Positions 1 to 55,758 of a DNA stretch of 55,758 bases are shown here, piece after piece. A program made the translations under genes and the position numbers. Positions within the stretch are counted from its first letter, which is position 1, and each line of letters begins with the position of its first letter. The DNA comes from Oscillospiraceae bacterium. GTDB taxonomy: Bacteria; Bacillota; Clostridia; Oscillospirales; Oscillospiraceae. The DNA lies in NCBI GenBank assembly GCA_015067975.1, contig SVLK01000009.1, positions 1 to 55,758 of the forward strand. Reading direction: 5' to 3'. The notes under the pieces were generated by a model that worked only from the letters and a program-made list of their open reading frames with translations, did not search any database and was not told the origin of the DNA.

Positions 1-129
1 AGCTATGTCATCGCCGGCTTCCTGCCCAACGTGATCATCGCTCTGCCCGTTGCCATCGTCCTGATGGTCGGCACTCTGCTGTTCATCGGCAAGAAGAACG
101 GCTCTCTCAGCAAGAAGGCTAAGGTCTAA
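1..129 (+). CDS. C-terminal end of an unidentified membrane protein (partial)
   Basis: An open frame runs in from the left edge and ends at TAA 127-129. The 42 visible residues are a hydrophobic segment (about residues 10-33) followed by a short basic tail ending in KKAKV, as expected for the last transmembrane helix and cytoplasmic tail of a transporter or other integral membrane protein. A strong terminator follows 38 bases later, so this gene ends its own transcript. Too little is visible to name the family. Confidence 0.7.
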   Translation, partial: SYVIAGFLPNVIIALPVAIVLMVGTLLFIGKKNGSLSKKAKV

Positions 130-166
130 TTTCTGACCTGTACTTTCAGACACTACTTATAAGCTA

Positions 167-202
167 CAGTCCCGGCAGTGTTTTCTGCCGGGACTGTTTT
201 TG
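167..202 (+). terminator. Rho-independent terminator
   Basis: A perfect 12-bp stem (167-178 with 185-196) with a 6-base loop is followed by a T-run from 197. It closes the transcript of the partial membrane protein gene. Confidence 0.9.
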
Positions 203-232
203 TATTATCATCCGGAATTGCCACAAATAGCT

Positions 233-260
233 TGTCAAAATCTGCGCCGTGTGCTACCAT
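233..260 (+). promoter_or_regulatory. Possible promoter of the 62-residue membrane protein gene
   Basis: TTGTCA (233-238) and TACCAT (255-260) are separated by 16 bases. The -10 box is only a fair match. The predicted leader of about 140 bases contains a small GGAGCG/CGCTCC hairpin near 288-302. Confidence 0.35.
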
Positions 261-407
261 AAATGCGGGGAAAACTTACACAAAAGGAGCGTTTCGCTCC
301 GGCGCTTTTTGTTCCTGTCTGCGCTGCGGACAGCCGATCTTGTTCCGGCAACGCGCCTCGCCCAGCCAAACAAATTTTCCGTATGCCCATGGCAGAAAGG
401 AGTATGT

Positions 408-596
408 ATGGCTGCATTTTTCCAGTCCGTCTGGAATTTTCTCTATAACGACGTGCTTTCTTCGATCATCCGAACCGATACCCCGCTGCTGATGTTTTTG
501 GACATCTTCGTGTGGCTGTTCGTGATCGTGCAGGTCTACAAGGGCGTGAAGAAAAGAAGAAACGGCGACAAAAAGGATCAGAACGGCCGCAGATGA
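408..596 (+). CDS. Small single-pass membrane protein, 62 aa
   Basis: The start is ATG 408, placed by an AAGGAG ribosome site at about 397-402; an ATG four bases upstream is in another frame. The protein has an aromatic-rich N-terminal half, one hydrophobic helix at about residues 26-45 (FLDIFVWLFVIVQVY), and a lysine/arginine-rich tail, which predicts a single membrane span with the tail in the cytoplasm. The stop codon lies in the loop of the downstream terminator hairpin, so the last codons and the terminator stem share the same bases. It has its own possible promoter and terminator and so is probably monocistronic. No family is recognised. Confidence 0.65.
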   Translation: MAAFFQSVWNFLYNDVLSSIIRTDTPLLMFLDIFVWLFVIVQVYKGVKKRRNGDKKDQNGRR

Positions 597-616
597 TGCG
601 GCCGTTCTCTTTTTTT
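581..616 (+). terminator. Rho-independent terminator overlapping a stop codon
   Basis: An 11-bp stem (581-591 with 597-607) with loop GATGA is followed by a T-rich run. The TGA stop of the preceding gene (594-596) is inside the loop. Confidence 0.9.
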
Positions 617-638
617 ACAGAGGCAACTTTTTCTCTCC

Positions 639-667
639 TTTACACCGCCGCTGCGGCGCGGTATAAT
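639..667 (+). promoter_or_regulatory. SigA-type promoter of the DUF5058/peptidase operon
   Basis: TTTACA (639-644) and a perfect TATAAT (662-667) are separated by 17 bases. Transcription would start near 674, about 45 bases before the GTG start at 721. Confidence 0.8.
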
Positions 668-720
668 AAAAGTTAACTTATTTCGCCGTTTTTTTCGGTG
701 AGAAAGAGAGGCAATCAACT

Positions 721-1443
721 GTGAATTTTACACCTAACAGTACATTTATGTACATCGTCGGCGGACTGGTGATCCTGTTCGTACTGGCGCAGTCCATCTT
801 CTTTCTGGTGCGTGCATGGCGCCGCGCCGTGGAGCTGGGCATCGACAAATCCAAGCTGAAAAAGACGGTGAAAGCCACCGCCGTGTTCACCATCGCGCCG
901 GCCATCTCCATTTTGCTGGGCGTGGTCACGCTCAGTAAGTTTCTGGGCATTCCCCTGCCGTGGATCCGTATGAGCGTCATCGGCGCGCTGACCTATGAGC
1001 TGCCCGCCGCCACCTCCACCGCCAACGCGCTGGGCATCTCCCTGTCGGAGCTGATCACCGATCCCAAGGTCTACTCCGCCATCGCATGGGTCATGACGTT
1101 GGGCATCCTGCCCAGTATCATCCTGCCCCCCATCCTCATGAAGAAGATCCAGGGCGGCATGGTGAAGCTGCGCAACAAGGACGAAAAGTGGAGCGACATC
1201 TTCATGACCTCCCTCTTCCTCGGCATGATCAGCGCCTTCCTCGGCATGGTGTTCGCCGATATCCGCAGCGGCATCACCGGCTGGATCCCCATTTTCGTGC
1301 TGCTGGTGTCCGCGCTGGCCATGGCCGTATGCGGTATTCTCATCAAGAAGTGCAGGATGCAGTGGCTGGAGACCTATGCCATGTCCATCAGCATGATCGT
1401 GGCTATGGCTTTCGCCGTGATCATCACACCCATTTTGATGTAA
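721..1443 (+). CDS. DUF5058-type integral membrane protein, 240 aa
   Basis: This is a polytopic membrane protein with hydrophobic segments at about residues 8-30, 55-75, 84-100, 122-140, 165-182, 188-208 and 218-238. Its length and its polar motif in the middle (TYELPAATSTANALG) fit the DUF5058 family of uncharacterised membrane proteins; this is recognition from memory. The start is GTG 721 behind a purine-rich AGAGAGG site. It is first in an operon: the next gene starts 13 bases after its stop and is also a membrane protein, so the two probably form one complex. The M20 and M18 peptidases that follow suggest import of peptides or acyl-amino acids. The substrate is inferred from context only. 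Confidence 0.75.
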   Translation: MNFTPNSTFMYIVGGLVILFVLAQSIFFLVRAWRRAVELGIDKSKLKKTVKATAVFTIAPAISILLGVVTLSKFLGIPLPWIRMSVIGALTYELPAATSTANALGISLSELITDPKVYSAIAWVMTLGILPSIILPPILMKKIQGGMVKLRNKDEKWSDIFMTSLFLGMISAFLGMVFADIRSGITGWIPIFVLLVSALAMAVCGILIKKCRMQWLETYAMSISMIVAMAFAVIITPILM

Positions 1444-1456
1444 GGAGGTGGCGAAT

Positions 1457-2110
1457 ATGCGTAATTATATGGATCAAACCGACCGTTACGGCAAGCTCTG
1501 GATTTGGAGCGCCGCCGTGGTGGTGCTGATGGTACCTGTCGCCATCTGTGTATATTACAACGCATGGCCCTCCCTCACCGCCGTGCTGAAGGGTCTGCTG
1601 GGCGTAGCGCCCATCTACTGGACCGTGGGCTGCATCGAAGTGCTGACCTATACCCCCATGCTGGGCGTCGGCGGCACCTATCTGGCCTTTGTCACCGGTA
1701 ACCTGACCAGTTTGAAAGCCCCCAGCGCCCTGAGCGCCATGGAAAATGCCGGTGTCAAGCCCGGCAGCGAGGAGGGCGAGGTCATCTCCACCATCGCCAT
1801 CGCCACCTGCTCCATCGTCACTACGCTGGTGATCTTGGTAGGCGTGTGTATCCTTGGCTTCATCTCCCCCATTTTGGACTCCCCCGTCATGAAGCCCGCC
1901 TTCGATAACATCCTGCCCGCCCTGTTCGGCGGTCTGGGCGTGGTGTATATCAGCAAGAATGTGAAGCTGGCCATCGCGCCGCTGGCTTTCATGATCGTGC
2001 TGTTCCTGTGTGTTCCCTCCCTCGCTTCCAGCGTGGGCGTGCTGGTACCGGTAGGCGTGCTGATCGCACTGGGCGCCGGCCGCATCCTCTATAAGAAAGG
2101 CAAGGTGTAA
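1457..2110 (+). CDS. Integral membrane partner of the DUF5058 protein, 217 aa
   Basis: The start is ATG 1457, fixed by a perfect AAGGAGGT site at 1442-1449. An in-frame GTG at 1448 lies inside that site and is rejected. The protein has about five or six hydrophobic segments (residues about 15-35, 48-70, 108-133, 150-165, 172-190, 195-212). A conserved-looking polar stretch (residues about 53-90) contains the motif TPMLGVGGTYLAF and is rich in Gly and Asn. It ends with a basic tail. The position directly after the DUF5058 gene and before a membrane-anchored M20 peptidase suggests a two-subunit permease. The function is unproven. Confidence 0.7.
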   Translation: MRNYMDQTDRYGKLWIWSAAVVVLMVPVAICVYYNAWPSLTAVLKGLLGVAPIYWTVGCIEVLTYTPMLGVGGTYLAFVTGNLTSLKAPSALSAMENAGVKPGSEEGEVISTIAIATCSIVTTLVILVGVCILGFISPILDSPVMKPAFDNILPALFGGLGVVYISKNVKLAIAPLAFMIVLFLCVPSLASSVGVLVPVGVLIALGAGRILYKKGKV

Positions 2111-2113
2111 GCC

Positions 2114-3547
2114 ATGTGGTGGATCATTCCTGTCGCCCTCGTCGTCATTTTCGTGGCTGTGCTGCTCATCCGCACGCTGCGTTTCACTCCCGCCCCTCAG
2201 CAGGAGGTGGAGATCCCCCCCATTACCCTCAATGAGGAGAAGATCGTCACCGATATGGTGGATATGATTCGCTGCAAAACCGTGTCCAACCGCGACGCAT
2301 CGCTGGTGGATTGGAACGAGTTTACCAAGTTCCAGAACCTGCTGGTGGAGCGCTTCCCCCGCGTCCACGAAGCGTGCACGCTGACCAAGCTGGGCAAGAC
2401 CGGCCTTTTGTACCACCTCAAGGGAAAGAGCGACGCTGCCCCCAGTGTGTGCATGTCCCACTACGACGTGGTACCGGTAGAAGAGGATGGCTGGGAAAAG
2501 CCCGCCTTCGCAGGCATCGTGGAAAACGGCGAGCTGTGGGGCCGCGGTACGCTGGATACCAAGGGCACGCTGTGCGGCATTATGGAAGCGCTGGAGCAGC
2601 TGCTGGGTGAAGGTTACGTGCCGGAAAACGACCTCTATCTCTCCTTCTCCGGCGAAGAGGAGATCGACGGTGACTCCTGCCGCGAGATCGTGAAATATTT
2701 GGAGCAACAGGGCGTCACCCCCGCCATGGTGGTGGATGAGGGCGGCGCCGTGGTAGACGGCGTGTTCCCCGGCGTAGCAGGCCAGTGCGCTCTCATCGGC
2801 ATCGCCGAAAAGGGCAACGTCAGCATGGACCTCAGTCTGGATTCTCAGGGCGGCCACGCCTCCACGCCCCCTCCCCATACCATTCTCGGCCAACTGAGCC
2901 AGGCGGCGGTGGATATTGAAAATCACCCCTTCCCCCGCCATCTCACCCGCCCCGTGGCGGAGATGTTCGACACACTGGGCCGCCATTCCAGCTTCCTCTA
3001 CCGCATGATTTTCGCCAATCTCTGGTGCTTTGAGCCGGTGCTGGATATGATCTGCCGCAAGAGCGGCGGTGAGCTGAACGCCATGATGCGCACCACCGTA
3101 GCCATCACCCGCATGCAGGGCAGCAAGGCCTACAACGTGCTGCCCCCCTCCGCCAGTATGGGCATCAATGTCCGCCTGATGGGCGGCGACACCATCGAGA
3201 GCGCCGTGGCCTATCTCAAGAGCGTCATCAAGAACGATCAAATCTCCATTCGCGTGGTGGACGGCGGCAACCCCTGCGCCGTCTCCGAAACCAAGTGCGA
3301 GGCGTGGGATACGCTGCAGCTGGCCATCCGCCAGACGTGGCCCGAGGCGCTGGTGTCGCCCTATTTGATGATGGCCGGCAGCGACTCGCGCAATTACTGT
3401 GCCATCAGCCGCCACGTCTACCGATTCAGCGCCATGCACCTGAGCAAGGCCCAGCGCGCCATGATTCACGGCCACAATGAGCGTGTACCGGTAGAAACGC
3501 TGGTGCGCACGGTGGAATTCTATGTGCGTCTGCTGCAGAAACTGTAA
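2114..3547 (+). CDS. Membrane-anchored M20 family metallopeptidase (PM20D1-like), 477 aa
   Basis: A zinc-dependent amidohydrolase or carboxypeptidase of family M20. The metal ligands are visible: His116 (MSHYDVVPV), bridging Asp148 (GRGTLDTKG), Glu181-Glu182 (FSGEEE), Asp208 (VVDEGG) and a late His in MIHGHNERVP. Residues 3-20 form an N-terminal anchor, an arrangement also seen in the PM20D1 group, which makes or cleaves N-acyl amino acids. The dimerisation-domain motif QGGHAS is present. It begins three bases after the upstream membrane protein gene and is followed by an M18 aminopeptidase. The operon therefore probably imports and hydrolyses peptides or acyl-amino acids. The exact substrate cannot be read from the sequence. 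Confidence 0.88.
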   Translation: MWWIIPVALVVIFVAVLLIRTLRFTPAPQQEVEIPPITLNEEKIVTDMVDMIRCKTVSNRDASLVDWNEFTKFQNLLVERFPRVHEACTLTKLGKTGLLYHLKGKSDAAPSVCMSHYDVVPVEEDGWEKPAFAGIVENGELWGRGTLDTKGTLCGIMEALEQLLGEGYVPENDLYLSFSGEEEIDGDSCREIVKYLEQQGVTPAMVVDEGGAVVDGVFPGVAGQCALIGIAEKGNVSMDLSLDSQGGHASTPPPHTILGQLSQAAVDIENHPFPRHLTRPVAEMFDTLGRHSSFLYRMIFANLWCFEPVLDMICRKSGGELNAMMRTTVAITRMQGSKAYNVLPPSASMGINVRLMGGDTIESAVAYLKSVIKNDQISIRVVDGGNPCAVSETKCEAWDTLQLAIRQTWPEALVSPYLMMAGSDSRNYCAISRHVYRFSAMHLSKAQRAMIHGHNERVPVETLVRTVEFYVRLLQKL

Positions 3548-3574
3548 TCGACTACGAACAAAGGAGCGATCGTT

Positions 3575-4858
3575 ATGACTTCTACGCTCAAAATGCTGGA
3601 CTTCATCTCCCGCTGTCCCAGTCCTTTCCACACGGTGAAAACCGTGGTGGATGCGCTGGAAAGTGAGGGCTATACTCGCTGGCAGCGTGGCGGCATCGTG
3701 CCGGGCGGCAAGTATTACCGCACCGTCAATGACTCGTCCATTATCGCTTTTCGCATCCCCAACGTTGCCCCCACCGGTTTTTCCATCACTGCCGCCCACA
3801 GTGACAGTCCCACCTTTAAGGTAAAAAAAGAGACACAGCGCACCGCCGCCGGACGCTACGTCCAGCTGTGCACCGAGCCTTACGGCGGTTTGCTGATGAA
3901 CACGTGGTTCGACCGCCCGCTGGGGATCGCCGGTCGGGTGCTGGTGGAAGAAAACGGCCGCGTGGTGTCCCGCCTGATCTATCCTGAGGGCGCGGCGGTG
4001 CTGATTCCCAGCGTAGCCATCCACATGGACCGCACCGCCAACGACGGCAAGAAGATCAACCCCGCTGTGGATACGCTGCCCCTGTGGGGCATGGAGGGCG
4101 GTACTTCCTTTTCCGCTCAGCTGGCCAAATGGGCCAAAACAGCGGAGGAAAACGTGCTGGACTATGACCTTTACCTCGTCTGCCGCGATGCCGGAACCGT
4201 CTGGGGCGCAGATAACGCTTTTGTCACCTCGCCGCGCTTAGATGACCTTGGCTGCGTGTTCGGCTGTCTGGAAGGCTTCCTGCACGCGAAAGAAAACAGC
4301 GCCATCAACGTGCTGTGCGTGTTCGACAACGAGGAAACCGGCAGCGAAACGAAGCAGGGCGCCGGCTCTACGCTGCTGCGCGACACGCTGCGCACCGTTG
4401 CCGAGGAGCTGCAGTGCGATTACGCAGCGCTTTTGGAGCGCAGCTACATGGTGTCGGCGGACAACGGCCATGCCCGCCATCCCAACCATCCCGAGCTCAG
4501 CGACGAGCAGAACTGCCCCTATCTCAACGGCGGCCTGGTCATCAAGTATAACGCCGCCCAGCGCTACACCACCGACGGTGTGTCTGCCGCGCTGCTGCGC
4601 ACGCTGTGCCGCAAGGCGGGCGTGCGTGTACAGAACTACGCCAACCGCTCCGATATGGCAGGCGGCAGCACCTTGGGCAGCATCGCCACCACCACCGTAC
4701 CGGTGCGCACCGTGGATATCGGCTTGGCGCAGCTGGCCATGCACTCGTGCGTGGAAACCATGGGCAGCGCCGATACCCAAGCCTTGGTCGATGCCATGAC
4801 TGCCCTCTACTCCACCGCCTTGTGCGCGGATGACGACGGCGCGCTGTACTGGGCATAA
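3575..4858 (+). CDS. apeB: M18 family aminopeptidase (aspartyl aminopeptidase type), 427 aa
   Basis: A cytosolic binuclear zinc aminopeptidase. Family motifs appear in order: AAHSDSPTFKVK with metal His75, the NTWFDRPLG substrate region near residue 110, VFDNEETGSET with the catalytic and metal glutamates near residue 250, and SADNGHARHPNHPE near residue 293. The length of 427 matches bacterial M18 enzymes. There is no signal peptide. It is the last gene of the peptidase operon, 27 bases after the M20 gene and with an AAAGGAG site, and is closed by a terminator. M18 enzymes usually remove N-terminal acidic or neutral residues, which fits a last step of peptide breakdown. Confidence 0.93.
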   Translation: MTSTLKMLDFISRCPSPFHTVKTVVDALESEGYTRWQRGGIVPGGKYYRTVNDSSIIAFRIPNVAPTGFSITAAHSDSPTFKVKKETQRTAAGRYVQLCTEPYGGLLMNTWFDRPLGIAGRVLVEENGRVVSRLIYPEGAAVLIPSVAIHMDRTANDGKKINPAVDTLPLWGMEGGTSFSAQLAKWAKTAEENVLDYDLYLVCRDAGTVWGADNAFVTSPRLDDLGCVFGCLEGFLHAKENSAINVLCVFDNEETGSETKQGAGSTLLRDTLRTVAEELQCDYAALLERSYMVSADNGHARHPNHPELSDEQNCPYLNGGLVIKYNAAQRYTTDGVSAALLRTLCRKAGVRVQNYANRSDMAGGSTLGSIATTTVPVRTVDIGLAQLAMHSCVETMGSADTQALVDAMTALYSTALCADDDGALYWA

Positions 4859-4885
4859 CGTAACATCATCTTTATTTCTTATTTT

Positions 4886-4931
4886 AAAGAGCGATTGATT
4901 GGTTATAACCCCCAATCGGTCGCTCTTTTTT
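4886..4931 (+). terminator. Rho-independent terminator after the M18 gene
   Basis: An imperfect stem (AAAGAGCGATTG.. with ..CAATCGGTCGCTCTTT) is followed by a T-run at about 4924-4932. Confidence 0.85.
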
Positions 4932-4978
4932 TGTCATTTTCTAAAAAAATAAAAATTTTTTTGCTATTTATGAGAAAT

Positions 4979-5005
4979 CTGACTTTTCAGCGCGGTATAT
5001 ATAAT
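4979..5005 (+). promoter_or_regulatory. Probable promoter of the GIY-YIG gene
   Basis: A perfect TATAAT lies at 5000-5005 in a very AT-rich stretch. The only -35-like hexamer (CTGACT at 4979-4984) is weak and 15 bases away. A tandem 12-base-like repeat (ATACATAGG.AAAAAT) lies between it and the gene. Confidence 0.45.
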
Positions 5006-5055
5006 ACATAGGGAAAAATACATAGGAAAAATATTGGCAACTTTTAGGAGGTATT

Positions 5056-6246
5056 ATGAAAAACGACTTTTACCAAGAAGAAAGGATTCATCACATCTAC
5101 ATGATTTACAATCCGTACGAGGGAAGTGCTTATATCGGGAAAACCTATAGTAGCAATCCCCGATCCCGTGTCCGTGCGCACATACGCGGAGATTGCCAAT
5201 TGACGGCTGATGACCTCAGTTGGAGAGCAATCGACCCAGATGACATCGGCTTTCGACTTTTGGAGTCTCTCCCTTGTACAGGAAGCGACGCCTATCGGCA
5301 TGTCGTTGCATGGTGCCTCTTTTTCGAAGAACAGGGTGTGCTTATGCTCAACCCTGCCGGCACAGTACAGGCCACAGAAAACCTGCACCCGCAAACAAAG
5401 GCGATATATGACAGCGTCTGCGCTCCCTTTTCTTTGGAGCAGGTGTTGACCCGTGAAGTTTTGCCGCTTCAGCCCTCTCCCGACAACATAGACTATGACA
5501 CCCTCCCCTTTCGTCATCTGAGCATCCGAGTCCCGGAAGACACTTTAGACGCCTTTAAGGAATTTTGCGCAGAGCAAAACCTAACGCAAAAAGACGCTCT
5601 TCGCCTCCTTCTTCTATCACAAGAGGATCTCTGTTGCCAAAAGCTAACTGCCTCTATCCAAAATGAATTCGCTAAAAAGGATGCCATAATTGCTGACCTT
5701 GAATCTGTCATAGGAAAAAAGCGGGCACAGATTCAGCGCACGAGGGAGCGCAGCCGTGTGATCGCCGCGACCTGCCAGCAATATGTGCGCGAAATGATTT
5801 CTCACGTACCTGCACCCACTTACCCTAAGTTAAAAGCGTTGAGCTTTAAAACTGCCAAGCGAACACTGGATTTTTCTTCGTATTTATATCCAACCACTTC
5901 AGGGTATGAGTACTTCCAGCTAGAGCATTTGGTCTATGGGCGTGGATGCGCTTCCGCTCTGTTTGCTTTAGGCCGAAACGCAGTTGGGGATAAAATTAAA
6001 CTGCGATGGTATGATAGAGATAGCTACGTTGGCACGAGATTTAAGTGGTCTTCTCGTGCTTACAAGGGATCCCCTTGGCTCGTAGGATACACAGTGGCGC
6101 CTGACGGCGCCACCGATTTAGTCGTGGCGCTTCCTTTAGGCAACGCGGAAGCAGTTGCGTGCAAAGAGGCCACCCCCCATACTGCCCCCGCTTTACATCC
6201 CAGCATTGATGAGATTATCTCTGCAGCAGAAAAAGGCGCTAAGTGA
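5056..6246 (+). CDS. GIY-YIG domain protein with RHH-like segment and coiled coil, 396 aa
   Basis: The start is ATG 5056 behind GGAGGT at 5047-5052. Residues 12-45 match a GIY-YIG nuclease core: IYMIYNP, then AYIGKT, then an Arg (RSRVRAH) in the expected helix. Residues about 154-190 (HLSIRVPEDTLDAFKEF...) look like a ribbon-helix-helix DNA-binding unit, and residues about 200-240 form a charged helical or coiled-coil stretch. The C-terminal ~150 residues are not recognised. Known GIY-YIG proteins cut DNA in repair, restriction or mobile introns; a nuclease fused to its own DNA-binding domain would suit a mobile or defence role. It sits alone, with its own promoter and a shared terminator, at the left end of the accessory island. 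Confidence 0.65.
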   Translation: MKNDFYQEERIHHIYMIYNPYEGSAYIGKTYSSNPRSRVRAHIRGDCQLTADDLSWRAIDPDDIGFRLLESLPCTGSDAYRHVVAWCLFFEEQGVLMLNPAGTVQATENLHPQTKAIYDSVCAPFSLEQVLTREVLPLQPSPDNIDYDTLPFRHLSIRVPEDTLDAFKEFCAEQNLTQKDALRLLLLSQEDLCCQKLTASIQNEFAKKDAIIADLESVIGKKRAQIQRTRERSRVIAATCQQYVREMISHVPAPTYPKLKALSFKTAKRTLDFSSYLYPTTSGYEYFQLEHLVYGRGCASALFALGRNAVGDKIKLRWYDRDSYVGTRFKWSSRAYKGSPWLVGYTVAPDGATDLVVALPLGNAEAVACKEATPHTAPALHPSIDEIISAAEKGAK

Positions 6247-6333
6247 TGTGCGCGCAGTTCGAATCAGATAAAGCATTGAGCACTACAATGCAAAGGTTCC
6301 TATGTCACTCACGAAATGCGGTAAGAAATAAGC

Positions 6334-6376
6334 AAAACCTCCGCTATCTGTTGTGGTGCAGATAGCGGAGGTTTTT
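6334..6376. terminator. Bidirectional terminator between convergent genes
   Basis: A 15-bp stem (about 6336-6350 with 6359-6373, loop TTGTGGTG) is flanked by an A-run on the left and a T-run on the right. It can serve both the GIY-YIG gene and the toxin-antitoxin operon. Confidence 0.9.
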
Positions 6377-6392
6377 AACGCGTCTTACAATA

Positions 6393-6770
6393 TCAAATCC
6401 GATGCTCTCGTACCCAGTTTAGTAACTGCTCATAGCCCATACTACCATCAGCAACGGAAAGGCCAATGTGAACAAGCTCTTCATCACTGCATTCCAATCG
6501 GATACCGTTGACCTCCAGGAATGTCAGCATAATATAAACACCGATACGCTTATTGCCATCAACAAAAGCGTGATTAGAGATCAACGTATAGCCAAGGCGT
6601 GCACCTTTCTCCTCTTTTGTCGGATAAAATTCCTGTCCGCCAAAACTTGAAAAAGCAGCCTCCAGCGCAGACTCTAAAAGGCCTTCATCACGAACTCCGA
6701 TACTTCCGCCGGTTTCTTCGGCGATTAGCTGGTGGAGCAGCAATACTTTGTCCTTTGAAAATTTAATCAT
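6393..6770 (-). CDS. doc: Doc-type Fic toxin (death-on-curing family), 125 aa
   Basis: Toxin half of a type II toxin-antitoxin pair. The Fic signature HAFVDGNKR is at about residues 66-74, with His and Lys/Arg in place, and the N-terminal region (LLHQLIAEETGG) is typical of Doc. Doc proteins of phage P1 type phosphorylate elongation factor Tu and block translation; other Fic proteins transfer AMP. The NKR form of the motif is the Doc version. Its ATG overlaps the antitoxin stop by 4 bases (ATGA), so translation is coupled. Length is normal for Doc and nothing appears broken. Confidence 0.92.
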   Translation of the reverse strand: MIKFSKDKVLLLHQLIAEETGGSIGVRDEGLLESALEAAFSSFGGQEFYPTKEEKGARLGYTLISNHAFVDGNKRIGVYIMLTFLEVNGIRLECSDEELVHIGLSVADGSMGYEQLLNWVREHRI

Positions 6771-7009
6771 TTTGCTAACTCCAAAAATGCTTTCTTATGC
6801 TTTTTCAAAATTCGAGAAGCAACAAAATCAATCTTCTCATCCTCCGTCATGTCAATGATGGGAGAGTTCTCCATATCAATCAGGAGATAACGAGGACGGT
6901 TATTTTTAAAAAGAATGGCTTGACCATGTTTCTCCGCAATTCTCGTTACGCGCGAAAAGTTCTGGTTTGCTTCTGTAACCGAAACAATGGTATTGGTATC
7001 AATGTTCAT
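6767..7009 (-). CDS. phd: Phd/YefM-type antitoxin, 80 aa
   Basis: Antitoxin partner of the Doc toxin just downstream. The N-terminal part (TIVSVTEANQNFSRVTRIAEKHGQ) is the Phd/YefM dimerising DNA-binding fold, and the acidic or charged C-terminal part would wrap the toxin. The start is ATG 7009: a strong promoter lies at 7032-7060, so a longer reading from 7060 would begin inside the promoter and is rejected. Proteins of this family bind operators near their own promoter and repress it together with the toxin. Confidence 0.92.
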   Translation of the reverse strand: MNIDTNTIVSVTEANQNFSRVTRIAEKHGQAILFKNNRPRYLLIDMENSPIIDMTEDEKIDFVASRILKKHKKAFLELAK

Positions 7010-7031
7010 ATTCACACCCTCTTTCACCCAT

Positions 7032-7060
7032 ATTATACACATAAGGTAGGTAAAAAACAA
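7032..7060 (-). promoter_or_regulatory. Promoter of the phd-doc operon
   Basis: Read on the minus strand: TTGTTT (7060-7055), 17-base spacer, TATAAT (7037-7032), with TG just upstream of the -10 box. Transcription would start near 7025, leaving a short leader of about 16 bases. Confidence 0.85.
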
Positions 7061-7151
7061 CCTATAATTAAATGGTTTTTACATTCTTTTGTTTTAGCGG
7101 CCGCATATTTCCCAACTCAGCGAGGTTATGTTGAACTATCGATGCAAATTA

Positions 7152-7658
7152 TTAAGTATTACCCCCGCATAGTAAATCTAATTTCTCTCGAATTCCCTTT
7201 CCGTCGCACTGCTTTCCCTGCACACCCAACAACCACCAAATAGCAGTCTCCAAACTGTTCAGCAATTCGGGAGGCTCACCGGAGCACAGTTCGTGATTTT
7301 TATCAAAACGGTTGGCAAACAAGATCTCCCGAACCTCTTTCGAGCACTTGAGAATCTGCAGCAGCTGAAAAAATGTGTGGTCCTCTTCGCAGGTTTCGTC
7401 CAAAAGGTATTGGATGATATCCTCCAACCATTGCCAGCTTCGTGCCTGCTGTTCTTTGCTGCTAACTTTTTTTCCCGCTACCGTCACTAATGCAAACAGC
7501 AGCTGTGATGCCAGATGCTCTGCCTGTTCTTTCTCCGACTTTTCTTTCATGTGCTGGGACAGAACATCCACCAGTTGGATGTTCTGTCCCAGGCAAATAG
7601 CCCGCAGGGTTTCAATGGTCGCATTTACCTTAGTGATGTAAGTACGCTCATCCAGCAT
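7152..7658 (-). CDS. Unknown helical protein encoded after the ClpX-like gene, 168 aa
   Basis: Third gene of the HTH-DUF3883/ClpX-like operon. The chosen start, ATG 7658, lies inside the last codons of the ClpX-like gene (11-base overlap), which implies coupled translation; an in-frame start at 7688 would lengthen the overlap. The protein is mostly predicted helix, rich in Glu, Lys, Gln and Leu, with no signal peptide, membrane span or metal motif that I can see. I recognise no family. Tight linkage to an unfoldase makes an adaptor or regulator of it a reasonable guess, nothing more. Confidence 0.7.
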   Translation of the reverse strand: MLDERTYITKVNATIETLRAICLGQNIQLVDVLSQHMKEKSEKEQAEHLASQLLFALVTVAGKKVSSKEQQARSWQWLEDIIQYLLDETCEEDHTFFQLLQILKCSKEVREILFANRFDKNHELCSGEPPELLNSLETAIWWLLGVQGKQCDGKGIREKLDLLCGGNT

Positions 7659-8787
7659 CTCGCATCTGCTCTTTCTTCTGAAAATCACCTGCTGCCAGAT
7701 GAAGCAGCAAGGGTTCTACCGATTCTTCTACCAGTGCATTCAAGGCTCGTGCACCCGTGCCCAAAGCAAGCGCCTGATTCACCAATTCATCCACCTTGGC
7801 AGAGGTAAATTCCAGCTGTACCCCATGCTGCAGGAAAAACCGTTGGTACTGTCGGTACAGAGAAAGCCGGGAGTCCAGCAGGATCTTCTTCAAGTCATCT
7901 GCACCCAATGCTTCCAAAGGAATCTGTTGCCCTACTCTACCCATCAGCTCTGCTTCCATCCCGTATCGAACGAAATCTTCCGTGGTTACAGTAAGATCAT
8001 CGTGTAGTACTTGCTCCCCCTGTTCCCGCACAAAGCCAATAGGGGAGATGTGGGGGAGCGATTTTTCTTTTTGCTTTCTAATTCCGGTAAATGCACCGCC
8101 AAAGATAAAAAGCAGATCTCTGGTGGAGACGACGCCTTTGTCGGTAGTGATGTCCATGCCTTCTATCAACTTCAGCAATGTATGTTGCGTGCCTCGATTA
8201 TAAGCATTTCGTACTTCGCTGCCGTGTCCTGCCAACTTGTCCACTTCATCCAGAAAGACGATGCCGTATTTGAGTTTCGGATGATCTCCATGACGGCTCT
8301 GCAGCGTTGTGATCATATCCTGGGCATCGTTGCCGCGATAGCCCGCCTCGCTGAGTGTAGTGGCGTCATAGGCGATATAAGGGAGACCTACGATCTTAGC
8401 TGCCTCCTGCACCAATGCCGTCTTACCGCAGCCGGTAGGCCCGTAGAGCAGCAAATTGGTGCGTGGTACATCTTCGCCATTGGCACGCAATTGTTGTTTC
8501 CAAAGAGCAATGGATACAGCACGTTTGGCCTTCTCCTGCCCAATGATGCACTTATCCAATTCCTCCATGATTTCTTGCGGAGTAAGGATGCGATCACAAG
8601 AATCTTGTTCGTCTACAGGTTTCTTGTTACACTCTAGCATTCTATTTGACACGCCAAGGCAAGTAGCACAGACGATGCGTCCGGTAGCACCTACAATGCA
8701 GCCATAACTGGAAGGCAGCTGCGTTTTGCCGCAGAGTACACATTGCTGCGGACCAATTCGTTTCTTCTTTCTTCTTCCTCTGCCCAT
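7648..8787 (-). CDS. ClpX-like AAA+ unfoldase (accessory paralogue), 379 aa
   Basis: The start is ATG 8787, seven bases from GGAGGT; an in-frame GTG at 8793 touches that site. Domains follow ClpX order: an N-terminal zinc finger (CVLC at ~16-19, CATC at ~40-43), Walker A GPTGCGKT (~116-123), Walker B IVFLDEVD (~176-183), arginine finger in LMGRV (~284) and sensor-2 TGAR. The ClpP-docking tripeptide IGF is kept (~250-252), so it may still dock ClpP. Oddities: the pore loop is GYRG rather than GYVG, the RKH-type second pore loop is shortened, and the C-terminus is short. It starts 2 bases after the HTH-DUF3883 gene. Housekeeping clpX normally sits beside clpP or lon, so this is a specialised copy. 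Confidence 0.88.
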   Translation of the reverse strand: MGRGRRKKKRIGPQQCVLCGKTQLPSSYGCIVGATGRIVCATCLGVSNRMLECNKKPVDEQDSCDRILTPQEIMEELDKCIIGQEKAKRAVSIALWKQQLRANGEDVPRTNLLLYGPTGCGKTALVQEAAKIVGLPYIAYDATTLSEAGYRGNDAQDMITTLQSRHGDHPKLKYGIVFLDEVDKLAGHGSEVRNAYNRGTQHTLLKLIEGMDITTDKGVVSTRDLLFIFGGAFTGIRKQKEKSLPHISPIGFVREQGEQVLHDDLTVTTEDFVRYGMEAELMGRVGQQIPLEALGADDLKKILLDSRLSLYRQYQRFFLQHGVQLEFTSAKVDELVNQALALGTGARALNALVEESVEPLLLHLAAGDFQKKEQMRDAG

Positions 8788-8789
8788 GG

Positions 8790-9659
8790 TCACACCTCCC
8801 GTGCATCATAGGTTTCCAACAGTTCATCGATCGAAGCGCCCAGCATATGGCTGACACGAAGTACAACTTGTACAGGGGGCTCCGTGCAACCCGTCTCATA
8901 GATACACCATTTGTTTTGAGAAATGTTGGCAGCTTCCGCCATCTCCCTCTCTTTCAAACCATGTCGCCTGCGGAAATAAGCAAGACCGGTGATCTGGTTG
9001 CATTCTTTCTCTTTCTTAGGCGAGCAGGAAAATTTCTGCGCATTGACATCATAGCTGGCAAAGAACTCCTCATGAGAGATGTCCTGTACCGACTGCTGCG
9101 GCGTGCCCCAGTTGTTGATAAAGACGATATGGTACTGTTCTCCTTCCTTCACCAGTTTCTGGGCCAATTCCAATTCATTCTTGGTCATGGTGAAGGTCCG
9201 CTCGGATTTGCCGGTGGTTTTGACCTCCATACAGACAGGCTTCCCATTATCATCGTAGGTGATAATATCGCACCCAATACGCTGGGCCTTCATCTTGTAA
9301 AGAGGGAGGACCAGCTTGGCGTGGATCGGGAACTTCTCTCGAAGCCGTTCCTGCTCCCGGGCAAAGATGAAATCTTCGCCCAATCGGCCGATCATAAGCT
9401 TAGGATCCGTAGAACCGGGCAGATACTGCTGGGGAGGATGCTTCTCGAAAAAGGAAGGCGGGATCAAACCGACATCATTTTTTACGATAGCATCCAGAGG
9501 AATACCCAGGACCTCTTTCACGCGGCGATACTTATCAAACCGTCCATAGGGTTCCATGGTTTCCATTTCACACAGATCCGGCTGCGTGATACCGGCTTTC
9601 TTGGCCAGGGCGATCTGGGACATTCCCAGATACATACGAATGATAGTAAGCATGTGCAT
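8790..9659 (-). CDS. HTH-DUF3883 (PD-(D/E)xK-like)-HTH fusion protein, 289 aa
   Basis: The start is ATG 9659 with GGAGGT at 9674-9669. Residues 1-58 are an XRE-like helix-turn-helix (MSQIALAKKAGITQPDL). Residues ~90-185 match the DUF3883 or protein-NO-HIT nuclease-like fold: GRLGEDFIFAREQ, then GCDI with Asp131, then MEVKTT with Glu145 and Lys147, which is the D...ExK pattern. Residues ~220-285 form a second XRE-like domain (MAEAANISQNKWCIYETG). DUF3883 domains are common in restriction and defence proteins. It begins an operon with a ClpX-like unfoldase and an unknown protein. A nuclease-like core held between two DNA-binding domains is unusual. Function is inferred: either a regulated DNA-targeting nuclease or a DNA-bound sensor. 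Confidence 0.75.
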   Translation of the reverse strand: MHMLTIIRMYLGMSQIALAKKAGITQPDLCEMETMEPYGRFDKYRRVKEVLGIPLDAIVKNDVGLIPPSFFEKHPPQQYLPGSTDPKLMIGRLGEDFIFAREQERLREKFPIHAKLVLPLYKMKAQRIGCDIITYDDNGKPVCMEVKTTGKSERTFTMTKNELELAQKLVKEGEQYHIVFINNWGTPQQSVQDISHEEFFASYDVNAQKFSCSPKKEKECNQITGLAYFRRRHGLKEREMAEAANISQNKWCIYETGCTEPPVQVVLRVSHMLGASIDELLETYDAREV

Positions 9660-9690
9660 AGATGATATACCTCCATGTTTTCAAAATGTG

Positions 9691-9732
9691 AAAACGAAAA
9701 ACACCGTGCAGGGCATAGAGCCTACACGGTGT
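9691..9732 (-). promoter_or_regulatory. Attenuator-like hairpin in the leader of the HTH-DUF3883 operon
   Basis: On the minus strand an ACACCGTG...CACGGTGT stem (9732-9725 with 9708-9701) is followed at once by TTTTCGTTTT, giving terminator geometry. It lies only about 20 bases upstream of the ribosome site of the first operon gene. No gene ends upstream on this strand, so it may be a conditional terminator. Confidence 0.5.
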
Positions 9733-9789
9733 CATGGAAGTATGACGAATAGACGCACAAAACTGCGACCACAGAACCACACACCCTTC

Positions 9790-9818
9790 TTGCAAATTGA
9801 ACCGAAAAAGGGTATACT
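9790..9818 (+). promoter_or_regulatory. SigA-type promoter reading away from the HTH-DUF3883 operon
   Basis: TTGCAA (9790-9795) and TATACT (9813-9818) are separated by 17 bases. The start site would be near 9825. No open frame with a ribosome site follows directly; a structured stretch with a terminator-like hairpin does. Confidence 0.65.
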
Positions 9819-9824
9819 ACTCCT

Positions 9825-9920
9825 GCGGTGCGGACTTTGTCCGTTGTGTAGGTGTCGAGAGCACCTGCGCAGGTGTAAGAGCGTTGGCGCGCTCTTACAC
9901 TGCCGTTGTTTCTTGTTTTC
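9825..9920 (+). ncRNA. Candidate small structured RNA
   Basis: About 95 bases between a good promoter and a terminator-like hairpin. Local stems: CGGAC/GTCCG near 9831-9843, a self-complementary ACCTGCGCAGGT around 9867-9878, and a strong 11-bp stem GTGTAAGAGCG/CGCTCTTACAC (about 9877-9899) followed by a T-rich tail. No ribosome site with a credible reading frame is seen. It lies divergent to the HTH-DUF3883/ClpX-like operon and upstream of the RHH gene, so it could regulate either or be part of the system. It matches no RNA family I recognise. Confidence 0.45.
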
Positions 9921-9931
9921 TACAGTATAAT

Positions 9932-9986
9932 ATATACGGTGGCACATATCAATTGGCGGTGTGCACAAATATACGGTGGCACATAT
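9932..9986 (+). repeat. Pair of 18-bp direct repeats, likely operator
   Basis: The same 18-mer, starting ATATACGGTGG, occurs at 9932-9949 and 9969-9986, spaced by 37 bases (start to start). A degenerate third copy (ATATGGACGGTGCAAC) at about 10001-10016 overlaps the -35 region of the RHH gene promoter. The core ACGGTG also occurs in the leader hairpin of the divergent operon. This is expected for binding sites of the adjacent RHH or HTH regulator. Confidence 0.6.
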
Positions 9987-10002
9987 GGTGCATATTGCTA
10001 TA

Positions 10003-10031
10003 TGGACGGTGCAACGACAATATAGTATACT
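10003..10031 (+). promoter_or_regulatory. Promoter of the RHH gene
   Basis: TGGACG (10003-10008) and TATACT (10026-10031) are separated by 17 bases. The start site would be near 10038, 17 bases before the ribosome site. Confidence 0.55.
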
Positions 10032-10067
10032 TGTTTTAGCATTATTTTAGGCTGGGAGGTGAAGCAG

Positions 10068-10253
10068 ATGGCTCCGACAGATGCGCAGAAAAGAGCAAGA
10101 GACAAATGGCTATCAGAAAAGGTTGAGACCATCAACCTTCGTGTTCCAAAAGGGAAAAAAGAAACACTTCAACGCTTTGCCGCAGAGCGTGGTCAAAGTC
10201 TAAACGCATTTATCAACCAAGCCATAGACATAGCAATGCAAGAACAGAAGTAG
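10068..10253 (+). CDS. Ribbon-helix-helix (Arc-type) DNA-binding protein, 61 aa
   Basis: The start is ATG 10068, seven bases after GGGAGGT (10054-10060); an in-frame GTG at 10059 overlaps that site and is rejected. The sequence shows a basic N-terminus, a beta strand INLRVPKG (residues ~22-29) and two helices (KETLQRFAAERG, SLNAFINQAIDIAM), the standard RHH plan for a dimeric repressor. Such proteins occur as antitoxins and as copy or transfer regulators in mobile elements. No toxin gene is adjacent. The direct repeats just upstream are its likely operator. Confidence 0.85.
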   Translation: MAPTDAQKRARDKWLSEKVETINLRVPKGKKETLQRFAAERGQSLNAFINQAIDIAMQEQK

Positions 10254-10340
10254 CAAACGCTATTAATATTATAAGCTGTATTTAAATTCGAGAGACCCCA
10301 AAGCGCCAATGCGCAATATTTCTACATTTTTCAGCAAAAC

Positions 10341-10356
10341 CTGAGGTGCGCCTCAT
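10341..10356. repeat. Palindromic motif TGAGGTGCGCCTCA (copy 1)
   Basis: A near-perfect inverted repeat, CTGAGGTGCGCCTCATG, lies ahead of the zinc-ribbon gene. A closely similar palindrome (TGAGGTGTACCTCA) lies ahead of the small HTH gene near 13165. Their shared context suggests a common regulator site or a conserved part of a mobile element. Confidence 0.5.
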
Positions 10357-10416
10357 GGTAACAGTACTTACCTGCTTCTATCATGATCGTATTGAAATCG
10401 AAAAGAAGGCGATCAT

Positions 10417-10632
10417 GTGAAGCAGAGAGAAAACTATCAGCAAGCTTTGTCTTACCGCAAAAGTATTGCTGTAACAGCCCTGCTGCGTTTCCCCACAGGA
10501 GATATTTATCCCCTTTGTCCACGGTGTGCAAGCACACTCGACCGGGAATACATGCGTTTTTGTGACCGTTGTGGTCAGCGTCTTTCCTGGCATCAGCTAA
10601 AGCATTGTACCATTCAGCAAATCAAGCCTTAA
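10417..10632 (+). CDS. Small zinc-ribbon protein, 71 aa
   Basis: The protein has two CxxC knuckles in its second half, CPRC (~34-37) and CDRCG (~49-53), spaced to bind one zinc. Basic and aromatic residues lie around them and the tail is GQRLSWHQL. The GTG start at 10417 is preceded by GAAGG about 8 bases upstream. Small proteins of this kind are common beside sigma-factor and XRE genes in integrative elements of gut Firmicutes. The role is unknown; nucleic-acid or protein binding is likely. It is closed by its own terminator. Confidence 0.65.
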   Translation: MKQRENYQQALSYRKSIAVTALLRFPTGDIYPLCPRCASTLDREYMRFCDRCGQRLSWHQLKHCTIQQIKP

Positions 10633-10648
10633 CCGTTTATCTCTTTAC

Positions 10649-10697
10649 ATAGCAAACACCTTTCCTGTATGATAACAGAAAAGGTGTTTGTTTTATT
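10649..10697 (+). terminator. Rho-independent terminator after the zinc-ribbon gene
   Basis: A stem CAAACACCTTT.CTG / CAG.AAAGGTGTTTG (about 10650-10688) is followed by TTTTATTC. Its right edge touches the end of the convergent sigma-factor gene. Confidence 0.8.
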
Positions 10698-11244
10698 CTT
10701 GGTTTGTCAAGAGTTTCCCTACTCTTTTTCTCGCCCGGCTAAGCGCCATTCGTACGTTTTCAGGTTTCATATCCAAGTCTTCGGCAATTTCGGCAGCGCT
10801 CTTTTCCAAATAGTAGTGCGCTTCCAATAAGTATCGGTCCCGAGGATCCATTTGGGGCCATGCTTGGTGTAAGCGTTCCACAGATTCTTTTCGAATCAGC
10901 TGTTCTTCAACATCTGTCTCCGCTGCTGCCTGTTCAAAAGAATCCCATCCTTCTTCAAAAGTCCACACAGAGGATCTCTTCCGTCTTCGAATTTCGTTGA
11001 TAGCCGTATTTTTGCACGCGCTGATGATATAATTTACTAAATGTTCTTTGTCAAATGTCCGAAGCTTTTGCAGCTTATCAATCAGCTTCTCCACCGTGCT
11101 TTGCATCACATCTTCCACAAACCACGAATCCGGATCGATCTTCTTGATCGTACTGTACATCAGCCGCTGATACTCGATATATAGTGCCGCCATATATTCC
11201 CGATCCTGCTCATCTTCGATAGCAAGAATACAAAACGGTATCAT
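10693..11244 (-). CDS. Sigma-70 family RNA polymerase sigma factor, 183 aa
   Basis: The region-2-like part (residues ~20-85: YIEYQRLMYSTIKKI, then NYIISACKNTAINEIRRRKR) and the region-4 helix-turn-helix (~125-178: SAAEIAEDLDMKPENVRMALSRARKRV) are clear. At 183 residues it has the size of ECF-like sigma factors often found in conjugative elements. Its ATG overlaps the stop of the upstream XRE gene by 4 bases (ATGA), so the two are co-translated. It probably activates genes of the island or of a related element. No anti-sigma factor is directly linked, although the divergent DUF4367 protein is a candidate. Confidence 0.85.
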   Translation of the reverse strand: MIPFCILAIEDEQDREYMAALYIEYQRLMYSTIKKIDPDSWFVEDVMQSTVEKLIDKLQKLRTFDKEHLVNYIISACKNTAINEIRRRKRSSVWTFEEGWDSFEQAAAETDVEEQLIRKESVERLHQAWPQMDPRDRYLLEAHYYLEKSAAEIAEDLDMKPENVRMALSRARKRVGKLLTNQE

Positions 11245-11618
11245 TTGTTATCCCTCTTCTGGTACTGACTCACCATCATGCTCAGCTGCATATCGCGCAC
11301 AATCTGTAAAAAGGTCTGCTTTCTTTCAGGCGATAGGTTCGCCAATGTTTCTATCAGTTTTCCAGCGGTCATGTCTGCTGTGATCGGCTTGTCAAATACG
11401 TCGGGAGACAGGTTCACACTGCACCGTCCCAACAGATAGTCGATCGTCACGTCAAAATAATCCGCCAGTGCGATGAGTTTCTCCACATCAGGAAAGTGCA
11501 CATTGTTCTCGTAGTTAGAAATCGTTCCTGCCGTGACATAGATTTCTTTACCCAATTGTTCCTGCGTCAAGTGCCGATCTTGTCGCAGCTCCGCCAGCAG
11601 TTCTCCAAATGTCGCCAT
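11241..11618 (-). CDS. XRE-family transcriptional regulator, 125 aa
   Basis: Residues 1-60 are a classic helix-turn-helix (LTQEQLGKEIYVTAGTISNYE, then FDVTIDYLLGR), followed by a helical C-terminal part of about 60 residues. It is the first gene of a two-gene operon with the sigma factor. The upstream region is AT-rich; a TATAAT box is seen at 11648-11643 on the minus strand, but the -35 box is poor. It likely controls the sigma factor and perhaps the divergent gene at 11861. Confidence 0.88.
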   Translation of the reverse strand: MATFGELLAELRQDRHLTQEQLGKEIYVTAGTISNYENNVHFPDVEKLIALADYFDVTIDYLLGRCSVNLSPDVFDKPITADMTAGKLIETLANLSPERKQTFLQIVRDMQLSMMVSQYQKRDNK

Positions 11619-11860
11619 AACACACCTCAGTTCTTTTTTCTTATTATAATTTCCCTAAAGTATGTTTCGACAAAAGATATAAATATTCCATATTTTACAT
11701 AAAATATATGTTTAAAATTTTATATAAACTAAAGTTATCCCAATTCCCTCAATAGTTTCTCCATTTTACCGTTTCAAATTTTCTGTTGCGTTTTCGAGAA
11801 AAATGCGTTTCCTATATAGGAACAAAAGTCATCGTTTATAAGAAGGAGCCAAAAACACCA

Positions 11861-12577
11861 GTGGATAATAATCATGATAAAACGCTCTATGATGTGCAAT
11901 TTGCTGCATTGATGCACGCATTAGGTGGGCGTCTGGGTGCAGACGCATTGGAAGAAAATGCAGCTTTGCAAAAGGATCCGGCTGCCGCCGTACCGGAAAG
12001 CGTGCGTCGTCGGTGTATGGAGGTCATCGCCCATCACAGTGCGGTAGCAGGTCGAACAGTGCGGCGCGTCTTGCTGCGTATCGCTGTGGCCGCATTGGTG
12101 ACACTGTTGCTGTTTGCTACAGCCTTTGCCGTTTCTCCCACACTACGTGAAAAGGCCATCGCGTTTGTGCAGGAAATCTTCGATACCCACACTGAGTTCC
12201 GCATGTCCGAGCCCACCGATGTCGATCTATCCGATTATACGATTGAAGCCGTCTGGCTCCCCGAGGGTATGGAGTTGGTGGCGGATGTATGTGGAATAAG
12301 AAACAGAACACTTCGTTACGAAGTTCCCAACAAAGCTCGCGTACGGATTAACATATATTCTATGGGTAAAGGCACTGCCACCATTGACAGTGAGCAGGCC
12401 GCTGCTAAACCAATCACTATTCACGGGCAACCAGCATCGCTCATTATCAGCGATAAATCCCTTCAAATCATCATCGAAAACCATCAAGATGGTCTGCTGA
12501 TTAGACTCTCGGGAGAACAGATCACCGTCGATGATTTAATTCTTATTGCAGAAAATTTTAAGATTTCTCAGAATTAG
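11861..12577 (+). CDS. DUF4367-type membrane protein, 238 aa
   Basis: The start chosen is GTG 11861, downstream of AGAAGGAG at 11841-11848 (12-base spacing); a TTG at 11786 is a weaker choice. A cytoplasmic N-terminal ~90 residues precede one transmembrane helix (about 93-115, VLLRIAVAALVTLLLFATAFAV), then an outside domain (TIEAVWLPEGMELV ... VDDLILIAENFKI) typical of DUF4367. Such proteins are usually found next to sigma-factor or XRE genes and resemble membrane-bound anti-sigma or sensor proteins. It is divergent from the sigma/XRE pair, which fits that idea; the pairing is inferred. Confidence 0.75.
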   Translation: MDNNHDKTLYDVQFAALMHALGGRLGADALEENAALQKDPAAAVPESVRRRCMEVIAHHSAVAGRTVRRVLLRIAVAALVTLLLFATAFAVSPTLREKAIAFVQEIFDTHTEFRMSEPTDVDLSDYTIEAVWLPEGMELVADVCGIRNRTLRYEVPNKARVRINIYSMGKGTATIDSEQAAAKPITIHGQPASLIISDKSLQIIIENHQDGLLIRLSGEQITVDDLILIAENFKISQN

Positions 12578-12652
12578 CTGTTACGTTTTCTCCTTTCCAA
12601 TGTTACCTATAAGAACGGTTCGTTCAAATCCAAGAAAGAGAGAAAATGTGCT

Positions 12653-13066
12653 ATGAGAAAACAGGTAAAACGCACACTGGCTCTGTTGCTGGTGTTAGGT
12701 ACCCTGCTGCCCATGTTGCTGGTCAGCGCCCACGCCGTACAGCCCCGCTATATCGGTACCTCGATGATAACAACAAATTTAAACATCCAGACCGTAGGTG
12801 GTACCATCGGCTACGCCGAATGTGTCGGCTATGTAGAGTTATATATGGGCTATCACGCCACCATGGTGATGGAATTGCAGCAAGCCGGCACCACCATTAA
12901 AAGTTGGAGCTGTGAGACAGATACCGAAACAGAGCTATGCAAATACTGGAATGTGCCGGGCGGCTACGTTTACTGCGTCAAAGTGACCGTTTACACCTAC
13001 AACTCCAACAATGTGCTGGTGGAAACCAACACTATTTACAGCCCAGAACAATATTACATCAAGTGA
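12653..13066 (+). CDS. Small secreted protein of unknown function, 137 aa
   Basis: It has a Sec signal peptide (RKQVKRTLALLLVLGTLLPMLLVSAHA, cleavage near residue 28) and a beta-rich mature part of about 110 residues with three Cys (AECVGY, WSCET, ELCKY) and many Thr, Tyr and Val. A fourth Cys (YCVKV) would allow two disulfides. It follows the DUF4367 gene and has a clear terminator. I recognise no family; a small surface or exported protein is all the sequence supports. Confidence 0.65.
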   Translation: MRKQVKRTLALLLVLGTLLPMLLVSAHAVQPRYIGTSMITTNLNIQTVGGTIGYAECVGYVELYMGYHATMVMELQQAGTTIKSWSCETDTETELCKYWNVPGGYVYCVKVTVYTYNSNNVLVETNTIYSPEQYYIK

Positions 13067-13095
13067 TTCTTCCCCGCACACCCCTACATATAGCA

Positions 13096-13133
13096 CCGCG
13101 GGGATCACCTAAGTGTGATCCCCGCGGGTTTTT
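13096..13133 (+). terminator. Rho-independent terminator
   Basis: A 13-bp GC-rich stem (13096-13108 with 13115-13127) is followed by GTTTTT. Confidence 0.92.
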
Positions 13134-13164
13134 CTCGCAAATTTGTCGAAATCTGTCTATTTTC

Positions 13165-13180
13165 TGAGGTGTACCTCATG
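13165..13180. repeat. Palindromic motif TGAGGTGTACCTCA (copy 2)
   Basis: A perfect 14-bp palindrome about 70 bases before the small HTH gene. It is related to the copy near 10341. Confidence 0.5.
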
Positions 13181-13249
13181 TGCACAGCAGAAATTCTTAT
13201 GTAGAATAGCCTCAAATCTTGGCGGAAGAAGGTGGTCAGCATTAGGAAA

Positions 13250-13504
13250 ATGTGTCTGCATCTCCTAAAGCGCTACTTCTGCCACCAGTTAGTTCAAACC
13301 CGCACCGCCTTAGGTTTGACACAGTTTGCCATGGCCGAGCGATTGATGATGGATGAGCGCTCTTACATTGAATTGGATCACGGCAACTCCGGCTGCAGTG
13401 CCTTGACGCTGGTTTTGTTTCTTATCTATTGTTGCAATGACCCCCTTCAATTTCTGCAGGAGCTGCGCAGCATTTTTGAACAGGAAACCGGTTATGCCGC
13501 GTAA
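13250..13504 (+). CDS. Small XRE-like helix-turn-helix protein, 84 aa
   Basis: Residues ~17-60 read as an HTH (TRTALGLTQFAMAERLMMDERSYIE), followed by a hydrophobic stretch (SALTLVLFLIYC) and a C-terminal helix. Very similar small proteins are common in integrative elements of gut Clostridia (recognised from memory). The start is uncertain: ATG 13250 has only AGGA close by, and GTG 13232 overlaps a better GAAGG site. It is the last gene of the accessory island before the ordinary chromosome resumes. Confidence 0.6.
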   Translation: MCLHLLKRYFCHQLVQTRTALGLTQFAMAERLMMDERSYIELDHGNSGCSALTLVLFLIYCCNDPLQFLQELRSIFEQETGYAA

Positions 13505-13540
13505 AACGAATCGCATTTGGCTAATGCCATTACTTTTCGT

Positions 13541-13566
13541 AAGCGCGCTCTTTTTTTGCGCTTTTT
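13541..13566 (+). terminator. Weak terminator after the small HTH gene
   Basis: A 6-bp stem AAGCGC/GCGCTT with an 11-base T-rich loop is followed by TTT. It sits right at the end of the convergent nitrilase gene. Confidence 0.4.
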
Positions 13567-14485
13567 ACCCCTCTCTCACCCGCAGATCCAGCACATCGGG
13601 GCGGGCATAGTGGCCACACACGTCGTGTTCCATGCGGCTGGCAGGCACTTTCTGCATGTCCAGATCGGCATAGATGATGGCCTCGCGATCCCATACCGTT
13701 TCGCTGACCTCATGGCCAAAGGGGTCGATGACGCAGCTGCCACCGCGGCAGGCGATGGGGTTGAGTCGCGCGATTTCCTCCGCAGCGCCGGCGGTCTCGG
13801 GATACATTTCCCGGGTAAAGAAAAGGTCAGCGTTGATGAAGTAGCAGTGGCCCTCAATGGCGATGTGGCGGATGGTATGCTGCCACTCGGGATTGTCGTT
13901 GGTGTTGGGAGAGATGTAGAGCGTCACGCCCTTCTGGTACAGCGCCACCCGCGCCAGAGGCATATAGCTCTCCCAGCAGATCAGGTTGGCCATGGGACCC
14001 CACGGGGTTTCCATCACTGGGAAGAAATCCCTGTCGGCATCGCCCCACACCACACGCTCGCTGCCGGTAGGCTTGAGCTTGCGGTGGTTCATGGTGCGTC
14101 CGTCCGGCGCGATCATCATGTTGGAGTTGTAGAGCGTCGCCGTCACGCTGTCGCGCTCGGAGTATCCCATGCTGAGATAGACGCCGTGGTGCACCGCTGC
14201 GTCCACCAGACGCTGCATCTCCTCGCCGTCAGCGAGGATGGAGTTGTCGTAGTACACCTTCCAATCCTTGCGTCCATCGGCGTTGCGGCTGCCCACGGTA
14301 AAGCCGTAGGTCATGCCGTAGGGATAACCGGGGATGTACAGTTCGGGAAATACGATCAGTTCCGCGCCGTTCTTGGCGCACTCCCCGATCAGCTCCAGCG
14401 CCTTGTCCACGCACTTATCCTTGTCAAACATAATAGGTGCTGCCTGCACCACGGCCACGCGGCAGGAGCTCTTCAGTTCTCTCAT
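13565..14485 (-). CDS. Nitrilase-family carbon-nitrogen hydrolase, 306 aa
   Basis: The catalytic triad is visible: Glu48 (VFPELY), Lys136 (HRKLKPT) and Cys170 (LICWES). The RKLKPT and CWE forms and the length are those of branch-1 nitrilases, which convert nitriles to acids and ammonia, sometimes via amides. The protein is cytosolic. Its ATG overlaps the stop of the upstream histidine-phosphatase gene by 4 bases, so the two form an operon. The true substrate cannot be told from sequence. Confidence 0.9.
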   Translation of the reverse strand: MRELKSSCRVAVVQAAPIMFDKDKCVDKALELIGECAKNGAELIVFPELYIPGYPYGMTYGFTVGSRNADGRKDWKVYYDNSILADGEEMQRLVDAAVHHGVYLSMGYSERDSVTATLYNSNMMIAPDGRTMNHRKLKPTGSERVVWGDADRDFFPVMETPWGPMANLICWESYMPLARVALYQKGVTLYISPNTNDNPEWQHTIRHIAIEGHCYFINADLFFTREMYPETAGAAEEIARLNPIACRGGSCVIDPFGHEVSETVWDREAIIYADLDMQKVPASRMEHDVCGHYARPDVLDLRVREG

Positions 14486-15069
14486 ATGTCCTCCTTCGCC
14501 AACGGCATGCGAATCTTCTCCACCGGTTTTCCGTCTTCAAAGGTGATCTGCCAGCCGAAACCGGGCTGGGGCATAAAGTCGAAGAAGCCTCCCTGTCCCG
14601 GGAACCAGATGCCCATCAGCGTAGCAATGGCGCCGCCGTGCATCACGCACACCGCGTCCTCCCCCCGCTCCAGCACCGGCGTCAAGTCAGCGATGGCGCG
14701 GGCATACACCTGTCCAAAGCTCTCGCCCCCCGGACACACTTCTTGGCCGGTAGAATCATCCGCCCAACGCCGGTAGTCGGGATCGTCCTTCAAATCGGCA
14801 AAGGGGATCATCTCAAACCGGCCGAAATCCAGCTCCCGCAGACCGCTCAGAACCTCGTGAGGCGTATCGCCGTAGAGCAGGGCAAAGGTCTGCTCCGTAC
14901 GGCACATGCCGCTGGTGTAATAGTGCACCGCCGTAGGATAGTCCATGGTCTGCACCGCAGCTTTCAGCGCCGCAATGCCCTCTTCCAGCAGCGGCAGATC
15001 GGTGCTGCCGTAGCAGAGCTGGCTGCGGTTGCCCTCCGTAATTCCGTGGCGCAGTAATGTCAGTTTCAT
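14482..15069 (-). CDS. Histidine phosphatase family protein, 195 aa
   Basis: Phosphoglycerate-mutase-like fold with the RHG motif at residues 7-9 (LLRHGITEGN), catalytic acid in RELDFGRFE (~78) and the second active-site His in VMHGGA (~149). Length and motifs fit small broad-specificity phosphatases such as CobC or PhoE types. The start is ATG 15069; an upstream in-frame start at 15135 has no ribosome site and would add a basic leader unlike the family. First gene of the two-gene operon with the nitrilase. Confidence 0.88.
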   Translation of the reverse strand: MKLTLLRHGITEGNRSQLCYGSTDLPLLEEGIAALKAAVQTMDYPTAVHYYTSGMCRTEQTFALLYGDTPHEVLSGLRELDFGRFEMIPFADLKDDPDYRRWADDSTGQEVCPGGESFGQVYARAIADLTPVLERGEDAVCVMHGGAIATLMGIWFPGQGGFFDFMPQPGFGWQITFEDGKPVEKIRMPLAKEDI

Positions 15070-15204
15070 AGGTCTTCCCTGCCTTTCTTTGAAAAAATTA
15101 TACCACACACCGCGGCGCTGCGTCAACCGCCGCAAAAGTCTTGCAATTACCGGACAATGATGCTACATTAGGACAAAGAACTTCGGAAAGGCCGTGATTT
15201 CCTC

Positions 15205-16089
15205 TTGAAAGCTCTCTCCGGCGCCAAGCTGCGCCTGATTTTCGCCATGGCGGCGTTCGGCACCATCGGCATCTTCGTGCGCCTCATTCCGCTGCCCTCG
15301 TCCGTCATCGCCTTGGTGCGCGGCGCGCTGGGCGCACTGTTTTTACTGGCAGTCTCCTATGGGCAGAAAAAGCCGCCGGATCGAAAGGCCATCGCCAAAA
15401 ACCTGCGCTATCTGCTGCCCAGCGGTATCATTATGGGTTTCAACTGGGTCTTACTGTTCGAAGCTTACCGCTATACTACGGTAGCCATCGCCACGCTGTG
15501 CTACTATTTCTCCCCGGTGATCATTCTGCTGCTCTCGCCGCTGATGCTGAAAGAAAAACTGACGCGTACCAAAGTCTGCTGTATCATCGCCGCACTGGCC
15601 GGTATGGTGCTGGTCTCCAACGTACTGCAAGGAACGGACGGCACATCGTCCTATACCGGCATTTTGCTGGGTCTGGGCGCGGCCGTGCTCTACGCGCTGA
15701 TCGTACTGATGAACAAGCGCTTGCAGGGCATCTCCTCCCGGGACTCCACCATGACCCAGCTGGGCATCAGCGCCGTGGTGATGCTGATCTATTCGCTGCT
15801 CACGGTGGATTTTTCCACCCTCACCTACCCGCCGGTGGGCTGGGGACTGGTGTTAGGCTTTGGTTCGTTGCTGGTGGTGGCCATCTTCCACACCGGCTTT
15901 TGCTATAACCTGTATTTCGGCGCCATTGCCGTACTGCCGGCCCAGACGTCGGCTTTGTTCAGTTACATCGATCCCGTGGTGGCGGTACTGCTGTCCACTT
16001 TCGTACTCCACGAGCCGATGACGCTGCTGAACGCCGTAGGTGCGGCGCTGATTCTGGGCGCTACGCTGCTGGGCGAAATTTTAGAATAA
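15205..16089 (+). CDS. EamA/DMT-family transporter, 294 aa
   Basis: Ten hydrophobic helices in two repeats of five, the EamA (drug/metabolite transporter) plan. Typical motifs are present: AFGTIGIFVRLIPL at the first helix and GVVLVSN-like AGMVLVSN near residue 135. The start is TTG 15205; GGAAAGG lies 14 bases upstream, and a later ATG (15247) would cut into helix 1. Such carriers export amino acids, nucleosides or drugs; the substrate is not predictable. A bidirectional terminator follows. Confidence 0.88.
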   Translation: MKALSGAKLRLIFAMAAFGTIGIFVRLIPLPSSVIALVRGALGALFLLAVSYGQKKPPDRKAIAKNLRYLLPSGIIMGFNWVLLFEAYRYTTVAIATLCYYFSPVIILLLSPLMLKEKLTRTKVCCIIAALAGMVLVSNVLQGTDGTSSYTGILLGLGAAVLYALIVLMNKRLQGISSRDSTMTQLGISAVVMLIYSLLTVDFSTLTYPPVGWGLVLGFGSLLVVAIFHTGFCYNLYFGAIAVLPAQTSALFSYIDPVVAVLLSTFVLHEPMTLLNAVGAALILGATLLGEILE

Positions 16090-16100
16090 CAAGCATAAGA

Positions 16101-16133
16101 AAAACTCCCGATGCATCGCATCGGGAGTTTTTC
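16101..16133. terminator. Bidirectional terminator
   Basis: A perfect 13-bp stem (16101-16113 with 16119-16131) carries an A-run on the left and a T-run on the right. It lies between convergent transporter and glutamate dehydrogenase genes. Confidence 0.93.
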
Positions 16134-16168
16134 CTGTTCGGGAGATTGACGTATCTAAGATATATTGC

Positions 16169-17521
16169 TTAGAAGCAACCCTGCTCCATCATAGCAGTGG
16201 CAACCTTCTTGAAGCCTGCGATATTGGCACCGGCCACCAGATTGTAGCCCAGGCCGTACTCTTCAGCGGCCTCCACGCTCATGGCATGGATGGTCTTCAT
16301 GATGCCCTTGAGCTTCTCATCCACTTCCTCAGCGGACCAGACGATACGCTCGGAGTTCTGGCTCATTTCCAGACCGGAAACGGCCACGCCGCCGGCGTTG
16401 ACAGCCTTGGAGGGCGCAACGATCATGTTGGGCTGGCTCATCAGGTACTGCAGAGCGTCGTTGGTGGTGGGCATGTTGGCCACTTCAATGTAGTATTTCA
16501 CGCCGTTGGCAACGATCTGCTGAGCCTGCTCCATGTGAACGTCGTTCTGCATGGCGGAAGGCATGATGACGTCGGCCTTGACGCCCCAGGGCTTCTGGCC
16601 GGGGAAGAACTCAACACCGAACTTATCGGCATAATCCTTGACCTTGTTGCGGCCGGAGTTACGCATGGTGACCAGATAGTCCACCTTCTCCATGGAGGAG
16701 GAAACGCCCTCGGGATCGTAGATGTAGCCGTCGGGGCCGGACAGAGTCACGACCTTGGCGCCCAGGTGATGGGCCTTCTTGCAGATACCCCAGGTCACGT
16801 TACCGAAGCCGGCGCAGGCGATGGTCTTGCCCTCGATGGTCTCGCCCTCGTGAGCCAGCACTTCCTGCAGATAGTACATAGCGCCGTAACCGGTAGCCTC
16901 GGGACGGGTCAGGGAGCCGCCGTAGGTGAAGCCCTTACCGGTCAGCACGCCGTTCTCCCACACGCCCTTCAGGCGGCGGTACTGGCCGTACATGTAACCG
17001 ATCTCGCGGCCGCCCACGCCCATGTCACCGGCGGGAACGTCAACGTCGGGTCCGATGTAACGGTACAGAGCGGTCATGAAGCTCTGGCAGAAACGCATGA
17101 TCTCAGCGTCGGACTTGCCGGCAGGATCGAAGTCGGAGCCGCCCTTACCGCCGCCCATGGGCAGGCCGGTCAGGCTGTTCTTAAAGGTCTGCTCAAAGCC
17201 CAGGAACTTGATGATGCTGGGGCAGACATTGGGCTGGAAACGGATACCGCCCTTGTAGGGGCCGATAGCGCCGTTGAACTGGCAGCGATAACCGATGTTG
17301 GTGTGCCACTGGCCGTTATCGTCGCACCACACCACGCGGAAGGTGAACATACGCTCGGGCTCCACCATACGAGTCAGCAGGTCAACCTTCTCGTACTCAG
17401 GATGTGCATCCACCACGGGAGAAATAGAGCTGAGCACTTCTTCTACGGTCTGTACGAATTCGGGCTCGTTAGCGTGCTTTTTCTTGACGTATTCGATCAC
17501 GCTGGCAACATATGCATTCAT
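16169..17521 (-). CDS. gdhA: NADP-type glutamate dehydrogenase, 450 aa
   Basis: Reductive amination of 2-oxoglutarate with ammonia to glutamate, in the cytosol. Length (450) and motifs match the hexameric bacterial GDH: GPYKGGIRFQPNV, the active-site lysine in PMGGGKGGSDFDP, GDMGVGGREIGY, and the nucleotide-binding AGFGNV. The start is ATG 17521, with GAGGAGGA a few bases upstream. The codons are strongly biased, as for a highly expressed gene. It is single, with its own promoter. Confidence 0.97.
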   Translation of the reverse strand: MNAYVASVIEYVKKKHANEPEFVQTVEEVLSSISPVVDAHPEYEKVDLLTRMVEPERMFTFRVVWCDDNGQWHTNIGYRCQFNGAIGPYKGGIRFQPNVCPSIIKFLGFEQTFKNSLTGLPMGGGKGGSDFDPAGKSDAEIMRFCQSFMTALYRYIGPDVDVPAGDMGVGGREIGYMYGQYRRLKGVWENGVLTGKGFTYGGSLTRPEATGYGAMYYLQEVLAHEGETIEGKTIACAGFGNVTWGICKKAHHLGAKVVTLSGPDGYIYDPEGVSSSMEKVDYLVTMRNSGRNKVKDYADKFGVEFFPGQKPWGVKADVIMPSAMQNDVHMEQAQQIVANGVKYYIEVANMPTTNDALQYLMSQPNMIVAPSKAVNAGGVAVSGLEMSQNSERIVWSAEEVDEKLKGIMKTIHAMSVEAAEEYGLGYNLVAGANIAGFKKVATAMMEQGCF

Positions 17522-17594
17522 AATGATTGTTCCTCCTCAATTATGTTCCGTAAATCTTTCGGCGGGTCACATCCCTATGACCCCATCTAAGCAG

Positions 17595-17623
17595 ATAATA
17601 CCACCGCCATTGTCTTTCCGCAA
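17595..17623 (-). promoter_or_regulatory. Probable promoter of gdhA
   Basis: Minus strand: TTGCGG (17623-17618), 17-base spacer, TATTAT (17600-17595). The leader would be about 70 bases. Confidence 0.55.
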
Positions 17624-17790
17624 GTACAAATCGGAACTATTCCCATATAAAAGTTCAAAAAAACCACAAATCTTTTTGTGCAACATGTCCTGCGCCGCTA
17701 TCTTTCGGCCGTCAGCCCCATAATCGCGCACTTTTTTGCAGCAAAAGGCGGCACGCAGCTGCGAAAAAGGACCATTTGCGCCACTACTTA

Positions 17791-17818
17791 TTGACTTTTT
17801 TGCTGCGTCTTGTATAAT
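17791..17818 (+). promoter_or_regulatory. Strong SigA promoter of the phosphoribosyltransferase gene
   Basis: TTGACT (17791-17796), 16-base spacer, TATAAT (17813-17818). The start site would be near 17825, giving a leader of about 150 bases that is GC-rich and can fold (for example GCCGC/GCGGC near 17870-17889). I do not recognise it as a known riboswitch. The rest of the 17522-17976 gap holds the gdhA promoter and nothing else I can name. Confidence 0.85.
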
Positions 17819-17976
17819 GGATAGCGGAAGAAGCGGCCTTTGCGCCACTCCCCAGTCCATCAGGCCTGCCGCTGGCCGAAAAGCGGCTGCAGTCGGTGCG
17901 CAGTTGCGTTTTCCCACATGCCGCAGTCGGGAAAGCCGGAATTTGGCCGCCGCTGATAGCGGCAGAAGGAGTTGTT

Positions 17977-18534
17977 ATGACCTATCCTATGACGATTGCA
18001 GGCTTGCAGCGCGAGCTGCCCATCTGCAAGATCACCGACGATCTGTATATCGGCGCTTTCATCTGCTTTGGCGATGCCGAGCTGACCGTGGCCTGCGCTA
18101 CGGAGCTTTTGAAGCTGGTTCCGGCAGACAGCTATGATTACCTGTTCACTGCCGAGGCCAAGAGCATTCCCATCATTCACGAAATGGCCCGCCAGACCGG
18201 TGCCAAGAAATATTTCATCGCCCGCAAGGGTCCCAAGGCCTACATGCCCGATCCGCTGTGCGTGGAAGATGAGTCCATCACCACTGCCGGCAAGCAGAAG
18301 CTGTATCTGGGCCGTGACGAGGCGGATATGATCCGCGGCAAGCGGATCCTCATCGTAGACGATGTGATCTCCACCGGCGGCTCCCTGCTGGCCATGGAGG
18401 CGCTGATCGCCGAGGCCGGCGGCACGGTTGCCGGCCGCATCGCCGTGCTGGCCGAGGGTGACGCCGCTGAGCGCACCGATATCAAGTTCCTCGCCCCCCT
18501 GCCCCTGTTCAACGCAGACGGCAGCGTGAAGTAA
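17977..18534 (+). CDS. Phosphoribosyltransferase family protein, 185 aa
   Basis: The start is ATG 17977 with AAGGAG nine bases upstream. The PRPP-binding signature ILIVDDVISTGGS is at about residues 122-134, and the fold matches adenine/xanthine phosphoribosyltransferase relatives. These enzymes salvage a purine base with PRPP; some relatives only sense PRPP. The hood region differs enough that the base cannot be assigned. It is a single gene with a strong promoter, a long leader and its own terminator. Confidence 0.85.
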   Translation: MTYPMTIAGLQRELPICKITDDLYIGAFICFGDAELTVACATELLKLVPADSYDYLFTAEAKSIPIIHEMARQTGAKKYFIARKGPKAYMPDPLCVEDESITTAGKQKLYLGRDEADMIRGKRILIVDDVISTGGSLLAMEALIAEAGGTVAGRIAVLAEGDAAERTDIKFLAPLPLFNADGSVK

Positions 18535-18542
18535 ATACTGTA

Positions 18543-18575
18543 CTGCCCACTCCTTTTGGGGTGGGCAGCTTTTTG
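18543..18575 (+). terminator. Rho-independent terminator
   Basis: An 11-bp stem CTGCCCACTCC / GGGGTGGGCAG (one T-G pair, loop TTTT) is followed by CTTTTTG. Confidence 0.9.
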
Positions 18576-18604
18576 TTGCCAACCACTTTTTCGCCTGTTA
18601 TACT
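18576..18604 (+). promoter_or_regulatory. Promoter of the HD-domain gene
   Basis: TTGCCA (18576-18581), 17-base spacer, TATACT (18599-18604). The start site would be near 18611, directly before the ribosome site. Confidence 0.7.
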
Positions 18605-18630
18605 GAAAAAAACAATCAAGGAGTACCACT

Positions 18631-19194
18631 ATGAACGTGAAACAACTTCTGCAGATTCTGCATACCACCGAGCACCTGAAAGATGTCACCCGCCACGCTT
18701 ATACCTCCGGCGGCCGCCACGAGAGCGTGGCCGAGCATAGCTGGCGGTTGTGCCTGATGGCCTTTTTCCTGCGCGATGAGTTCCCCGAAGTGGATATGGA
18801 TAAAGTGATCCGCATGGGTCTTATCCACGATCTGGGCGAGATCTTCACCGGCGACATTCCCACTTTTTTGAAAACTGCCGCCGATACCCAGCGAGAGGAC
18901 AGCCTGCTGGACAATTGGGTCGCCACGCTCCCTGCCCCTTATGCACAGGAGATGGCCGCGCTTTATGCCGAGATGAACGCGCTGGAAACGCCGGAAGCCA
19001 AGCTCTATAAAGCGCTGGACAAGCTGGAGGCGGTAATACAGCATAACGAGTCGGATATTGCCACATGGTCACCCAACGAGTACCAGCTGAACCTCACCTA
19101 CGCCACCGATACCGTGGCTTTTTCGGATTATTTGGTGTCCCTCCGCGCCGCCATCCGTGAGGAAACGGAAGAAAAAATCGCCTCCGCCAAGTAA
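18631..19194 (+). CDS. HD-domain hydrolase (YfbR/HDDC2 type), 187 aa
   Basis: Metal-dependent phosphohydrolase. The HD ligands are in order: His in RHESVAEHSWR (~30-37), HD in LIHDLGEIFTGD (~70-71) and a late Asp in ALDKLEAVIQHN (~130). Size and motifs fit the group with 5'-deoxynucleotidase activity. AAGGAG lies 8 bases before the ATG. The next gene, 58 bases downstream, encodes an unrelated membrane protein. Confidence 0.87.
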   Translation: MNVKQLLQILHTTEHLKDVTRHAYTSGGRHESVAEHSWRLCLMAFFLRDEFPEVDMDKVIRMGLIHDLGEIFTGDIPTFLKTAADTQREDSLLDNWVATLPAPYAQEMAALYAEMNALETPEAKLYKALDKLEAVIQHNESDIATWSPNEYQLNLTYATDTVAFSDYLVSLRAAIREETEEKIASAK

Positions 19195-19251
19195 GTGGAA
19201 CTTTTTCCCTCCCGCTTTCGTCTAATGAGGTAAAGAGAGGAGGCAATCGCC

Positions 19252-20175
19252 ATGAAACAGCGCAATTTTCGTCTTGTTTTGGCCGCACTGCTGTGCGCGC
19301 TGCTGCTCCTGCCCGCCGTGGCCCACGCCGATACCGGCCCGAAGCCGTCCGTCCGTGTCCGGTTTACCGGTCTGGGCGATAGGCTGTGCTACGCCACATT
19401 GCTGAGCGAAAAATCCTCTACCGGCCCCAGCTCCGCCTATGACGGCAACCCCGCCCACGCCCAGTATCAGGAGATTTGTGACTGGTGCGTATTGGACGAA
19501 GCCACATGGCGCGCCTTCGTCAACTACACCGATCCCGACGGCTATTACTTCCTGCAGGAAGGCTGGCAGGTCAGCGATACCGAGGAGCTGGCGTGGACTT
19601 ATTATCCCCCCAACCGTTTCAAGGTACTGCTCTACTTCCCCGACAGCGGCGCATTCCTTTCCAGTGAAAAGCTGGAAACCTATGCCTTCCATAGCTATTT
19701 TGATGCCGATGTCAGCGCTCAGCAGCTCACTACTTCCAAAAATCAGGCGGCCTCCGATGCTGCCTCCGCCGCCATAGAGGTAGAGCGCAATTATCGTTAC
19801 ACTGCCGAGGTGGTCTCGCTGCTGGTACGCATCGTCATCACGCTGGCCATTGAGCTGCTGCTGGCGCTTCTCTTCGGTCTGCGCGCAAAAAAGCAGTTCC
19901 TCACCGTCACAGTTGTCAATGTGGTCACGCAGGTGCTGCTGAACGTAGCCCTCTTCTTCGTCAATTACCGCTCCGGATTCTTGGCTTTCACCTTTTATTA
20001 TGTGCTGCTGGAGCTGGCAGTTTTCGCCATCGAAGCGGTTCTCTTCTGTCGTCTGCTGCGCCGCAATGAAGCAAAGCCGTCCCGCACCCGCATCGTGCTC
20101 TATGCGCTGTGCGCTAATGTAACTTCCTTCGCCGCAGGCCTTGCATTGGCCAACGTGATCCCGGAACTGTTCTGA
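19252..20175 (+). CDS. Secreted-domain/multi-pass membrane protein, 307 aa
   Basis: It has a signal peptide (residues 1-26, cleavage after VAHA) and then an outside domain of about 150 residues rich in Tyr, Trp and Asp with two Cys in EICDWCV. Four transmembrane helices follow (about 185-210, 218-240, 243-265, 282-303). I know no named family. GAGGAGG precedes the ATG. The small gene at 20192 follows after 16 bases and is probably co-transcribed. Confidence 0.75.
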   Translation: MKQRNFRLVLAALLCALLLLPAVAHADTGPKPSVRVRFTGLGDRLCYATLLSEKSSTGPSSAYDGNPAHAQYQEICDWCVLDEATWRAFVNYTDPDGYYFLQEGWQVSDTEELAWTYYPPNRFKVLLYFPDSGAFLSSEKLETYAFHSYFDADVSAQQLTTSKNQAASDAASAAIEVERNYRYTAEVVSLLVRIVITLAIELLLALLFGLRAKKQFLTVTVVNVVTQVLLNVALFFVNYRSGFLAFTFYYVLLELAVFAIEAVLFCRLLRRNEAKPSRTRIVLYALCANVTSFAAGLALANVIPELF

Positions 20176-20191
20176 GAAAGGAACCTTCTCT

Positions 20192-20497
20192 ATGAAAAGA
20201 AAAATTCCTCTTTCGTTCTATGTGGCAGCCATCGTTCTGGTCATCATCCTCCTCGTCCGCGGCCCCAAAATCGGCACGGTCAGAGGCGCGGAAATGGAGA
20301 AAATGGTTATCCATGGGGTCACTTATGTGCAAAACCCTTTCCTTGACTTCAGTTACGCCGACAAGGGCCGCTACTTGGGCCGCGCCACTGCCGGCGGTAT
20401 TACTTTCCGCGTCTATGCTGTGAAAGGTGATCCGGACCACCGCTACCTTTACCGTCTGTGGTCATGGGAGGGTGCATTTTATGAGCGTAAAGATTAA
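20192..20497 (+). CDS. Small membrane-anchored protein, 101 aa
   Basis: One N-terminal membrane helix (residues 8-22, FYVAAIVLVIILLV) precedes an outside domain of about 75 residues with many aromatic residues (YVQNPFLDFSYAD, YLYRLWSWEGAFY). It has a ribosome site (GAAAGG) and sits close behind the upstream membrane protein gene. No family is recognised. Confidence 0.65.
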   Translation: MKRKIPLSFYVAAIVLVIILLVRGPKIGTVRGAEMEKMVIHGVTYVQNPFLDFSYADKGRYLGRATAGGITFRVYAVKGDPDHRYLYRLWSWEGAFYERKD

Positions 20498-20526
20498 ATA
20501 ACCCTATTCTGAAAATCCTATATAGA

Positions 20527-20565
20527 TGTGATAAGACCGTGCACATTGTGCACGGTCTTATCACA
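20527..20565. terminator. Long perfect inverted repeat between convergent genes
   Basis: An 18-bp perfect stem (20527-20544 with 20548-20565) with a 3-base loop has no T-run on either side. It probably blocks or stabilises 3' ends of the two converging transcripts, including the end of the 16-gene operon. Confidence 0.6.
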
Positions 20566-20623
20566 TGATTGGGATATCCACGCATCTTCCCTCTTTGCAG
20601 AGAGAAAACGGTAGCTGCAAAGA

Positions 20624-22255
20624 TTATTGTGGCGTGTCCTCAAAGCCCTCCGGCACATAGCCGCGCTTGATTTTCCGTCTATACAGCACGCCTACCGTCA
20701 CGCCCACGATCACCACTGCGCCGCCCATGACGCCCACTAAGATCCACGTGACCTGTCCGATATCCATGCCCCACGAGGACTTGCGCCCCGTGATCACATA
20801 GTCGACTCCCGATTCCTGATCCACGCCGTAGTCGCCTTTCAGCGCTTCGGGGATCAGCGGCGCAGTTTCCACATTGGGCACATTGATGCCCACGATGTAT
20901 TCCGTGCCGCGCTCCACCTGTTCCAGATAGAAGTGGGCCCGTCCCGCATCGTCCACCAGTACCTGTTGGTGACAGGTGTAGACCTTATCTGCCGGTGCGA
21001 AGAAGGCCGCCTTGCTGCGGGCAAACGCCGTGCCCAGCGGCAGCTCCACTTCCGTTTTGAAATCAATGTCGCTCTCAAACACCACGATGAACGCCGTGGC
21101 ACCGCCTAAAAGCTCCGTCTGCGCCGCATCGGACTTGTCCAGCATGCGCAGCGTGTAGTTCAGCGTGTACTTCTTTTCGTTTCCGCCCGAAAGCAGGTCG
21201 CTGCCGTCGATGTGCCACACGGCGCCCTGTTCCGTCTGGATCGTCAGCGTCACATTCTGCTTGGAAAACCCATTCAGCTGCTCGTTGGTCAGCGCCGCGT
21301 CGCCTTTCACCTGTACCTGCACTTGCGTCTGGTTCACGCCGATCTGCTGCTGCACCTCGTCCCAGCCGCTGCTGTTCTCCAGCACGGCATCGATGGTGGT
21401 CTTGCCGCCGGTGGTCTCGGTGGTGATGGCGCTGTTGCCGCTGTCCACATAGCTGTGGGTGGTGTCGCTGCCATCCTCGCCTCGCTCGGTCTCTTCATGG
21501 CGGATCTCGCCTTCCAGCCCCGGGATGGGTCTCATGGGCGGTGCGGTCACAGCGCTGCCCGCAAAGGCCTCCACGCCCGTTTCCACAATGCTCTCGCCCA
21601 GTACCACGTCGCCTAAGTTCGTGCAGCCGTAAAAGGTCCATACCGGCAATTCCGTGATCTGCGCCAATACCATGGCGCTGCGCAGCGCCGTACAGTGGGC
21701 AAATACCGCCGTTCCCATCTCGTTCACCGAGGCAGGCACCGTTACGCTCTGCAGGCTTTCACAGCAGTAGAAGGCCTGCCGCCCCAGTGACTTCACGCTC
21801 TCGGGTAAGCGCAGCACCGCCAGCTTTTCGCAGCGCTCAAAGGCGCTCTCGCCGATGGTGGTCACACCGCTGCCCAGCGTCAGTGTTTTCAGATTGCGGC
21901 ACTGGAAGAAAGCGTAGTCACCGACGGTTTTCACCGAACCGGCCACCGTGGCCGAGGTGATCTTGTCCATGTCGAAAAAGGCCAGATCACCGATGGACTG
22001 CACGCCCTCTTCCACGCGAACTACCGCCACGTCCAATCCGTTCCACGGGGCGAGATCGTGCTCGCCGTAGTCGCGCATAGCGCCGCGGCCGGAGATGGTC
22101 AGCACGCTCTGTGCCACTTCCCACCTGACACCGTCACCACACTCACCGGAGGTTTCGGCAGCATAGGCGCGGGGTGCGGCGCAAAGCGCCAGCACCACCG
22201 CCGCCACCAAGGCCAGCAAAACAGTATTTACTTTTCGTAAAATACGCTCATTCAT
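20624..22255 (-). CDS. Surface protein with BspA-type leucine-rich repeats, 543 aa
   Basis: Last gene of the 16-gene operon. A signal peptide (residues 1-32) is followed by LRR_5/BspA-type repeats at about 65-215 (pattern SVKTVGDYAFFQCRNLKTLTL). A Thr/Asp-rich linker and a beta-rich region (~290-480) follow, then a transmembrane helix near 505-527 and a basic tail RRKIKRGYVPEG. It is therefore anchored in the cell membrane with repeats outside. BspA-type repeats in other bacteria bind host or partner proteins. As part of the fibre operon it could be an anchor, adhesin or assembly factor. It starts 22 bases after the 1654-residue protein gene. Confidence 0.8.
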   Translation of the reverse strand: MNERILRKVNTVLLALVAAVVLALCAAPRAYAAETSGECGDGVRWEVAQSVLTISGRGAMRDYGEHDLAPWNGLDVAVVRVEEGVQSIGDLAFFDMDKITSATVAGSVKTVGDYAFFQCRNLKTLTLGSGVTTIGESAFERCEKLAVLRLPESVKSLGRQAFYCCESLQSVTVPASVNEMGTAVFAHCTALRSAMVLAQITELPVWTFYGCTNLGDVVLGESIVETGVEAFAGSAVTAPPMRPIPGLEGEIRHEETERGEDGSDTTHSYVDSGNSAITTETTGGKTTIDAVLENSSGWDEVQQQIGVNQTQVQVQVKGDAALTNEQLNGFSKQNVTLTIQTEQGAVWHIDGSDLLSGGNEKKYTLNYTLRMLDKSDAAQTELLGGATAFIVVFESDIDFKTEVELPLGTAFARSKAAFFAPADKVYTCHQQVLVDDAGRAHFYLEQVERGTEYIVGINVPNVETAPLIPEALKGDYGVDQESGVDYVITGRKSSWGMDIGQVTWILVGVMGGAVVIVGVTVGVLYRRKIKRGYVPEGFEDTPQ

Positions 22256-22276
22256 GCTGTTTCTCCAAAAAACGGA

Positions 22277-25200
22277 TCAATAGTCGTTGTGGATCACAAT
22301 GTTGTTGTTCATGCGGATACTGTACTCTACGCCATTGTAAGTCAGTGTCAAATGGGTTGCGGTCAGCGTACCTGCAGGGGTCTTGGGGTCATTGCCGTTA
22401 TATCCATTACCTCTATAATTATTGTTAATATCTATATAACCAATATACCGCTTGCAGGTTTTTGTCGTAAACTTTCCTTCCCCATCCAAGCTCCACACAT
22501 AAGAATCGGTTTTGTCTGCAGAATTTGTCCAGCCCGACTGAATTGTGTTGTTGTCAAGGGTAAACTTAGTATACATCCGCACATCGCCGTCGCCGGCCGC
22601 CACAAATACCAATTTCGCAGAGGAAGCTTTTCCCATATCGCTCAGTGTCAATGTCGCACTGGGAATACTGGCGCCATTATTCGACTCATAGTTGTGATAT
22701 TTGTAGTCCGGGTCTCCATAACGACCGTACGCACCCCATTTTGCTCCTCCATCATAGTTCACATCATCTGTATGACTACATTTAAAATATACCCATGCCT
22801 CTTTACTATTCGTAGAAATCCGCGTAACTAGATTCCGGTTAGTTGCCTCTGTTGCCGAAACATGATTTGCATTGGTGGTCATTACATAATACTTATATCC
22901 ACCAAAGCCACTACTATCTACCCAAGATTTGGTCTCATCGATACTATCCGTCATATTATCTCCCGACTTCAAGTCAATCGAATACGCAACATTCGGGCTT
23001 GGCGTCACTTCCGTGATCGTCACATTAGGCACATTCCAAGTAATACGCACATCATTGGCTCGGAAACCACCGGCACTGGTATCAAAGCTGCTGACACTAT
23101 AAGATTCCTCGCCGATTTTAACCGTAAACACACACTTATACGTACCCTGCAGCTGGAAGTTCAGCGTTCCCACAGTAAAGGTCTTACCATCGGTGGTAGG
23201 CAAAACATCGCTGCCGAAGGAACGATTAGGTAATGTATCGTATGCCACACTGGGCGTAAAGCCCATATCCGCCTCCAGATGCGTATACGTCAGACCCACC
23301 GATACATCGGGAATAGCTCTGCCCAGATAGTCCGTCACGGTGATGGTCATGTTGTCAAAGGTAACGGGCTCCATGAATCCTACCGTGTATGCACCATTGG
23401 GATCTGCACTGGCTTCGAACTTCACCGTCGTGAAGAACTTGGTGGTAATATCATCGGCCACCACCTTGTCGGTGAAGTCCAGCCAGCCGGTGCCGCCTTC
23501 GCCTATCACACCGTCGTAGAACACGCCCTCACTCTGGCCGGGTTCCTTGTAGAACACGCCGGACACCAGCATGCCCGTCACCGTCCATGTGCCGTCGGTG
23601 GGGAGCACGGCGCGGTAGATATAGGTATCATCTTCCTCATTGGGAATCGTCTGCAGCGTATGCACACCGGCATAGGTCCCCTCGGGAATGTCGGCAGGCA
23701 ACCGCCCGTCATAGGTAAACAGGTGTTTGGTAGGCTCCACACCGTCGTCGGTATGGGTCACTTCCAGACCTACAGAGGCAGAGGGAGATTTGCCCAGTAT
23801 CACATCCAGATAACGCTCGTCAACTCCGCCGATTTCCTCGAAAGAGGCTTTGTAGGTCTCGGAATTCTTACCCACATATTCAATGGGTTCCGGCGAGATC
23901 GCGCGGATGCCGGGAGCAGAGGTGGCGCGGTTGATGATGCTGCCATCCACCACCACCTGCTGGAAGTTGTACGCGCCGGGTTTGGACAGCGTAAACTCGC
24001 CCTCGAAGCGGCGGCTGTCCGCGTTCCAGGTCATATTATCCGCTGTCAGGCGGTTCAGCTGCGAAGAACCGATGCCGTAATAGAGGTCCACATCGCTCAG
24101 CGAAGTCAATATATTGTCCTTGTCATCGCTGATGATGCAGGAAACCTCCATGAACAGCGGTTCGCTGCCGCTATACATCATGGTATACCCTTCCGCGGTC
24201 TGCTGCAGCGCAAGGCCGTCGTCCGCATCGCTGTAGAGTTCCTCCAGCAGATCTTCCATCTCGCCTTCAATGCGCGCGATTTCCGTTTCTTTCTGCTCGG
24301 CTGTCAGGGTAGTGCTGGCCTGTACTTCCGCCAGTTCCTCTTCCAGCTCCTTATACGCCGCGTTCACAGGCGCAGACACGAACACCTGCGCATTCAGTCC
24401 CAGCTGCAGCGTCAGCGTCTTATACTGACTTGCCGGCAGCGGCACATACACGCCGTCAATGATCATATAAGTCATCTTGTAGGTGCCGGAGGTGGTGAAC
24501 ATACCGGTGGCTTCCCAGCCGCTATTGGTACGGTTGAAGTTCACTGTTACGTTCTGTCCCTCGTCGTGGACAAATACGCCCTGTACCGTCTTGGGCACCG
24601 TACCGGAAACGGAAACGCTCATCTTGGTGCTGTAATACGGATCTGCACTCATGTATGCAAAGCTGTTGCCGTTCCAATCCTCGCAGGTCACACCGGTCAC
24701 CGTAGTGCCCGGCACGGTGATCGTCAGATCTTTGATCTGTTCGGTGCTGAGGGCATAGTCCACGCCGTCGATCTGAATACTGCGCAGCTGGTAAGTACCG
24801 GCGCCGTTCAGCGTCACAGCAGCCGTCCAGCCGTTGGCGCCCTTGACGAAATCAAAGGTAGGCTGCTTGGCGCCCTGCGTGGCGGAAATGTAAGAAACAA
24901 GGTTGCCGCGGATGGTCTTGGGCGTTCTGCCCGTTACACCCAGCGTCAGGTTGACCACCGGCTTGTTGTTTGCATCGTAAGCATCAAATTCCGTCCGGTC
25001 TGCGGAAATGGTGATGTTATAGAAGGACTCCTTCAACGGCTTATCGTCCATAGAGGCAACATCCTCGCTGGTGCCAAACTGGATGTTCAGTTGGCCGCGG
25101 ATGGAGTTGGCGGCCAGCACCTCGCTGTTGGTCAGGCGCGAACCGTCCATATACACCACTGCCGTGATGCGCTCGGCCTTGTTCTGTTCCATCTCCATGA

Positions 25201-27241
25201 TGTGATAGGAGTTGGTCAGTTTGTATTTGATACTGCCGTCCTCGTTATAGACGATGTTGCCGTTTTCATCCAATTCCGGCTCATCAGTCTCAATGGTCTT
25301 GGCGCGCAGCTTCAGCGGGACCAGCACACGGCCGCCGTCCTCAAAGGCATTGGCTGTATCCATATCGGCCTGTGCCAGCAGCACCGCCTCTTCTTTTCCT
25401 TCGGCATTCTTTTCCGTGCCGATAAAGGCCACGCACATGGCCTGCAGCAGTTCCAGGCTCTGCTCCTGGTCCTCCGGCGTTTCGGGATAGAATACATAGC
25501 AGCTGCCGGAACCCTGCGTCGTGCTGGTGCCCAGCACCGGCAGGCCGGGGTCATCCTCTTCCCATACGCGGTTGGCGCCCTTGTAGCCCACCACGATGGT
25601 CTGCGTCACGGGATTGCCCTCGTCATCGGTGACTACATTTCCTTCGGCATCGGTCAGGTTCACGGTGCGCGTCACCAGTTCGCCCTCCAGCGTCAGCAGC
25701 GACGACGGTGCGTTGGTGCGCACCCAGAAGTCAATGACCATGCCGTAGGTGTCGGTGGCCGTCAGCGTGGTGCTACTGGCGCCGCCGCTGGCTTTGTCTT
25801 TCGCCAGATTGACAGCTTCCACCAGTTGGTAAGGTGCGTTGTTCTGAGCCGCGGTGGTTACATTGGCCGTCACCGTAACCGTAATTAATACTTTGACCGC
25901 AGCCTGTACGCCGTTCACCGTCAGGTTCGTACCCAGCAGCTGGTCTACATCCACCAGCAAACCGGAGTGCACGATACATTCCTTCGTGCCGCCGCCGGTC
26001 AAGCTGCCAATGTTGCTGGAACTGATTCCCTGTGTCTGGATACCGTCGATGGTGGTGGTATAGATATTGGCCATCACGTTTACCGGATCGCGCAAAGCCT
26101 CCCAACCCACCTTGGTACCGGAAGTGGTGTACTGCTTATACATCTCTTCAATGGAGTTGAAGGACGGCACAAACTTCTGCCGGGCGTTGACGTACATCTT
26201 CAGCGCCGTGATGGTATAGTCGTTGTTCGCATTCTGGAAACCTTCACGCAGCAGCTGATCGTACACCGCGTTGCCGCTGAGCGTGATCTGTCGGTTGGTG
26301 GTGCTGTTGTTATCGGTAGCTGTGCCGCTGTGCAACTGCTCCAGCGTGAAAGGTCGATAAGTCAAATCGTTGGACGCATTATCGTCGCTGTTCACCTTGT
26401 CACAGTAGAGATAGTGCTGCAGATTGGCCACAGATAATACCGTCTGGCCCATTTGATCCAGCACGAGACCGAACTCCTTCATCATGTTGTACAGCGGCGT
26501 AATATACGCGCTGCAGTTCTGGTCCGTATCTTCGATGCGATAGGTGATGTAGACACCCGCCAGCTTCGTAATGGAGTTGATGTAATCTTTGTTGCCGTAA
26601 AGGGACTGGAAATCCAGCACGCTCTTGGCCAGATTTCTGCTCACCGTATTGCTCAGCGCCAGCAGATCCGCGTTGGCGCCGGTAGTATCTGCCTTGACCG
26701 AGGAAATGGCTCGCACGCCATACTGCGTTCCGCCGCCGGCAGGCACCACAAAGGCGCCGCCCGCTCCTTCGATCTGGCTCTTCTGATAGTTGGTAAAGGC
26801 GAAGTCCAGCGCAATATCATCAATACGTCCGTCTGCGCCGTAGGTCACGGCGTACAGGGGCGAATCCTCCAGGGAGCCGGAGTTCAGTACCGCAGGGCGC
26901 AGCGTGATATCCTCCAGACCGTAGCCGGGGTCGGAAAGATTGATCAGGTTACCCCAGGTCAGGTTGCTCAGCGTCACCGCCTGGCCACCATCGCCTACCG
27001 CCGTGGGGGCGGGCTCCAGACCGTCTGTGTCAGACAGGGCGATTTCCAGATTGCCGTTGGTGGTCACCGTGGTGGCCAGGCCGGACACCTCCGGTGCCTT
27101 GGACAGTGTGATCCACGCAAAGGAGGCCGAAGCCAGCATGGTCACAGACATGACCAGCAGCAATGCCACTGCCATCACACGCTCTTTCATGTGAGGCAGA
27201 GCCTTCTTATATGCCTGAATTCTTCTTTGTGTTTCTGTCAT
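22277..27241 (-). CDS. Giant SipW-type surface protein, paralogue of the major subunit, 1654 aa
   Basis: An N-terminal helix (20-40) ends in ASFAWITLSKAPEVSG, the same cleavage region as TTYAWFTLSTAPEVQG in the 773-residue protein at 38772. The next ~110 residues also match (TTV..NGNLEIAL, WGNLINLSD..YGL, TYGADGRI), so the two are paralogues. Residues ~750-1260 hold about four Ig-like modules, each ending like GTYQLRSIQIDG. A Glu-rich helical segment lies near 965. It has no C-terminal anchor or sorting signal. GAGGAGGT precedes the ATG. This size suggests a tip or long-stalk subunit of a fibre, which is inferred. Confidence 0.8.
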   Translation of the reverse strand: MTETQRRIQAYKKALPHMKERVMAVALLLVMSVTMLASASFAWITLSKAPEVSGLATTVTTNGNLEIALSDTDGLEPAPTAVGDGGQAVTLSNLTWGNLINLSDPGYGLEDITLRPAVLNSGSLEDSPLYAVTYGADGRIDDIALDFAFTNYQKSQIEGAGGAFVVPAGGGTQYGVRAISSVKADTTGANADLLALSNTVSRNLAKSVLDFQSLYGNKDYINSITKLAGVYITYRIEDTDQNCSAYITPLYNMMKEFGLVLDQMGQTVLSVANLQHYLYCDKVNSDDNASNDLTYRPFTLEQLHSGTATDNNSTTNRQITLSGNAVYDQLLREGFQNANNDYTITALKMYVNARQKFVPSFNSIEEMYKQYTTSGTKVGWEALRDPVNVMANIYTTTIDGIQTQGISSSNIGSLTGGGTKECIVHSGLLVDVDQLLGTNLTVNGVQAAVKVLITVTVTANVTTAAQNNAPYQLVEAVNLAKDKASGGASSTTLTATDTYGMVIDFWVRTNAPSSLLTLEGELVTRTVNLTDAEGNVVTDDEGNPVTQTIVVGYKGANRVWEEDDPGLPVLGTSTTQGSGSCYVFYPETPEDQEQSLELLQAMCVAFIGTEKNAEGKEEAVLLAQADMDTANAFEDGGRVLVPLKLRAKTIETDEPELDENGNIVYNEDGSIKYKLTNSYHIMEMEQNKAERITAVVYMDGSRLTNSEVLAANSIRGQLNIQFGTSEDVASMDDKPLKESFYNITISADRTEFDAYDANNKPVVNLTLGVTGRTPKTIRGNLVSYISATQGAKQPTFDFVKGANGWTAAVTLNGAGTYQLRSIQIDGVDYALSTEQIKDLTITVPGTTVTGVTCEDWNGNSFAYMSADPYYSTKMSVSVSGTVPKTVQGVFVHDEGQNVTVNFNRTNSGWEATGMFTTSGTYKMTYMIIDGVYVPLPASQYKTLTLQLGLNAQVFVSAPVNAAYKELEEELAEVQASTTLTAEQKETEIARIEGEMEDLLEELYSDADDGLALQQTAEGYTMMYSGSEPLFMEVSCIISDDKDNILTSLSDVDLYYGIGSSQLNRLTADNMTWNADSRRFEGEFTLSKPGAYNFQQVVVDGSIINRATSAPGIRAISPEPIEYVGKNSETYKASFEEIGGVDERYLDVILGKSPSASVGLEVTHTDDGVEPTKHLFTYDGRLPADIPEGTYAGVHTLQTIPNEEDDTYIYRAVLPTDGTWTVTGMLVSGVFYKEPGQSEGVFYDGVIGEGGTGWLDFTDKVVADDITTKFFTTVKFEASADPNGAYTVGFMEPVTFDNMTITVTDYLGRAIPDVSVGLTYTHLEADMGFTPSVAYDTLPNRSFGSDVLPTTDGKTFTVGTLNFQLQGTYKCVFTVKIGEESYSVSSFDTSAGGFRANDVRITWNVPNVTITEVTPSPNVAYSIDLKSGDNMTDSIDETKSWVDSSGFGGYKYYVMTTNANHVSATEATNRNLVTRISTNSKEAWVYFKCSHTDDVNYDGGAKWGAYGRYGDPDYKYHNYESNNGASIPSATLTLSDMGKASSAKLVFVAAGDGDVRMYTKFTLDNNTIQSGWTNSADKTDSYVWSLDGEGKFTTKTCKRYIGYIDINNNYRGNGYNGNDPKTPAGTLTATHLTLTYNGVEYSIRMNNNIVIHNDY

Positions 27242-27259
27242 CGAAGCCTACCTCCTCTG

Positions 27260-28480
27260 TCAGTTTGTGCGCGCTGCGCCGTAGTGGATGAAAAAGGGGA
27301 TTTCCTTCTCCGAAAGGACGTGTCCGTTCTGCAATCTCTCCAGCGTCAGCAGATAGCTGCCGGCCGGTGCCATACCAGCCTCGTTGGAAATAGAAAGCAC
27401 CGTTTTTGTTTGTTCGTCCACGTTCTTCTCCTGTACATCCACCGTCAGGAAAAACTGATTCTCATCTTCCGTATAAGCAACACCGTCAGCGGTTCGTATC
27501 AACCGCGTCAGTTTCCACGAAAGGCCTGTGGTGTCCCTCGAGATGGAATATTGCAGCAGACCGCTGCCGCAAATTACCGACGATTCCGCCGCACTGGTCT
27601 GGACCGTCAATGCTTCTCGGTCGGCAAGCACACAGATCTCACCATGTCCGGTTATCGCGCCTTCTCGCAACGCAAGTGCATGCAGCGTAATTGCTTCTTC
27701 CTGTACGCTTTCTGACAAATCCAGCACTAAATCTATGGTCTCATTGGCCGATACGGGCAAATGAAGCTCCATGGCATCGCCCAACATCACGGTTTCATCG
27801 CGGAAAGTACAGCGTGTTCCCTCCGGGAAGCTGCTGCCGTTCATCTGCAGTACCAGCGTGTCTGCCGCTGCCGGCATCGCGGCAGCGAGCGTCAGCGCTT
27901 CTGTCCATGCGAAACTGTCCGGTGCGGTAATTGTCATCTGCTCTGCCGCCCCCGTGGGAGTTGCAGCGCTCTGCGTACCGGCAGGCAAAAGCGTCACCCG
28001 ATATTCTGCCCACAGCGATTCTGCCGCCGCGCCGGCAGCGCTCCATCCTACATGAATGGTTACTGTCTGGGGCTGCGCCAAAGCCAATGCGATTTCCGTC
28101 GGCGTCAGCGTCAAAAGCGCAGGATAACCGGGCGCAGTTATCTGACAGGTTTCTGCATCCAGCGCCGCAGCCAAATATTCCGGTTGCTCAACGCTGCAGC
28201 GAAGCACTCCTTCTGCCATTCCGGTCTGCGTTTGCAGCGTGATCGTCTCTTTACGCGGCGCAGCACTGTCCATCGGCCAGTCGCCGAGCAAAACAGTCTG
28301 TCCGCCGGCGACCAAATAGTCAGCCGTTACTTCCGCCTTTTGCGGTGTGTACACGGCGCTCCAATTGTCGTTTGTCTCATAGCGGGCATAGGACGGTGCT
28401 GCCGCCAAAGCTGCACTCAGCAGTAATGCCATACAGCCCAGCACTGCCGCAGCTTTTTTCATTGCTCTTTGTACTTTCAC
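27260..28480 (-). CDS. SipW-type exported protein, 406 aa
   Basis: The start is GTG 28480, eight bases after AAAGGGGG; an internal ATG at 28462 is the alternative. A signal segment (residues ~7-30) ends PSYARYETND. The mature part is beta-rich and very poor in Lys and Cys, with no anchor. The SYARY cleavage region is shared with the neighbouring 206-residue protein and resembles that of SipW substrates. It is probably a minor fibre component or chaperone-like exported protein. No family is recognised in the mature part. Confidence 0.7.
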   Translation of the reverse strand: MKVQRAMKKAAAVLGCMALLLSAALAAAPSYARYETNDNWSAVYTPQKAEVTADYLVAGGQTVLLGDWPMDSAAPRKETITLQTQTGMAEGVLRCSVEQPEYLAAALDAETCQITAPGYPALLTLTPTEIALALAQPQTVTIHVGWSAAGAAAESLWAEYRVTLLPAGTQSAATPTGAAEQMTITAPDSFAWTEALTLAAAMPAAADTLVLQMNGSSFPEGTRCTFRDETVMLGDAMELHLPVSANETIDLVLDLSESVQEEAITLHALALREGAITGHGEICVLADREALTVQTSAAESSVICGSGLLQYSISRDTTGLSWKLTRLIRTADGVAYTEDENQFFLTVDVQEKNVDEQTKTVLSISNEAGMAPAGSYLLTLERLQNGHVLSEKEIPFFIHYGAARTN

Positions 28481-28499
28481 ATCCTACGCCCCCTTTCAT

Positions 28500-29120
28500 T
28501 TAGTCTTGATACGGCACATCCAACCGCAATTGCAGCAGAGTCGGGTCGGTTGTCCCGCTAATGGTTAAAGTAAAGTTCTGATAATGCAGTGCTCCGCCCG
28601 GCAGGGCAAAACTTTGCTCCTTTTCATTCTCATCAAAGAAGCGGTAAATCCAGCCATCGCCAAATTGACTGTGCAGTATCGATCCGGCAGGGATTTCCTC
28701 TGCTGCGCCGCGCAGCTGCACCGTCTGGCCGTCTTTTTCATACGACAGCTGCACCGTGATGCTCTCCGGATCATTGATGTTCAGTCCGGCCAGCAGCTGC
28801 AGCGTGTATGTCTGGTCCTGCGGCGCGTATGCCGAATGGCTACGCCCGTTGCTGACACTGAACTCCACCCTGGCATCGGTTTCCCCACTCTGCCAGTTTG
28901 GATTTTCCGGCCAGCTGCCGGCATCCAGCCACGACTGCGTCACAACACCGCCCAGAATCAGCCCAGTTTCTTCCTCTGCAGTCCAGGAGTAGTCCACCGG
29001 TGCAAAGTCCTGTTGGTAGCGGGCATAGGACACCCCCACCATCAGCACAAGGCATGCGCTCAGGCAGATGGCCAGCAGGCCTGTCATCACACGATGGAAG
29101 CTATGGTGCCTTTCGCGCAT
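28500..29120 (-). CDS. Small SipW-type exported protein, 206 aa
   Basis: A signal segment (residues ~10-32) ends VSYARYQQD. The mature region of about 170 residues is a probable beta-sandwich rich in Gln, Asp and Tyr. AAAGGAG precedes the ATG. It lies 20 bases before the 406-residue gene, and both share the SYARY motif, so the two probably act together. Camelysin/TasA relatives have this size and signal type; the match in the mature part is not strong enough to name. Confidence 0.7.
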   Translation of the reverse strand: MRERHHSFHRVMTGLLAICLSACLVLMVGVSYARYQQDFAPVDYSWTAEEETGLILGGVVTQSWLDAGSWPENPNWQSGETDARVEFSVSNGRSHSAYAPQDQTYTLQLLAGLNINDPESITVQLSYEKDGQTVQLRGAAEEIPAGSILHSQFGDGWIYRFFDENEKEQSFALPGGALHYQNFTLTISGTTDPTLLQLRLDVPYQD

Positions 29121-29137
29121 GGCGTCTCCTTTCTTTT

Positions 29138-31087
29138 TTACTGCTCCGGACTCACCAGATAACCGTCACTGGTGGACTGGCAGGTATAGCCTTGCGGTAC
29201 ATAGCTGCTGATGTCGGTGCTGAACGTACCGCCGGTGATCTGAATGGCTGTATTCTGCGATACCGGATGATGCCGCACCGCCTTGGCCGACGGAGCCGCG
29301 CAGCTTACGCGGCTGCTGCCCATCACCGCAACATGGATCGGATAACCGTAGGAGCCTTCCACATAAATACCGTCGCCCGTATCCAGATAGCCGCTGTTCT
29401 CAGCCGGCGTAGTTTCCGGATCGACCAGATTATTGCCGACCTCTGTACCGCTGACGGTACTGTTGCTCACGATCACAGTGCCGCCTTTGATAGCAATGCC
29501 GCTGTTTCCGCTGACGGTACTGCTGGTCACCGTCAAAGTGCTCTGCTGCATGGGGTGGAAAATACCCGCGTAATAGCCGCTGAGCGTACTGTTGATCACC
29601 TGAATATCGCTGCCCCAGCGGCCGGGATTGGCCGCCGTGCCGTTACCGGCCGTACCGTTGCCGCATAGTGCGATATAGTTTTCACTGATCAATGTGCAGT
29701 TTTGAATGATCACTTTTGTTTCAGCGCTGGACAGCGAACCGTCGCCGGTTACATATACCGCTGTATCATCACAAGTCCACTGGCAGCGGTCCAGCCGGAC
29801 CACGGAGTTTGCGCCTTGCGCGCTGGTAGACTTATAATCCTCTATTTCAATACCGGAATATACGTTGCTTACTGTCAAAGCGCTGACAGACACCTGTCCT
29901 CCCATCGTCTGGAAAACCGTGTTGCTTCCGTTACCGACCGCGCTGCCGTTACTCACCGTTAAACTTCCGCCTTGAGCCGTGCGGAAAGCCGCACCGTCAC
30001 CAGTATAGGTAATGGTATGGCCGTTGAGATCCAGCGTCGCCTCCGTACCTGCAGCGATGTCCACCGCAGCGGGAAGCGTCATATCCTGCTGCAGCTGCAG
30101 CACCTTTCCGTTGCTGCCGTTCAAAGCAGTACCCAAAGCTGCGGGTTCGGAAACGCTGACGACTTCGCGCACGATCTGCTGACCGGTCAGCGTGATTTTG
30201 GCAGAAAACTTTCTCTGGGCGATCTCCTGCTTTGCGTATGCGGTATCCCATGCCGTATTGGCCTCGATCTCGCTTTTGGTGCACAGATACAGCCAGATCG
30301 CCTCTTCTGTTTCCGTAGCCGGCACGATCTGATAGCAGTTGTCCGTTACCTTCGTGTATGTTCCGCTGTATCCGTCGGATGCAGTCACCTGCGTAAGGAA
30401 TGCATCCACCGTGGTGTTGGCATCCACCATGGTCACATAGCCATTGGCATCATACCGTGCTTCATAGCAGTCATACTCCACCGGCCGCAAATACTCCGTT
30501 ACAGCGAAAGAGTTATCCGCATTTTGGCTGCCCTGGAAGTAATATCCCACCACGTCGTAAACCCACATCCACTGCAGCGGCACATCGGTGCACAGCAATT
30601 CCGACAGCAGCAGCGTGTTGTGCCGGTTTACTTCATATGTATAGCCTTGCTTCTGGGTCAGGTACTGCCGCTGTACCGTTTCCCCATTCAGCGTGGCCGC
30701 TTCATCAACATAAAAATAAATTCTCTGACGCAGCGCCGGTTCGGCAATGGTATTTTTGCTGACCATAGCAGTAATGGCGCTGGCTTCGTCGCCCTCATTG
30801 GTCACTTCCATGGCGATCACGCCTTTGTCACCGGGTGAGGCCAAAATGGTCCCGCTCTGTATCGTAACGCCGCCGCGGAAACCCCAGGCCTCCGCCTGAA
30901 ACGTCAGTCCCTGGGTCTGCACCACGTTGGTCTGCCACGCCGTTGTCATGGCGAACATCAGCACCACCGTTACAGTAATGGTAAACACCATCAAGCCCAA
31001 CTGTTGATAGATTTTTCGTTTTGCTGCTCCCAGCTGTGCATCACTGCTCTGTGCCGGGCGCTTGTTCAGTTGTTTCAGGCTCAGCAC
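29138..31087 (-). CDS. Membrane-anchored right-handed beta-helix protein, 649 aa
   Basis: The start is GTG 31087, supported by AAGGAG at 31103-31098; the gene therefore overlaps the end of the signal-peptidase gene by 47 bases. A cytoplasmic N-terminus of ~30 residues precedes one hydrophobic helix (31-50, ending TTAWQTN), then a beta-rich part. Residues ~330-610 are a pectate-lyase-like beta-helix (TLDLNGHTITYTG, GGSLTVSNGS, NSTVSG repeats). No catalytic residues of pectate lyase are apparent. Such parallel beta-helices in fibre systems often bind sugars or form tips. Role inferred. Confidence 0.78.
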   Translation of the reverse strand: MLSLKQLNKRPAQSSDAQLGAAKRKIYQQLGLMVFTITVTVVLMFAMTTAWQTNVVQTQGLTFQAEAWGFRGGVTIQSGTILASPGDKGVIAMEVTNEGDEASAITAMVSKNTIAEPALRQRIYFYVDEAATLNGETVQRQYLTQKQGYTYEVNRHNTLLLSELLCTDVPLQWMWVYDVVGYYFQGSQNADNSFAVTEYLRPVEYDCYEARYDANGYVTMVDANTTVDAFLTQVTASDGYSGTYTKVTDNCYQIVPATETEEAIWLYLCTKSEIEANTAWDTAYAKQEIAQRKFSAKITLTGQQIVREVVSVSEPAALGTALNGSNGKVLQLQQDMTLPAAVDIAAGTEATLDLNGHTITYTGDGAAFRTAQGGSLTVSNGSAVGNGSNTVFQTMGGQVSVSALTVSNVYSGIEIEDYKSTSAQGANSVVRLDRCQWTCDDTAVYVTGDGSLSSAETKVIIQNCTLISENYIALCGNGTAGNGTAANPGRWGSDIQVINSTLSGYYAGIFHPMQQSTLTVTSSTVSGNSGIAIKGGTVIVSNSTVSGTEVGNNLVDPETTPAENSGYLDTGDGIYVEGSYGYPIHVAVMGSSRVSCAAPSAKAVRHHPVSQNTAIQITGGTFSTDISSYVPQGYTCQSTSDGYLVSPEQ

Positions 31088-31793
31088 TTTGATTCAGCTC
31101 CTTCAGTAGTTCTTGGCGCACCCGCTCACGCATTTCTTCGTAGGATTCTTCTTCCTTCTCTTTTTGCGTCTTGGCGATTTCCCGGTTCATGGCATCCAGC
31201 TCCCGGCGCATGGTCTTCAGGCTATCGCGCATCACAAACACACCGATCAAAAGGCACGGCAGCACGATGCAGGCTAAAAATCCCACTTTGCTGGTCAATA
31301 CAGAAAGAATTCCTGCCACAATGTTTCCTTCTTTCGTATGGTAGATCACCTTGCCAATCAAGTATGTTTCATCCACATACTGTGCGTCGGCATATTGGTT
31401 GGCATCGCCCTTTGTTTCCAGATACAATCGCCGGTCCGCACCCTCGTAAACAGAGATGACCCGATGAGTAATGATCATGTCAAACCGTCCTGTTTCCCGG
31501 GAGCGGAATGTGACGATGTCCTTTTCTTTAATCTCTTCCATGGGTGTCTTCTGCACCAGCAGCAGCGCACCGGTTGGGATCTCCGGCTCCATGCTTCCTG
31601 TGATCACGCGGAACACGCTGTATCCCCCCACCGTCAGGTAGCCTTTACTGAGCACCTGACTCATCACCAGCACGCACATTGCTATGGCGATGCCCAGCAG
31701 CGCGGTAATACAAATCGTTCCCGCTCTGCTTTTTTTATTCTCTGCTGCCGACTGCGGCAGCAGAACAGAATCGGTATTGCTTTGCTTGTTCAT
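31041..31793 (-). CDS. sipW: SipW-type signal peptidase I with charged tail, 250 aa
   Basis: Ser/His-type (ER/archaeal-like) signal peptidase. The catalytic Ser is in VITGSMEPEIPTG (~66) and the His is in MIITHRVI (~109), replacing the Lys of ordinary bacterial enzymes, as in Bacillus SipW. Membrane helices lie at ~27-46 and ~165-187. The C-terminal ~60 residues are an unusually long charged helix (KEKEEESYEEMRERVRQEL) on the cytoplasmic side. SipW enzymes cut TasA-type fibre proteins, which are abundant around it. It overlaps the upstream subunit gene by 4 bases. Confidence 0.88.
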   Translation of the reverse strand: MNKQSNTDSVLLPQSAAENKKSRAGTICITALLGIAIAMCVLVMSQVLSKGYLTVGGYSVFRVITGSMEPEIPTGALLLVQKTPMEEIKEKDIVTFRSRETGRFDMIITHRVISVYEGADRRLYLETKGDANQYADAQYVDETYLIGKVIYHTKEGNIVAGILSVLTSKVGFLACIVLPCLLIGVFVMRDSLKTMRRELDAMNREIAKTQKEKEEESYEEMRERVRQELLKELNQSAEPETTEQAPGTEQ

Positions 31794-33076
31794 CTTCCGT
31801 TGTTACTGCTTCCGGCCAGCTCCAGACTCATGGTAAATCCGGAGATACCGGAAAGGCTCAAACAGTCCTTATCCTCTCCCTCGATCCAGATAAACACCCG
31901 GATCCTCTGGGGCACATTCTTTTCCAGCGTGGTAATATAGACATCCTCTGTTGCGCCACCCGTCATGTGCAACGCCACGCTGTCCTCTGCCACGGCTCCA
32001 TCCTGCGCAGCAGCGTATAATTCCTGCGTAGAGGAAACAAACTCCCCCTTATTCACGTAGGCCGCCAGCTGGCTTTGCATTCGTTCTTTGTAAAAATAGT
32101 TCCACAGTGACTGGGCATTCTCTTCTTCCAGATTTCGTCCGGCAAGAGCCGCTGCAAACTCCTGCTGCAGCATCGTCTGCGCGCCGTCACTGCTCATTTT
32201 CCACCGGTTGGTCAGCTGCACGCTCAGTCTGTCGGCAATGTCTGCCGGTACAACAGCATCGTCCACCACCGCCAGTGGTCTGGTGATCTGATAGCCGGAG
32301 TCCTGTTCATGGAGATCGCCGTTGGGTTCATAGATGGTAAAGCGGCTGCTTTCCGCCGCAGTTTCACTCAGCGCCTCGCCCGGCTCCTGATAGCATCCTT
32401 TGAGTCGGGTATAGCGGCTGTCATAAGCTTCGCTGCGCACATATTGCACCATATCCTCCTGCCCGGCAGTTTCTGCGTTAGTAAGAAAACCAATGCGTAC
32501 GCAGTTGGCGGCCGTGGTGTCGTTTTGCACCAGCGCGTAGGTGTCACCTACCGCGTAGGGCTCCATCAAACCGATCACATAACTGCCGCCCAGCTCCTCA
32601 TCATTTCCCGTGGATACCCGCAGGTCATAAGAGGCGCCGGGTGAGACCACCCACAGATCCAGATAAACATAGTTACCGCCGCTCTCTTCGCTGTGGGTCT
32701 GCTGATTGGCCCAGTCCAGCTGCGTATCAATGCTATAGGCATCGATCCCGTTTTTCTGGGCCACCCAATGCAGTCCGTCTGCCGTAGAAACCGGCTGCAG
32801 CGCTGCAACATCCTGCAAATAGGCATAGGTCTGGCCGGAAAAACTCTGCACTTCAGAAAATTCACCGGGATAATGGATCACTGTCCCGTCCTCATTCTCC
32901 AGCGCAACATCCGAGGCGATCAAAATGGTGTTTCCGCCGCCAATATTCACTTGTATTCCGCCCACTTCCGGCGCACCGGACATGGTGAACCACGCGTAGG
33001 TGGACATGACCACCAGCGAGGCCGACACTGTCAGCGCCAGCACAACGGCAAGCAATTTGGCAAGCAGTTTGTTCAT
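31790..33076 (-). CDS. TasA/camelysin-like fibre subunit (minor subunit A), 428 aa
   Basis: The signal segment (residues 5-27) ends in STYAWFTMSGAPEVGG, the SipW-type cleavage region shared across the operon. The mature part is beta-rich. Its C-terminal motif FIWIEGEDKDC recurs as YVWLEGQDVDC in the protein at 37569 and VMWLEGDDPDC in that at 41224. It also shares an IYEPN motif with the 37569 protein, so these are paralogous minor subunits. It is followed directly (4-base overlap) by a SipW-type peptidase gene. AAGGAAAG precedes the ATG. Confidence 0.8.
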   Translation of the reverse strand: MNKLLAKLLAVVLALTVSASLVVMSTYAWFTMSGAPEVGGIQVNIGGGNTILIASDVALENEDGTVIHYPGEFSEVQSFSGQTYAYLQDVAALQPVSTADGLHWVAQKNGIDAYSIDTQLDWANQQTHSEESGGNYVYLDLWVVSPGASYDLRVSTGNDEELGGSYVIGLMEPYAVGDTYALVQNDTTAANCVRIGFLTNAETAGQEDMVQYVRSEAYDSRYTRLKGCYQEPGEALSETAAESSRFTIYEPNGDLHEQDSGYQITRPLAVVDDAVVPADIADRLSVQLTNRWKMSSDGAQTMLQQEFAAALAGRNLEEENAQSLWNYFYKERMQSQLAAYVNKGEFVSSTQELYAAAQDGAVAEDSVALHMTGGATEDVYITTLEKNVPQRIRVFIWIEGEDKDCLSLSGISGFTMSLELAGSSNNGR

Positions 33077-33097
33077 CGCATTCTTTCCTTATGTCGC

Positions 33098-34987
33098 TCA
33101 GGGAGTCTTCTTTTGCCCTGCTCTTTGCGCCATGCGCTCCCGGCGTTGCTGCTCCCAGCGTTCCTTTTCTTCTTCCAGACTCTTCAGATACGCTGCGCGC
33201 TGCACCTTATGTCCCTCCAGCGAAACAAAGAATTCCTGCAGGCATATGTCGTACTCATGCAGCACTTCTCTCTCCGCTGCGATCTGACGTTCCAACGTCT
33301 CGCGTGCCTGACGTTCCCGTTCCGCCTGACGCTCCAGTTCTGCCTGACGTTCCCGTTCCGCCTGACGCAGCTTTTCCTGACGTTCCAGTTCCTTTATGCG
33401 CAGCTTTTCCTGGCGGATGCGCTCCTCTTCCAGCAGCTTTTCTCTTCGGGCCCGCTCTTTCTCCTCTTCTTTTCTGCGGCGTTCCCGCTCCAGCTGCTCC
33501 TGCTTGCGCTGTTCGGCTTCTTCCACCAATCGCGCCGCATCGGCAAAGTCTTCCTGCTCTGCCAGATACTTGGCCCAGGCCGCGTTGCGCTCGGCGATCC
33601 GGTCAGCCCGTTCTTCCTCAAAGCGCTCCAGCTCCTTGCGCAGCAGGGCACTGCGGCGACGGTCTTCCGCCTCGCGCATCATGCGCTCATGGAACAACCG
33701 CTGCTTTTCGGCCTCCTTCTCCTGCCGGATCCGCTCGCGCTCGGCTTCCTTCTCCTGCCGGATCCGTTCGCGCTCGGCGGCCTTTTCCTGCCGGATCCGC
33801 TCTGCTTCTTCCTTCTTTTTGCGGGCCTGCTCTTCCACCAGACGGCGGCGCTCCTCCGCTTCCTCGTGCATCAGCTGTTCCTTGGTCAGCTCCTCAATCA
33901 GCACCTTGCGGATCTCCACATCCGGCAGATCGTAGTCCTCCGTCAGTTCCTCAATAATCTGGCGGATAAATTTGGGTTTCAGAGTCTTTTGCTTTTCATA
34001 CGGTTTGGTGGGGATGACCCGGTCGGATTCATCTTCCAGATATCCCTTGAGCACCATGTAGTTGAACAGAATATTGTGGAAAATATCCCGCTGGAAGGTT
34101 TCGCTGATCTCGGGACTCTGCTCAATCACACGGATTGAATAGCCAATGTCGGAATAACCTCTCAGATATTCCAGCAAATGCTCAATGTGACGATAGTCGG
34201 GGTTTTTCTTCAGCACATTCGTCTTGACGATGGTTCCCTTTACGCGGGGTGCCTTTGCCATGTGCTGGGCAAAGGCACTGTTCATAAATACCGAAAGCAG
34301 GCGGTAAATACGGGAGATGCGGCTGAAGATCTCCGCATTTCGCTCATCCGTATCTATAGCCGATTCCGTTTCCTTGATATGCAAAAACATCTCCATATGC
34401 ACCGTTTCGGTGGCACTTTGCATATCCGTATTCACTCTCAGTTTGGCGCCGTATTCATCACTCATCGCCTCGAACAAGGCATCATGGCGGATCTTGACAA
34501 AGTGATATGCCATCTCCATGGTGGTGAATACCAGCCGGTTTTCGTACAGCTCATCGGAGTCGTCGCGATACTTCTGCATCAACCGTGACGGCCGCACATC
34601 GCCGCTGTGCTCGTTGTAGTCCTCCACGAAAGCGGCATGCTGCGACAGATGGCGTACCACGTCCGGTCCTGCCTTCTTGGCGTGAGCTGCATTGACGATC
34701 AGCTCTTCCTCGCGGATGACATTTCGGGGACTGGAAATGATGTTCTGCATGGCCGGCAGCGTCTTCTCGATCTGGTCGATCCAGTTCAGATCCACTGCCT
34801 TTTCCAGCTTGCGGTTGGAAAACTGGATCTCATTCTCCGCCTTTTCCAGCGCATCCATGAAAAACTCATAAAACTCTGTGCTGGAAATGGCCCGCATTAC
34901 CCCTTTGGTAAACTTCTGGTAAATGGGGTCGATCCGTGCGGCCGAGCCTTTTTTACGATTCACTTTTGTCTGCTTTTTCTCTGCCAC
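33098..34987 (-). CDS. DUF2357-like protein with long coiled coil, 629 aa
   Basis: A cytoplasmic protein with no signal or membrane helix. Residues ~130-165 (VRPSRLMQKYRDDSDELYENRLVF...) resemble the ENR-containing core of DUF2357, found in McrC-like partners of McrB ATPases. Residues ~375-590 are one long charged coiled coil full of RIRQEKEAER-type repeats. The nuclease domain that follows DUF2357 in restriction relatives is not seen. The start is GTG 34987 behind GAGGTG. It sits 26 bases after the McrB-like gene, so the two likely form a complex. A scaffold role in fibre secretion is inferred. Confidence 0.6.
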   Translation of the reverse strand: MAEKKQTKVNRKKGSAARIDPIYQKFTKGVMRAISSTEFYEFFMDALEKAENEIQFSNRKLEKAVDLNWIDQIEKTLPAMQNIISSPRNVIREEELIVNAAHAKKAGPDVVRHLSQHAAFVEDYNEHSGDVRPSRLMQKYRDDSDELYENRLVFTTMEMAYHFVKIRHDALFEAMSDEYGAKLRVNTDMQSATETVHMEMFLHIKETESAIDTDERNAEIFSRISRIYRLLSVFMNSAFAQHMAKAPRVKGTIVKTNVLKKNPDYRHIEHLLEYLRGYSDIGYSIRVIEQSPEISETFQRDIFHNILFNYMVLKGYLEDESDRVIPTKPYEKQKTLKPKFIRQIIEELTEDYDLPDVEIRKVLIEELTKEQLMHEEAEERRRLVEEQARKKKEEAERIRQEKAAERERIRQEKEAERERIRQEKEAEKQRLFHERMMREAEDRRRSALLRKELERFEEERADRIAERNAAWAKYLAEQEDFADAARLVEEAEQRKQEQLERERRRKEEEKERARREKLLEEERIRQEKLRIKELERQEKLRQAERERQAELERQAERERQARETLERQIAAEREVLHEYDICLQEFFVSLEGHKVQRAAYLKSLEEEKERWEQQRRERMAQRAGQKKTP

Positions 34988-35013
34988 AACGGTTCACCTC
35001 TTTGAAAACTGCG

Positions 35014-36624
35014 TCAGTTGTTCTTCTTCAGCAGCTCCACGTATTCTTTGCAAATCTTCATACTGTTCTTTCCGAACAGCTTATCCAGATATGCGTTGAA
35101 CTTGGTCAGTTCGTCCTTCATAAAGCCCAGATTCAGCGACTCAAACTTACGCAGCACCTTTTTCGCCACGATAAAGTCAATGGCCTGCTGCTCCGTACCG
35201 CCGCAGCCCACAAAGCACGGCACATAGTCGCGGATCTGTTTCATAATACGGTTACCGAATGCCAGACGGAAATTCTTGATCAGATAGGCATTCAATTCTT
35301 CCAGCTTATCCAGCGACACCTGCGAGATGGGATACTGCTCCTTGGCCGCATCAAACAGCGCAGTCAAATGATCCGTAGACACATACACCGGATCGGTCAG
35401 TTCACATTCGAAAGGATCGGCACGGCTGTCCAGATCGATGGGGATGGCACGGTCGTACACCTTATCTGCCACGGCGAAAGTGGAGTCGTCGTTGTTGATG
35501 GTGCCAACGAACCACACGTTGTCGCTGATCTGCACTTTGCCGCTGTTGATCAGGCACGGGTCGTTTTCCCAGGTGGCGGATACGATATCCATCACGCGCT
35601 CTTCCTGCCGCGGCATTTCCAGAATGGACAGCATTTCCGCGAAGTAGTACTCCACGCGGGCAATGTTCATTTCGTCCAGGATCACCATATGGGGATCGCG
35701 GTAATAATTGGCCTCATATACGGCGCGCAGGAAGTCCGTTTCTGAGTATTTCTTGGAGAATTCGTTGAAATAGCCGTACAGCTCTGTGCGTTCACGCCAT
35801 GCCGGCTGCACCGACACCACGGAAGTCGGATTGTTGACGAACTTACCGAAGGCATAGGGCAGCGAGGTTTTACCGGTACCGGAAATACCCTGCAGAATGA
35901 TGATGCGGGCCGTTCCCAGCGAGGCGATAAAGTAGCGCATCATATCCAGATCGTAGTACAGGTGCAGCTGCGATGCTGCATACTTGCGAAACCGGATGCA
36001 GAATTCCTCCAGCGTGATCTCGTTGTCATATGTCGGGACTACATAGCTGGTCTTATAGAAGTTGTCCACCGAGGTCAGGCGGAAGAAACGGCTCTCCTGC
36101 GGATCCACGCAGGGGGAGTGAATGGTGTTGCGGCTCATATCGGTCACAAACTCTTCCTTCTCTCCACTCTCTTCCTCTTCCGGCTTTTCGTCCTCGTCAC
36201 TGAGTCCGCGCAGCAGATCGTCCGTACTCAACCCTTCGCTGCTGCCGCCCAGTTCTGCCACGCGCATCGCCAGCAGCTTGTCTTTTTCGTAGTTGGAGCG
36301 AATCAGATCCCGCTGCAGTGAGCGCACCTGACGCACCATCTCATCGTACTTCTTTGCCGGAACATACCGCCGGAAAATCTTGCGCAGCAGCTTTCCAAGC
36401 AGAATAAACAGCGCAATCGCCGCTCCCATCAAAGCCACATTGGCTACGATCAGCGCGATCCACTCGCCAACGGAAAAATCTCCCTCGTAGCTCTCAATGA
36501 TCTTCACGCGCATGGGAAAGTTCAGCAAATAGTTCAGAAAGTTAAAGAACGCGCCGAAAATTTCCAGAAACGCCCGAAAAATTCGCCCGATATCCTGATA
36601 AAAATATCGAAAAAAGTTATCCAT
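35014..36624 (-). CDS. Membrane-anchored McrB-like AAA+ ATPase, 536 aa
   Basis: A hydrophobic N-terminal 40 residues, a membrane helix at ~55-80 and a basic, then acidic linker (to ~165) precede the AAA+ module. Walker A GISGTGKT is at 246-253, Walker B MVILDEMN at 313-320, and the McrB-type sensor GTINNDDS at 374-381, followed by DKVYDRA. The MoxR/McrB group normally powers restriction (McrBC) or remodelling. Here it is tied to the membrane and lies between a signal peptidase gene and a DUF2357-like gene in a fibre operon. It may drive assembly or gating. GGAGAG precedes the ATG. Confidence 0.83.
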   Translation of the reverse strand: MDNFFRYFYQDIGRIFRAFLEIFGAFFNFLNYLLNFPMRVKIIESYEGDFSVGEWIALIVANVALMGAAIALFILLGKLLRKIFRRYVPAKKYDEMVRQVRSLQRDLIRSNYEKDKLLAMRVAELGGSSEGLSTDDLLRGLSDEDEKPEEEESGEKEEFVTDMSRNTIHSPCVDPQESRFFRLTSVDNFYKTSYVVPTYDNEITLEEFCIRFRKYAASQLHLYYDLDMMRYFIASLGTARIIILQGISGTGKTSLPYAFGKFVNNPTSVVSVQPAWRERTELYGYFNEFSKKYSETDFLRAVYEANYYRDPHMVILDEMNIARVEYYFAEMLSILEMPRQEERVMDIVSATWENDPCLINSGKVQISDNVWFVGTINNDDSTFAVADKVYDRAIPIDLDSRADPFECELTDPVYVSTDHLTALFDAAKEQYPISQVSLDKLEELNAYLIKNFRLAFGNRIMKQIRDYVPCFVGCGGTEQQAIDFIVAKKVLRKFESLNLGFMKDELTKFNAYLDKLFGKNSMKICKEYVELLKKNN

Positions 36625-36674
36625 AAGTCTCTCCTATCGGATCATACGTCACCCGGGAGGCAACGCAAAGGCGC

Positions 36675-37517
36675 TCACTGCTCCTCCGTTTTGTTCTCCT
36701 CCTGTGCTGCAGGTGCCGCTGCGCCCATACTGGCCAGCAATTCTGCCCGCAGCTTTTCGCGCAGTTCGGCCTCCAGTTCGGCACGCTCACGTTCTTTGGC
36801 CTCGCGCTGCTTGCGCTCCTGCTCCGCGATCAGATCCTCGGTGCGGCCGCGCTCCTGCTCATACTTGATGCGGTTCTTCACATTCTGGTATTCAAACAGC
36901 ACGCGGAAGAACTGGATCAGATAGAACAGGAAGAACAAAAATACGGGGATCACCACAACGATCAAAAAGCCGGTGCTGGTCTGCAGATAGTCAAACACCT
37001 TGCCCAGACCGCCGATGCGCGCCACATATTTACCCACCACTTCCGCCTCATGGACGGTCAGCGGGTCAGCCGCAGTGTTGTTGTCACCCTTGGTGGCAAA
37101 GATGCGGTATCCGCCGCCGTCGTAGATCTCATGAATGGTATGGGTATTCAGTACACGCTCGCCGTTGATCACCGTCCAGTAGGTGATGATATCCCCCTTC
37201 TGCAGCGTGCTGGCATCCTTGACCGCTTTGTCAAAGATCAGGTCGCCGGGCAGCAGCGTGGGGTACATGGACTCCGTCTGGATCGAGAAGATGCGAACAC
37301 CCAGCACGCTGGGCACACCGTTGCCGGAAGATGCCACATACGATACGTAAGTGGACACAGCCGCCAGCGCGATAGCGAACACCAGCAGTGCATTGATGAG
37401 AAAGCTGGCAACTTTGTGCTTTGTGCTCTCCTCCTGCACCACTTCCTCGCCGTTTTCGTTGGTGTTGCGGATCTCCTCACTCTCGACTGCAGAAATAGCC
37501 TTGCTCTTCTTTTTCAT
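36675..37517 (-). CDS. Second SipW-type signal peptidase I with coiled tail, 280 aa
   Basis: Ser/His-type signal peptidase. The catalytic Ser is in IQTESMYPTLLPGDL (~83) and the His is in VLNTHTIHEI (~125-128). Membrane helices lie at ~37-60 and ~178-205. The cytoplasmic N-terminus is acidic, and the C-terminal ~75 residues form a strongly charged helix (AEQERKQREAKERERAELEAEL). It lies next to the 330-residue subunit gene, as the other peptidase lies next to its own subunit gene. The two enzymes differ throughout, so this is not a recent duplication. It likely has a different substrate set. Confidence 0.85.
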   Translation of the reverse strand: MKKKSKAISAVESEEIRNTNENGEEVVQEESTKHKVASFLINALLVFAIALAAVSTYVSYVASSGNGVPSVLGVRIFSIQTESMYPTLLPGDLIFDKAVKDASTLQKGDIITYWTVINGERVLNTHTIHEIYDGGGYRIFATKGDNNTAADPLTVHEAEVVGKYVARIGGLGKVFDYLQTSTGFLIVVVIPVFLFFLFYLIQFFRVLFEYQNVKNRIKYEQERGRTEDLIAEQERKQREAKERERAELEAELREKLRAELLASMGAAAPAAQEENKTEEQ

Positions 37518-37568
37518 GTCGGGATCTCCCTTCGCTTATGTTTATATGAAAAGATAATGTATTATCGG

Positions 37569-38561
37569 TCATCCAATGGGAACAAGTCCGGATTGTGCAC
37601 CGCTTTGGCTGCCAAACTGAATGCTGGCCAATACCTGTGCCTCATGTCCAATCACATTGGTGCAGTCCACGTCCTGGCCTTCCAGCCAGACATAAAGGCT
37701 GATTTGTGCCAGCTCCTCCGGACCGATGGTAAACAGTTCTGTCTCGCCGTCAAATTCGCCCAGCGAGCGGATCACCACATCGCGCTGTACGGGGTAAGCC
37801 TCCGTCCATTCGCTGGTGGTCTGTGTAATTAAAAATGCTTCGTCCACCAAAGCTTCGCCGCCGTCAATACTGGGGGTGGCAATGTAGCCGGTGGTGCCGT
37901 CCACGTGGGTGTCGGCATTGGGTTCGTAAATGTAAAATACGGGGGTTTCGCCGTTGGCATTGCCCTGCAGGTCACACATCTGCACGCGGATACCGATGCG
38001 GATGGCCTGCTGCGCACCGTGACCGCCGTCACTGTGCAGCACGCGCTGGGCATCCCAAAGCGGGGTGCCGATCACGTAGGTACCGCTGCCCTGCCGCCCC
38101 TCCGCGATCTCCACGGCGGGCGAAAGCGTCACAGTCGCCTGCTGCCCTGTGCGGGCATAAAAGGTTCCCATGATGTAATAGCCGTCGGCATTGTTTTTGT
38201 TGGCATGGCGCTCATCGTTCAGCGGCTCCCACACGTCGGTGAGCCGCCCGTCGCGTCCGTAGACAGCAGCAAAAAACTGCTGGTTCTGCTCAGACCATGT
38301 TACCGGCCGCAGCGGCGCACTTTCGCCCACAAGGGTTGCAAAATCAAGCTGCAGTTCCCACTCCTCCGCCAGCGGGTCCTGCGAAAGCTCCAAACCGGTG
38401 GGGGAATTGACATACAGTCCCAGGTCGCTGACCTTGGGGGTCCGGCTCAAAGCAAACCAGGTATAGGACGCCGTCACAAACAGGCTCAGCAGGATCACCA
38501 ACGCATACACGTAAAAAACGCTGCGCAGCACATGGTTCCTGCCATTCTTCTTTTTTTGCAC
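37569..38561 (-). CDS. TasA/camelysin-like fibre subunit (minor subunit B), 330 aa
   Basis: The start is GTG 38561 with AAAGGAGG upstream. The signal helix (~12-33) ends ASYTWFALSRTPKVSD, the operon-wide SipW-type cleavage region. The mature part is beta-rich and shares IYEPNADTH with minor subunit A (IYEPNGDLH) and the C-terminal motif YVWLEGQDVDC with minor subunits A and C. It lies 52 bases before the second signal-peptidase gene. It is probably processed by that peptidase. Confidence 0.8.
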   Translation of the reverse strand: MQKKKNGRNHVLRSVFYVYALVILLSLFVTASYTWFALSRTPKVSDLGLYVNSPTGLELSQDPLAEEWELQLDFATLVGESAPLRPVTWSEQNQQFFAAVYGRDGRLTDVWEPLNDERHANKNNADGYYIMGTFYARTGQQATVTLSPAVEIAEGRQGSGTYVIGTPLWDAQRVLHSDGGHGAQQAIRIGIRVQMCDLQGNANGETPVFYIYEPNADTHVDGTTGYIATPSIDGGEALVDEAFLITQTTSEWTEAYPVQRDVVIRSLGEFDGETELFTIGPEELAQISLYVWLEGQDVDCTNVIGHEAQVLASIQFGSQSGAQSGLVPIG

Positions 38562-38685
38562 GGCGGCCTCCTTTCTTTTTCTTCCAAATGTTGATGCGAG
38601 GATATGACACGAGCAAACGGCTGCAGGCTATGGGCCCCTTCACGCACTCCTGCAAAGAGCGCCCACAGCCGTCATGCCCGGCTCC

Positions 38686-38716
38686 ACCCCGCCCCGGCGA
38701 TTCGCCGGGACGGGGT
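38686..38716 (-). promoter_or_regulatory. Strong hairpin after the probable major subunit gene
   Basis: A 15-bp stem (38686-38700 with 38702-38716, one mismatch) lies in the 210-base gap after the 773-residue protein gene. There is no T-run after it on the minus strand, so full termination is unlikely. It could stabilise an upstream mRNA or lower transcription of the later genes, as seen behind major pilin genes. Confidence 0.5.
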
Positions 38717-38771
38717 TTATTCGGTTTGTGTCTGTCAGGGAATGACGCGCTGTGTCGCCTTTACCTGATCG

Positions 38772-41093
38772 TTAGGGCGTTGGGGTAGATGCCGCAGCAA
38801 CCGTCCATGTATTGTCAGGGCTCTGCGCAACTGTATAGCCCTCACCAACGGTCACTTCATAGCCCACATTGGTTCCGGTATATACCGTCACCGTCTGCGA
38901 ACTGCTGCCGTCCAGAGTTACCACCTGAGCCTCAGAGGCAGTTGCTTCAGCGGTCTTGTAGCCGGTCACCGTGACCTCAGCAGCCACGCCCTGCAGCGTG
39001 ACTGTGGTAGCGGTCAAAGCAGGCTGCTCATTGCCACTGCCGTTGTTGTCAGCTGCCATATTTTCCAGTGCCGCATTTTCCATAGGTACCAGCTCAGCAG
39101 AACTGGAGAACTGCAGGTTCAGCGTACCGGTCATAGCGGTAGCAGCGTTGACCACATCAGCGTTGGTCACCTGATCGCCATCCAGATATACCAAAGCCGA
39201 AACAGCCTTGGCCGTGTTAGTAGGCATATCGCACAGGGCCGCGCTGCTCTTTGCAGCAGTCAAATCCAGACTTCCGTCACCATTGATGGTATAGTCATAC
39301 AACTTCAATGTTGCTGTAACATTTTGCGTGCCGTCTTCATTATCTGCATGAGTAATCGTCTGCTCATCCAGCTTGGCAATGCCCAGTACTGCACTATTGG
39401 TAGGATCGATAAATACCACGCGTACACAATCCATCAGATTCTCCACTGCCTGCACGCTGATCGTACCGGTGGTAAAGGTCATCGTGCTGCCAGCGCCCTG
39501 CGTGGCTTCACTTTGTCCATTTTCATATACGCGCTGTGCACCCTCGCTCTGCAGCTGCAGCTTAGAGCCAGAAGCATTGGTGCGGAAGAAGAAATCTACG
39601 ATGTAGCCGTAGGTTTCATTCAGCATACCGGTAGAGGTGCTGTCGTCCGTCTGCAACGCACCCAGAGTCGCCAGCGTGGTACGGGCCCGGCCCATGGTGC
39701 CGGAATCACTGGGATTAGCGTTAGTTGTCTTAATGGTGGCAGGAGCATCTTTCAACGTGACGCCTGCATAGGTGACATTCAATCCAATTGTGGCACTCAA
39801 ATTACCCACCATGGATGCCATATCACCGTAAACGCCGGAACGTCCATCTAACTGCACCACAATATTACGCAGCATAGAGTTCACAAAAGTAATTGCGTCC
39901 TGCTGTTCCTGATACCCAGCTTCTCCCGGAGCAATATTATCCTTCAGATACCAGGAAGCCACTTCTTTAAGCTCGGTCAAGTTCTTATTATTAACTTTGA
40001 CACCATCTGTGTTCATCATTTTCGTCAGAACAGCAGATGCATCCGTCCAGGAAACGTTCTCTTTTTCCTTTAACGCAGCAATGGCAATATTTGCATCAGA
40101 GAGGTCGGTGTTGATCTTGTTCCAAGCATTGTAGGCCATGCCCAACGGATTATCACCAATGGTCTCCGTCGGGATCGTGATTCCCTGCGACTTATCACTT
40201 TCATTCACCCAGCTGGCCTTTTGGGCCGCAACCATCATCTCTTCCAGCGTTGCACCATTGTTCACCATATTCATGGCCACTGTGTACTTGGCATGGTCAT
40301 TGCCGGAGAAGTTACTGGAAACAGCGGCCACAGCGCCAGCATAGATTGCATCTTTCAGCTTGGCATTGGCCTCCAGCATGGTAGTAACTACACTCTCCAT
40401 AGCGGGAACATACTCTTTGTAGTTATTGGTATCCTTTCCGCTTACAGTTGCGTGAGAAACTGCCATATCTGCCAGCTTCGATCCATTGTTGCGCAAAGAT
40501 GCCTCCGCCAGATTTCTGGCCGTAGCGGCATCGGTACCCATCTTGGCCAAATAATTGTTGAAGGTAATCTGGTACTCGGTCATGGTGGCGGACGTACCGA
40601 TGGCGCGAACACCGCGGAACGTGCCGTCTACCTCATAGCCTTGATTCGTATACTTGCCGATAGCAGTATTGGCCTCCAGCTGACTGATACGGCCGTCTGC
40701 ACCATAAGTAGGGGTTTTCAGCGGGGAAGTTGTCAGTCCGGCGTCAGAAATGCTCAGCTGTGCAGGCATCAGCTTAATACCGGCCAGTCCGTAACTTTCA
40801 TCGCTCAGGTTGATCAGGTTACCCCACGTGGTGTTCTTGGTGGTCCACGCCTTGTCGGAGTCACCCATCGCCGAAGTGATGCTTTCGGCGTTACCGTCAA
40901 CAGGCGACAGAGCGATCTCCAGATTGCCGTTGGAGCCCACCGTGGTGGTGATGCCCTGCACTTCGGGAGCCGTAGACAGGGTGAACCACGCGTAGGTGGT
41001 GGAAACCATCATGATGCTGGAAACCAGCAGCATCGCAATCGCAGCAAACAGCTTGTTGCGAATGTTCAACTGCCGCTTTTGCGTCTTGTTCAT
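38772..41093 (-). CDS. Probable major SipW-processed fibre subunit, 773 aa
   Basis: A basic N-terminus and signal helix (residues ~14-36) end in TTYAWFTLSTAPEVQG. The next ~120 residues match the N-terminal module of the 1654-residue protein at 22277. The mature protein is rich in Ala, Asn, Thr and Ser with few aromatic and no Cys residues except one near the end (LCDMPT), typical of an abundant fibre protein. A long helical region (~130-430) precedes a beta-rich end. GAAAGGA precedes the ATG, and it has the largest upstream gap and a strong downstream hairpin in the operon, suggesting its own expression control. Major role is inferred. Confidence 0.75.
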   Translation of the reverse strand: MNKTQKRQLNIRNKLFAAIAMLLVSSIMMVSTTYAWFTLSTAPEVQGITTTVGSNGNLEIALSPVDGNAESITSAMGDSDKAWTTKNTTWGNLINLSDESYGLAGIKLMPAQLSISDAGLTTSPLKTPTYGADGRISQLEANTAIGKYTNQGYEVDGTFRGVRAIGTSATMTEYQITFNNYLAKMGTDAATARNLAEASLRNNGSKLADMAVSHATVSGKDTNNYKEYVPAMESVVTTMLEANAKLKDAIYAGAVAAVSSNFSGNDHAKYTVAMNMVNNGATLEEMMVAAQKASWVNESDKSQGITIPTETIGDNPLGMAYNAWNKINTDLSDANIAIAALKEKENVSWTDASAVLTKMMNTDGVKVNNKNLTELKEVASWYLKDNIAPGEAGYQEQQDAITFVNSMLRNIVVQLDGRSGVYGDMASMVGNLSATIGLNVTYAGVTLKDAPATIKTTNANPSDSGTMGRARTTLATLGALQTDDSTSTGMLNETYGYIVDFFFRTNASGSKLQLQSEGAQRVYENGQSEATQGAGSTMTFTTGTISVQAVENLMDCVRVVFIDPTNSAVLGIAKLDEQTITHADNEDGTQNVTATLKLYDYTINGDGSLDLTAAKSSAALCDMPTNTAKAVSALVYLDGDQVTNADVVNAATAMTGTLNLQFSSSAELVPMENAALENMAADNNGSGNEQPALTATTVTLQGVAAEVTVTGYKTAEATASEAQVVTLDGSSSQTVTVYTGTNVGYEVTVGEGYTVAQSPDNTWTVAAASTPTP

Positions 41094-41223
41094 GACAATT
41101 CATCCTTTCTTTTTGTTTTTTGTACAGGTAATGTGCGTGTTTCTGTTCCCGCCGGAACTATGTACACGCCTTGTCGCGGCCGGAGTGCGTGCCGCGGCGC
41201 AGCGAATGCATACGTTGCAATTG

Positions 41224-42330
41224 TTAATCTTCCCAGAACAGCAAGCTGTCCCAAAGCTTATCCCAGTGGGTCAGCACGCCGCTGTCGGCCTCGTCGTCCG
41301 ACTCTTCCTCATCGGCCATGTGGAAGCGCATCTCCACACCTGCATGGCCGCCGATCAGTTCATCGGTACAGTCCGGATCGTCGCCCTCCAGCCACATCAC
41401 CACGGTGTACTTATGCACTTCTTTGGGCGCCACCTGCAGCTGCGTTCCCGTGACCACGGTGTCCGCTTCTTCAAAGTTCTCCGGCACCACGCGGTAGAAG
41501 GTCATGCCGCCTCGGGTCGTGATCGGCTGATATAACGCCTGCGCGTCTGCGGCATACTCGGCCAGCGGTGTGCGCAGATATCCGCGGCTGTTGTCCCCGA
41601 AAGAGGGCAGCGCCTCCTGCGTACCGTCTGCTCTGCTCTTGGCAAAGATGCGCATCACATCATCTTCAAAGAACATCACCCACACCGCTTTGCTCAGCTC
41701 GTGGCTCTCAGAGTTGACGATCAGCTCCCAGTTGAAGTCCACGGTGCTCTCACCCTCGTTACGGATGTAGAACGTATAGGCAAAATAGCCTGCCTCGTTG
41801 TGCTGGCCGTCCACATCGTTCACATCGTCGTGGATATCTGAAAGGGAGAAACAGGGCACGTCCGTGGCCGGTTCGGCGAACAAACGCATGGACGGAGCAT
41901 TGAAGTCCTTGGTTTCACTCAGCGCGAAACCCTCCTGCAGCAGGTCACCCGACAGGTTGATGGTGAAGTGCCCCTGCATCTGTGACACCAGCGACAGGGC
42001 AAAAAGCACCGTCACCAACGCCGCTGCAGCGCCCAGCAGCGCCCACAGTCCCCGGCCGTGGAGCAGCCACAACAGCAGTCCCCAGCCGCGGTTTTTGTCG
42101 AAGTACAACCCCAGACTGGACGCGGTCAATTCAAAATCTTTGCGCTTTTTGATACCCTTTTTGCGCAGTTCGCGACGCAGTTTTTTGCGTCCGCTTTGGA
42201 TGGCTTTTACCTCCTGATGGGATAAGACAATGCCGGCCCGCCGCTTTTTAATCGGCGTGCGCTGGGCATTGTGTCCCTGAGGAAAAGTTCTGTTTTCCGC
42301 CGTTTCAGGCGCTTTTTCTCTTTTTTTCAT
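41224..42330 (-). CDS. Membrane-anchored camelysin-like subunit (minor subunit C), 368 aa
   Basis: A long basic cytoplasmic N-terminus of ~90 residues (KKRRAGIV..., KKLRRELRKKGIKKRK) precedes a membrane helix at ~94-117, then an outside domain. Its C-terminal motif VVMWLEGDDPDC matches those of minor subunits A and B. There is no TYAWF-type cleavage region, so it may stay in the membrane as a fibre base. It begins 5 bases after the HD-GYP/EAL gene, so a link between c-di-GMP sensing inside the cell and the fibre base is plausible. Confidence 0.7.
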   Translation of the reverse strand: MKKREKAPETAENRTFPQGHNAQRTPIKKRRAGIVLSHQEVKAIQSGRKKLRRELRKKGIKKRKDFELTASSLGLYFDKNRGWGLLLWLLHGRGLWALLGAAAALVTVLFALSLVSQMQGHFTINLSGDLLQEGFALSETKDFNAPSMRLFAEPATDVPCFSLSDIHDDVNDVDGQHNEAGYFAYTFYIRNEGESTVDFNWELIVNSESHELSKAVWVMFFEDDVMRIFAKSRADGTQEALPSFGDNSRGYLRTPLAEYAADAQALYQPITTRGGMTFYRVVPENFEEADTVVTGTQLQVAPKEVHKYTVVMWLEGDDPDCTDELIGGHAGVEMRFHMADEEESDDEADSGVLTHWDKLWDSLLFWED

Positions 42331-42335
42331 GGCAC

Positions 42336-43793
42336 TTATTCAGCCAGCAGCCGGTCGCGGATCATTTCCTCTTCACTGACCGGTACGCCCGTCACCGTGC
42401 CGCCGGCGCAGGCAACGCCGCAGGCCAGCTGCCATCCCAGCAGATCATGGCTGTCTGCGCCGCCGCCCAGCAGCGTAAATCCGTCGGCAATCAACTGCTT
42501 CATCAGCTGCGCTGTGTCCGGATTTAATCCGGTTTCGGCAGCCAGACGTGCGTGCTGGAATCCCAGTGCCTTCACTTCGGCGAAATCCACTTTTTCAGGA
42601 TGTACCCCATCCAGCACCAGCACGATGCCGTTGCGCAGATATCGGCTCATCAGTTCTTTTTGCGTCTTGTTTGCCTTCAAAAACGCGTCTTCCGGCACGG
42701 TGATCATCAGCTTTTTCTTGTCAATGGGCTGATCTTCAAACAGCTGCTCCAACCGCTGCAGCTGCGTGGGCAGCGTATAAAAACCGGGCAGCATCTGCAG
42801 CAGCACACCGCGCAGATTGAGCTTGCAGTTATCCATACGTACCACGGCATCCGCCGCCTCGTACAGGAAGTAGAAGGCCATATCTGCGATCATCCCGGTA
42901 CGCACCAGCATATCGTGGATATCTGCCGTGCCCTCGGTGTCACCGGGTCGGTTGGCAATACCGCCATACCACGGCTCTGCCTCATAAGCCACCACCGTGC
43001 CGGCCGTATCGGATACCATGGGGCGGTAAGTCAGTCCCATGGGACGGTCCTTGGTTTTCTTCACCAGCGGGATGGTCTTGGGCACCGTCATGGTGTAATG
43101 GATGTACTTGTTATAGACGGCGCGGCACTTGCTGCGCGCATCTTTCAGCACTGCCATCAGTTCTGCAGACCACAGTTCATTCTCCTGTGCCAGCAGCACC
43201 TGCATGGCATCGTCAAAGGGGTCTTCCCTTTTCGTCTCCGATGCCAGACGGTCCAGTTCCTTGGCAAGGCCAACAATCTGGGCAATGGGGCTGATCTGCA
43301 TTTCCTTACGCCCCGCAGGATATCCCGAGCCGTTCCAGCGTTCCATGTGCTGTTCGCAGCTTTCGCGGATCATCAGCCAGGGAATGTTTTCAGTGGGCAG
43401 TTCTTCCACCGCACCTTTGCGCTTTTCTTTGGCTCGCTGGCCACGCTCCTGCAAGGAGGCCACCAGCGCACGGCCGTCGGTGGTGTACTTGCGGTACACT
43501 GCAATCTCCTCCTCGGTATAGTCCTGCTGCCAAAGCTGATACTCAGGCGGCACCAGGGCTTTACCCAGTTGGTGATACAATCCGCACTTATAGGCCAGAT
43601 CGCCGTATTCACTGCGGATCTGGTCTTTCCCGTCAGGTGTCTTTCTGGCAAAGGAGTTGGCGCACGCCTGCAGGAAGAGCACCTGTGTATAGGCCGCCAC
43701 GCGGACAGACTGCTGGCGCACTGCGGCTACCTGGCCGCGGAACGCCTCGTCCCAAGTCTCGTATTCAGTTCTCTTCCAGCTCATTTCCTTCAC
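42336..43793 (-). CDS. Degenerate HD-GYP plus degenerate EAL protein, 485 aa
   Basis: The start is GTG 43793 with GAGGT upstream. Residues ~60-185 follow the HD-GYP plan with lost ligands: YHQLGK (73-78) in place of HDIGK, and QHMERWNGSGYP (148-159) in place of HHE.WDGSGYP. Residues ~260-485 follow an EAL domain whose signature is VAYEAEPWY instead of YEALVR, with LVLDGV for the DDFG strand and ADSHD for the EGVET loop. Both catalytic centres appear dead, so it is more likely a c-di-GMP receptor than an enzyme. It is cytoplasmic and lies in the fibre operon before membrane subunit C. Confidence 0.72.
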   Translation of the reverse strand: MKEMSWKRTEYETWDEAFRGQVAAVRQQSVRVAAYTQVLFLQACANSFARKTPDGKDQIRSEYGDLAYKCGLYHQLGKALVPPEYQLWQQDYTEEEIAVYRKYTTDGRALVASLQERGQRAKEKRKGAVEELPTENIPWLMIRESCEQHMERWNGSGYPAGRKEMQISPIAQIVGLAKELDRLASETKREDPFDDAMQVLLAQENELWSAELMAVLKDARSKCRAVYNKYIHYTMTVPKTIPLVKKTKDRPMGLTYRPMVSDTAGTVVAYEAEPWYGGIANRPGDTEGTADIHDMLVRTGMIADMAFYFLYEAADAVVRMDNCKLNLRGVLLQMLPGFYTLPTQLQRLEQLFEDQPIDKKKLMITVPEDAFLKANKTQKELMSRYLRNGIVLVLDGVHPEKVDFAEVKALGFQHARLAAETGLNPDTAQLMKQLIADGFTLLGGGADSHDLLGWQLACGVACAGGTVTGVPVSEEEMIRDRLLAE

Positions 43794-43895
43794 AAAAACA
43801 CCTCATTTTTGTTCGTTTCTTAAAAGCACCTTTAGCCCCGGCGCGACCCGAGTGTTTTCGGGCCGCACCGAGACTATTTGGTTCTGTCTTATGAA

Positions 43896-44981
43896 TTACA
43901 GGTCGTCGCCAATGTCGTAGTCCACCAGAGGCGTATTATCCTTCCGGTTCTTCTTGCGGCGAGTCACATAGATGACAGCCAGTACCACGAAGGCCACGTT
44001 CAGCGCCAGGCTGATGAAGAACACGATGGGCCACACCTGATGGATAGAAATGTTGCAAAAATCGTCCTCAGGGACCTTCATGGCATCCAGCTCCTGCTGA
44101 ATGGCCAGCAATGTATCTTCCAGACTCTTGGCAGCAGCATCCACCGCGCCCTGATCGCCGGAAGTCAGCAAACCCTTGCCGTCTTCCAGGGCACTCAGCA
44201 GATCCTTCACCAGACCGCTCAGCTTGTCGCTGCTCAGCAGCGTCTCACTCTTCTCGATGGCCTGCTGCAGGGCCGTGTAGTCCATCTTTACTAGAGCGGC
44301 GATGGCAGCCTGCAGATCCTTGGCAGCCTGATCCACGGCCTTCTGATCCTTGCTGCTCAAGGCAGCATTGGCCTTGGACAGGGCATCGCTCAGCGTGGCC
44401 CAGGAGGCATCGGTGTAACCCTCGGCGCTCAATGCATTGGCCTCACCGATCTGCTTGTTCAGCTCGGAGAAGTCGATCTTCACCTCAGGCTCAGCAGGGC
44501 CGGAAGGGGGCGTGGGAGTGGTACTACCGCCGCCACCGCCGCCACCGCTGGGGGGAGGTGCAACAGGAACGCTGACAGTCACGCTGTCACTGGTGCTTTG
44601 TCCTTCAATGTAGTTGAAGGACGCATCGCTGTAAGAATAATGAGCAGTAATCGTGCAGGAAGCACCATCTGCAGCACTGGGGCTGATTGTACCCGTCACT
44701 ACAACCGTAACATCCGCCGTTTCACCACTACCGTAGCAGAAAATGGTGTTGCCGGAAGATCCATTGGTCAGCGATCCGGCATACACATCATAGCTTACGC
44801 TGCTGAAAATACCGGGATCGCTCAAGGAAACATTACCGTCAGCGGAGGCGACATTTCCCAGATACAAGCTGACGCTTACCGTTTCGCCCGGGGCCCCTCC
44901 CTCCGCGTAGGCGGAAGGGATCATTGCCAGGGCCATCAGCAGTGCTACCAGCACCGCCATTAATTTAGAAAACTTTTTCAT
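43896..44981 (-). CDS. Membrane-anchored surface protein with FIVAR-like helices, 361 aa
   Basis: It has a signal peptide (1-26, SAYA), a beta-sandwich-like domain (~30-140), a Gly/Pro linker with seven Gly in a row (~147-165), then helical repeats (~170-310) in the style of FIVAR (TDASWATLSDALSKANAAL). A membrane helix (~322-345) and basic tail RRKKNRKD follow. AGGGGAG precedes the ATG. It is the gene after the giant dockerin protein; its beta domain might be a cohesin-like partner, which is a guess. It is probably an anchor that holds surface proteins at the membrane. Confidence 0.75.
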   Translation of the reverse strand: MKKFSKLMAVLVALLMALAMIPSAYAEGGAPGETVSVSLYLGNVASADGNVSLSDPGIFSSVSYDVYAGSLTNGSSGNTIFCYGSGETADVTVVVTGTISPSAADGASCTITAHYSYSDASFNYIEGQSTSDSVTVSVPVAPPPSGGGGGGGSTTPTPPSGPAEPEVKIDFSELNKQIGEANALSAEGYTDASWATLSDALSKANAALSSKDQKAVDQAAKDLQAAIAALVKMDYTALQQAIEKSETLLSSDKLSGLVKDLLSALEDGKGLLTSGDQGAVDAAAKSLEDTLLAIQQELDAMKVPEDDFCNISIHQVWPIVFFISLALNVAFVVLAVIYVTRRKKNRKDNTPLVDYDIGDDL

Positions 44982-44997
44982 GACTTACTCCCCTTTA

Positions 44998-47900
44998 TTA
45001 ACCCTTCAGGCCGGTAACATGCTGGGCACGTCCCGTGAACTTAATAGCATTCTTCAGTGCATCGTTGGACTCAATTCTGCCGTTCTGGTTGTTGTCGGCT
45101 GCCAGCAGCTGCAGTCCGGTCAGCTCCTGCTTCTTGACATAGTGCAGGCTCATGCGCAGAGAGTCGTTGGACTCAACGCGACCGTTGCTGTTGGTATCGC
45201 CCATCACAACGATGCTGTAAGTAATGCTGGCTTTCTGACCACTAGCGTTTTCTGCCGTCAGAGTCACAGTAGAACCGGTGCAGATCAACACCTCGTTGTT
45301 GAAACTGGCCGTCAGCGCCACCGTGATTTCAGGCTTACTGTCGCTATCGTTAGTCATCTGTGCGCTCAACGCTGCCTTCAGTTCCTCCACCGTGATGCCG
45401 TTCTTGTGCAGATCCAGGTACAGACGCTTGTTGTCGGTATCGATCTTGCTGCCGTAAACCAGTGCGCTGGTACCGGAGATCACAGGCTTGGTGATGGTGG
45501 GTGCCACGTCCAGAGGACTGCCGTAGGTAAAGGTAGCCTCGAAAGCCGTACCCTTGCTGGACTCGCCGCAGACAGAGCAGCTCTTGTAATACACAGCAGG
45601 GCTGGTAGCCGTAGCCGCACTCTTGAGGTAGTCTGCGTGCACCGTTTCAGCGGTGAACTTGTGGGCCAACTTGCCAATCACTGTCTGGGCCTGACTAATC
45701 TCATTGCTGCAGGCTGCGTCACTGTAATACTTGCCGCAGGCAGCGCAGTGCCAGTAGGCAATGTTGCCAGTCTCGGTGCAGCTTGCACCCTTGGCAGAAA
45801 CTGCCGTTACATTTTCATGCTTGATCACCACAACTGCCGTCACGCCAGTGTCAACGGTAACTTCCACTGCCGTGCAGGTGCCTGCACCGTTCACGAAGCA
45901 GACTTTCATTTCCTGTGCACTTACGCCGGCGGGCAGAGCGTCCATGTTGACGCTGTCACCCAACTTACTCAGAGTAATGCGCAAGCTGGTCTGATCCACC
46001 CGCAATCTTTCTGCGTTGACAATAGCAATCTGCTTTCCAGCAACCGTAATGGCACCATTCAGCGCAGCCTCATTACTGTAAACACTGACCGTACCGCTGG
46101 TCTGAATGCTGTCGATAGCCGACTGCAGTGTCAGGTAATAGCTATTGCCCACCTGATAGGGATACTTTGCCAAGGAATAGATATTGTTGGCATTCAGAAC
46201 ATATCTGTCTGCCAGACCGGAGATCACATAAGCAGAGATATCCGCATCCGCGATGATCGTTGCCGCATTCATCCCCAGAATGATCTTGCTCTGGAACGTG
46301 ATCTTATCCGCACCGACAATGGTCACTGTAACACCGGTCAGTGTAACTTGCTGGGCCAAGGTGACCGGACGGTTCACGGTGATCGTGCTGCCGTCTGTGT
46401 TGGTAGCCTTGGTGAAGGCTTCCATCAGGTCATCGCCACTGTAGAGCAGCGTTCCACCACGAGTTACATGGACAGCGTTTTCCAATACCGTGTAAGTATA
46501 GGTGCCGTTTGCTTCCTCCTGACACACTACCTTGTATCTGGCAGGATCTGCCGCCACCACCGCAGCGGCAATGTCCGCATCAGCAGTCACAACACCGTCA
46601 GCACCAAGCTTGATCTTATAACTGCCAAAATCGATATCTTCTGCACCCTCAATACTGATGCCAACATTAACGGTTACGTCAGCATTCAGGGACATGTCTC
46701 TGTTCACCTGCAGGACACTACCTGCTTCGGCTGCCGCCAAAGCTGCGGCCAAGTCCTCGCCGCTGTACAGCAGTTCGTCTGTACCGTTCACATGGACAGA
46801 ATTTTCACGCAGGCGGTACACATAGCCGCCGTTCTCCTGCGTACAGGTGATGGTATATCTTTCAGCATCTGCCGCGATCACAACACCTTCCGGCAGGGCC
46901 GTATCCGTCACCAGTTGTGCCGTCCCATCAAGCGTGATGGTACTTTCACCAAAGTCCACCTCCCTGGCGTTGACCAGTTCCAATGCTTTGTCGCTGATCA
47001 CTACGTCGCTTTCCAGTGCCATCTCTTCGGTTACTGTGATCTTACTGTTATCCACAGCAGCCTGCATAGCCGCAGCCAGATCGTCACCGCTATACAGCAG
47101 TTCACCATTGGGTCCAACCACATGCACCTGATTTTCCACTGCAGCATAGGCATAACCACCGGCAATCTCCTTGCAGGAAATCACATACTTATCCGCTTCA
47201 ACAGCAACAACCATGTCGGCAGGCAGTTTTGCATCTGTCGTCAATGTCTTGCCGGTCTCCAGCTTGATCTTTTTGCTGCCAGCTGCGATCCGGTTGGCGT
47301 GCACGATGCTCATGTCATGATCCAGCGTCACATCGTTCTTCAGCTCTGTCTGTGCCAGATTGATGTATACGGTGCAATTTGCATGTGCCGCAGACGTGTG
47401 TTTCAGCGCTTCTTCCAGATCCTCATATTCCTTCACCGCTCCATTGCAGGCAACATTGATTCTGGCAATATCGGTAAACAGGTAGAGTTTCAAGGACAGA
47501 TCTGTCACATTGATGGACGCGTCCATAGTATAGTCACCCGGCAGGTTTGCAGACTTGGTATAAGCCTTAGACTTGCTGATGCCATAGTAATTGACGTCCA
47601 TTTCCTCCTGCGTTGCCGCATTAGTCTTCTTCTCTGTCTTCTTCACGTCCCCCAAAGTCTTGCCATTCAGCAGTTCCTCAGTTCCCGTGATATCCAGACG
47701 AGTCAGCACACGGCCCACTGCTTCAATCACAGCGTAGTAGCCCTTCTCAGTGTCATCGATTTCAGACTTGATTGCCTGTTTCGTTGCTGCCTTCAGCGGC
47801 AGAGTTTCCACCATAGCAGCGAAGTTTCCGTTGCTGCGCAGCGCCATGCACAAATCTTCCACCGAGATCGTATTGAACACGGCCTCCATCTCAGCCAGGC

Positions 47901-50900
47901 TATTCGAACCATAGTATTCCTCTACGGCCGCTACCAACTGATTCTTCAGTGCATCATCCGCGCTGTTAGCAAGGATCACTGCCATCATGATTACATAGTT
48001 GGCATCGTGTGAGAAATCTGCCACCAGGCTACCGTTCACCTCGCCCACCACAGGGAGAGACGTGCCGCTCAGCTGCAGATCCTGCATTGCCAGCTGCAGT
48101 TCCACATCAATAGTGTCTGCAAATGCGCCCAGGACGGTAGAAATAGCATCCTTCTGCGCACCGTCTACGATAATGCTGATCTTACCGGTCTGCGCGTTGG
48201 TAGCAATACCGCCAATACCGGCAGTAATGTAGTCTTCCTCTGTACGAGAGATCTGGAAGTCCCAGGGAGCTACAGAGAACTCATAACCGGCCACAGCTGT
48301 TCCGTTGTCGATGGCATCTTTCAGTGCAGCAAAATCTGTCAGATCTGCAGTAAACAGATTCACCAAATCTGCCATGTCTGCCGCAGAGATGAAACGCAAG
48401 CCTTCGTTGATCAATTTCTCCATCCGGTCGCTGCCGCTGACTAGATCAACAGCATCGTCAACGGAGATATCGAACACCTTGTTGCCTTCTACGTAGAAGT
48501 TGGCGCTGTTGTAATAGGTAAGTGCCACATCCAGCACGGCATCCAGTGCAATCAGGGCCAGACTCTTCTTGTTGGCCGCCTTGCGCAGTTCAGCCGCAGA
48601 AGCGTTTACAGTGATCACGATCTCATCATCGTAACCGGCGCCTTCAGCGGCTGCCGTTTTGCTCACCGTGTACAGCGTGCTGCTGACCAAACCTGTCTGC
48701 ACATCCTGTGCAAAGCCATCTTTCAAATAGGCCATCACATCACAATTGGGATAATGGCCGCCGTTGATCATCACATTACTGCCGGAAACAGCTCCGGTAA
48801 TCGTGCCGGCATTATTGCTGCCAACACGACTATCGGTGATGATCAGCGTGCCGTTGGCTACAATGTCACCGGTAATGGTGTAGCCATTCAGATCCAACAC
48901 CGTGGTGGTGTTAAAGGTCAGTTTTTCCCCATCAGGAACCGCTACGTCACGCAGCAGGGTTACGGAAGCATAACCGGACAAGGAAGGTGCATTAGCCACC
49001 AGATTTTCTTCCAGACCGGCCAGCTTTTTGACCTCAGCCTTTTGAATATCAAACACCAATGCATCATAGGAGGTGTTTATATTGGTCAGCTTTGCCGATG
49101 CTGTAAAGGTAATGCCTTCCGTTCCATATTCCGCGATCATTTTTGCCAAGCTTAAGGTTCCGGCTGGCAAATTCATTCCCGCTGCCGCCTGGTCTACCAG
49201 TTTCTGCAGCTGCGTGTCGATCACATTGTCAATGTTGATGACAGGATCGATGTACCAGCCGTCCTGCTCTTCATGCATGCCATCCTTGGCAGCATTGTAA
49301 TAGCCAACGATCTTCTTATAGGTATCTTCGTATTTGGACAAATCTCGTTCGATACTGGTACCGAACTTTTCAACCGTATTTACATAGGTTTCCAGCGTTA
49401 CATCAGGATCTTCCAGAACGCCGTCCATCAGTTCCATGATCCAGCCAAATGCCGTCACAGCATTCATCTGCTCAAAATGACGGATATCCACTTCGCCCTT
49501 AACCAGCAACAGCGCCAGATACGCCTCATATGCCAACTCAGGCAAGGTCACGTTCAGCTGATAGCGGCCATCCTCACATGCAAATTGTACATACTGTTTC
49601 ACCTTGTCGATGCCATTACGTACCTTGGTCAGCTCATCGGGTGCTCCGTTGATAGTGAGGTACAGCTTCACCGGCACATTGTTTTCATCGTCTTCGCCGA
49701 AATACAGCGGCAGTTCCAGCACCTTACCGCCCAAAGCAGTCAGCGTCTCTCCTTCAGCGCCCACTAATACAGTGTTGCCGGCTAAGTTCAAATGGTTAAT
49801 GGAACCATCAGCGTTGATAACGCCCAGAACAGTGTCGCTGCCAATACCGCTGTCGGCAATGCCATTCACCAGTGTCTGCAGATAATACTTGCCTCCGGCA
49901 AAGAAGGGCTCGATCATAGGAACGATCTGGGTAGCATCTCCCTCAAGCAGGGAAACAAGCTGCTCGCCCGTCTTCATGCCGATATAGTTGTACTGATTGC
50001 CCAGCAGCAGACCCATTACAAAGCTGGTCAGATCCTCCTTCGCTGTATCGGGGTTGATCGGCGCAACGATAGCGTAGTTGCCTTCCGCATCCTTGCTCAG
50101 CGTTGCAGCATCACCCATCTCGTTCACCAGCGAAGCCATTTTTTCATCTGCGATGTTCACCAGCTTGCGGGTAATGGTATATGTACCGGTAGCAAACAGT
50201 GCGTCGAACTTGTCGGCAGAGAAAGTATACTTTCCTGCGCGTACAGTCTCACCATCAATCGTATAGTCATAGCGATGTCCGTCCTGATTGCAGGCAGGCA
50301 GCTGAACAGTGCGATTGTCGTAAGTAATGGTCTGGTCAGCTTCACCCTCGATTTTCACCGTATAGGTCTTAGCCGTCCAAGCAATGCTCGCTGTGGTATC
50401 GGTGCCGATAGCGGTCCCTACTTCAGGCAGCGCACCGCTGACCACATAATGGGTTTTGTCAACGCCCAGCGTCGTCTCCATGGCAGTCAGATAACCGGCC
50501 AGCTTATTGTAATCCTCCTGGCTGAGGGCACTACCCTTGACCACGGTAATTGCCTCGCTGGTCAATGTTTGGCCTTTATAAGACACAGCTACGTTCACAC
50601 TGCTGTAGTTGGCGCCGGTGCGGCTCATTGTCTCCGTCCAGGTCAGCGGAGCATTCACAGAAGAAACTGGTGCTTCGATACTCTCCAGCGCGTCTACCAA
50701 TACATTCAGAGACGCAGCCCCGGTGTTGATGGCTTTATGAGGCGCACGCAGTTCCAGATTGTTCAGCGTCCCGCTGATCTCCAGCAGATCAGCATAGGTC
50801 TTTCCGCCGGTAACACTCGGATCCTGCGAGCTCCACAGTGTTTCAAACTTGGGATCGGCCAACAAGGCGTTCATCGCCTCGCACATAATGTTAATCTCAC

Positions 50901-53900
50901 TGATGAACTTCGAACTATTGTTGGTATTGTTTTCATCCTGCCCATAATAGAAAGCCATGCCGCCATTTTTATACTGGTCAGCCAAATTGGCCAACATCAG
51001 CATTCCACCACCGGCATTGATGCGCTCAATAATAGTATCTACAGCCCCTGCAGCTGCAGATGTATCCAGCTGTCCCTTAGCAAGCTGCAGTGTACCGATC
51101 ATTTCTGCATCCAAAACTTTCAACTCAGATGCGGAGGCAGCCAACTCATCCAGCATGCGCTTCTGCTCCGTATACTCTTCATGCAGTACATAGGGCAGCA
51201 GCAACGCTGTCTCCAGTTCATTCTGTGTCACACCCAGATCGCTGTGGGTAAACGTCAGTGTATAGTAAATATCCACCTTGGTCCACAGACCCTGGATGGT
51301 ACCTTCGTGACTGCCGTTTTTAGCGATCAGTGCAACATCTTCCGTACCGCCACCGTTCAGCGTGGCTTTGGCAGAGGTTGCCACCCAAACCAAGTTACCT
51401 AGGCCCGCAGGATAGTCGGGCACCGTAATGGTGTTGCCTTCTACAACTGCCAGATCGCCGGGAACACGCAGCAGCACCTGCCGCCCCTTATGCAGCGCAC
51501 CGCTGTTCAGCAGTGCTTCCACGGCAGTTTCCACGGTGTGGGTCTTGGTCAGCAAATCTTCCAAGTGGAAAGGAGTCATCGCATCGCCCTCAGTACGGGT
51601 GATGGTCATGTCACTCAGCACGCGAATCGCATTGCCCTGATATAGTGTCTGACTGTCGGAACCCGTGGTCACGGTGTAGACATAGCCCTTAGCGATATCC
51701 TGGTGAGGCCGCAGAACATACAATGCACCATAATCCTTGGCGATACGCTGCTCTGCTCCCTCTTCCCAAGTCTGCGTCACATACATTTTCTTGGGCTCAT
51801 AAGTGATCTCGTAAGTCACATCTTCCGTCAGCGTCTCGGGCAGAGCAGAAACGCCACGCTGATAGTTCTCAGCACCGACATTATAATAGGGATCAAATGT
51901 GGCCAGACCTGTAGCCTCCACATCCAGTTCAGCCAGTTTCTCCAGCAAAGTTTCCTTGGTAGTTCCTTCCGTTACAGAGATGATCTCGGAAGTCCAGGAC
52001 AGATCAAGGGGATTATTATTGCTGTCAACGACACTGGCAACAACCTTCACCGTCACATTTACGGTGCCCACATTGCTGCGAACGGTAGCCTTTGTCACGT
52101 CCAGTGCGTCCTTAGCGGTACGCAGTTCAGTCTTGCCAACTGCAGCTGCCACTTTTTCGTTCAGCACTGCATAATCCACGTTAGCTGCCAAAATGTCCTG
52201 ATTCTTGTCCAGATACCAGGCACCATTCTTTGTGCGCAGATAGGTATTTTCCAAGGCCTCACAGAAGTCTTCCATCAAACCGGGAAGCTTGTTAATCACC
52301 TTCTGCATGTCCTTCATGGCAACTACCTTATCAGGAAGTTCCAGCAGTGCTTCCTTAGCGGCGGTAATGTCGCCTCTGGCATTTGTGATCGTCGTTTGGG
52401 CGTTTGCGATCTCCTGCTTGGCAGGCTCCAGCTGATTTTCGGCTGTATTCATCTGATCCTGTGCATTCTGCAGCTTGGTCTTATAACCGGCGGCCTCTTC
52501 CAGAGCATCTTCGGCTGCCTCCAGACCGTCATTTCCATTAGGGCCATTTAAGGCAGTGTCTACCGCACCAATGGCCGCATCCAGTTGCTCCAGATTCGAT
52601 ATATTATCGTCAATCTGAACGGTGGCTTCCTCAATTGCCTCCAAAGCATCCTTTGCTTCGTTCAGCGTGGTAACTGCATTTGCCAATTCAGGAAAACTTC
52701 TGACCAAATCCTGCATCTTGACAATCTCAGGTTCAAGCTCATCAGAACTTTTCACATTTGCATTAAAATAGTCCGCAGTTCCCATATATAGGCGTACACT
52801 TGCGTTTGCTTCTGCAAGCTCGTCATTGATGGTATCCAGAAGTTCCGTATACTTCTTTGTCAACTCATCTTTCAGCTCTGCTACATCATCAGCGTTTTTG
52901 ATGGTAACCGTCTGCTCATTGTCGGCGGCTACCTTTTCAATGGCGTCATAAACCTTGTCGGCCTGCGCCTGCAGTTTCCCTTTCAGATCGCGTACATCCT
53001 GCACCGAATCAACGTGCTCGATCTTATCTCCCTCATCCAGCTGTTCGTTGATCTCATCGATCTTCTCGTTCATCTCAGTGTAAGCTTCTGCCATTTTTTC
53101 CTCGGCATCAGCCACGGTGTTGTCGATCTCGTTGATCACATCACCAATTCTGCTGTTCAAACCGGTCAAGTCACTATTCAGCCCATCCAGCTCCGTACCC
53201 AGTGTATTAAGTGCAGTCGCGACCGTGCCTAAAGCGCTGTCGATCTCAGTCAGCGCCGTCTGTGCATCCATGCCCGCAGTATTGACCGTAACGGTACTGA
53301 CAGGCTGGATCGTGCCGATTGCAGCAATCGCTTCCTGACCTTCGGGGAGCTGGTTATTCAGATCCGCAATCTTAGTGTTCAGTTCTTCAATCTTGCTGTT
53401 CAGCTCAGCGATTTTGTTGTTCAGCGTTCCAATCGCAGAATTCAGTTCTCCAACCTTGTCATTGATCGCACTCACAATCGTTGCATCCGCGTCTTCGCAT
53501 GCATCGATCAGATCCTGGATCTGCTCACCAATGGTGCCAACTCCGTTAGGATCTGTGGCCATCGCTAGAACATTTTCATAGCTGTCAACGATCGCGTCAA
53601 ACAGGCTCTCGCGGTCATCTGTTGTCAGCCACTTCAACGTAGTCTGGTTGGTATAGCTGCTCAGCGGCAGTTTCCCATTGACCATGCTGTTCACCAGCGC
53701 GGCAGATGCGTTCTTCGTCTCTTCGCCGGTGATCACCAACGTCGTATCCACACCGGTAAGATAGTCACCAAAGGCACCGGGCACGTCCAGCTCATATCCG
53801 CCATTTGCCATTTGCGCAATCAGCTCAATAGCAGCCATATTGCCCGTTTCAGCGTTGGACAGTTCCAGACCGCTTAGAAGTGTCGTAATAGCTTCTGCCT

Positions 53901-54432
53901 TTAATGCCAACAACGCTTCATAGTCTTCTGTCAAATAATAGGCTGCATTGAGCAGAGCACCATGCTCCACTGTCCACTGCAGCTGATACGTGACATCGAT
54001 GTTGTACGCTTCATAATCGCCGGTGAACATGCCAACATAGACGCTGCCGCTCTTGCTCAGCGCCACCGTCTCTTTTACATCTTCACCAACCGACACAGCA
54101 AAGCTTACGGGAATCCAAAGATTACCATCTTCATCCTCGTAAATTTTCGCCGTCACAGTCTTGTCTGCGCTGGTAACGCTTACAAGACTGTCGCTGTCCT
54201 CCTGCGTCGGCGCATGATAGACAATCGTGTTGTCTTTCAGTACACCGGCTTGAAGAAGGGTCTTTTCCTCAGCGCTGAGATCTGCGTAATTCTTTACGAT
54301 CAGGTCTGTCAGCGTTGTTGTCGGCTCTGTTTCCTCTGCATGGGCGTGCACCACAGGTATCATGGACAATACCATGGTAAACACCAGCAGCATAGAAACA
54401 GCGCGTTTGAGGAACTGCTTGCTACGCTTCAT
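44998..54432 (-). CDS. Giant dockerin-bearing surface protein, 3144 aa
   Basis: First gene of the operon. The start chosen is ATG 54432 with AAGGAA upstream; GTG 54444 is in frame but overlaps that site. Signal peptide 1-33; coiled coil at ~330-740 (LNNKIAELNSKIEELNTKIA); very long middle region of helices and beta domains. About four tandem repeats of ~75 residues lie at ~2430-2820 (each with LLYSGDDLAAA or LLYSGEDLAAA). A CxxC-containing unit (YWHCAACGKYY, CSVCGE) follows near 2900-2960. The C-terminus (~3077-3141) is a type I dockerin with two calcium loops (DTNSNGRVESND, DNNQNGRIESND). Dockerins dock onto cohesins, so it is likely held by a partner protein. Confidence 0.85.
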   Translation of the reverse strand: MKRSKQFLKRAVSMLLVFTMVLSMIPVVHAHAEETEPTTTLTDLIVKNYADLSAEEKTLLQAGVLKDNTIVYHAPTQEDSDSLVSVTSADKTVTAKIYEDEDGNLWIPVSFAVSVGEDVKETVALSKSGSVYVGMFTGDYEAYNIDVTYQLQWTVEHGALLNAAYYLTEDYEALLALKAEAITTLLSGLELSNAETGNMAAIELIAQMANGGYELDVPGAFGDYLTGVDTTLVITGEETKNASAALVNSMVNGKLPLSSYTNQTTLKWLTTDDRESLFDAIVDSYENVLAMATDPNGVGTIGEQIQDLIDACEDADATIVSAINDKVGELNSAIGTLNNKIAELNSKIEELNTKIADLNNQLPEGQEAIAAIGTIQPVSTVTVNTAGMDAQTALTEIDSALGTVATALNTLGTELDGLNSDLTGLNSRIGDVINEIDNTVADAEEKMAEAYTEMNEKIDEINEQLDEGDKIEHVDSVQDVRDLKGKLQAQADKVYDAIEKVAADNEQTVTIKNADDVAELKDELTKKYTELLDTINDELAEANASVRLYMGTADYFNANVKSSDELEPEIVKMQDLVRSFPELANAVTTLNEAKDALEAIEEATVQIDDNISNLEQLDAAIGAVDTALNGPNGNDGLEAAEDALEEAAGYKTKLQNAQDQMNTAENQLEPAKQEIANAQTTITNARGDITAAKEALLELPDKVVAMKDMQKVINKLPGLMEDFCEALENTYLRTKNGAWYLDKNQDILAANVDYAVLNEKVAAAVGKTELRTAKDALDVTKATVRSNVGTVNVTVKVVASVVDSNNNPLDLSWTSEIISVTEGTTKETLLEKLAELDVEATGLATFDPYYNVGAENYQRGVSALPETLTEDVTYEITYEPKKMYVTQTWEEGAEQRIAKDYGALYVLRPHQDIAKGYVYTVTTGSDSQTLYQGNAIRVLSDMTITRTEGDAMTPFHLEDLLTKTHTVETAVEALLNSGALHKGRQVLLRVPGDLAVVEGNTITVPDYPAGLGNLVWVATSAKATLNGGGTEDVALIAKNGSHEGTIQGLWTKVDIYYTLTFTHSDLGVTQNELETALLLPYVLHEEYTEQKRMLDELAASASELKVLDAEMIGTLQLAKGQLDTSAAAGAVDTIIERINAGGGMLMLANLADQYKNGGMAFYYGQDENNTNNSSKFISEINIMCEAMNALLADPKFETLWSSQDPSVTGGKTYADLLEISGTLNNLELRAPHKAINTGAASLNVLVDALESIEAPVSSVNAPLTWTETMSRTGANYSSVNVAVSYKGQTLTSEAITVVKGSALSQEDYNKLAGYLTAMETTLGVDKTHYVVSGALPEVGTAIGTDTTASIAWTAKTYTVKIEGEADQTITYDNRTVQLPACNQDGHRYDYTIDGETVRAGKYTFSADKFDALFATGTYTITRKLVNIADEKMASLVNEMGDAATLSKDAEGNYAIVAPINPDTAKEDLTSFVMGLLLGNQYNYIGMKTGEQLVSLLEGDATQIVPMIEPFFAGGKYYLQTLVNGIADSGIGSDTVLGVINADGSINHLNLAGNTVLVGAEGETLTALGGKVLELPLYFGEDDENNVPVKLYLTINGAPDELTKVRNGIDKVKQYVQFACEDGRYQLNVTLPELAYEAYLALLLVKGEVDIRHFEQMNAVTAFGWIMELMDGVLEDPDVTLETYVNTVEKFGTSIERDLSKYEDTYKKIVGYYNAAKDGMHEEQDGWYIDPVINIDNVIDTQLQKLVDQAAAGMNLPAGTLSLAKMIAEYGTEGITFTASAKLTNINTSYDALVFDIQKAEVKKLAGLEENLVANAPSLSGYASVTLLRDVAVPDGEKLTFNTTTVLDLNGYTITGDIVANGTLIITDSRVGSNNAGTITGAVSGSNVMINGGHYPNCDVMAYLKDGFAQDVQTGLVSSTLYTVSKTAAAEGAGYDDEIVITVNASAAELRKAANKKSLALIALDAVLDVALTYYNSANFYVEGNKVFDISVDDAVDLVSGSDRMEKLINEGLRFISAADMADLVNLFTADLTDFAALKDAIDNGTAVAGYEFSVAPWDFQISRTEEDYITAGIGGIATNAQTGKISIIVDGAQKDAISTVLGAFADTIDVELQLAMQDLQLSGTSLPVVGEVNGSLVADFSHDANYVIMMAVILANSADDALKNQLVAAVEEYYGSNSLAEMEAVFNTISVEDLCMALRSNGNFAAMVETLPLKAATKQAIKSEIDDTEKGYYAVIEAVGRVLTRLDITGTEELLNGKTLGDVKKTEKKTNAATQEEMDVNYYGISKSKAYTKSANLPGDYTMDASINVTDLSLKLYLFTDIARINVACNGAVKEYEDLEEALKHTSAAHANCTVYINLAQTELKNDVTLDHDMSIVHANRIAAGSKKIKLETGKTLTTDAKLPADMVVAVEADKYVISCKEIAGGYAYAAVENQVHVVGPNGELLYSGDDLAAAMQAAVDNSKITVTEEMALESDVVISDKALELVNAREVDFGESTITLDGTAQLVTDTALPEGVVIAADAERYTITCTQENGGYVYRLRENSVHVNGTDELLYSGEDLAAALAAAEAGSVLQVNRDMSLNADVTVNVGISIEGAEDIDFGSYKIKLGADGVVTADADIAAAVVAADPARYKVVCQEEANGTYTYTVLENAVHVTRGGTLLYSGDDLMEAFTKATNTDGSTITVNRPVTLAQQVTLTGVTVTIVGADKITFQSKIILGMNAATIIADADISAYVISGLADRYVLNANNIYSLAKYPYQVGNSYYLTLQSAIDSIQTSGTVSVYSNEAALNGAITVAGKQIAIVNAERLRVDQTSLRITLSKLGDSVNMDALPAGVSAQEMKVCFVNGAGTCTAVEVTVDTGVTAVVVIKHENVTAVSAKGASCTETGNIAYWHCAACGKYYSDAACSNEISQAQTVIGKLAHKFTAETVHADYLKSAATATSPAVYYKSCSVCGESSKGTAFEATFTYGSPLDVAPTITKPVISGTSALVYGSKIDTDNKRLYLDLHKNGITVEELKAALSAQMTNDSDSKPEITVALTASFNNEVLICTGSTVTLTAENASGQKASITYSIVVMGDTNSNGRVESNDSLRMSLHYVKKQELTGLQLLAADNNQNGRIESNDALKNAIKFTGRAQHVTGLKG

Positions 54433-54563
54433 TTCCGATTCCACTTCCTTACATTTTGAAATATTATTGAAACCTTATTCATCCACTTCACGTAGGGAGA
54501 ATTGGACTATTCAGGGGCATGCCGCGCTTGCAGCGCTTCCTTATTGGAAGAGCAAAGATCTTT

Positions 54564-54607
54564 GTTACCAACTCTATGAGTTGGTAACAGGAAAGGGTGC
54601 CCTTTCC
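54564..54607 (-). promoter_or_regulatory. Two tandem hairpins in the operon leader
   Basis: A perfect 11-bp stem with loop TAT (54564-54588) lies beside a GGAAAGG/CCTTTCC hairpin (54590-54607). Both are in the predicted ~210-base leader of the 16-gene operon. I see no c-di-GMP riboswitch signature in it. The rest of 54433-54751 holds the promoter and palindrome. Confidence 0.5.
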
Positions 54608-54643
54608 GAAAAAATCTGCAGTATCGCATACTACCTCATAGTA

Positions 54644-54670
54644 CGTGGGATTATATCATATATAATCCCA
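54644..54670. repeat. 27-bp perfect palindrome, likely operator
   Basis: 13-bp arms CGTGGGATTATAT and ATATAATCCCACG surround a central C. It overlaps the -10 box and spacer of the operon promoter and carries a mirrored TATAAT on the plus strand. It lies about 80 bases from the divergent XRE gene, which is the obvious candidate to bind it. Confidence 0.7.
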
Positions 54671-54678
54671 CGTTTCAA
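54650..54678 (-). promoter_or_regulatory. Promoter of the 16-gene surface operon
   Basis: Minus strand: TTGAAA (54678-54673), 17-base spacer, TATAAT (54655-54650). The start site would be near 54643, about 210 bases before the giant gene. Confidence 0.8.
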
Positions 54679-54751
54679 GCAATATAACATTTTAAATCCA
54701 ATATTTTCCGTTCATATATGGGGTAAAATATAGAAAGAAGGAGGTGGTAAA

Positions 54752-55063
54752 ATGAAAAAGCAAGACTTTTCTCTCCGATTAACGCAGCTCCGCGAAAAGA
54801 AAGGCATTTCCGCGCGAGAGATGAGTTTAGCTATCGGTCAAAATGCCGGCTACATTAATAATATTGAAACCGGAAAAGCGCTTCCTTCTCTTCCAGGATT
54901 CTTCTATATCTGTGAATATCTGGAAATATCCGAATATGAATTTTTCGACTTTACCGCATCTGATCCCTCCAAACTAAATGCTATCATCAATGACATGAAG
55001 CATCTGAATTGCCAGCAGTTGGACATACTGGCGCAGCTTATAAAAGAACTAGTAAAGAAATAA
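54752..55063 (+). CDS. XRE-family regulator divergent from the surface operon, 103 aa
   Basis: Residues ~8-62 form a helix-turn-helix (LTQLREKKGISAREMSLAIGQNAGYINNIE), followed by a helical tail that may dimerise (NCQQLDILAQLIKELVKK). AAGGAGGTGG precedes the ATG. The gene has its own terminator. Its position opposite the giant operon, with a palindrome overlapping the operon promoter, suggests that it controls that operon and perhaps itself. The direction of control cannot be read from sequence, but the overlap with the -10 box favours repression. Confidence 0.88.
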   Translation: MKKQDFSLRLTQLREKKGISAREMSLAIGQNAGYINNIETGKALPSLPGFFYICEYLEISEYEFFDFTASDPSKLNAIINDMKHLNCQQLDILAQLIKELVKK

Positions 55064-55106
55064 AGAATGGCAGAATGTATGTTATTGCATTCTGCCATTC
55101 TTTTTA
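55063..55106 (+). terminator. Rho-independent terminator of the XRE gene
   Basis: A 15-bp stem AAGAATGGCAGAATG / CATTCTGCCATTCTT (55063-55077 with 55088-55102) is followed by a T-run. Confidence 0.92.
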
Positions 55107-55168
55107 TTCAATACTATTACTCTTATTTTTCTTCGAAGATATCCTCTATAAAGAATATCTGTTTCGCA

Positions 55169-55270
55169 GACCTGTCACGGGATGCGCTTCCATCCCGAAC
55201 TCCGTGACATAAAAGAAAGAGGACGTTCTTTCGAACGTCCTCTTGTGTTGGCGTTACCTATTTTCCCGGG
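55169..55270 (-). repeat. Duplicated rRNA-operon tail unit, copy 1
   Basis: A 102-base unit that is almost the same as 55314-55415: a short CACGG..CCGTG stem region with CCATCCCGAACTCCGT, a terminator hairpin, and the last bases of a 5S sequence. The two copies differ mainly at about eight bases near the start. Confidence 0.75.
55211..55244 (-). terminator. rRNA operon terminator, copy 1 (distal)
   Basis: Minus strand: 12-bp stem AAGAGGACGTTC / GAACGTCCTCTT with loop GAAA, followed by TCTTTT. Confidence 0.88.
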
Positions 55271-55313
55271 CGCGTCGGCCTGCCAAGTATCATAGGCAGA
55301 TACGCGCTTAACT
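55247..55313 (-). pseudogene. 5S rRNA 3'-half fragment
   Basis: On the minus strand, from AGTTAAGC to GCCAAC, this matches the 3' part of the complete 5S gene at 55392-55506 with scattered changes, including in CCCGGGAAAATAGGTAACG. The 5' half of 5S is missing; in its place lies the unit at 55314-55360. It is a remnant of a tandem 5S copy. Confidence 0.75.
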
Positions 55314-55391
55314 GACCTGTCACGGCGATGGGATCCATCCCGAACTCCGTGATATAAAAGAAAGAGGACGTTCTTTCGAACGTCCTCTTGT

Positions 55392-55415
<24 letters not shown>
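55314..55415 (-). repeat. Duplicated rRNA-operon tail unit, copy 2
   Basis: Second copy of the 102-base unit. Its left half sits where the 5' half of a second 5S gene would be expected, and its right end is the 3' end of the complete 5S gene. Confidence 0.75.
55356..55389 (-). terminator. rRNA operon terminator, copy 2 (proximal)
   Basis: Same 12-bp stem as the distal copy, directly after the complete 5S gene, followed by a T-rich run on the minus strand. Confidence 0.88.
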
Positions 55416-55506
<91 letters not shown>

Positions 55507-55582
55507 TATGAAAGCTTGCACCTTCAAAACCGAACAACGTATTGCATGGGGTGTAAGTAAGGCATTGCCTGCATAAATTGTA

Positions 55583-55758
55583 GGTCAAGCCCTCGGACTA
55601 TTAGTACCGGTCAGCTACACACATTACTGTGCTTCCACCTCCGGCCTATCAACCAGATCGTCTTTCTGGGTCCTTACTCCATAAAGGATGAGAGATCTAA
55701 TCTTAGGGAGAGTTTCACGCTTAGATGCTTTCAGCGTTTATCTCGTCCGTACATAGCT
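55583..55758 (-). rRNA. rrl: 23S ribosomal RNA, 3' end (partial)
   Basis: The plus strand reads GGTCAAGCCCTCGGACTATT..., the complement of the conserved 3' end of 23S rRNA (..CCGAGGGCTTGACC). The gene continues beyond the right edge. The exact mature end is estimated. Confidence 0.93.

Follow-up and report, generated by a model that had tools for sequence, protein, structure and literature searches.

A putative elaborated CoCoPALM-type gene cluster that may couple an McrB-like NTPase to SipW-type processing of exported proteins

A cluster of sixteen collinear genes in the genome of a gut-dwelling Oscillospiraceae bacterium appears to encode an elaborated CoCoPALM-type system, in which an NTPase would be coupled to SipW-type processing of exported subunits and to their assembly, likely into a fiber or matrix built on a membrane protein of the same cluster (MEM). 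We put the probability of this reading at roughly 0.6. The cluster lies in the window, by which we mean the whole 55,758-nucleotide stretch of DNA that was analyzed; this is contig C6 of a 1.87-Mb draft genome (49 contigs, 84% complete).

Gene content and setting of the cluster

The sixteen open reading frames occupy positions 20624 to 54444 of the minus strand, with intergenic gaps of -47 to +210 bases, in keeping with the original prediction of one-strand genes with short gaps or overlaps. The first, BIG (44998-54444), encodes a secreted coiled-coil and repeat protein with a C-terminal dockerin-like repeat (7.2e-5, 23.4 bits against a cut-off of 22.9), and a homologue of it is also the first gene of the cluster in four other genomes. 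The dockerin had been predicted correctly; the predicted length of 3,144 residues had not, the protein being 3,148 amino acids long when read from the GTG at 54444. After BIG come FIV (43896-44981), a secreted FIVAR-domain protein (PF07554, 2.2e-7) with a C-terminal membrane helix at residues 319 to 337; HDEAL (42336-43793), a protein with HD_5 and EAL matches in which the HD motif reads HQLG and its aspartate is lost; and MEM (41224-42330), a one-helix membrane protein with a subunit-like outside domain (WLEGxDxxC) and no cleavage motif at the helix. Two SipW-type substrates follow, the 773-residue SUB1 (38772-41093) and SUB2 (37569-38561), and then the SipW/archaeal-type Ser/His signal peptidase SP1 (36675-37517), which has two helices and a charged C-terminal tail. 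The McrB-like AAA+ NTPase, AAA (35014-36624), carries a membrane helix at residues 58 to 76, a charged helix and then the NTPase domain (GISGTGK, LDEMN and NNDD motifs). Its neighbor D2357 (33098-34987) is a DUF2357 protein, similar to the N terminus of McrC, with a long, charged, coiled-coil-like region. The remaining genes encode a third SipW-type substrate, SUB3 (31790-33076); a second SipW-type Ser/His signal peptidase, SP2 (31041-31793); the exported or membrane protein BHEL (29138-31087); the exported proteins SY1 (28500-29120), which is small, and SY2 (27260-28480); the 1,654-residue SipW-type protein SUB4 (22277-27241), similar to SUB1; and LRR (20624-22255), with BspA-type leucine-rich repeats (PF13306, 3.5e-43) and a C-terminal membrane helix.

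Most of the predicted gene identities were borne out by these assignments, namely the two Ser/His peptidases, the membrane-helix AAA+ protein, the DUF2357-like protein, the degenerate HD-GYP/EAL protein and the leucine-rich repeat protein. The SipW-type cleavage regions, read by eye, agree with the prediction of at least four TYAWF-type proteins and two SYARY proteins: TYAWF is present in SUB1 and SUB3, the variants SYTWF, SFAWI and TTAWQ in SUB2, SUB4 and BHEL, respectively, and SYARY in SY1 and SY2. The end genes BIG, FIV and LRR have ordinary signal peptides of the A-x-A type, also judged by eye. The beta-helix label given to BHEL found no backing, as a Pfam search of the window proteins returned no domain for it.

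The same strand carries 23S and 5S rRNA genes upstream of the cluster (55391-55758), with tandem terminator-like hairpins after the 5S gene at 55217-55244 and 55362-55389 whose 12-bp stems are identical. The best promoter-like site between these and BIG is at 54650-54678 on the minus strand (TTGAAA-17-TATAAT, with TG before the second hexamer); taken as a whole, promoter-like sites upstream of the cluster were not above chance (17 found, 15.1 expected from shuffles), and the promoter and terminator scans of the window gave results near chance. The next called gene downstream is on the opposite strand, and an HD_3/YfbR-like protein (18631-19194; 2.1e-37) adjoins the cluster there. Elsewhere in the window, a ClpX-like AAA protein (7648-9659, minus strand; 7.8e-70, under the equivalog cut-off) adjoins a protein that resembles an RstR-type repressor (2e-14, likewise short of the cut-off).

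Conservation of the core and its component genes

A scan of GTDB species genomes returned at least 569 stretches with relatives of the NTPase, and we analyzed the best 80 of these loci, a sample that covers the closer relatives. Judging by record titles, most of the 80 are from Clostridia living in animal guts. Genes in the related loci were called with codon weighting, except in one genome (G118), where unweighted ORF calls were used. At the level of the order, 23 of 197 genomes matched AAA at an E value of ≤0.001, some of them only through a sister clade that has no peptidases, or more weakly. A class-level profile search at ≤1e-60 found 15 of 291 genomes, some via the NTPase domain only, and at the same threshold the window's own genome was the single hit among 398 at phylum level. 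Presence is patchy: within the family of the window, the 14 other genomes listed have no AAA match.

Within the 80 loci, a core of MEM, substrate, peptidase, AAA+ protein and DUF2357 protein is near-universal. In 78 loci D2357 is the first or second gene after AAA (no gene was called after AAA in the other two), and a peptidase is present in 75. Where at least four genes are available on each side (56 loci), D2357 was found in 56, a peptidase in 55, MEM in 53 and a gene with a SipW motif in 51; six of these loci lack one or more core features, as called. Across the 80 loci, a SipW motif occurs in 128 of 757 genes close to AAA and in none of 185 more distant ones, a linkage that exceeds chance. 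One condition set to refute the original prediction was that the ATPase and DUF2357-like genes would prove unlinked to SipW-type substrates in other genomes; the related loci show the linkage, and for the peptidases as well.

The large cluster type itself extends beyond the window. In 40-kb stretches from four genomes belonging to four other families (G038, G192, G131 and G103), tblastn matched 14, 14, 13 and 15 of the 16 genes, respectively, in the same order and on the same strand; the SUB3 match in G131 falls inside SUB1, so that 12 is the safer count there. These arrangements bear on whether the sixteen genes form two or more transcription units, that is, a core from MEM to SP2 with accessory surface genes merely adjoining it. 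Three larger gaps, of 102, 130 and 210 bases, would suit such a division, as would the ordinary signal peptides of the end genes and the more distant loci, which hold the core without most accessory genes. Against it, between 12 and 15 of the genes keep their order and strand across four families, and our scan found no promoter-like or terminator-like site on the minus strand in any of the three gaps. We consider separate units improbable. The preserved order favors the single unit of the original prediction, whose product would be a fiber or sheath.

The NTPase resembles McrB. The AAA_5 match of AAA falls under its cut-off (6.1e-4, 20.2 bits; cut-off, 22). A profile of 15 relatives searched against the PDB had E. 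coli McrB as its sole match at ≤0.01 (best E value, 1.4e-5). Among relatives longer than 480 residues in the 80 loci, the Walker A motif GISGTGK is present in 78 of 78, LDEMN in 77 of 78 and NNDDST in 78 of 78, and all 78 have a predicted transmembrane helix, which is followed in the alignment by a charged stretch. HMMER aligns the NNDDST region with E. coli McrB without gaps, so that an aspartate in NxxD register is present as well.

The full-length D2357 protein had no Pfam match at E ≤1, and its first 390 residues matched DUF2357 with 27.3 bits against a cut-off of 23.3; the family was also matched in 29 of 46 aligned relatives (E ≤0.1). A stretch in which at least half of 60 residues are E, K, R or Q occurs in 64 of 76 D2357 proteins. 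An AlphaFold2 model of the first 390 residues (pLDDT, 80.7; pTM, 0.56) had no Foldseek match at E ≤0.001, McrC (6ut6_G) being a weak match at rank 27 (E value, 0.49; TM-score, 0.18), and when a DUF2357 profile was searched against the PDB, McrC was absent and the matches returned all resembled coiled coils.

An McrB-like protein with a DUF2357 partner could signify an McrBC-derived defense system, like CoCoNuT or the PADLOC candidate PDC-M26, with the surface genes nearby by chance. AAA does match the PDC-M26A model at 4.6e-44, and CoCoPALMs have been placed as CoCoNuT-like in the passage that describes them (PMC11090510). However, family profile searches of the window proteins found no nuclease, HEPN or methylase family reaching cut-off in the cluster, and the partners that recur from locus to locus are peptidases and exported proteins. 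SipW-linked and surface-protein-linked AAA proteins alike are hit by the PDC-M26A model, with E values from 1.9e-39 to 1.3e-46 (35014-36624 in the window, 2414-3754 in L068, 12218-13618 in L070 and 10001-11611 in L105). A defense function is therefore very improbable here, and defense calls resting on PDC-M26A alone may be wrong. The matches listed for D2357, which cover 25 of 81 families, include no PD-(D/E)xK or other nuclease, and a single-protein scan of viral contigs found no AAA relative. The surface-protein-linked proteins belong to a sister AAA clade (L067, L068 and L070) of AAA-DUF2357(-AAA) groups without signal peptidases, L067 being a lone AAA gene; these adjoin transglutaminase, AgI/II-C2 and F5/8C surface proteins and are perhaps a second non-defense McrBC-like system.

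Both window peptidases score above the TIGR02228 cut-off. Their matches to NF046067, a SipW model (2.4e-26 and 4.3e-25), stay under its equivalog cut-off, which is set for Bacillus SipW. SP2 is a paralogue of SP1 (28% identity, 3.5e-16), and peptidase genes flank the AAA gene on both sides in only 21 of the 56 loci with full flanks, which counts against two peptidases as a general feature. Serine and histidine are kept in 106 of 107 aligned peptidases. The C-terminal tails, with median lengths of 64 residues in the 57 peptidases encoded upstream of AAA and 51.5 in the 50 encoded downstream, should be cytoplasmic, judging from the inferred topology of two helices with the active site outside. 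In three of the 80 loci (L135, L142 and L145), D2357 and a SipW-type peptidase form one open reading frame; that of L135, from Ruminococcus albus KH2T6, is 991 residues long and matches the D2357 profile at 2.5e-123 and the peptidase profile at 1.3e-52. No other observation speaks as strongly as this fusion for joint action of the McrC-like protein and the peptidase.

The exported proteins resemble one another. N-terminal regions are similar among SUB1, SUB2, SUB3 and SUB4, and a C-terminal stretch is common to MEM, SUB2 and SUB3, with WLEGxDxxC in SUB2 and MEM. Up to 45 residues from the start of the helix, a SipW-type motif is absent from all 65 MEM proteins proper (profile E value, <1e-25; window included) and present in 39 of 60 weaker subunit-like matches; a chance TYAWL occurs away from the helix in two MEM proteins. 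MEM thus looks like an uncleaved subunit paralogue kept in the membrane, and we infer that it is the base of a polymer.

Whether the subunits share the TasA fold was approached by structure and by profile. The AlphaFold2 model of SUB2 (mean pLDDT, 91.5) is mostly beta after an N-terminal helix. Foldseek found no PDB structure matching it at E ≤0.001 and ranked 7pnb, an archaeal thread subunit, third (E value, 0.039; probability, 0.47; TM-score, 0.20), and SUB2 and MEM profiles searched against the PDB gave nothing below an E value of 0.05. Comparison of a subunit profile with the TasA family (18 proteins used, from 24 loci) yielded a probability of 85 with the signal regions and 5.9 without them. 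Peptidase_M73 (PF12389) had no match among the window proteins or in the window's own genome, and none of 34 genomes with the PF12389 family had an AAA protein at ≤1e-60, in a search whose positive control was run only separately.

These comparisons do not establish a TasA fold, and they leave some room for regulated surface display without any fiber, in which the NTPase complex would gate or clear the peptidases (for example, by extracting signal-peptide remnants) and the substrates would be nonpolymerizing adhesins or a wall coat. The cluster is indeed rich in large adhesin-like proteins (BIG, LRR and FIV), a gene of at least 850 codons lies within eight genes of AAA in 42 of the 80 loci, and the peptidase-free sister clade adjoins surface proteins. 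However, SUB1 to SUB4 and MEM form a related set, through shared N-terminal regions or the WLEGxDxxC end, as expected of subunits that pack together, and a subunit relative kept in the membrane suggests a base. We regard display alone as possible but rather unlikely, and favor assembly of a fiber or matrix on MEM.

The HD/EAL slot upstream of MEM

HDEAL matches HD_5 at 1.2e-12 and EAL at 2e-8. With the HD aspartate replaced by glutamine and the EAL positions diverged, it is probably a noncatalytic regulator. Neither GGDEF nor a second EAL match was found in the draft genome (84% complete), and Rfam searches of the window and of 7 of the 80 related loci gave no c-di-GMP riboswitch above threshold. 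The c-di-GMP-type receptor of the original prediction was accordingly abandoned for the window strain, given the lost aspartate, the diverged EAL and the missing GGDEF. The homologues that occupy this slot elsewhere may well be c-di-GMP proteins. Many of the related genomes are rich in GGDEF.

The position of these proteins is constant. An HD or EAL profile matched 43 genes in the 80 loci, and every one of them sits directly upstream of MEM on the same strand, at gaps of -61 to 178 bases; within eight genes of AAA, such matches number 43 among 464 upstream genes versus 0 among 426 downstream genes. Sequences from the window and eight of the loci went into the profiles, and 35 of the 43 matches fall in loci outside that set. 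Pfam confirmed HD_5 in three of three Lachnospiraceae-type loci and EAL in two of two Ruminococcus loci tried. Where at least four upstream genes are available (65 loci), the slot holds HD plus EAL in 15, HD alone in 14, EAL alone in 12 and neither in 24. A GGDEF-EAL protein is encoded downstream of the core in G043, G044, G073 and G003, with a GGDEF match similarly placed in G019. A Bacilli locus (L146) has a gene before MEM (6720-7676) with a marginal EAL match (0.045), which may be a further degenerate form.

Catalytic motifs and second-messenger genes vary with the form of the slot protein. In separate HD proteins the HD and GYP motifs are intact in 15 of 15, and glutamine replaces the aspartate in 19 of 21 fused HD-EAL proteins, window included (18 HQ and one SQ; 18 of 20 once L085 and G103, which are the same locus, are merged). 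GGDEF is present in 5 of 5 HD-type genomes (11 to 22 matches), 6 of 6 EAL-type genomes (3 to 42) and 5 of 5 GGDEF-EAL-type genomes (3 to 13, counting the cluster's own gene), and absent from 11 of 14 fused-type genomes, the other three (G038, L081 and L091) having one or two; these are draft genomes, which may miss genes. L091, one of the two whose fused protein keeps the aspartate, is thus among those with GGDEF. Ten further genomes have no slot gene or a cut contig; six are GGDEF-free (G118, G144, G020, G155, L115 and L117), and the others have 20 (L096), 5 (L119), 5 (L075) and 3 (L146) matches.

A tree of 98 NTPase rows, made by a quick method, places the window in a clade of 21 rows. Its sister group (SH-aLRT, 96) comprises 18 rows, mainly from Lachnospiraceae, and includes the HD forms. 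Within the window clade, L075, L086 and L088 have no slot gene and L080 has EAL only, the contigs of L086, L088 and L080 being cut at the slot. A fused form in L154 is placed elsewhere in the tree, so the HD-EAL fusion may have arisen twice.

Proposed mechanism and comparison with known systems

We propose that SipW-type Ser/His peptidases cut exported SUB1 to SUB4, and probably BHEL, SY1 and SY2 too, and that the cut subunits would assemble on the cell surface, most likely as a fiber or matrix built on MEM. The membrane-tethered McrB-like NTPase would sit on the cytoplasmic side, be activated by its DUF2357 partner and be coupled to the peptidase through coiled coils, or in R. albus through direct gene fusion. 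It could then drive or gate processing and assembly by acting on the peptidase-subunit complex, releasing subunits or assembling them on MEM. The HD/EAL protein would act on MEM from the cytoplasm by binding its cytoplasmic side; in the window lineage it has lost catalytic residues and, seemingly, c-di-GMP itself, and would be retained as a scaffold. A bolder version, possible but rather unlikely, makes this an McrBC-family motor redirected from DNA to the cell surface: a tethered McrB-like ring would turn or pull a DUF2357 stalk joined to the SipW-type peptidase, covalently in R. albus, NTP hydrolysis would drive subunit release and fiber growth from MEM, and HD/EAL would gate MEM from the inside in the manner of LapD, some lineages keeping the machine after c-di-GMP loss.

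If the proposal holds, an NTP-driven membrane machine coupled to a processing peptidase would give one-membrane bacteria a different route to a surface polymer and McrBC-type motors a non-defense use. The passage from intact HD-GYP to a degenerate HD-EAL fusion in mostly GGDEF-free genomes offers a natural experiment on second-messenger loss. Carriers with a strain, not a MAG, in the record title make the system testable: Ruminococcus albus KH2T6, Anaerosporobacter faecicola KCTC 15857 and Lachnospiraceae strains 28-4 and 10-1.

The HD/EAL slot recalls LapD-type inside-out control by c-di-GMP, in which a degenerate c-di-GMP enzyme and a membrane protein act on surface adhesion. It differs in that the window HD/EAL stands apart as a protein of its own, has no predicted helix and comes from a draft genome with no GGDEF match.

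Like the tapA-sipW-tasA operon of Bacillus subtilis, whose SipW cuts the signal peptides of TasA and TapA, the cluster combines a SipW-type peptidase with exported substrates (PMC9674648), and the signal regions of the TasA family resemble those of the window (AWF). TasA-type fibers are described as forming through donor-strand exchange with the help of an accessory protein, and the parts of that account available to us name no NTPase, DUF2357 or HD/EAL gene for the operon (PMC9674648). The window, in contrast, has two peptidases, at least five SipW-type proteins and no PF12389 match. The TasA-CalY-CapP system of Bacillus cereus builds surface filaments of TasA-type subunits independently of sortase and with the aid of an accessory protein, which the proposed fiber system would resemble; the portion of that report consulted names no NTPase and describes CapP as chaperone-like (PMC13082335).

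With McrBC and CoCoNuT type IV restriction systems the cluster shares an McrB-like AAA+ protein and a DUF2357 activator, the DUF2357 domain of McrC being known to stimulate the McrB GTPase; it differs by a membrane anchor, exported partners and no detected nuclease, as far as the sections consulted describe those systems (PMC11090510). The original prediction had called the cluster unlike any fiber system known, and the idea of a wholly unnamed system was dropped once the core was found to fit the description of CoCoPALMs, named in one passage of a 2024 eLife paper that defers the clade to a later publication (PMC11090510). Our literature searches found no account of them beyond that paper and its preprint (PMC10542128). 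The match, which is by description, covers an McrB-like NTPase with an NxD motif followed by an aspartate, an N-terminal membrane helix with a coiled coil (in the window, a charged stretch), an McrC/DUF2357 partner, usually with coiled coils, and signal-peptidase genes alongside. The published description also has the N-terminal part of the NTPase as a homologue of FtsB. The passage names no substrates, SipW/TasA link, membrane paralogue, HD/EAL partner or peptidase fusion (PMC11090510). Relative to it, the SipW-type substrates, MEM as a putative uncleaved paralogue, the D2357-peptidase fusion, the HD/EAL slot upstream of MEM and the loss of the HD aspartate in a draft genome with no GGDEF match appear to be new, and the window system is best described, from its genes, as a probable elaborated CoCoPALM variant.
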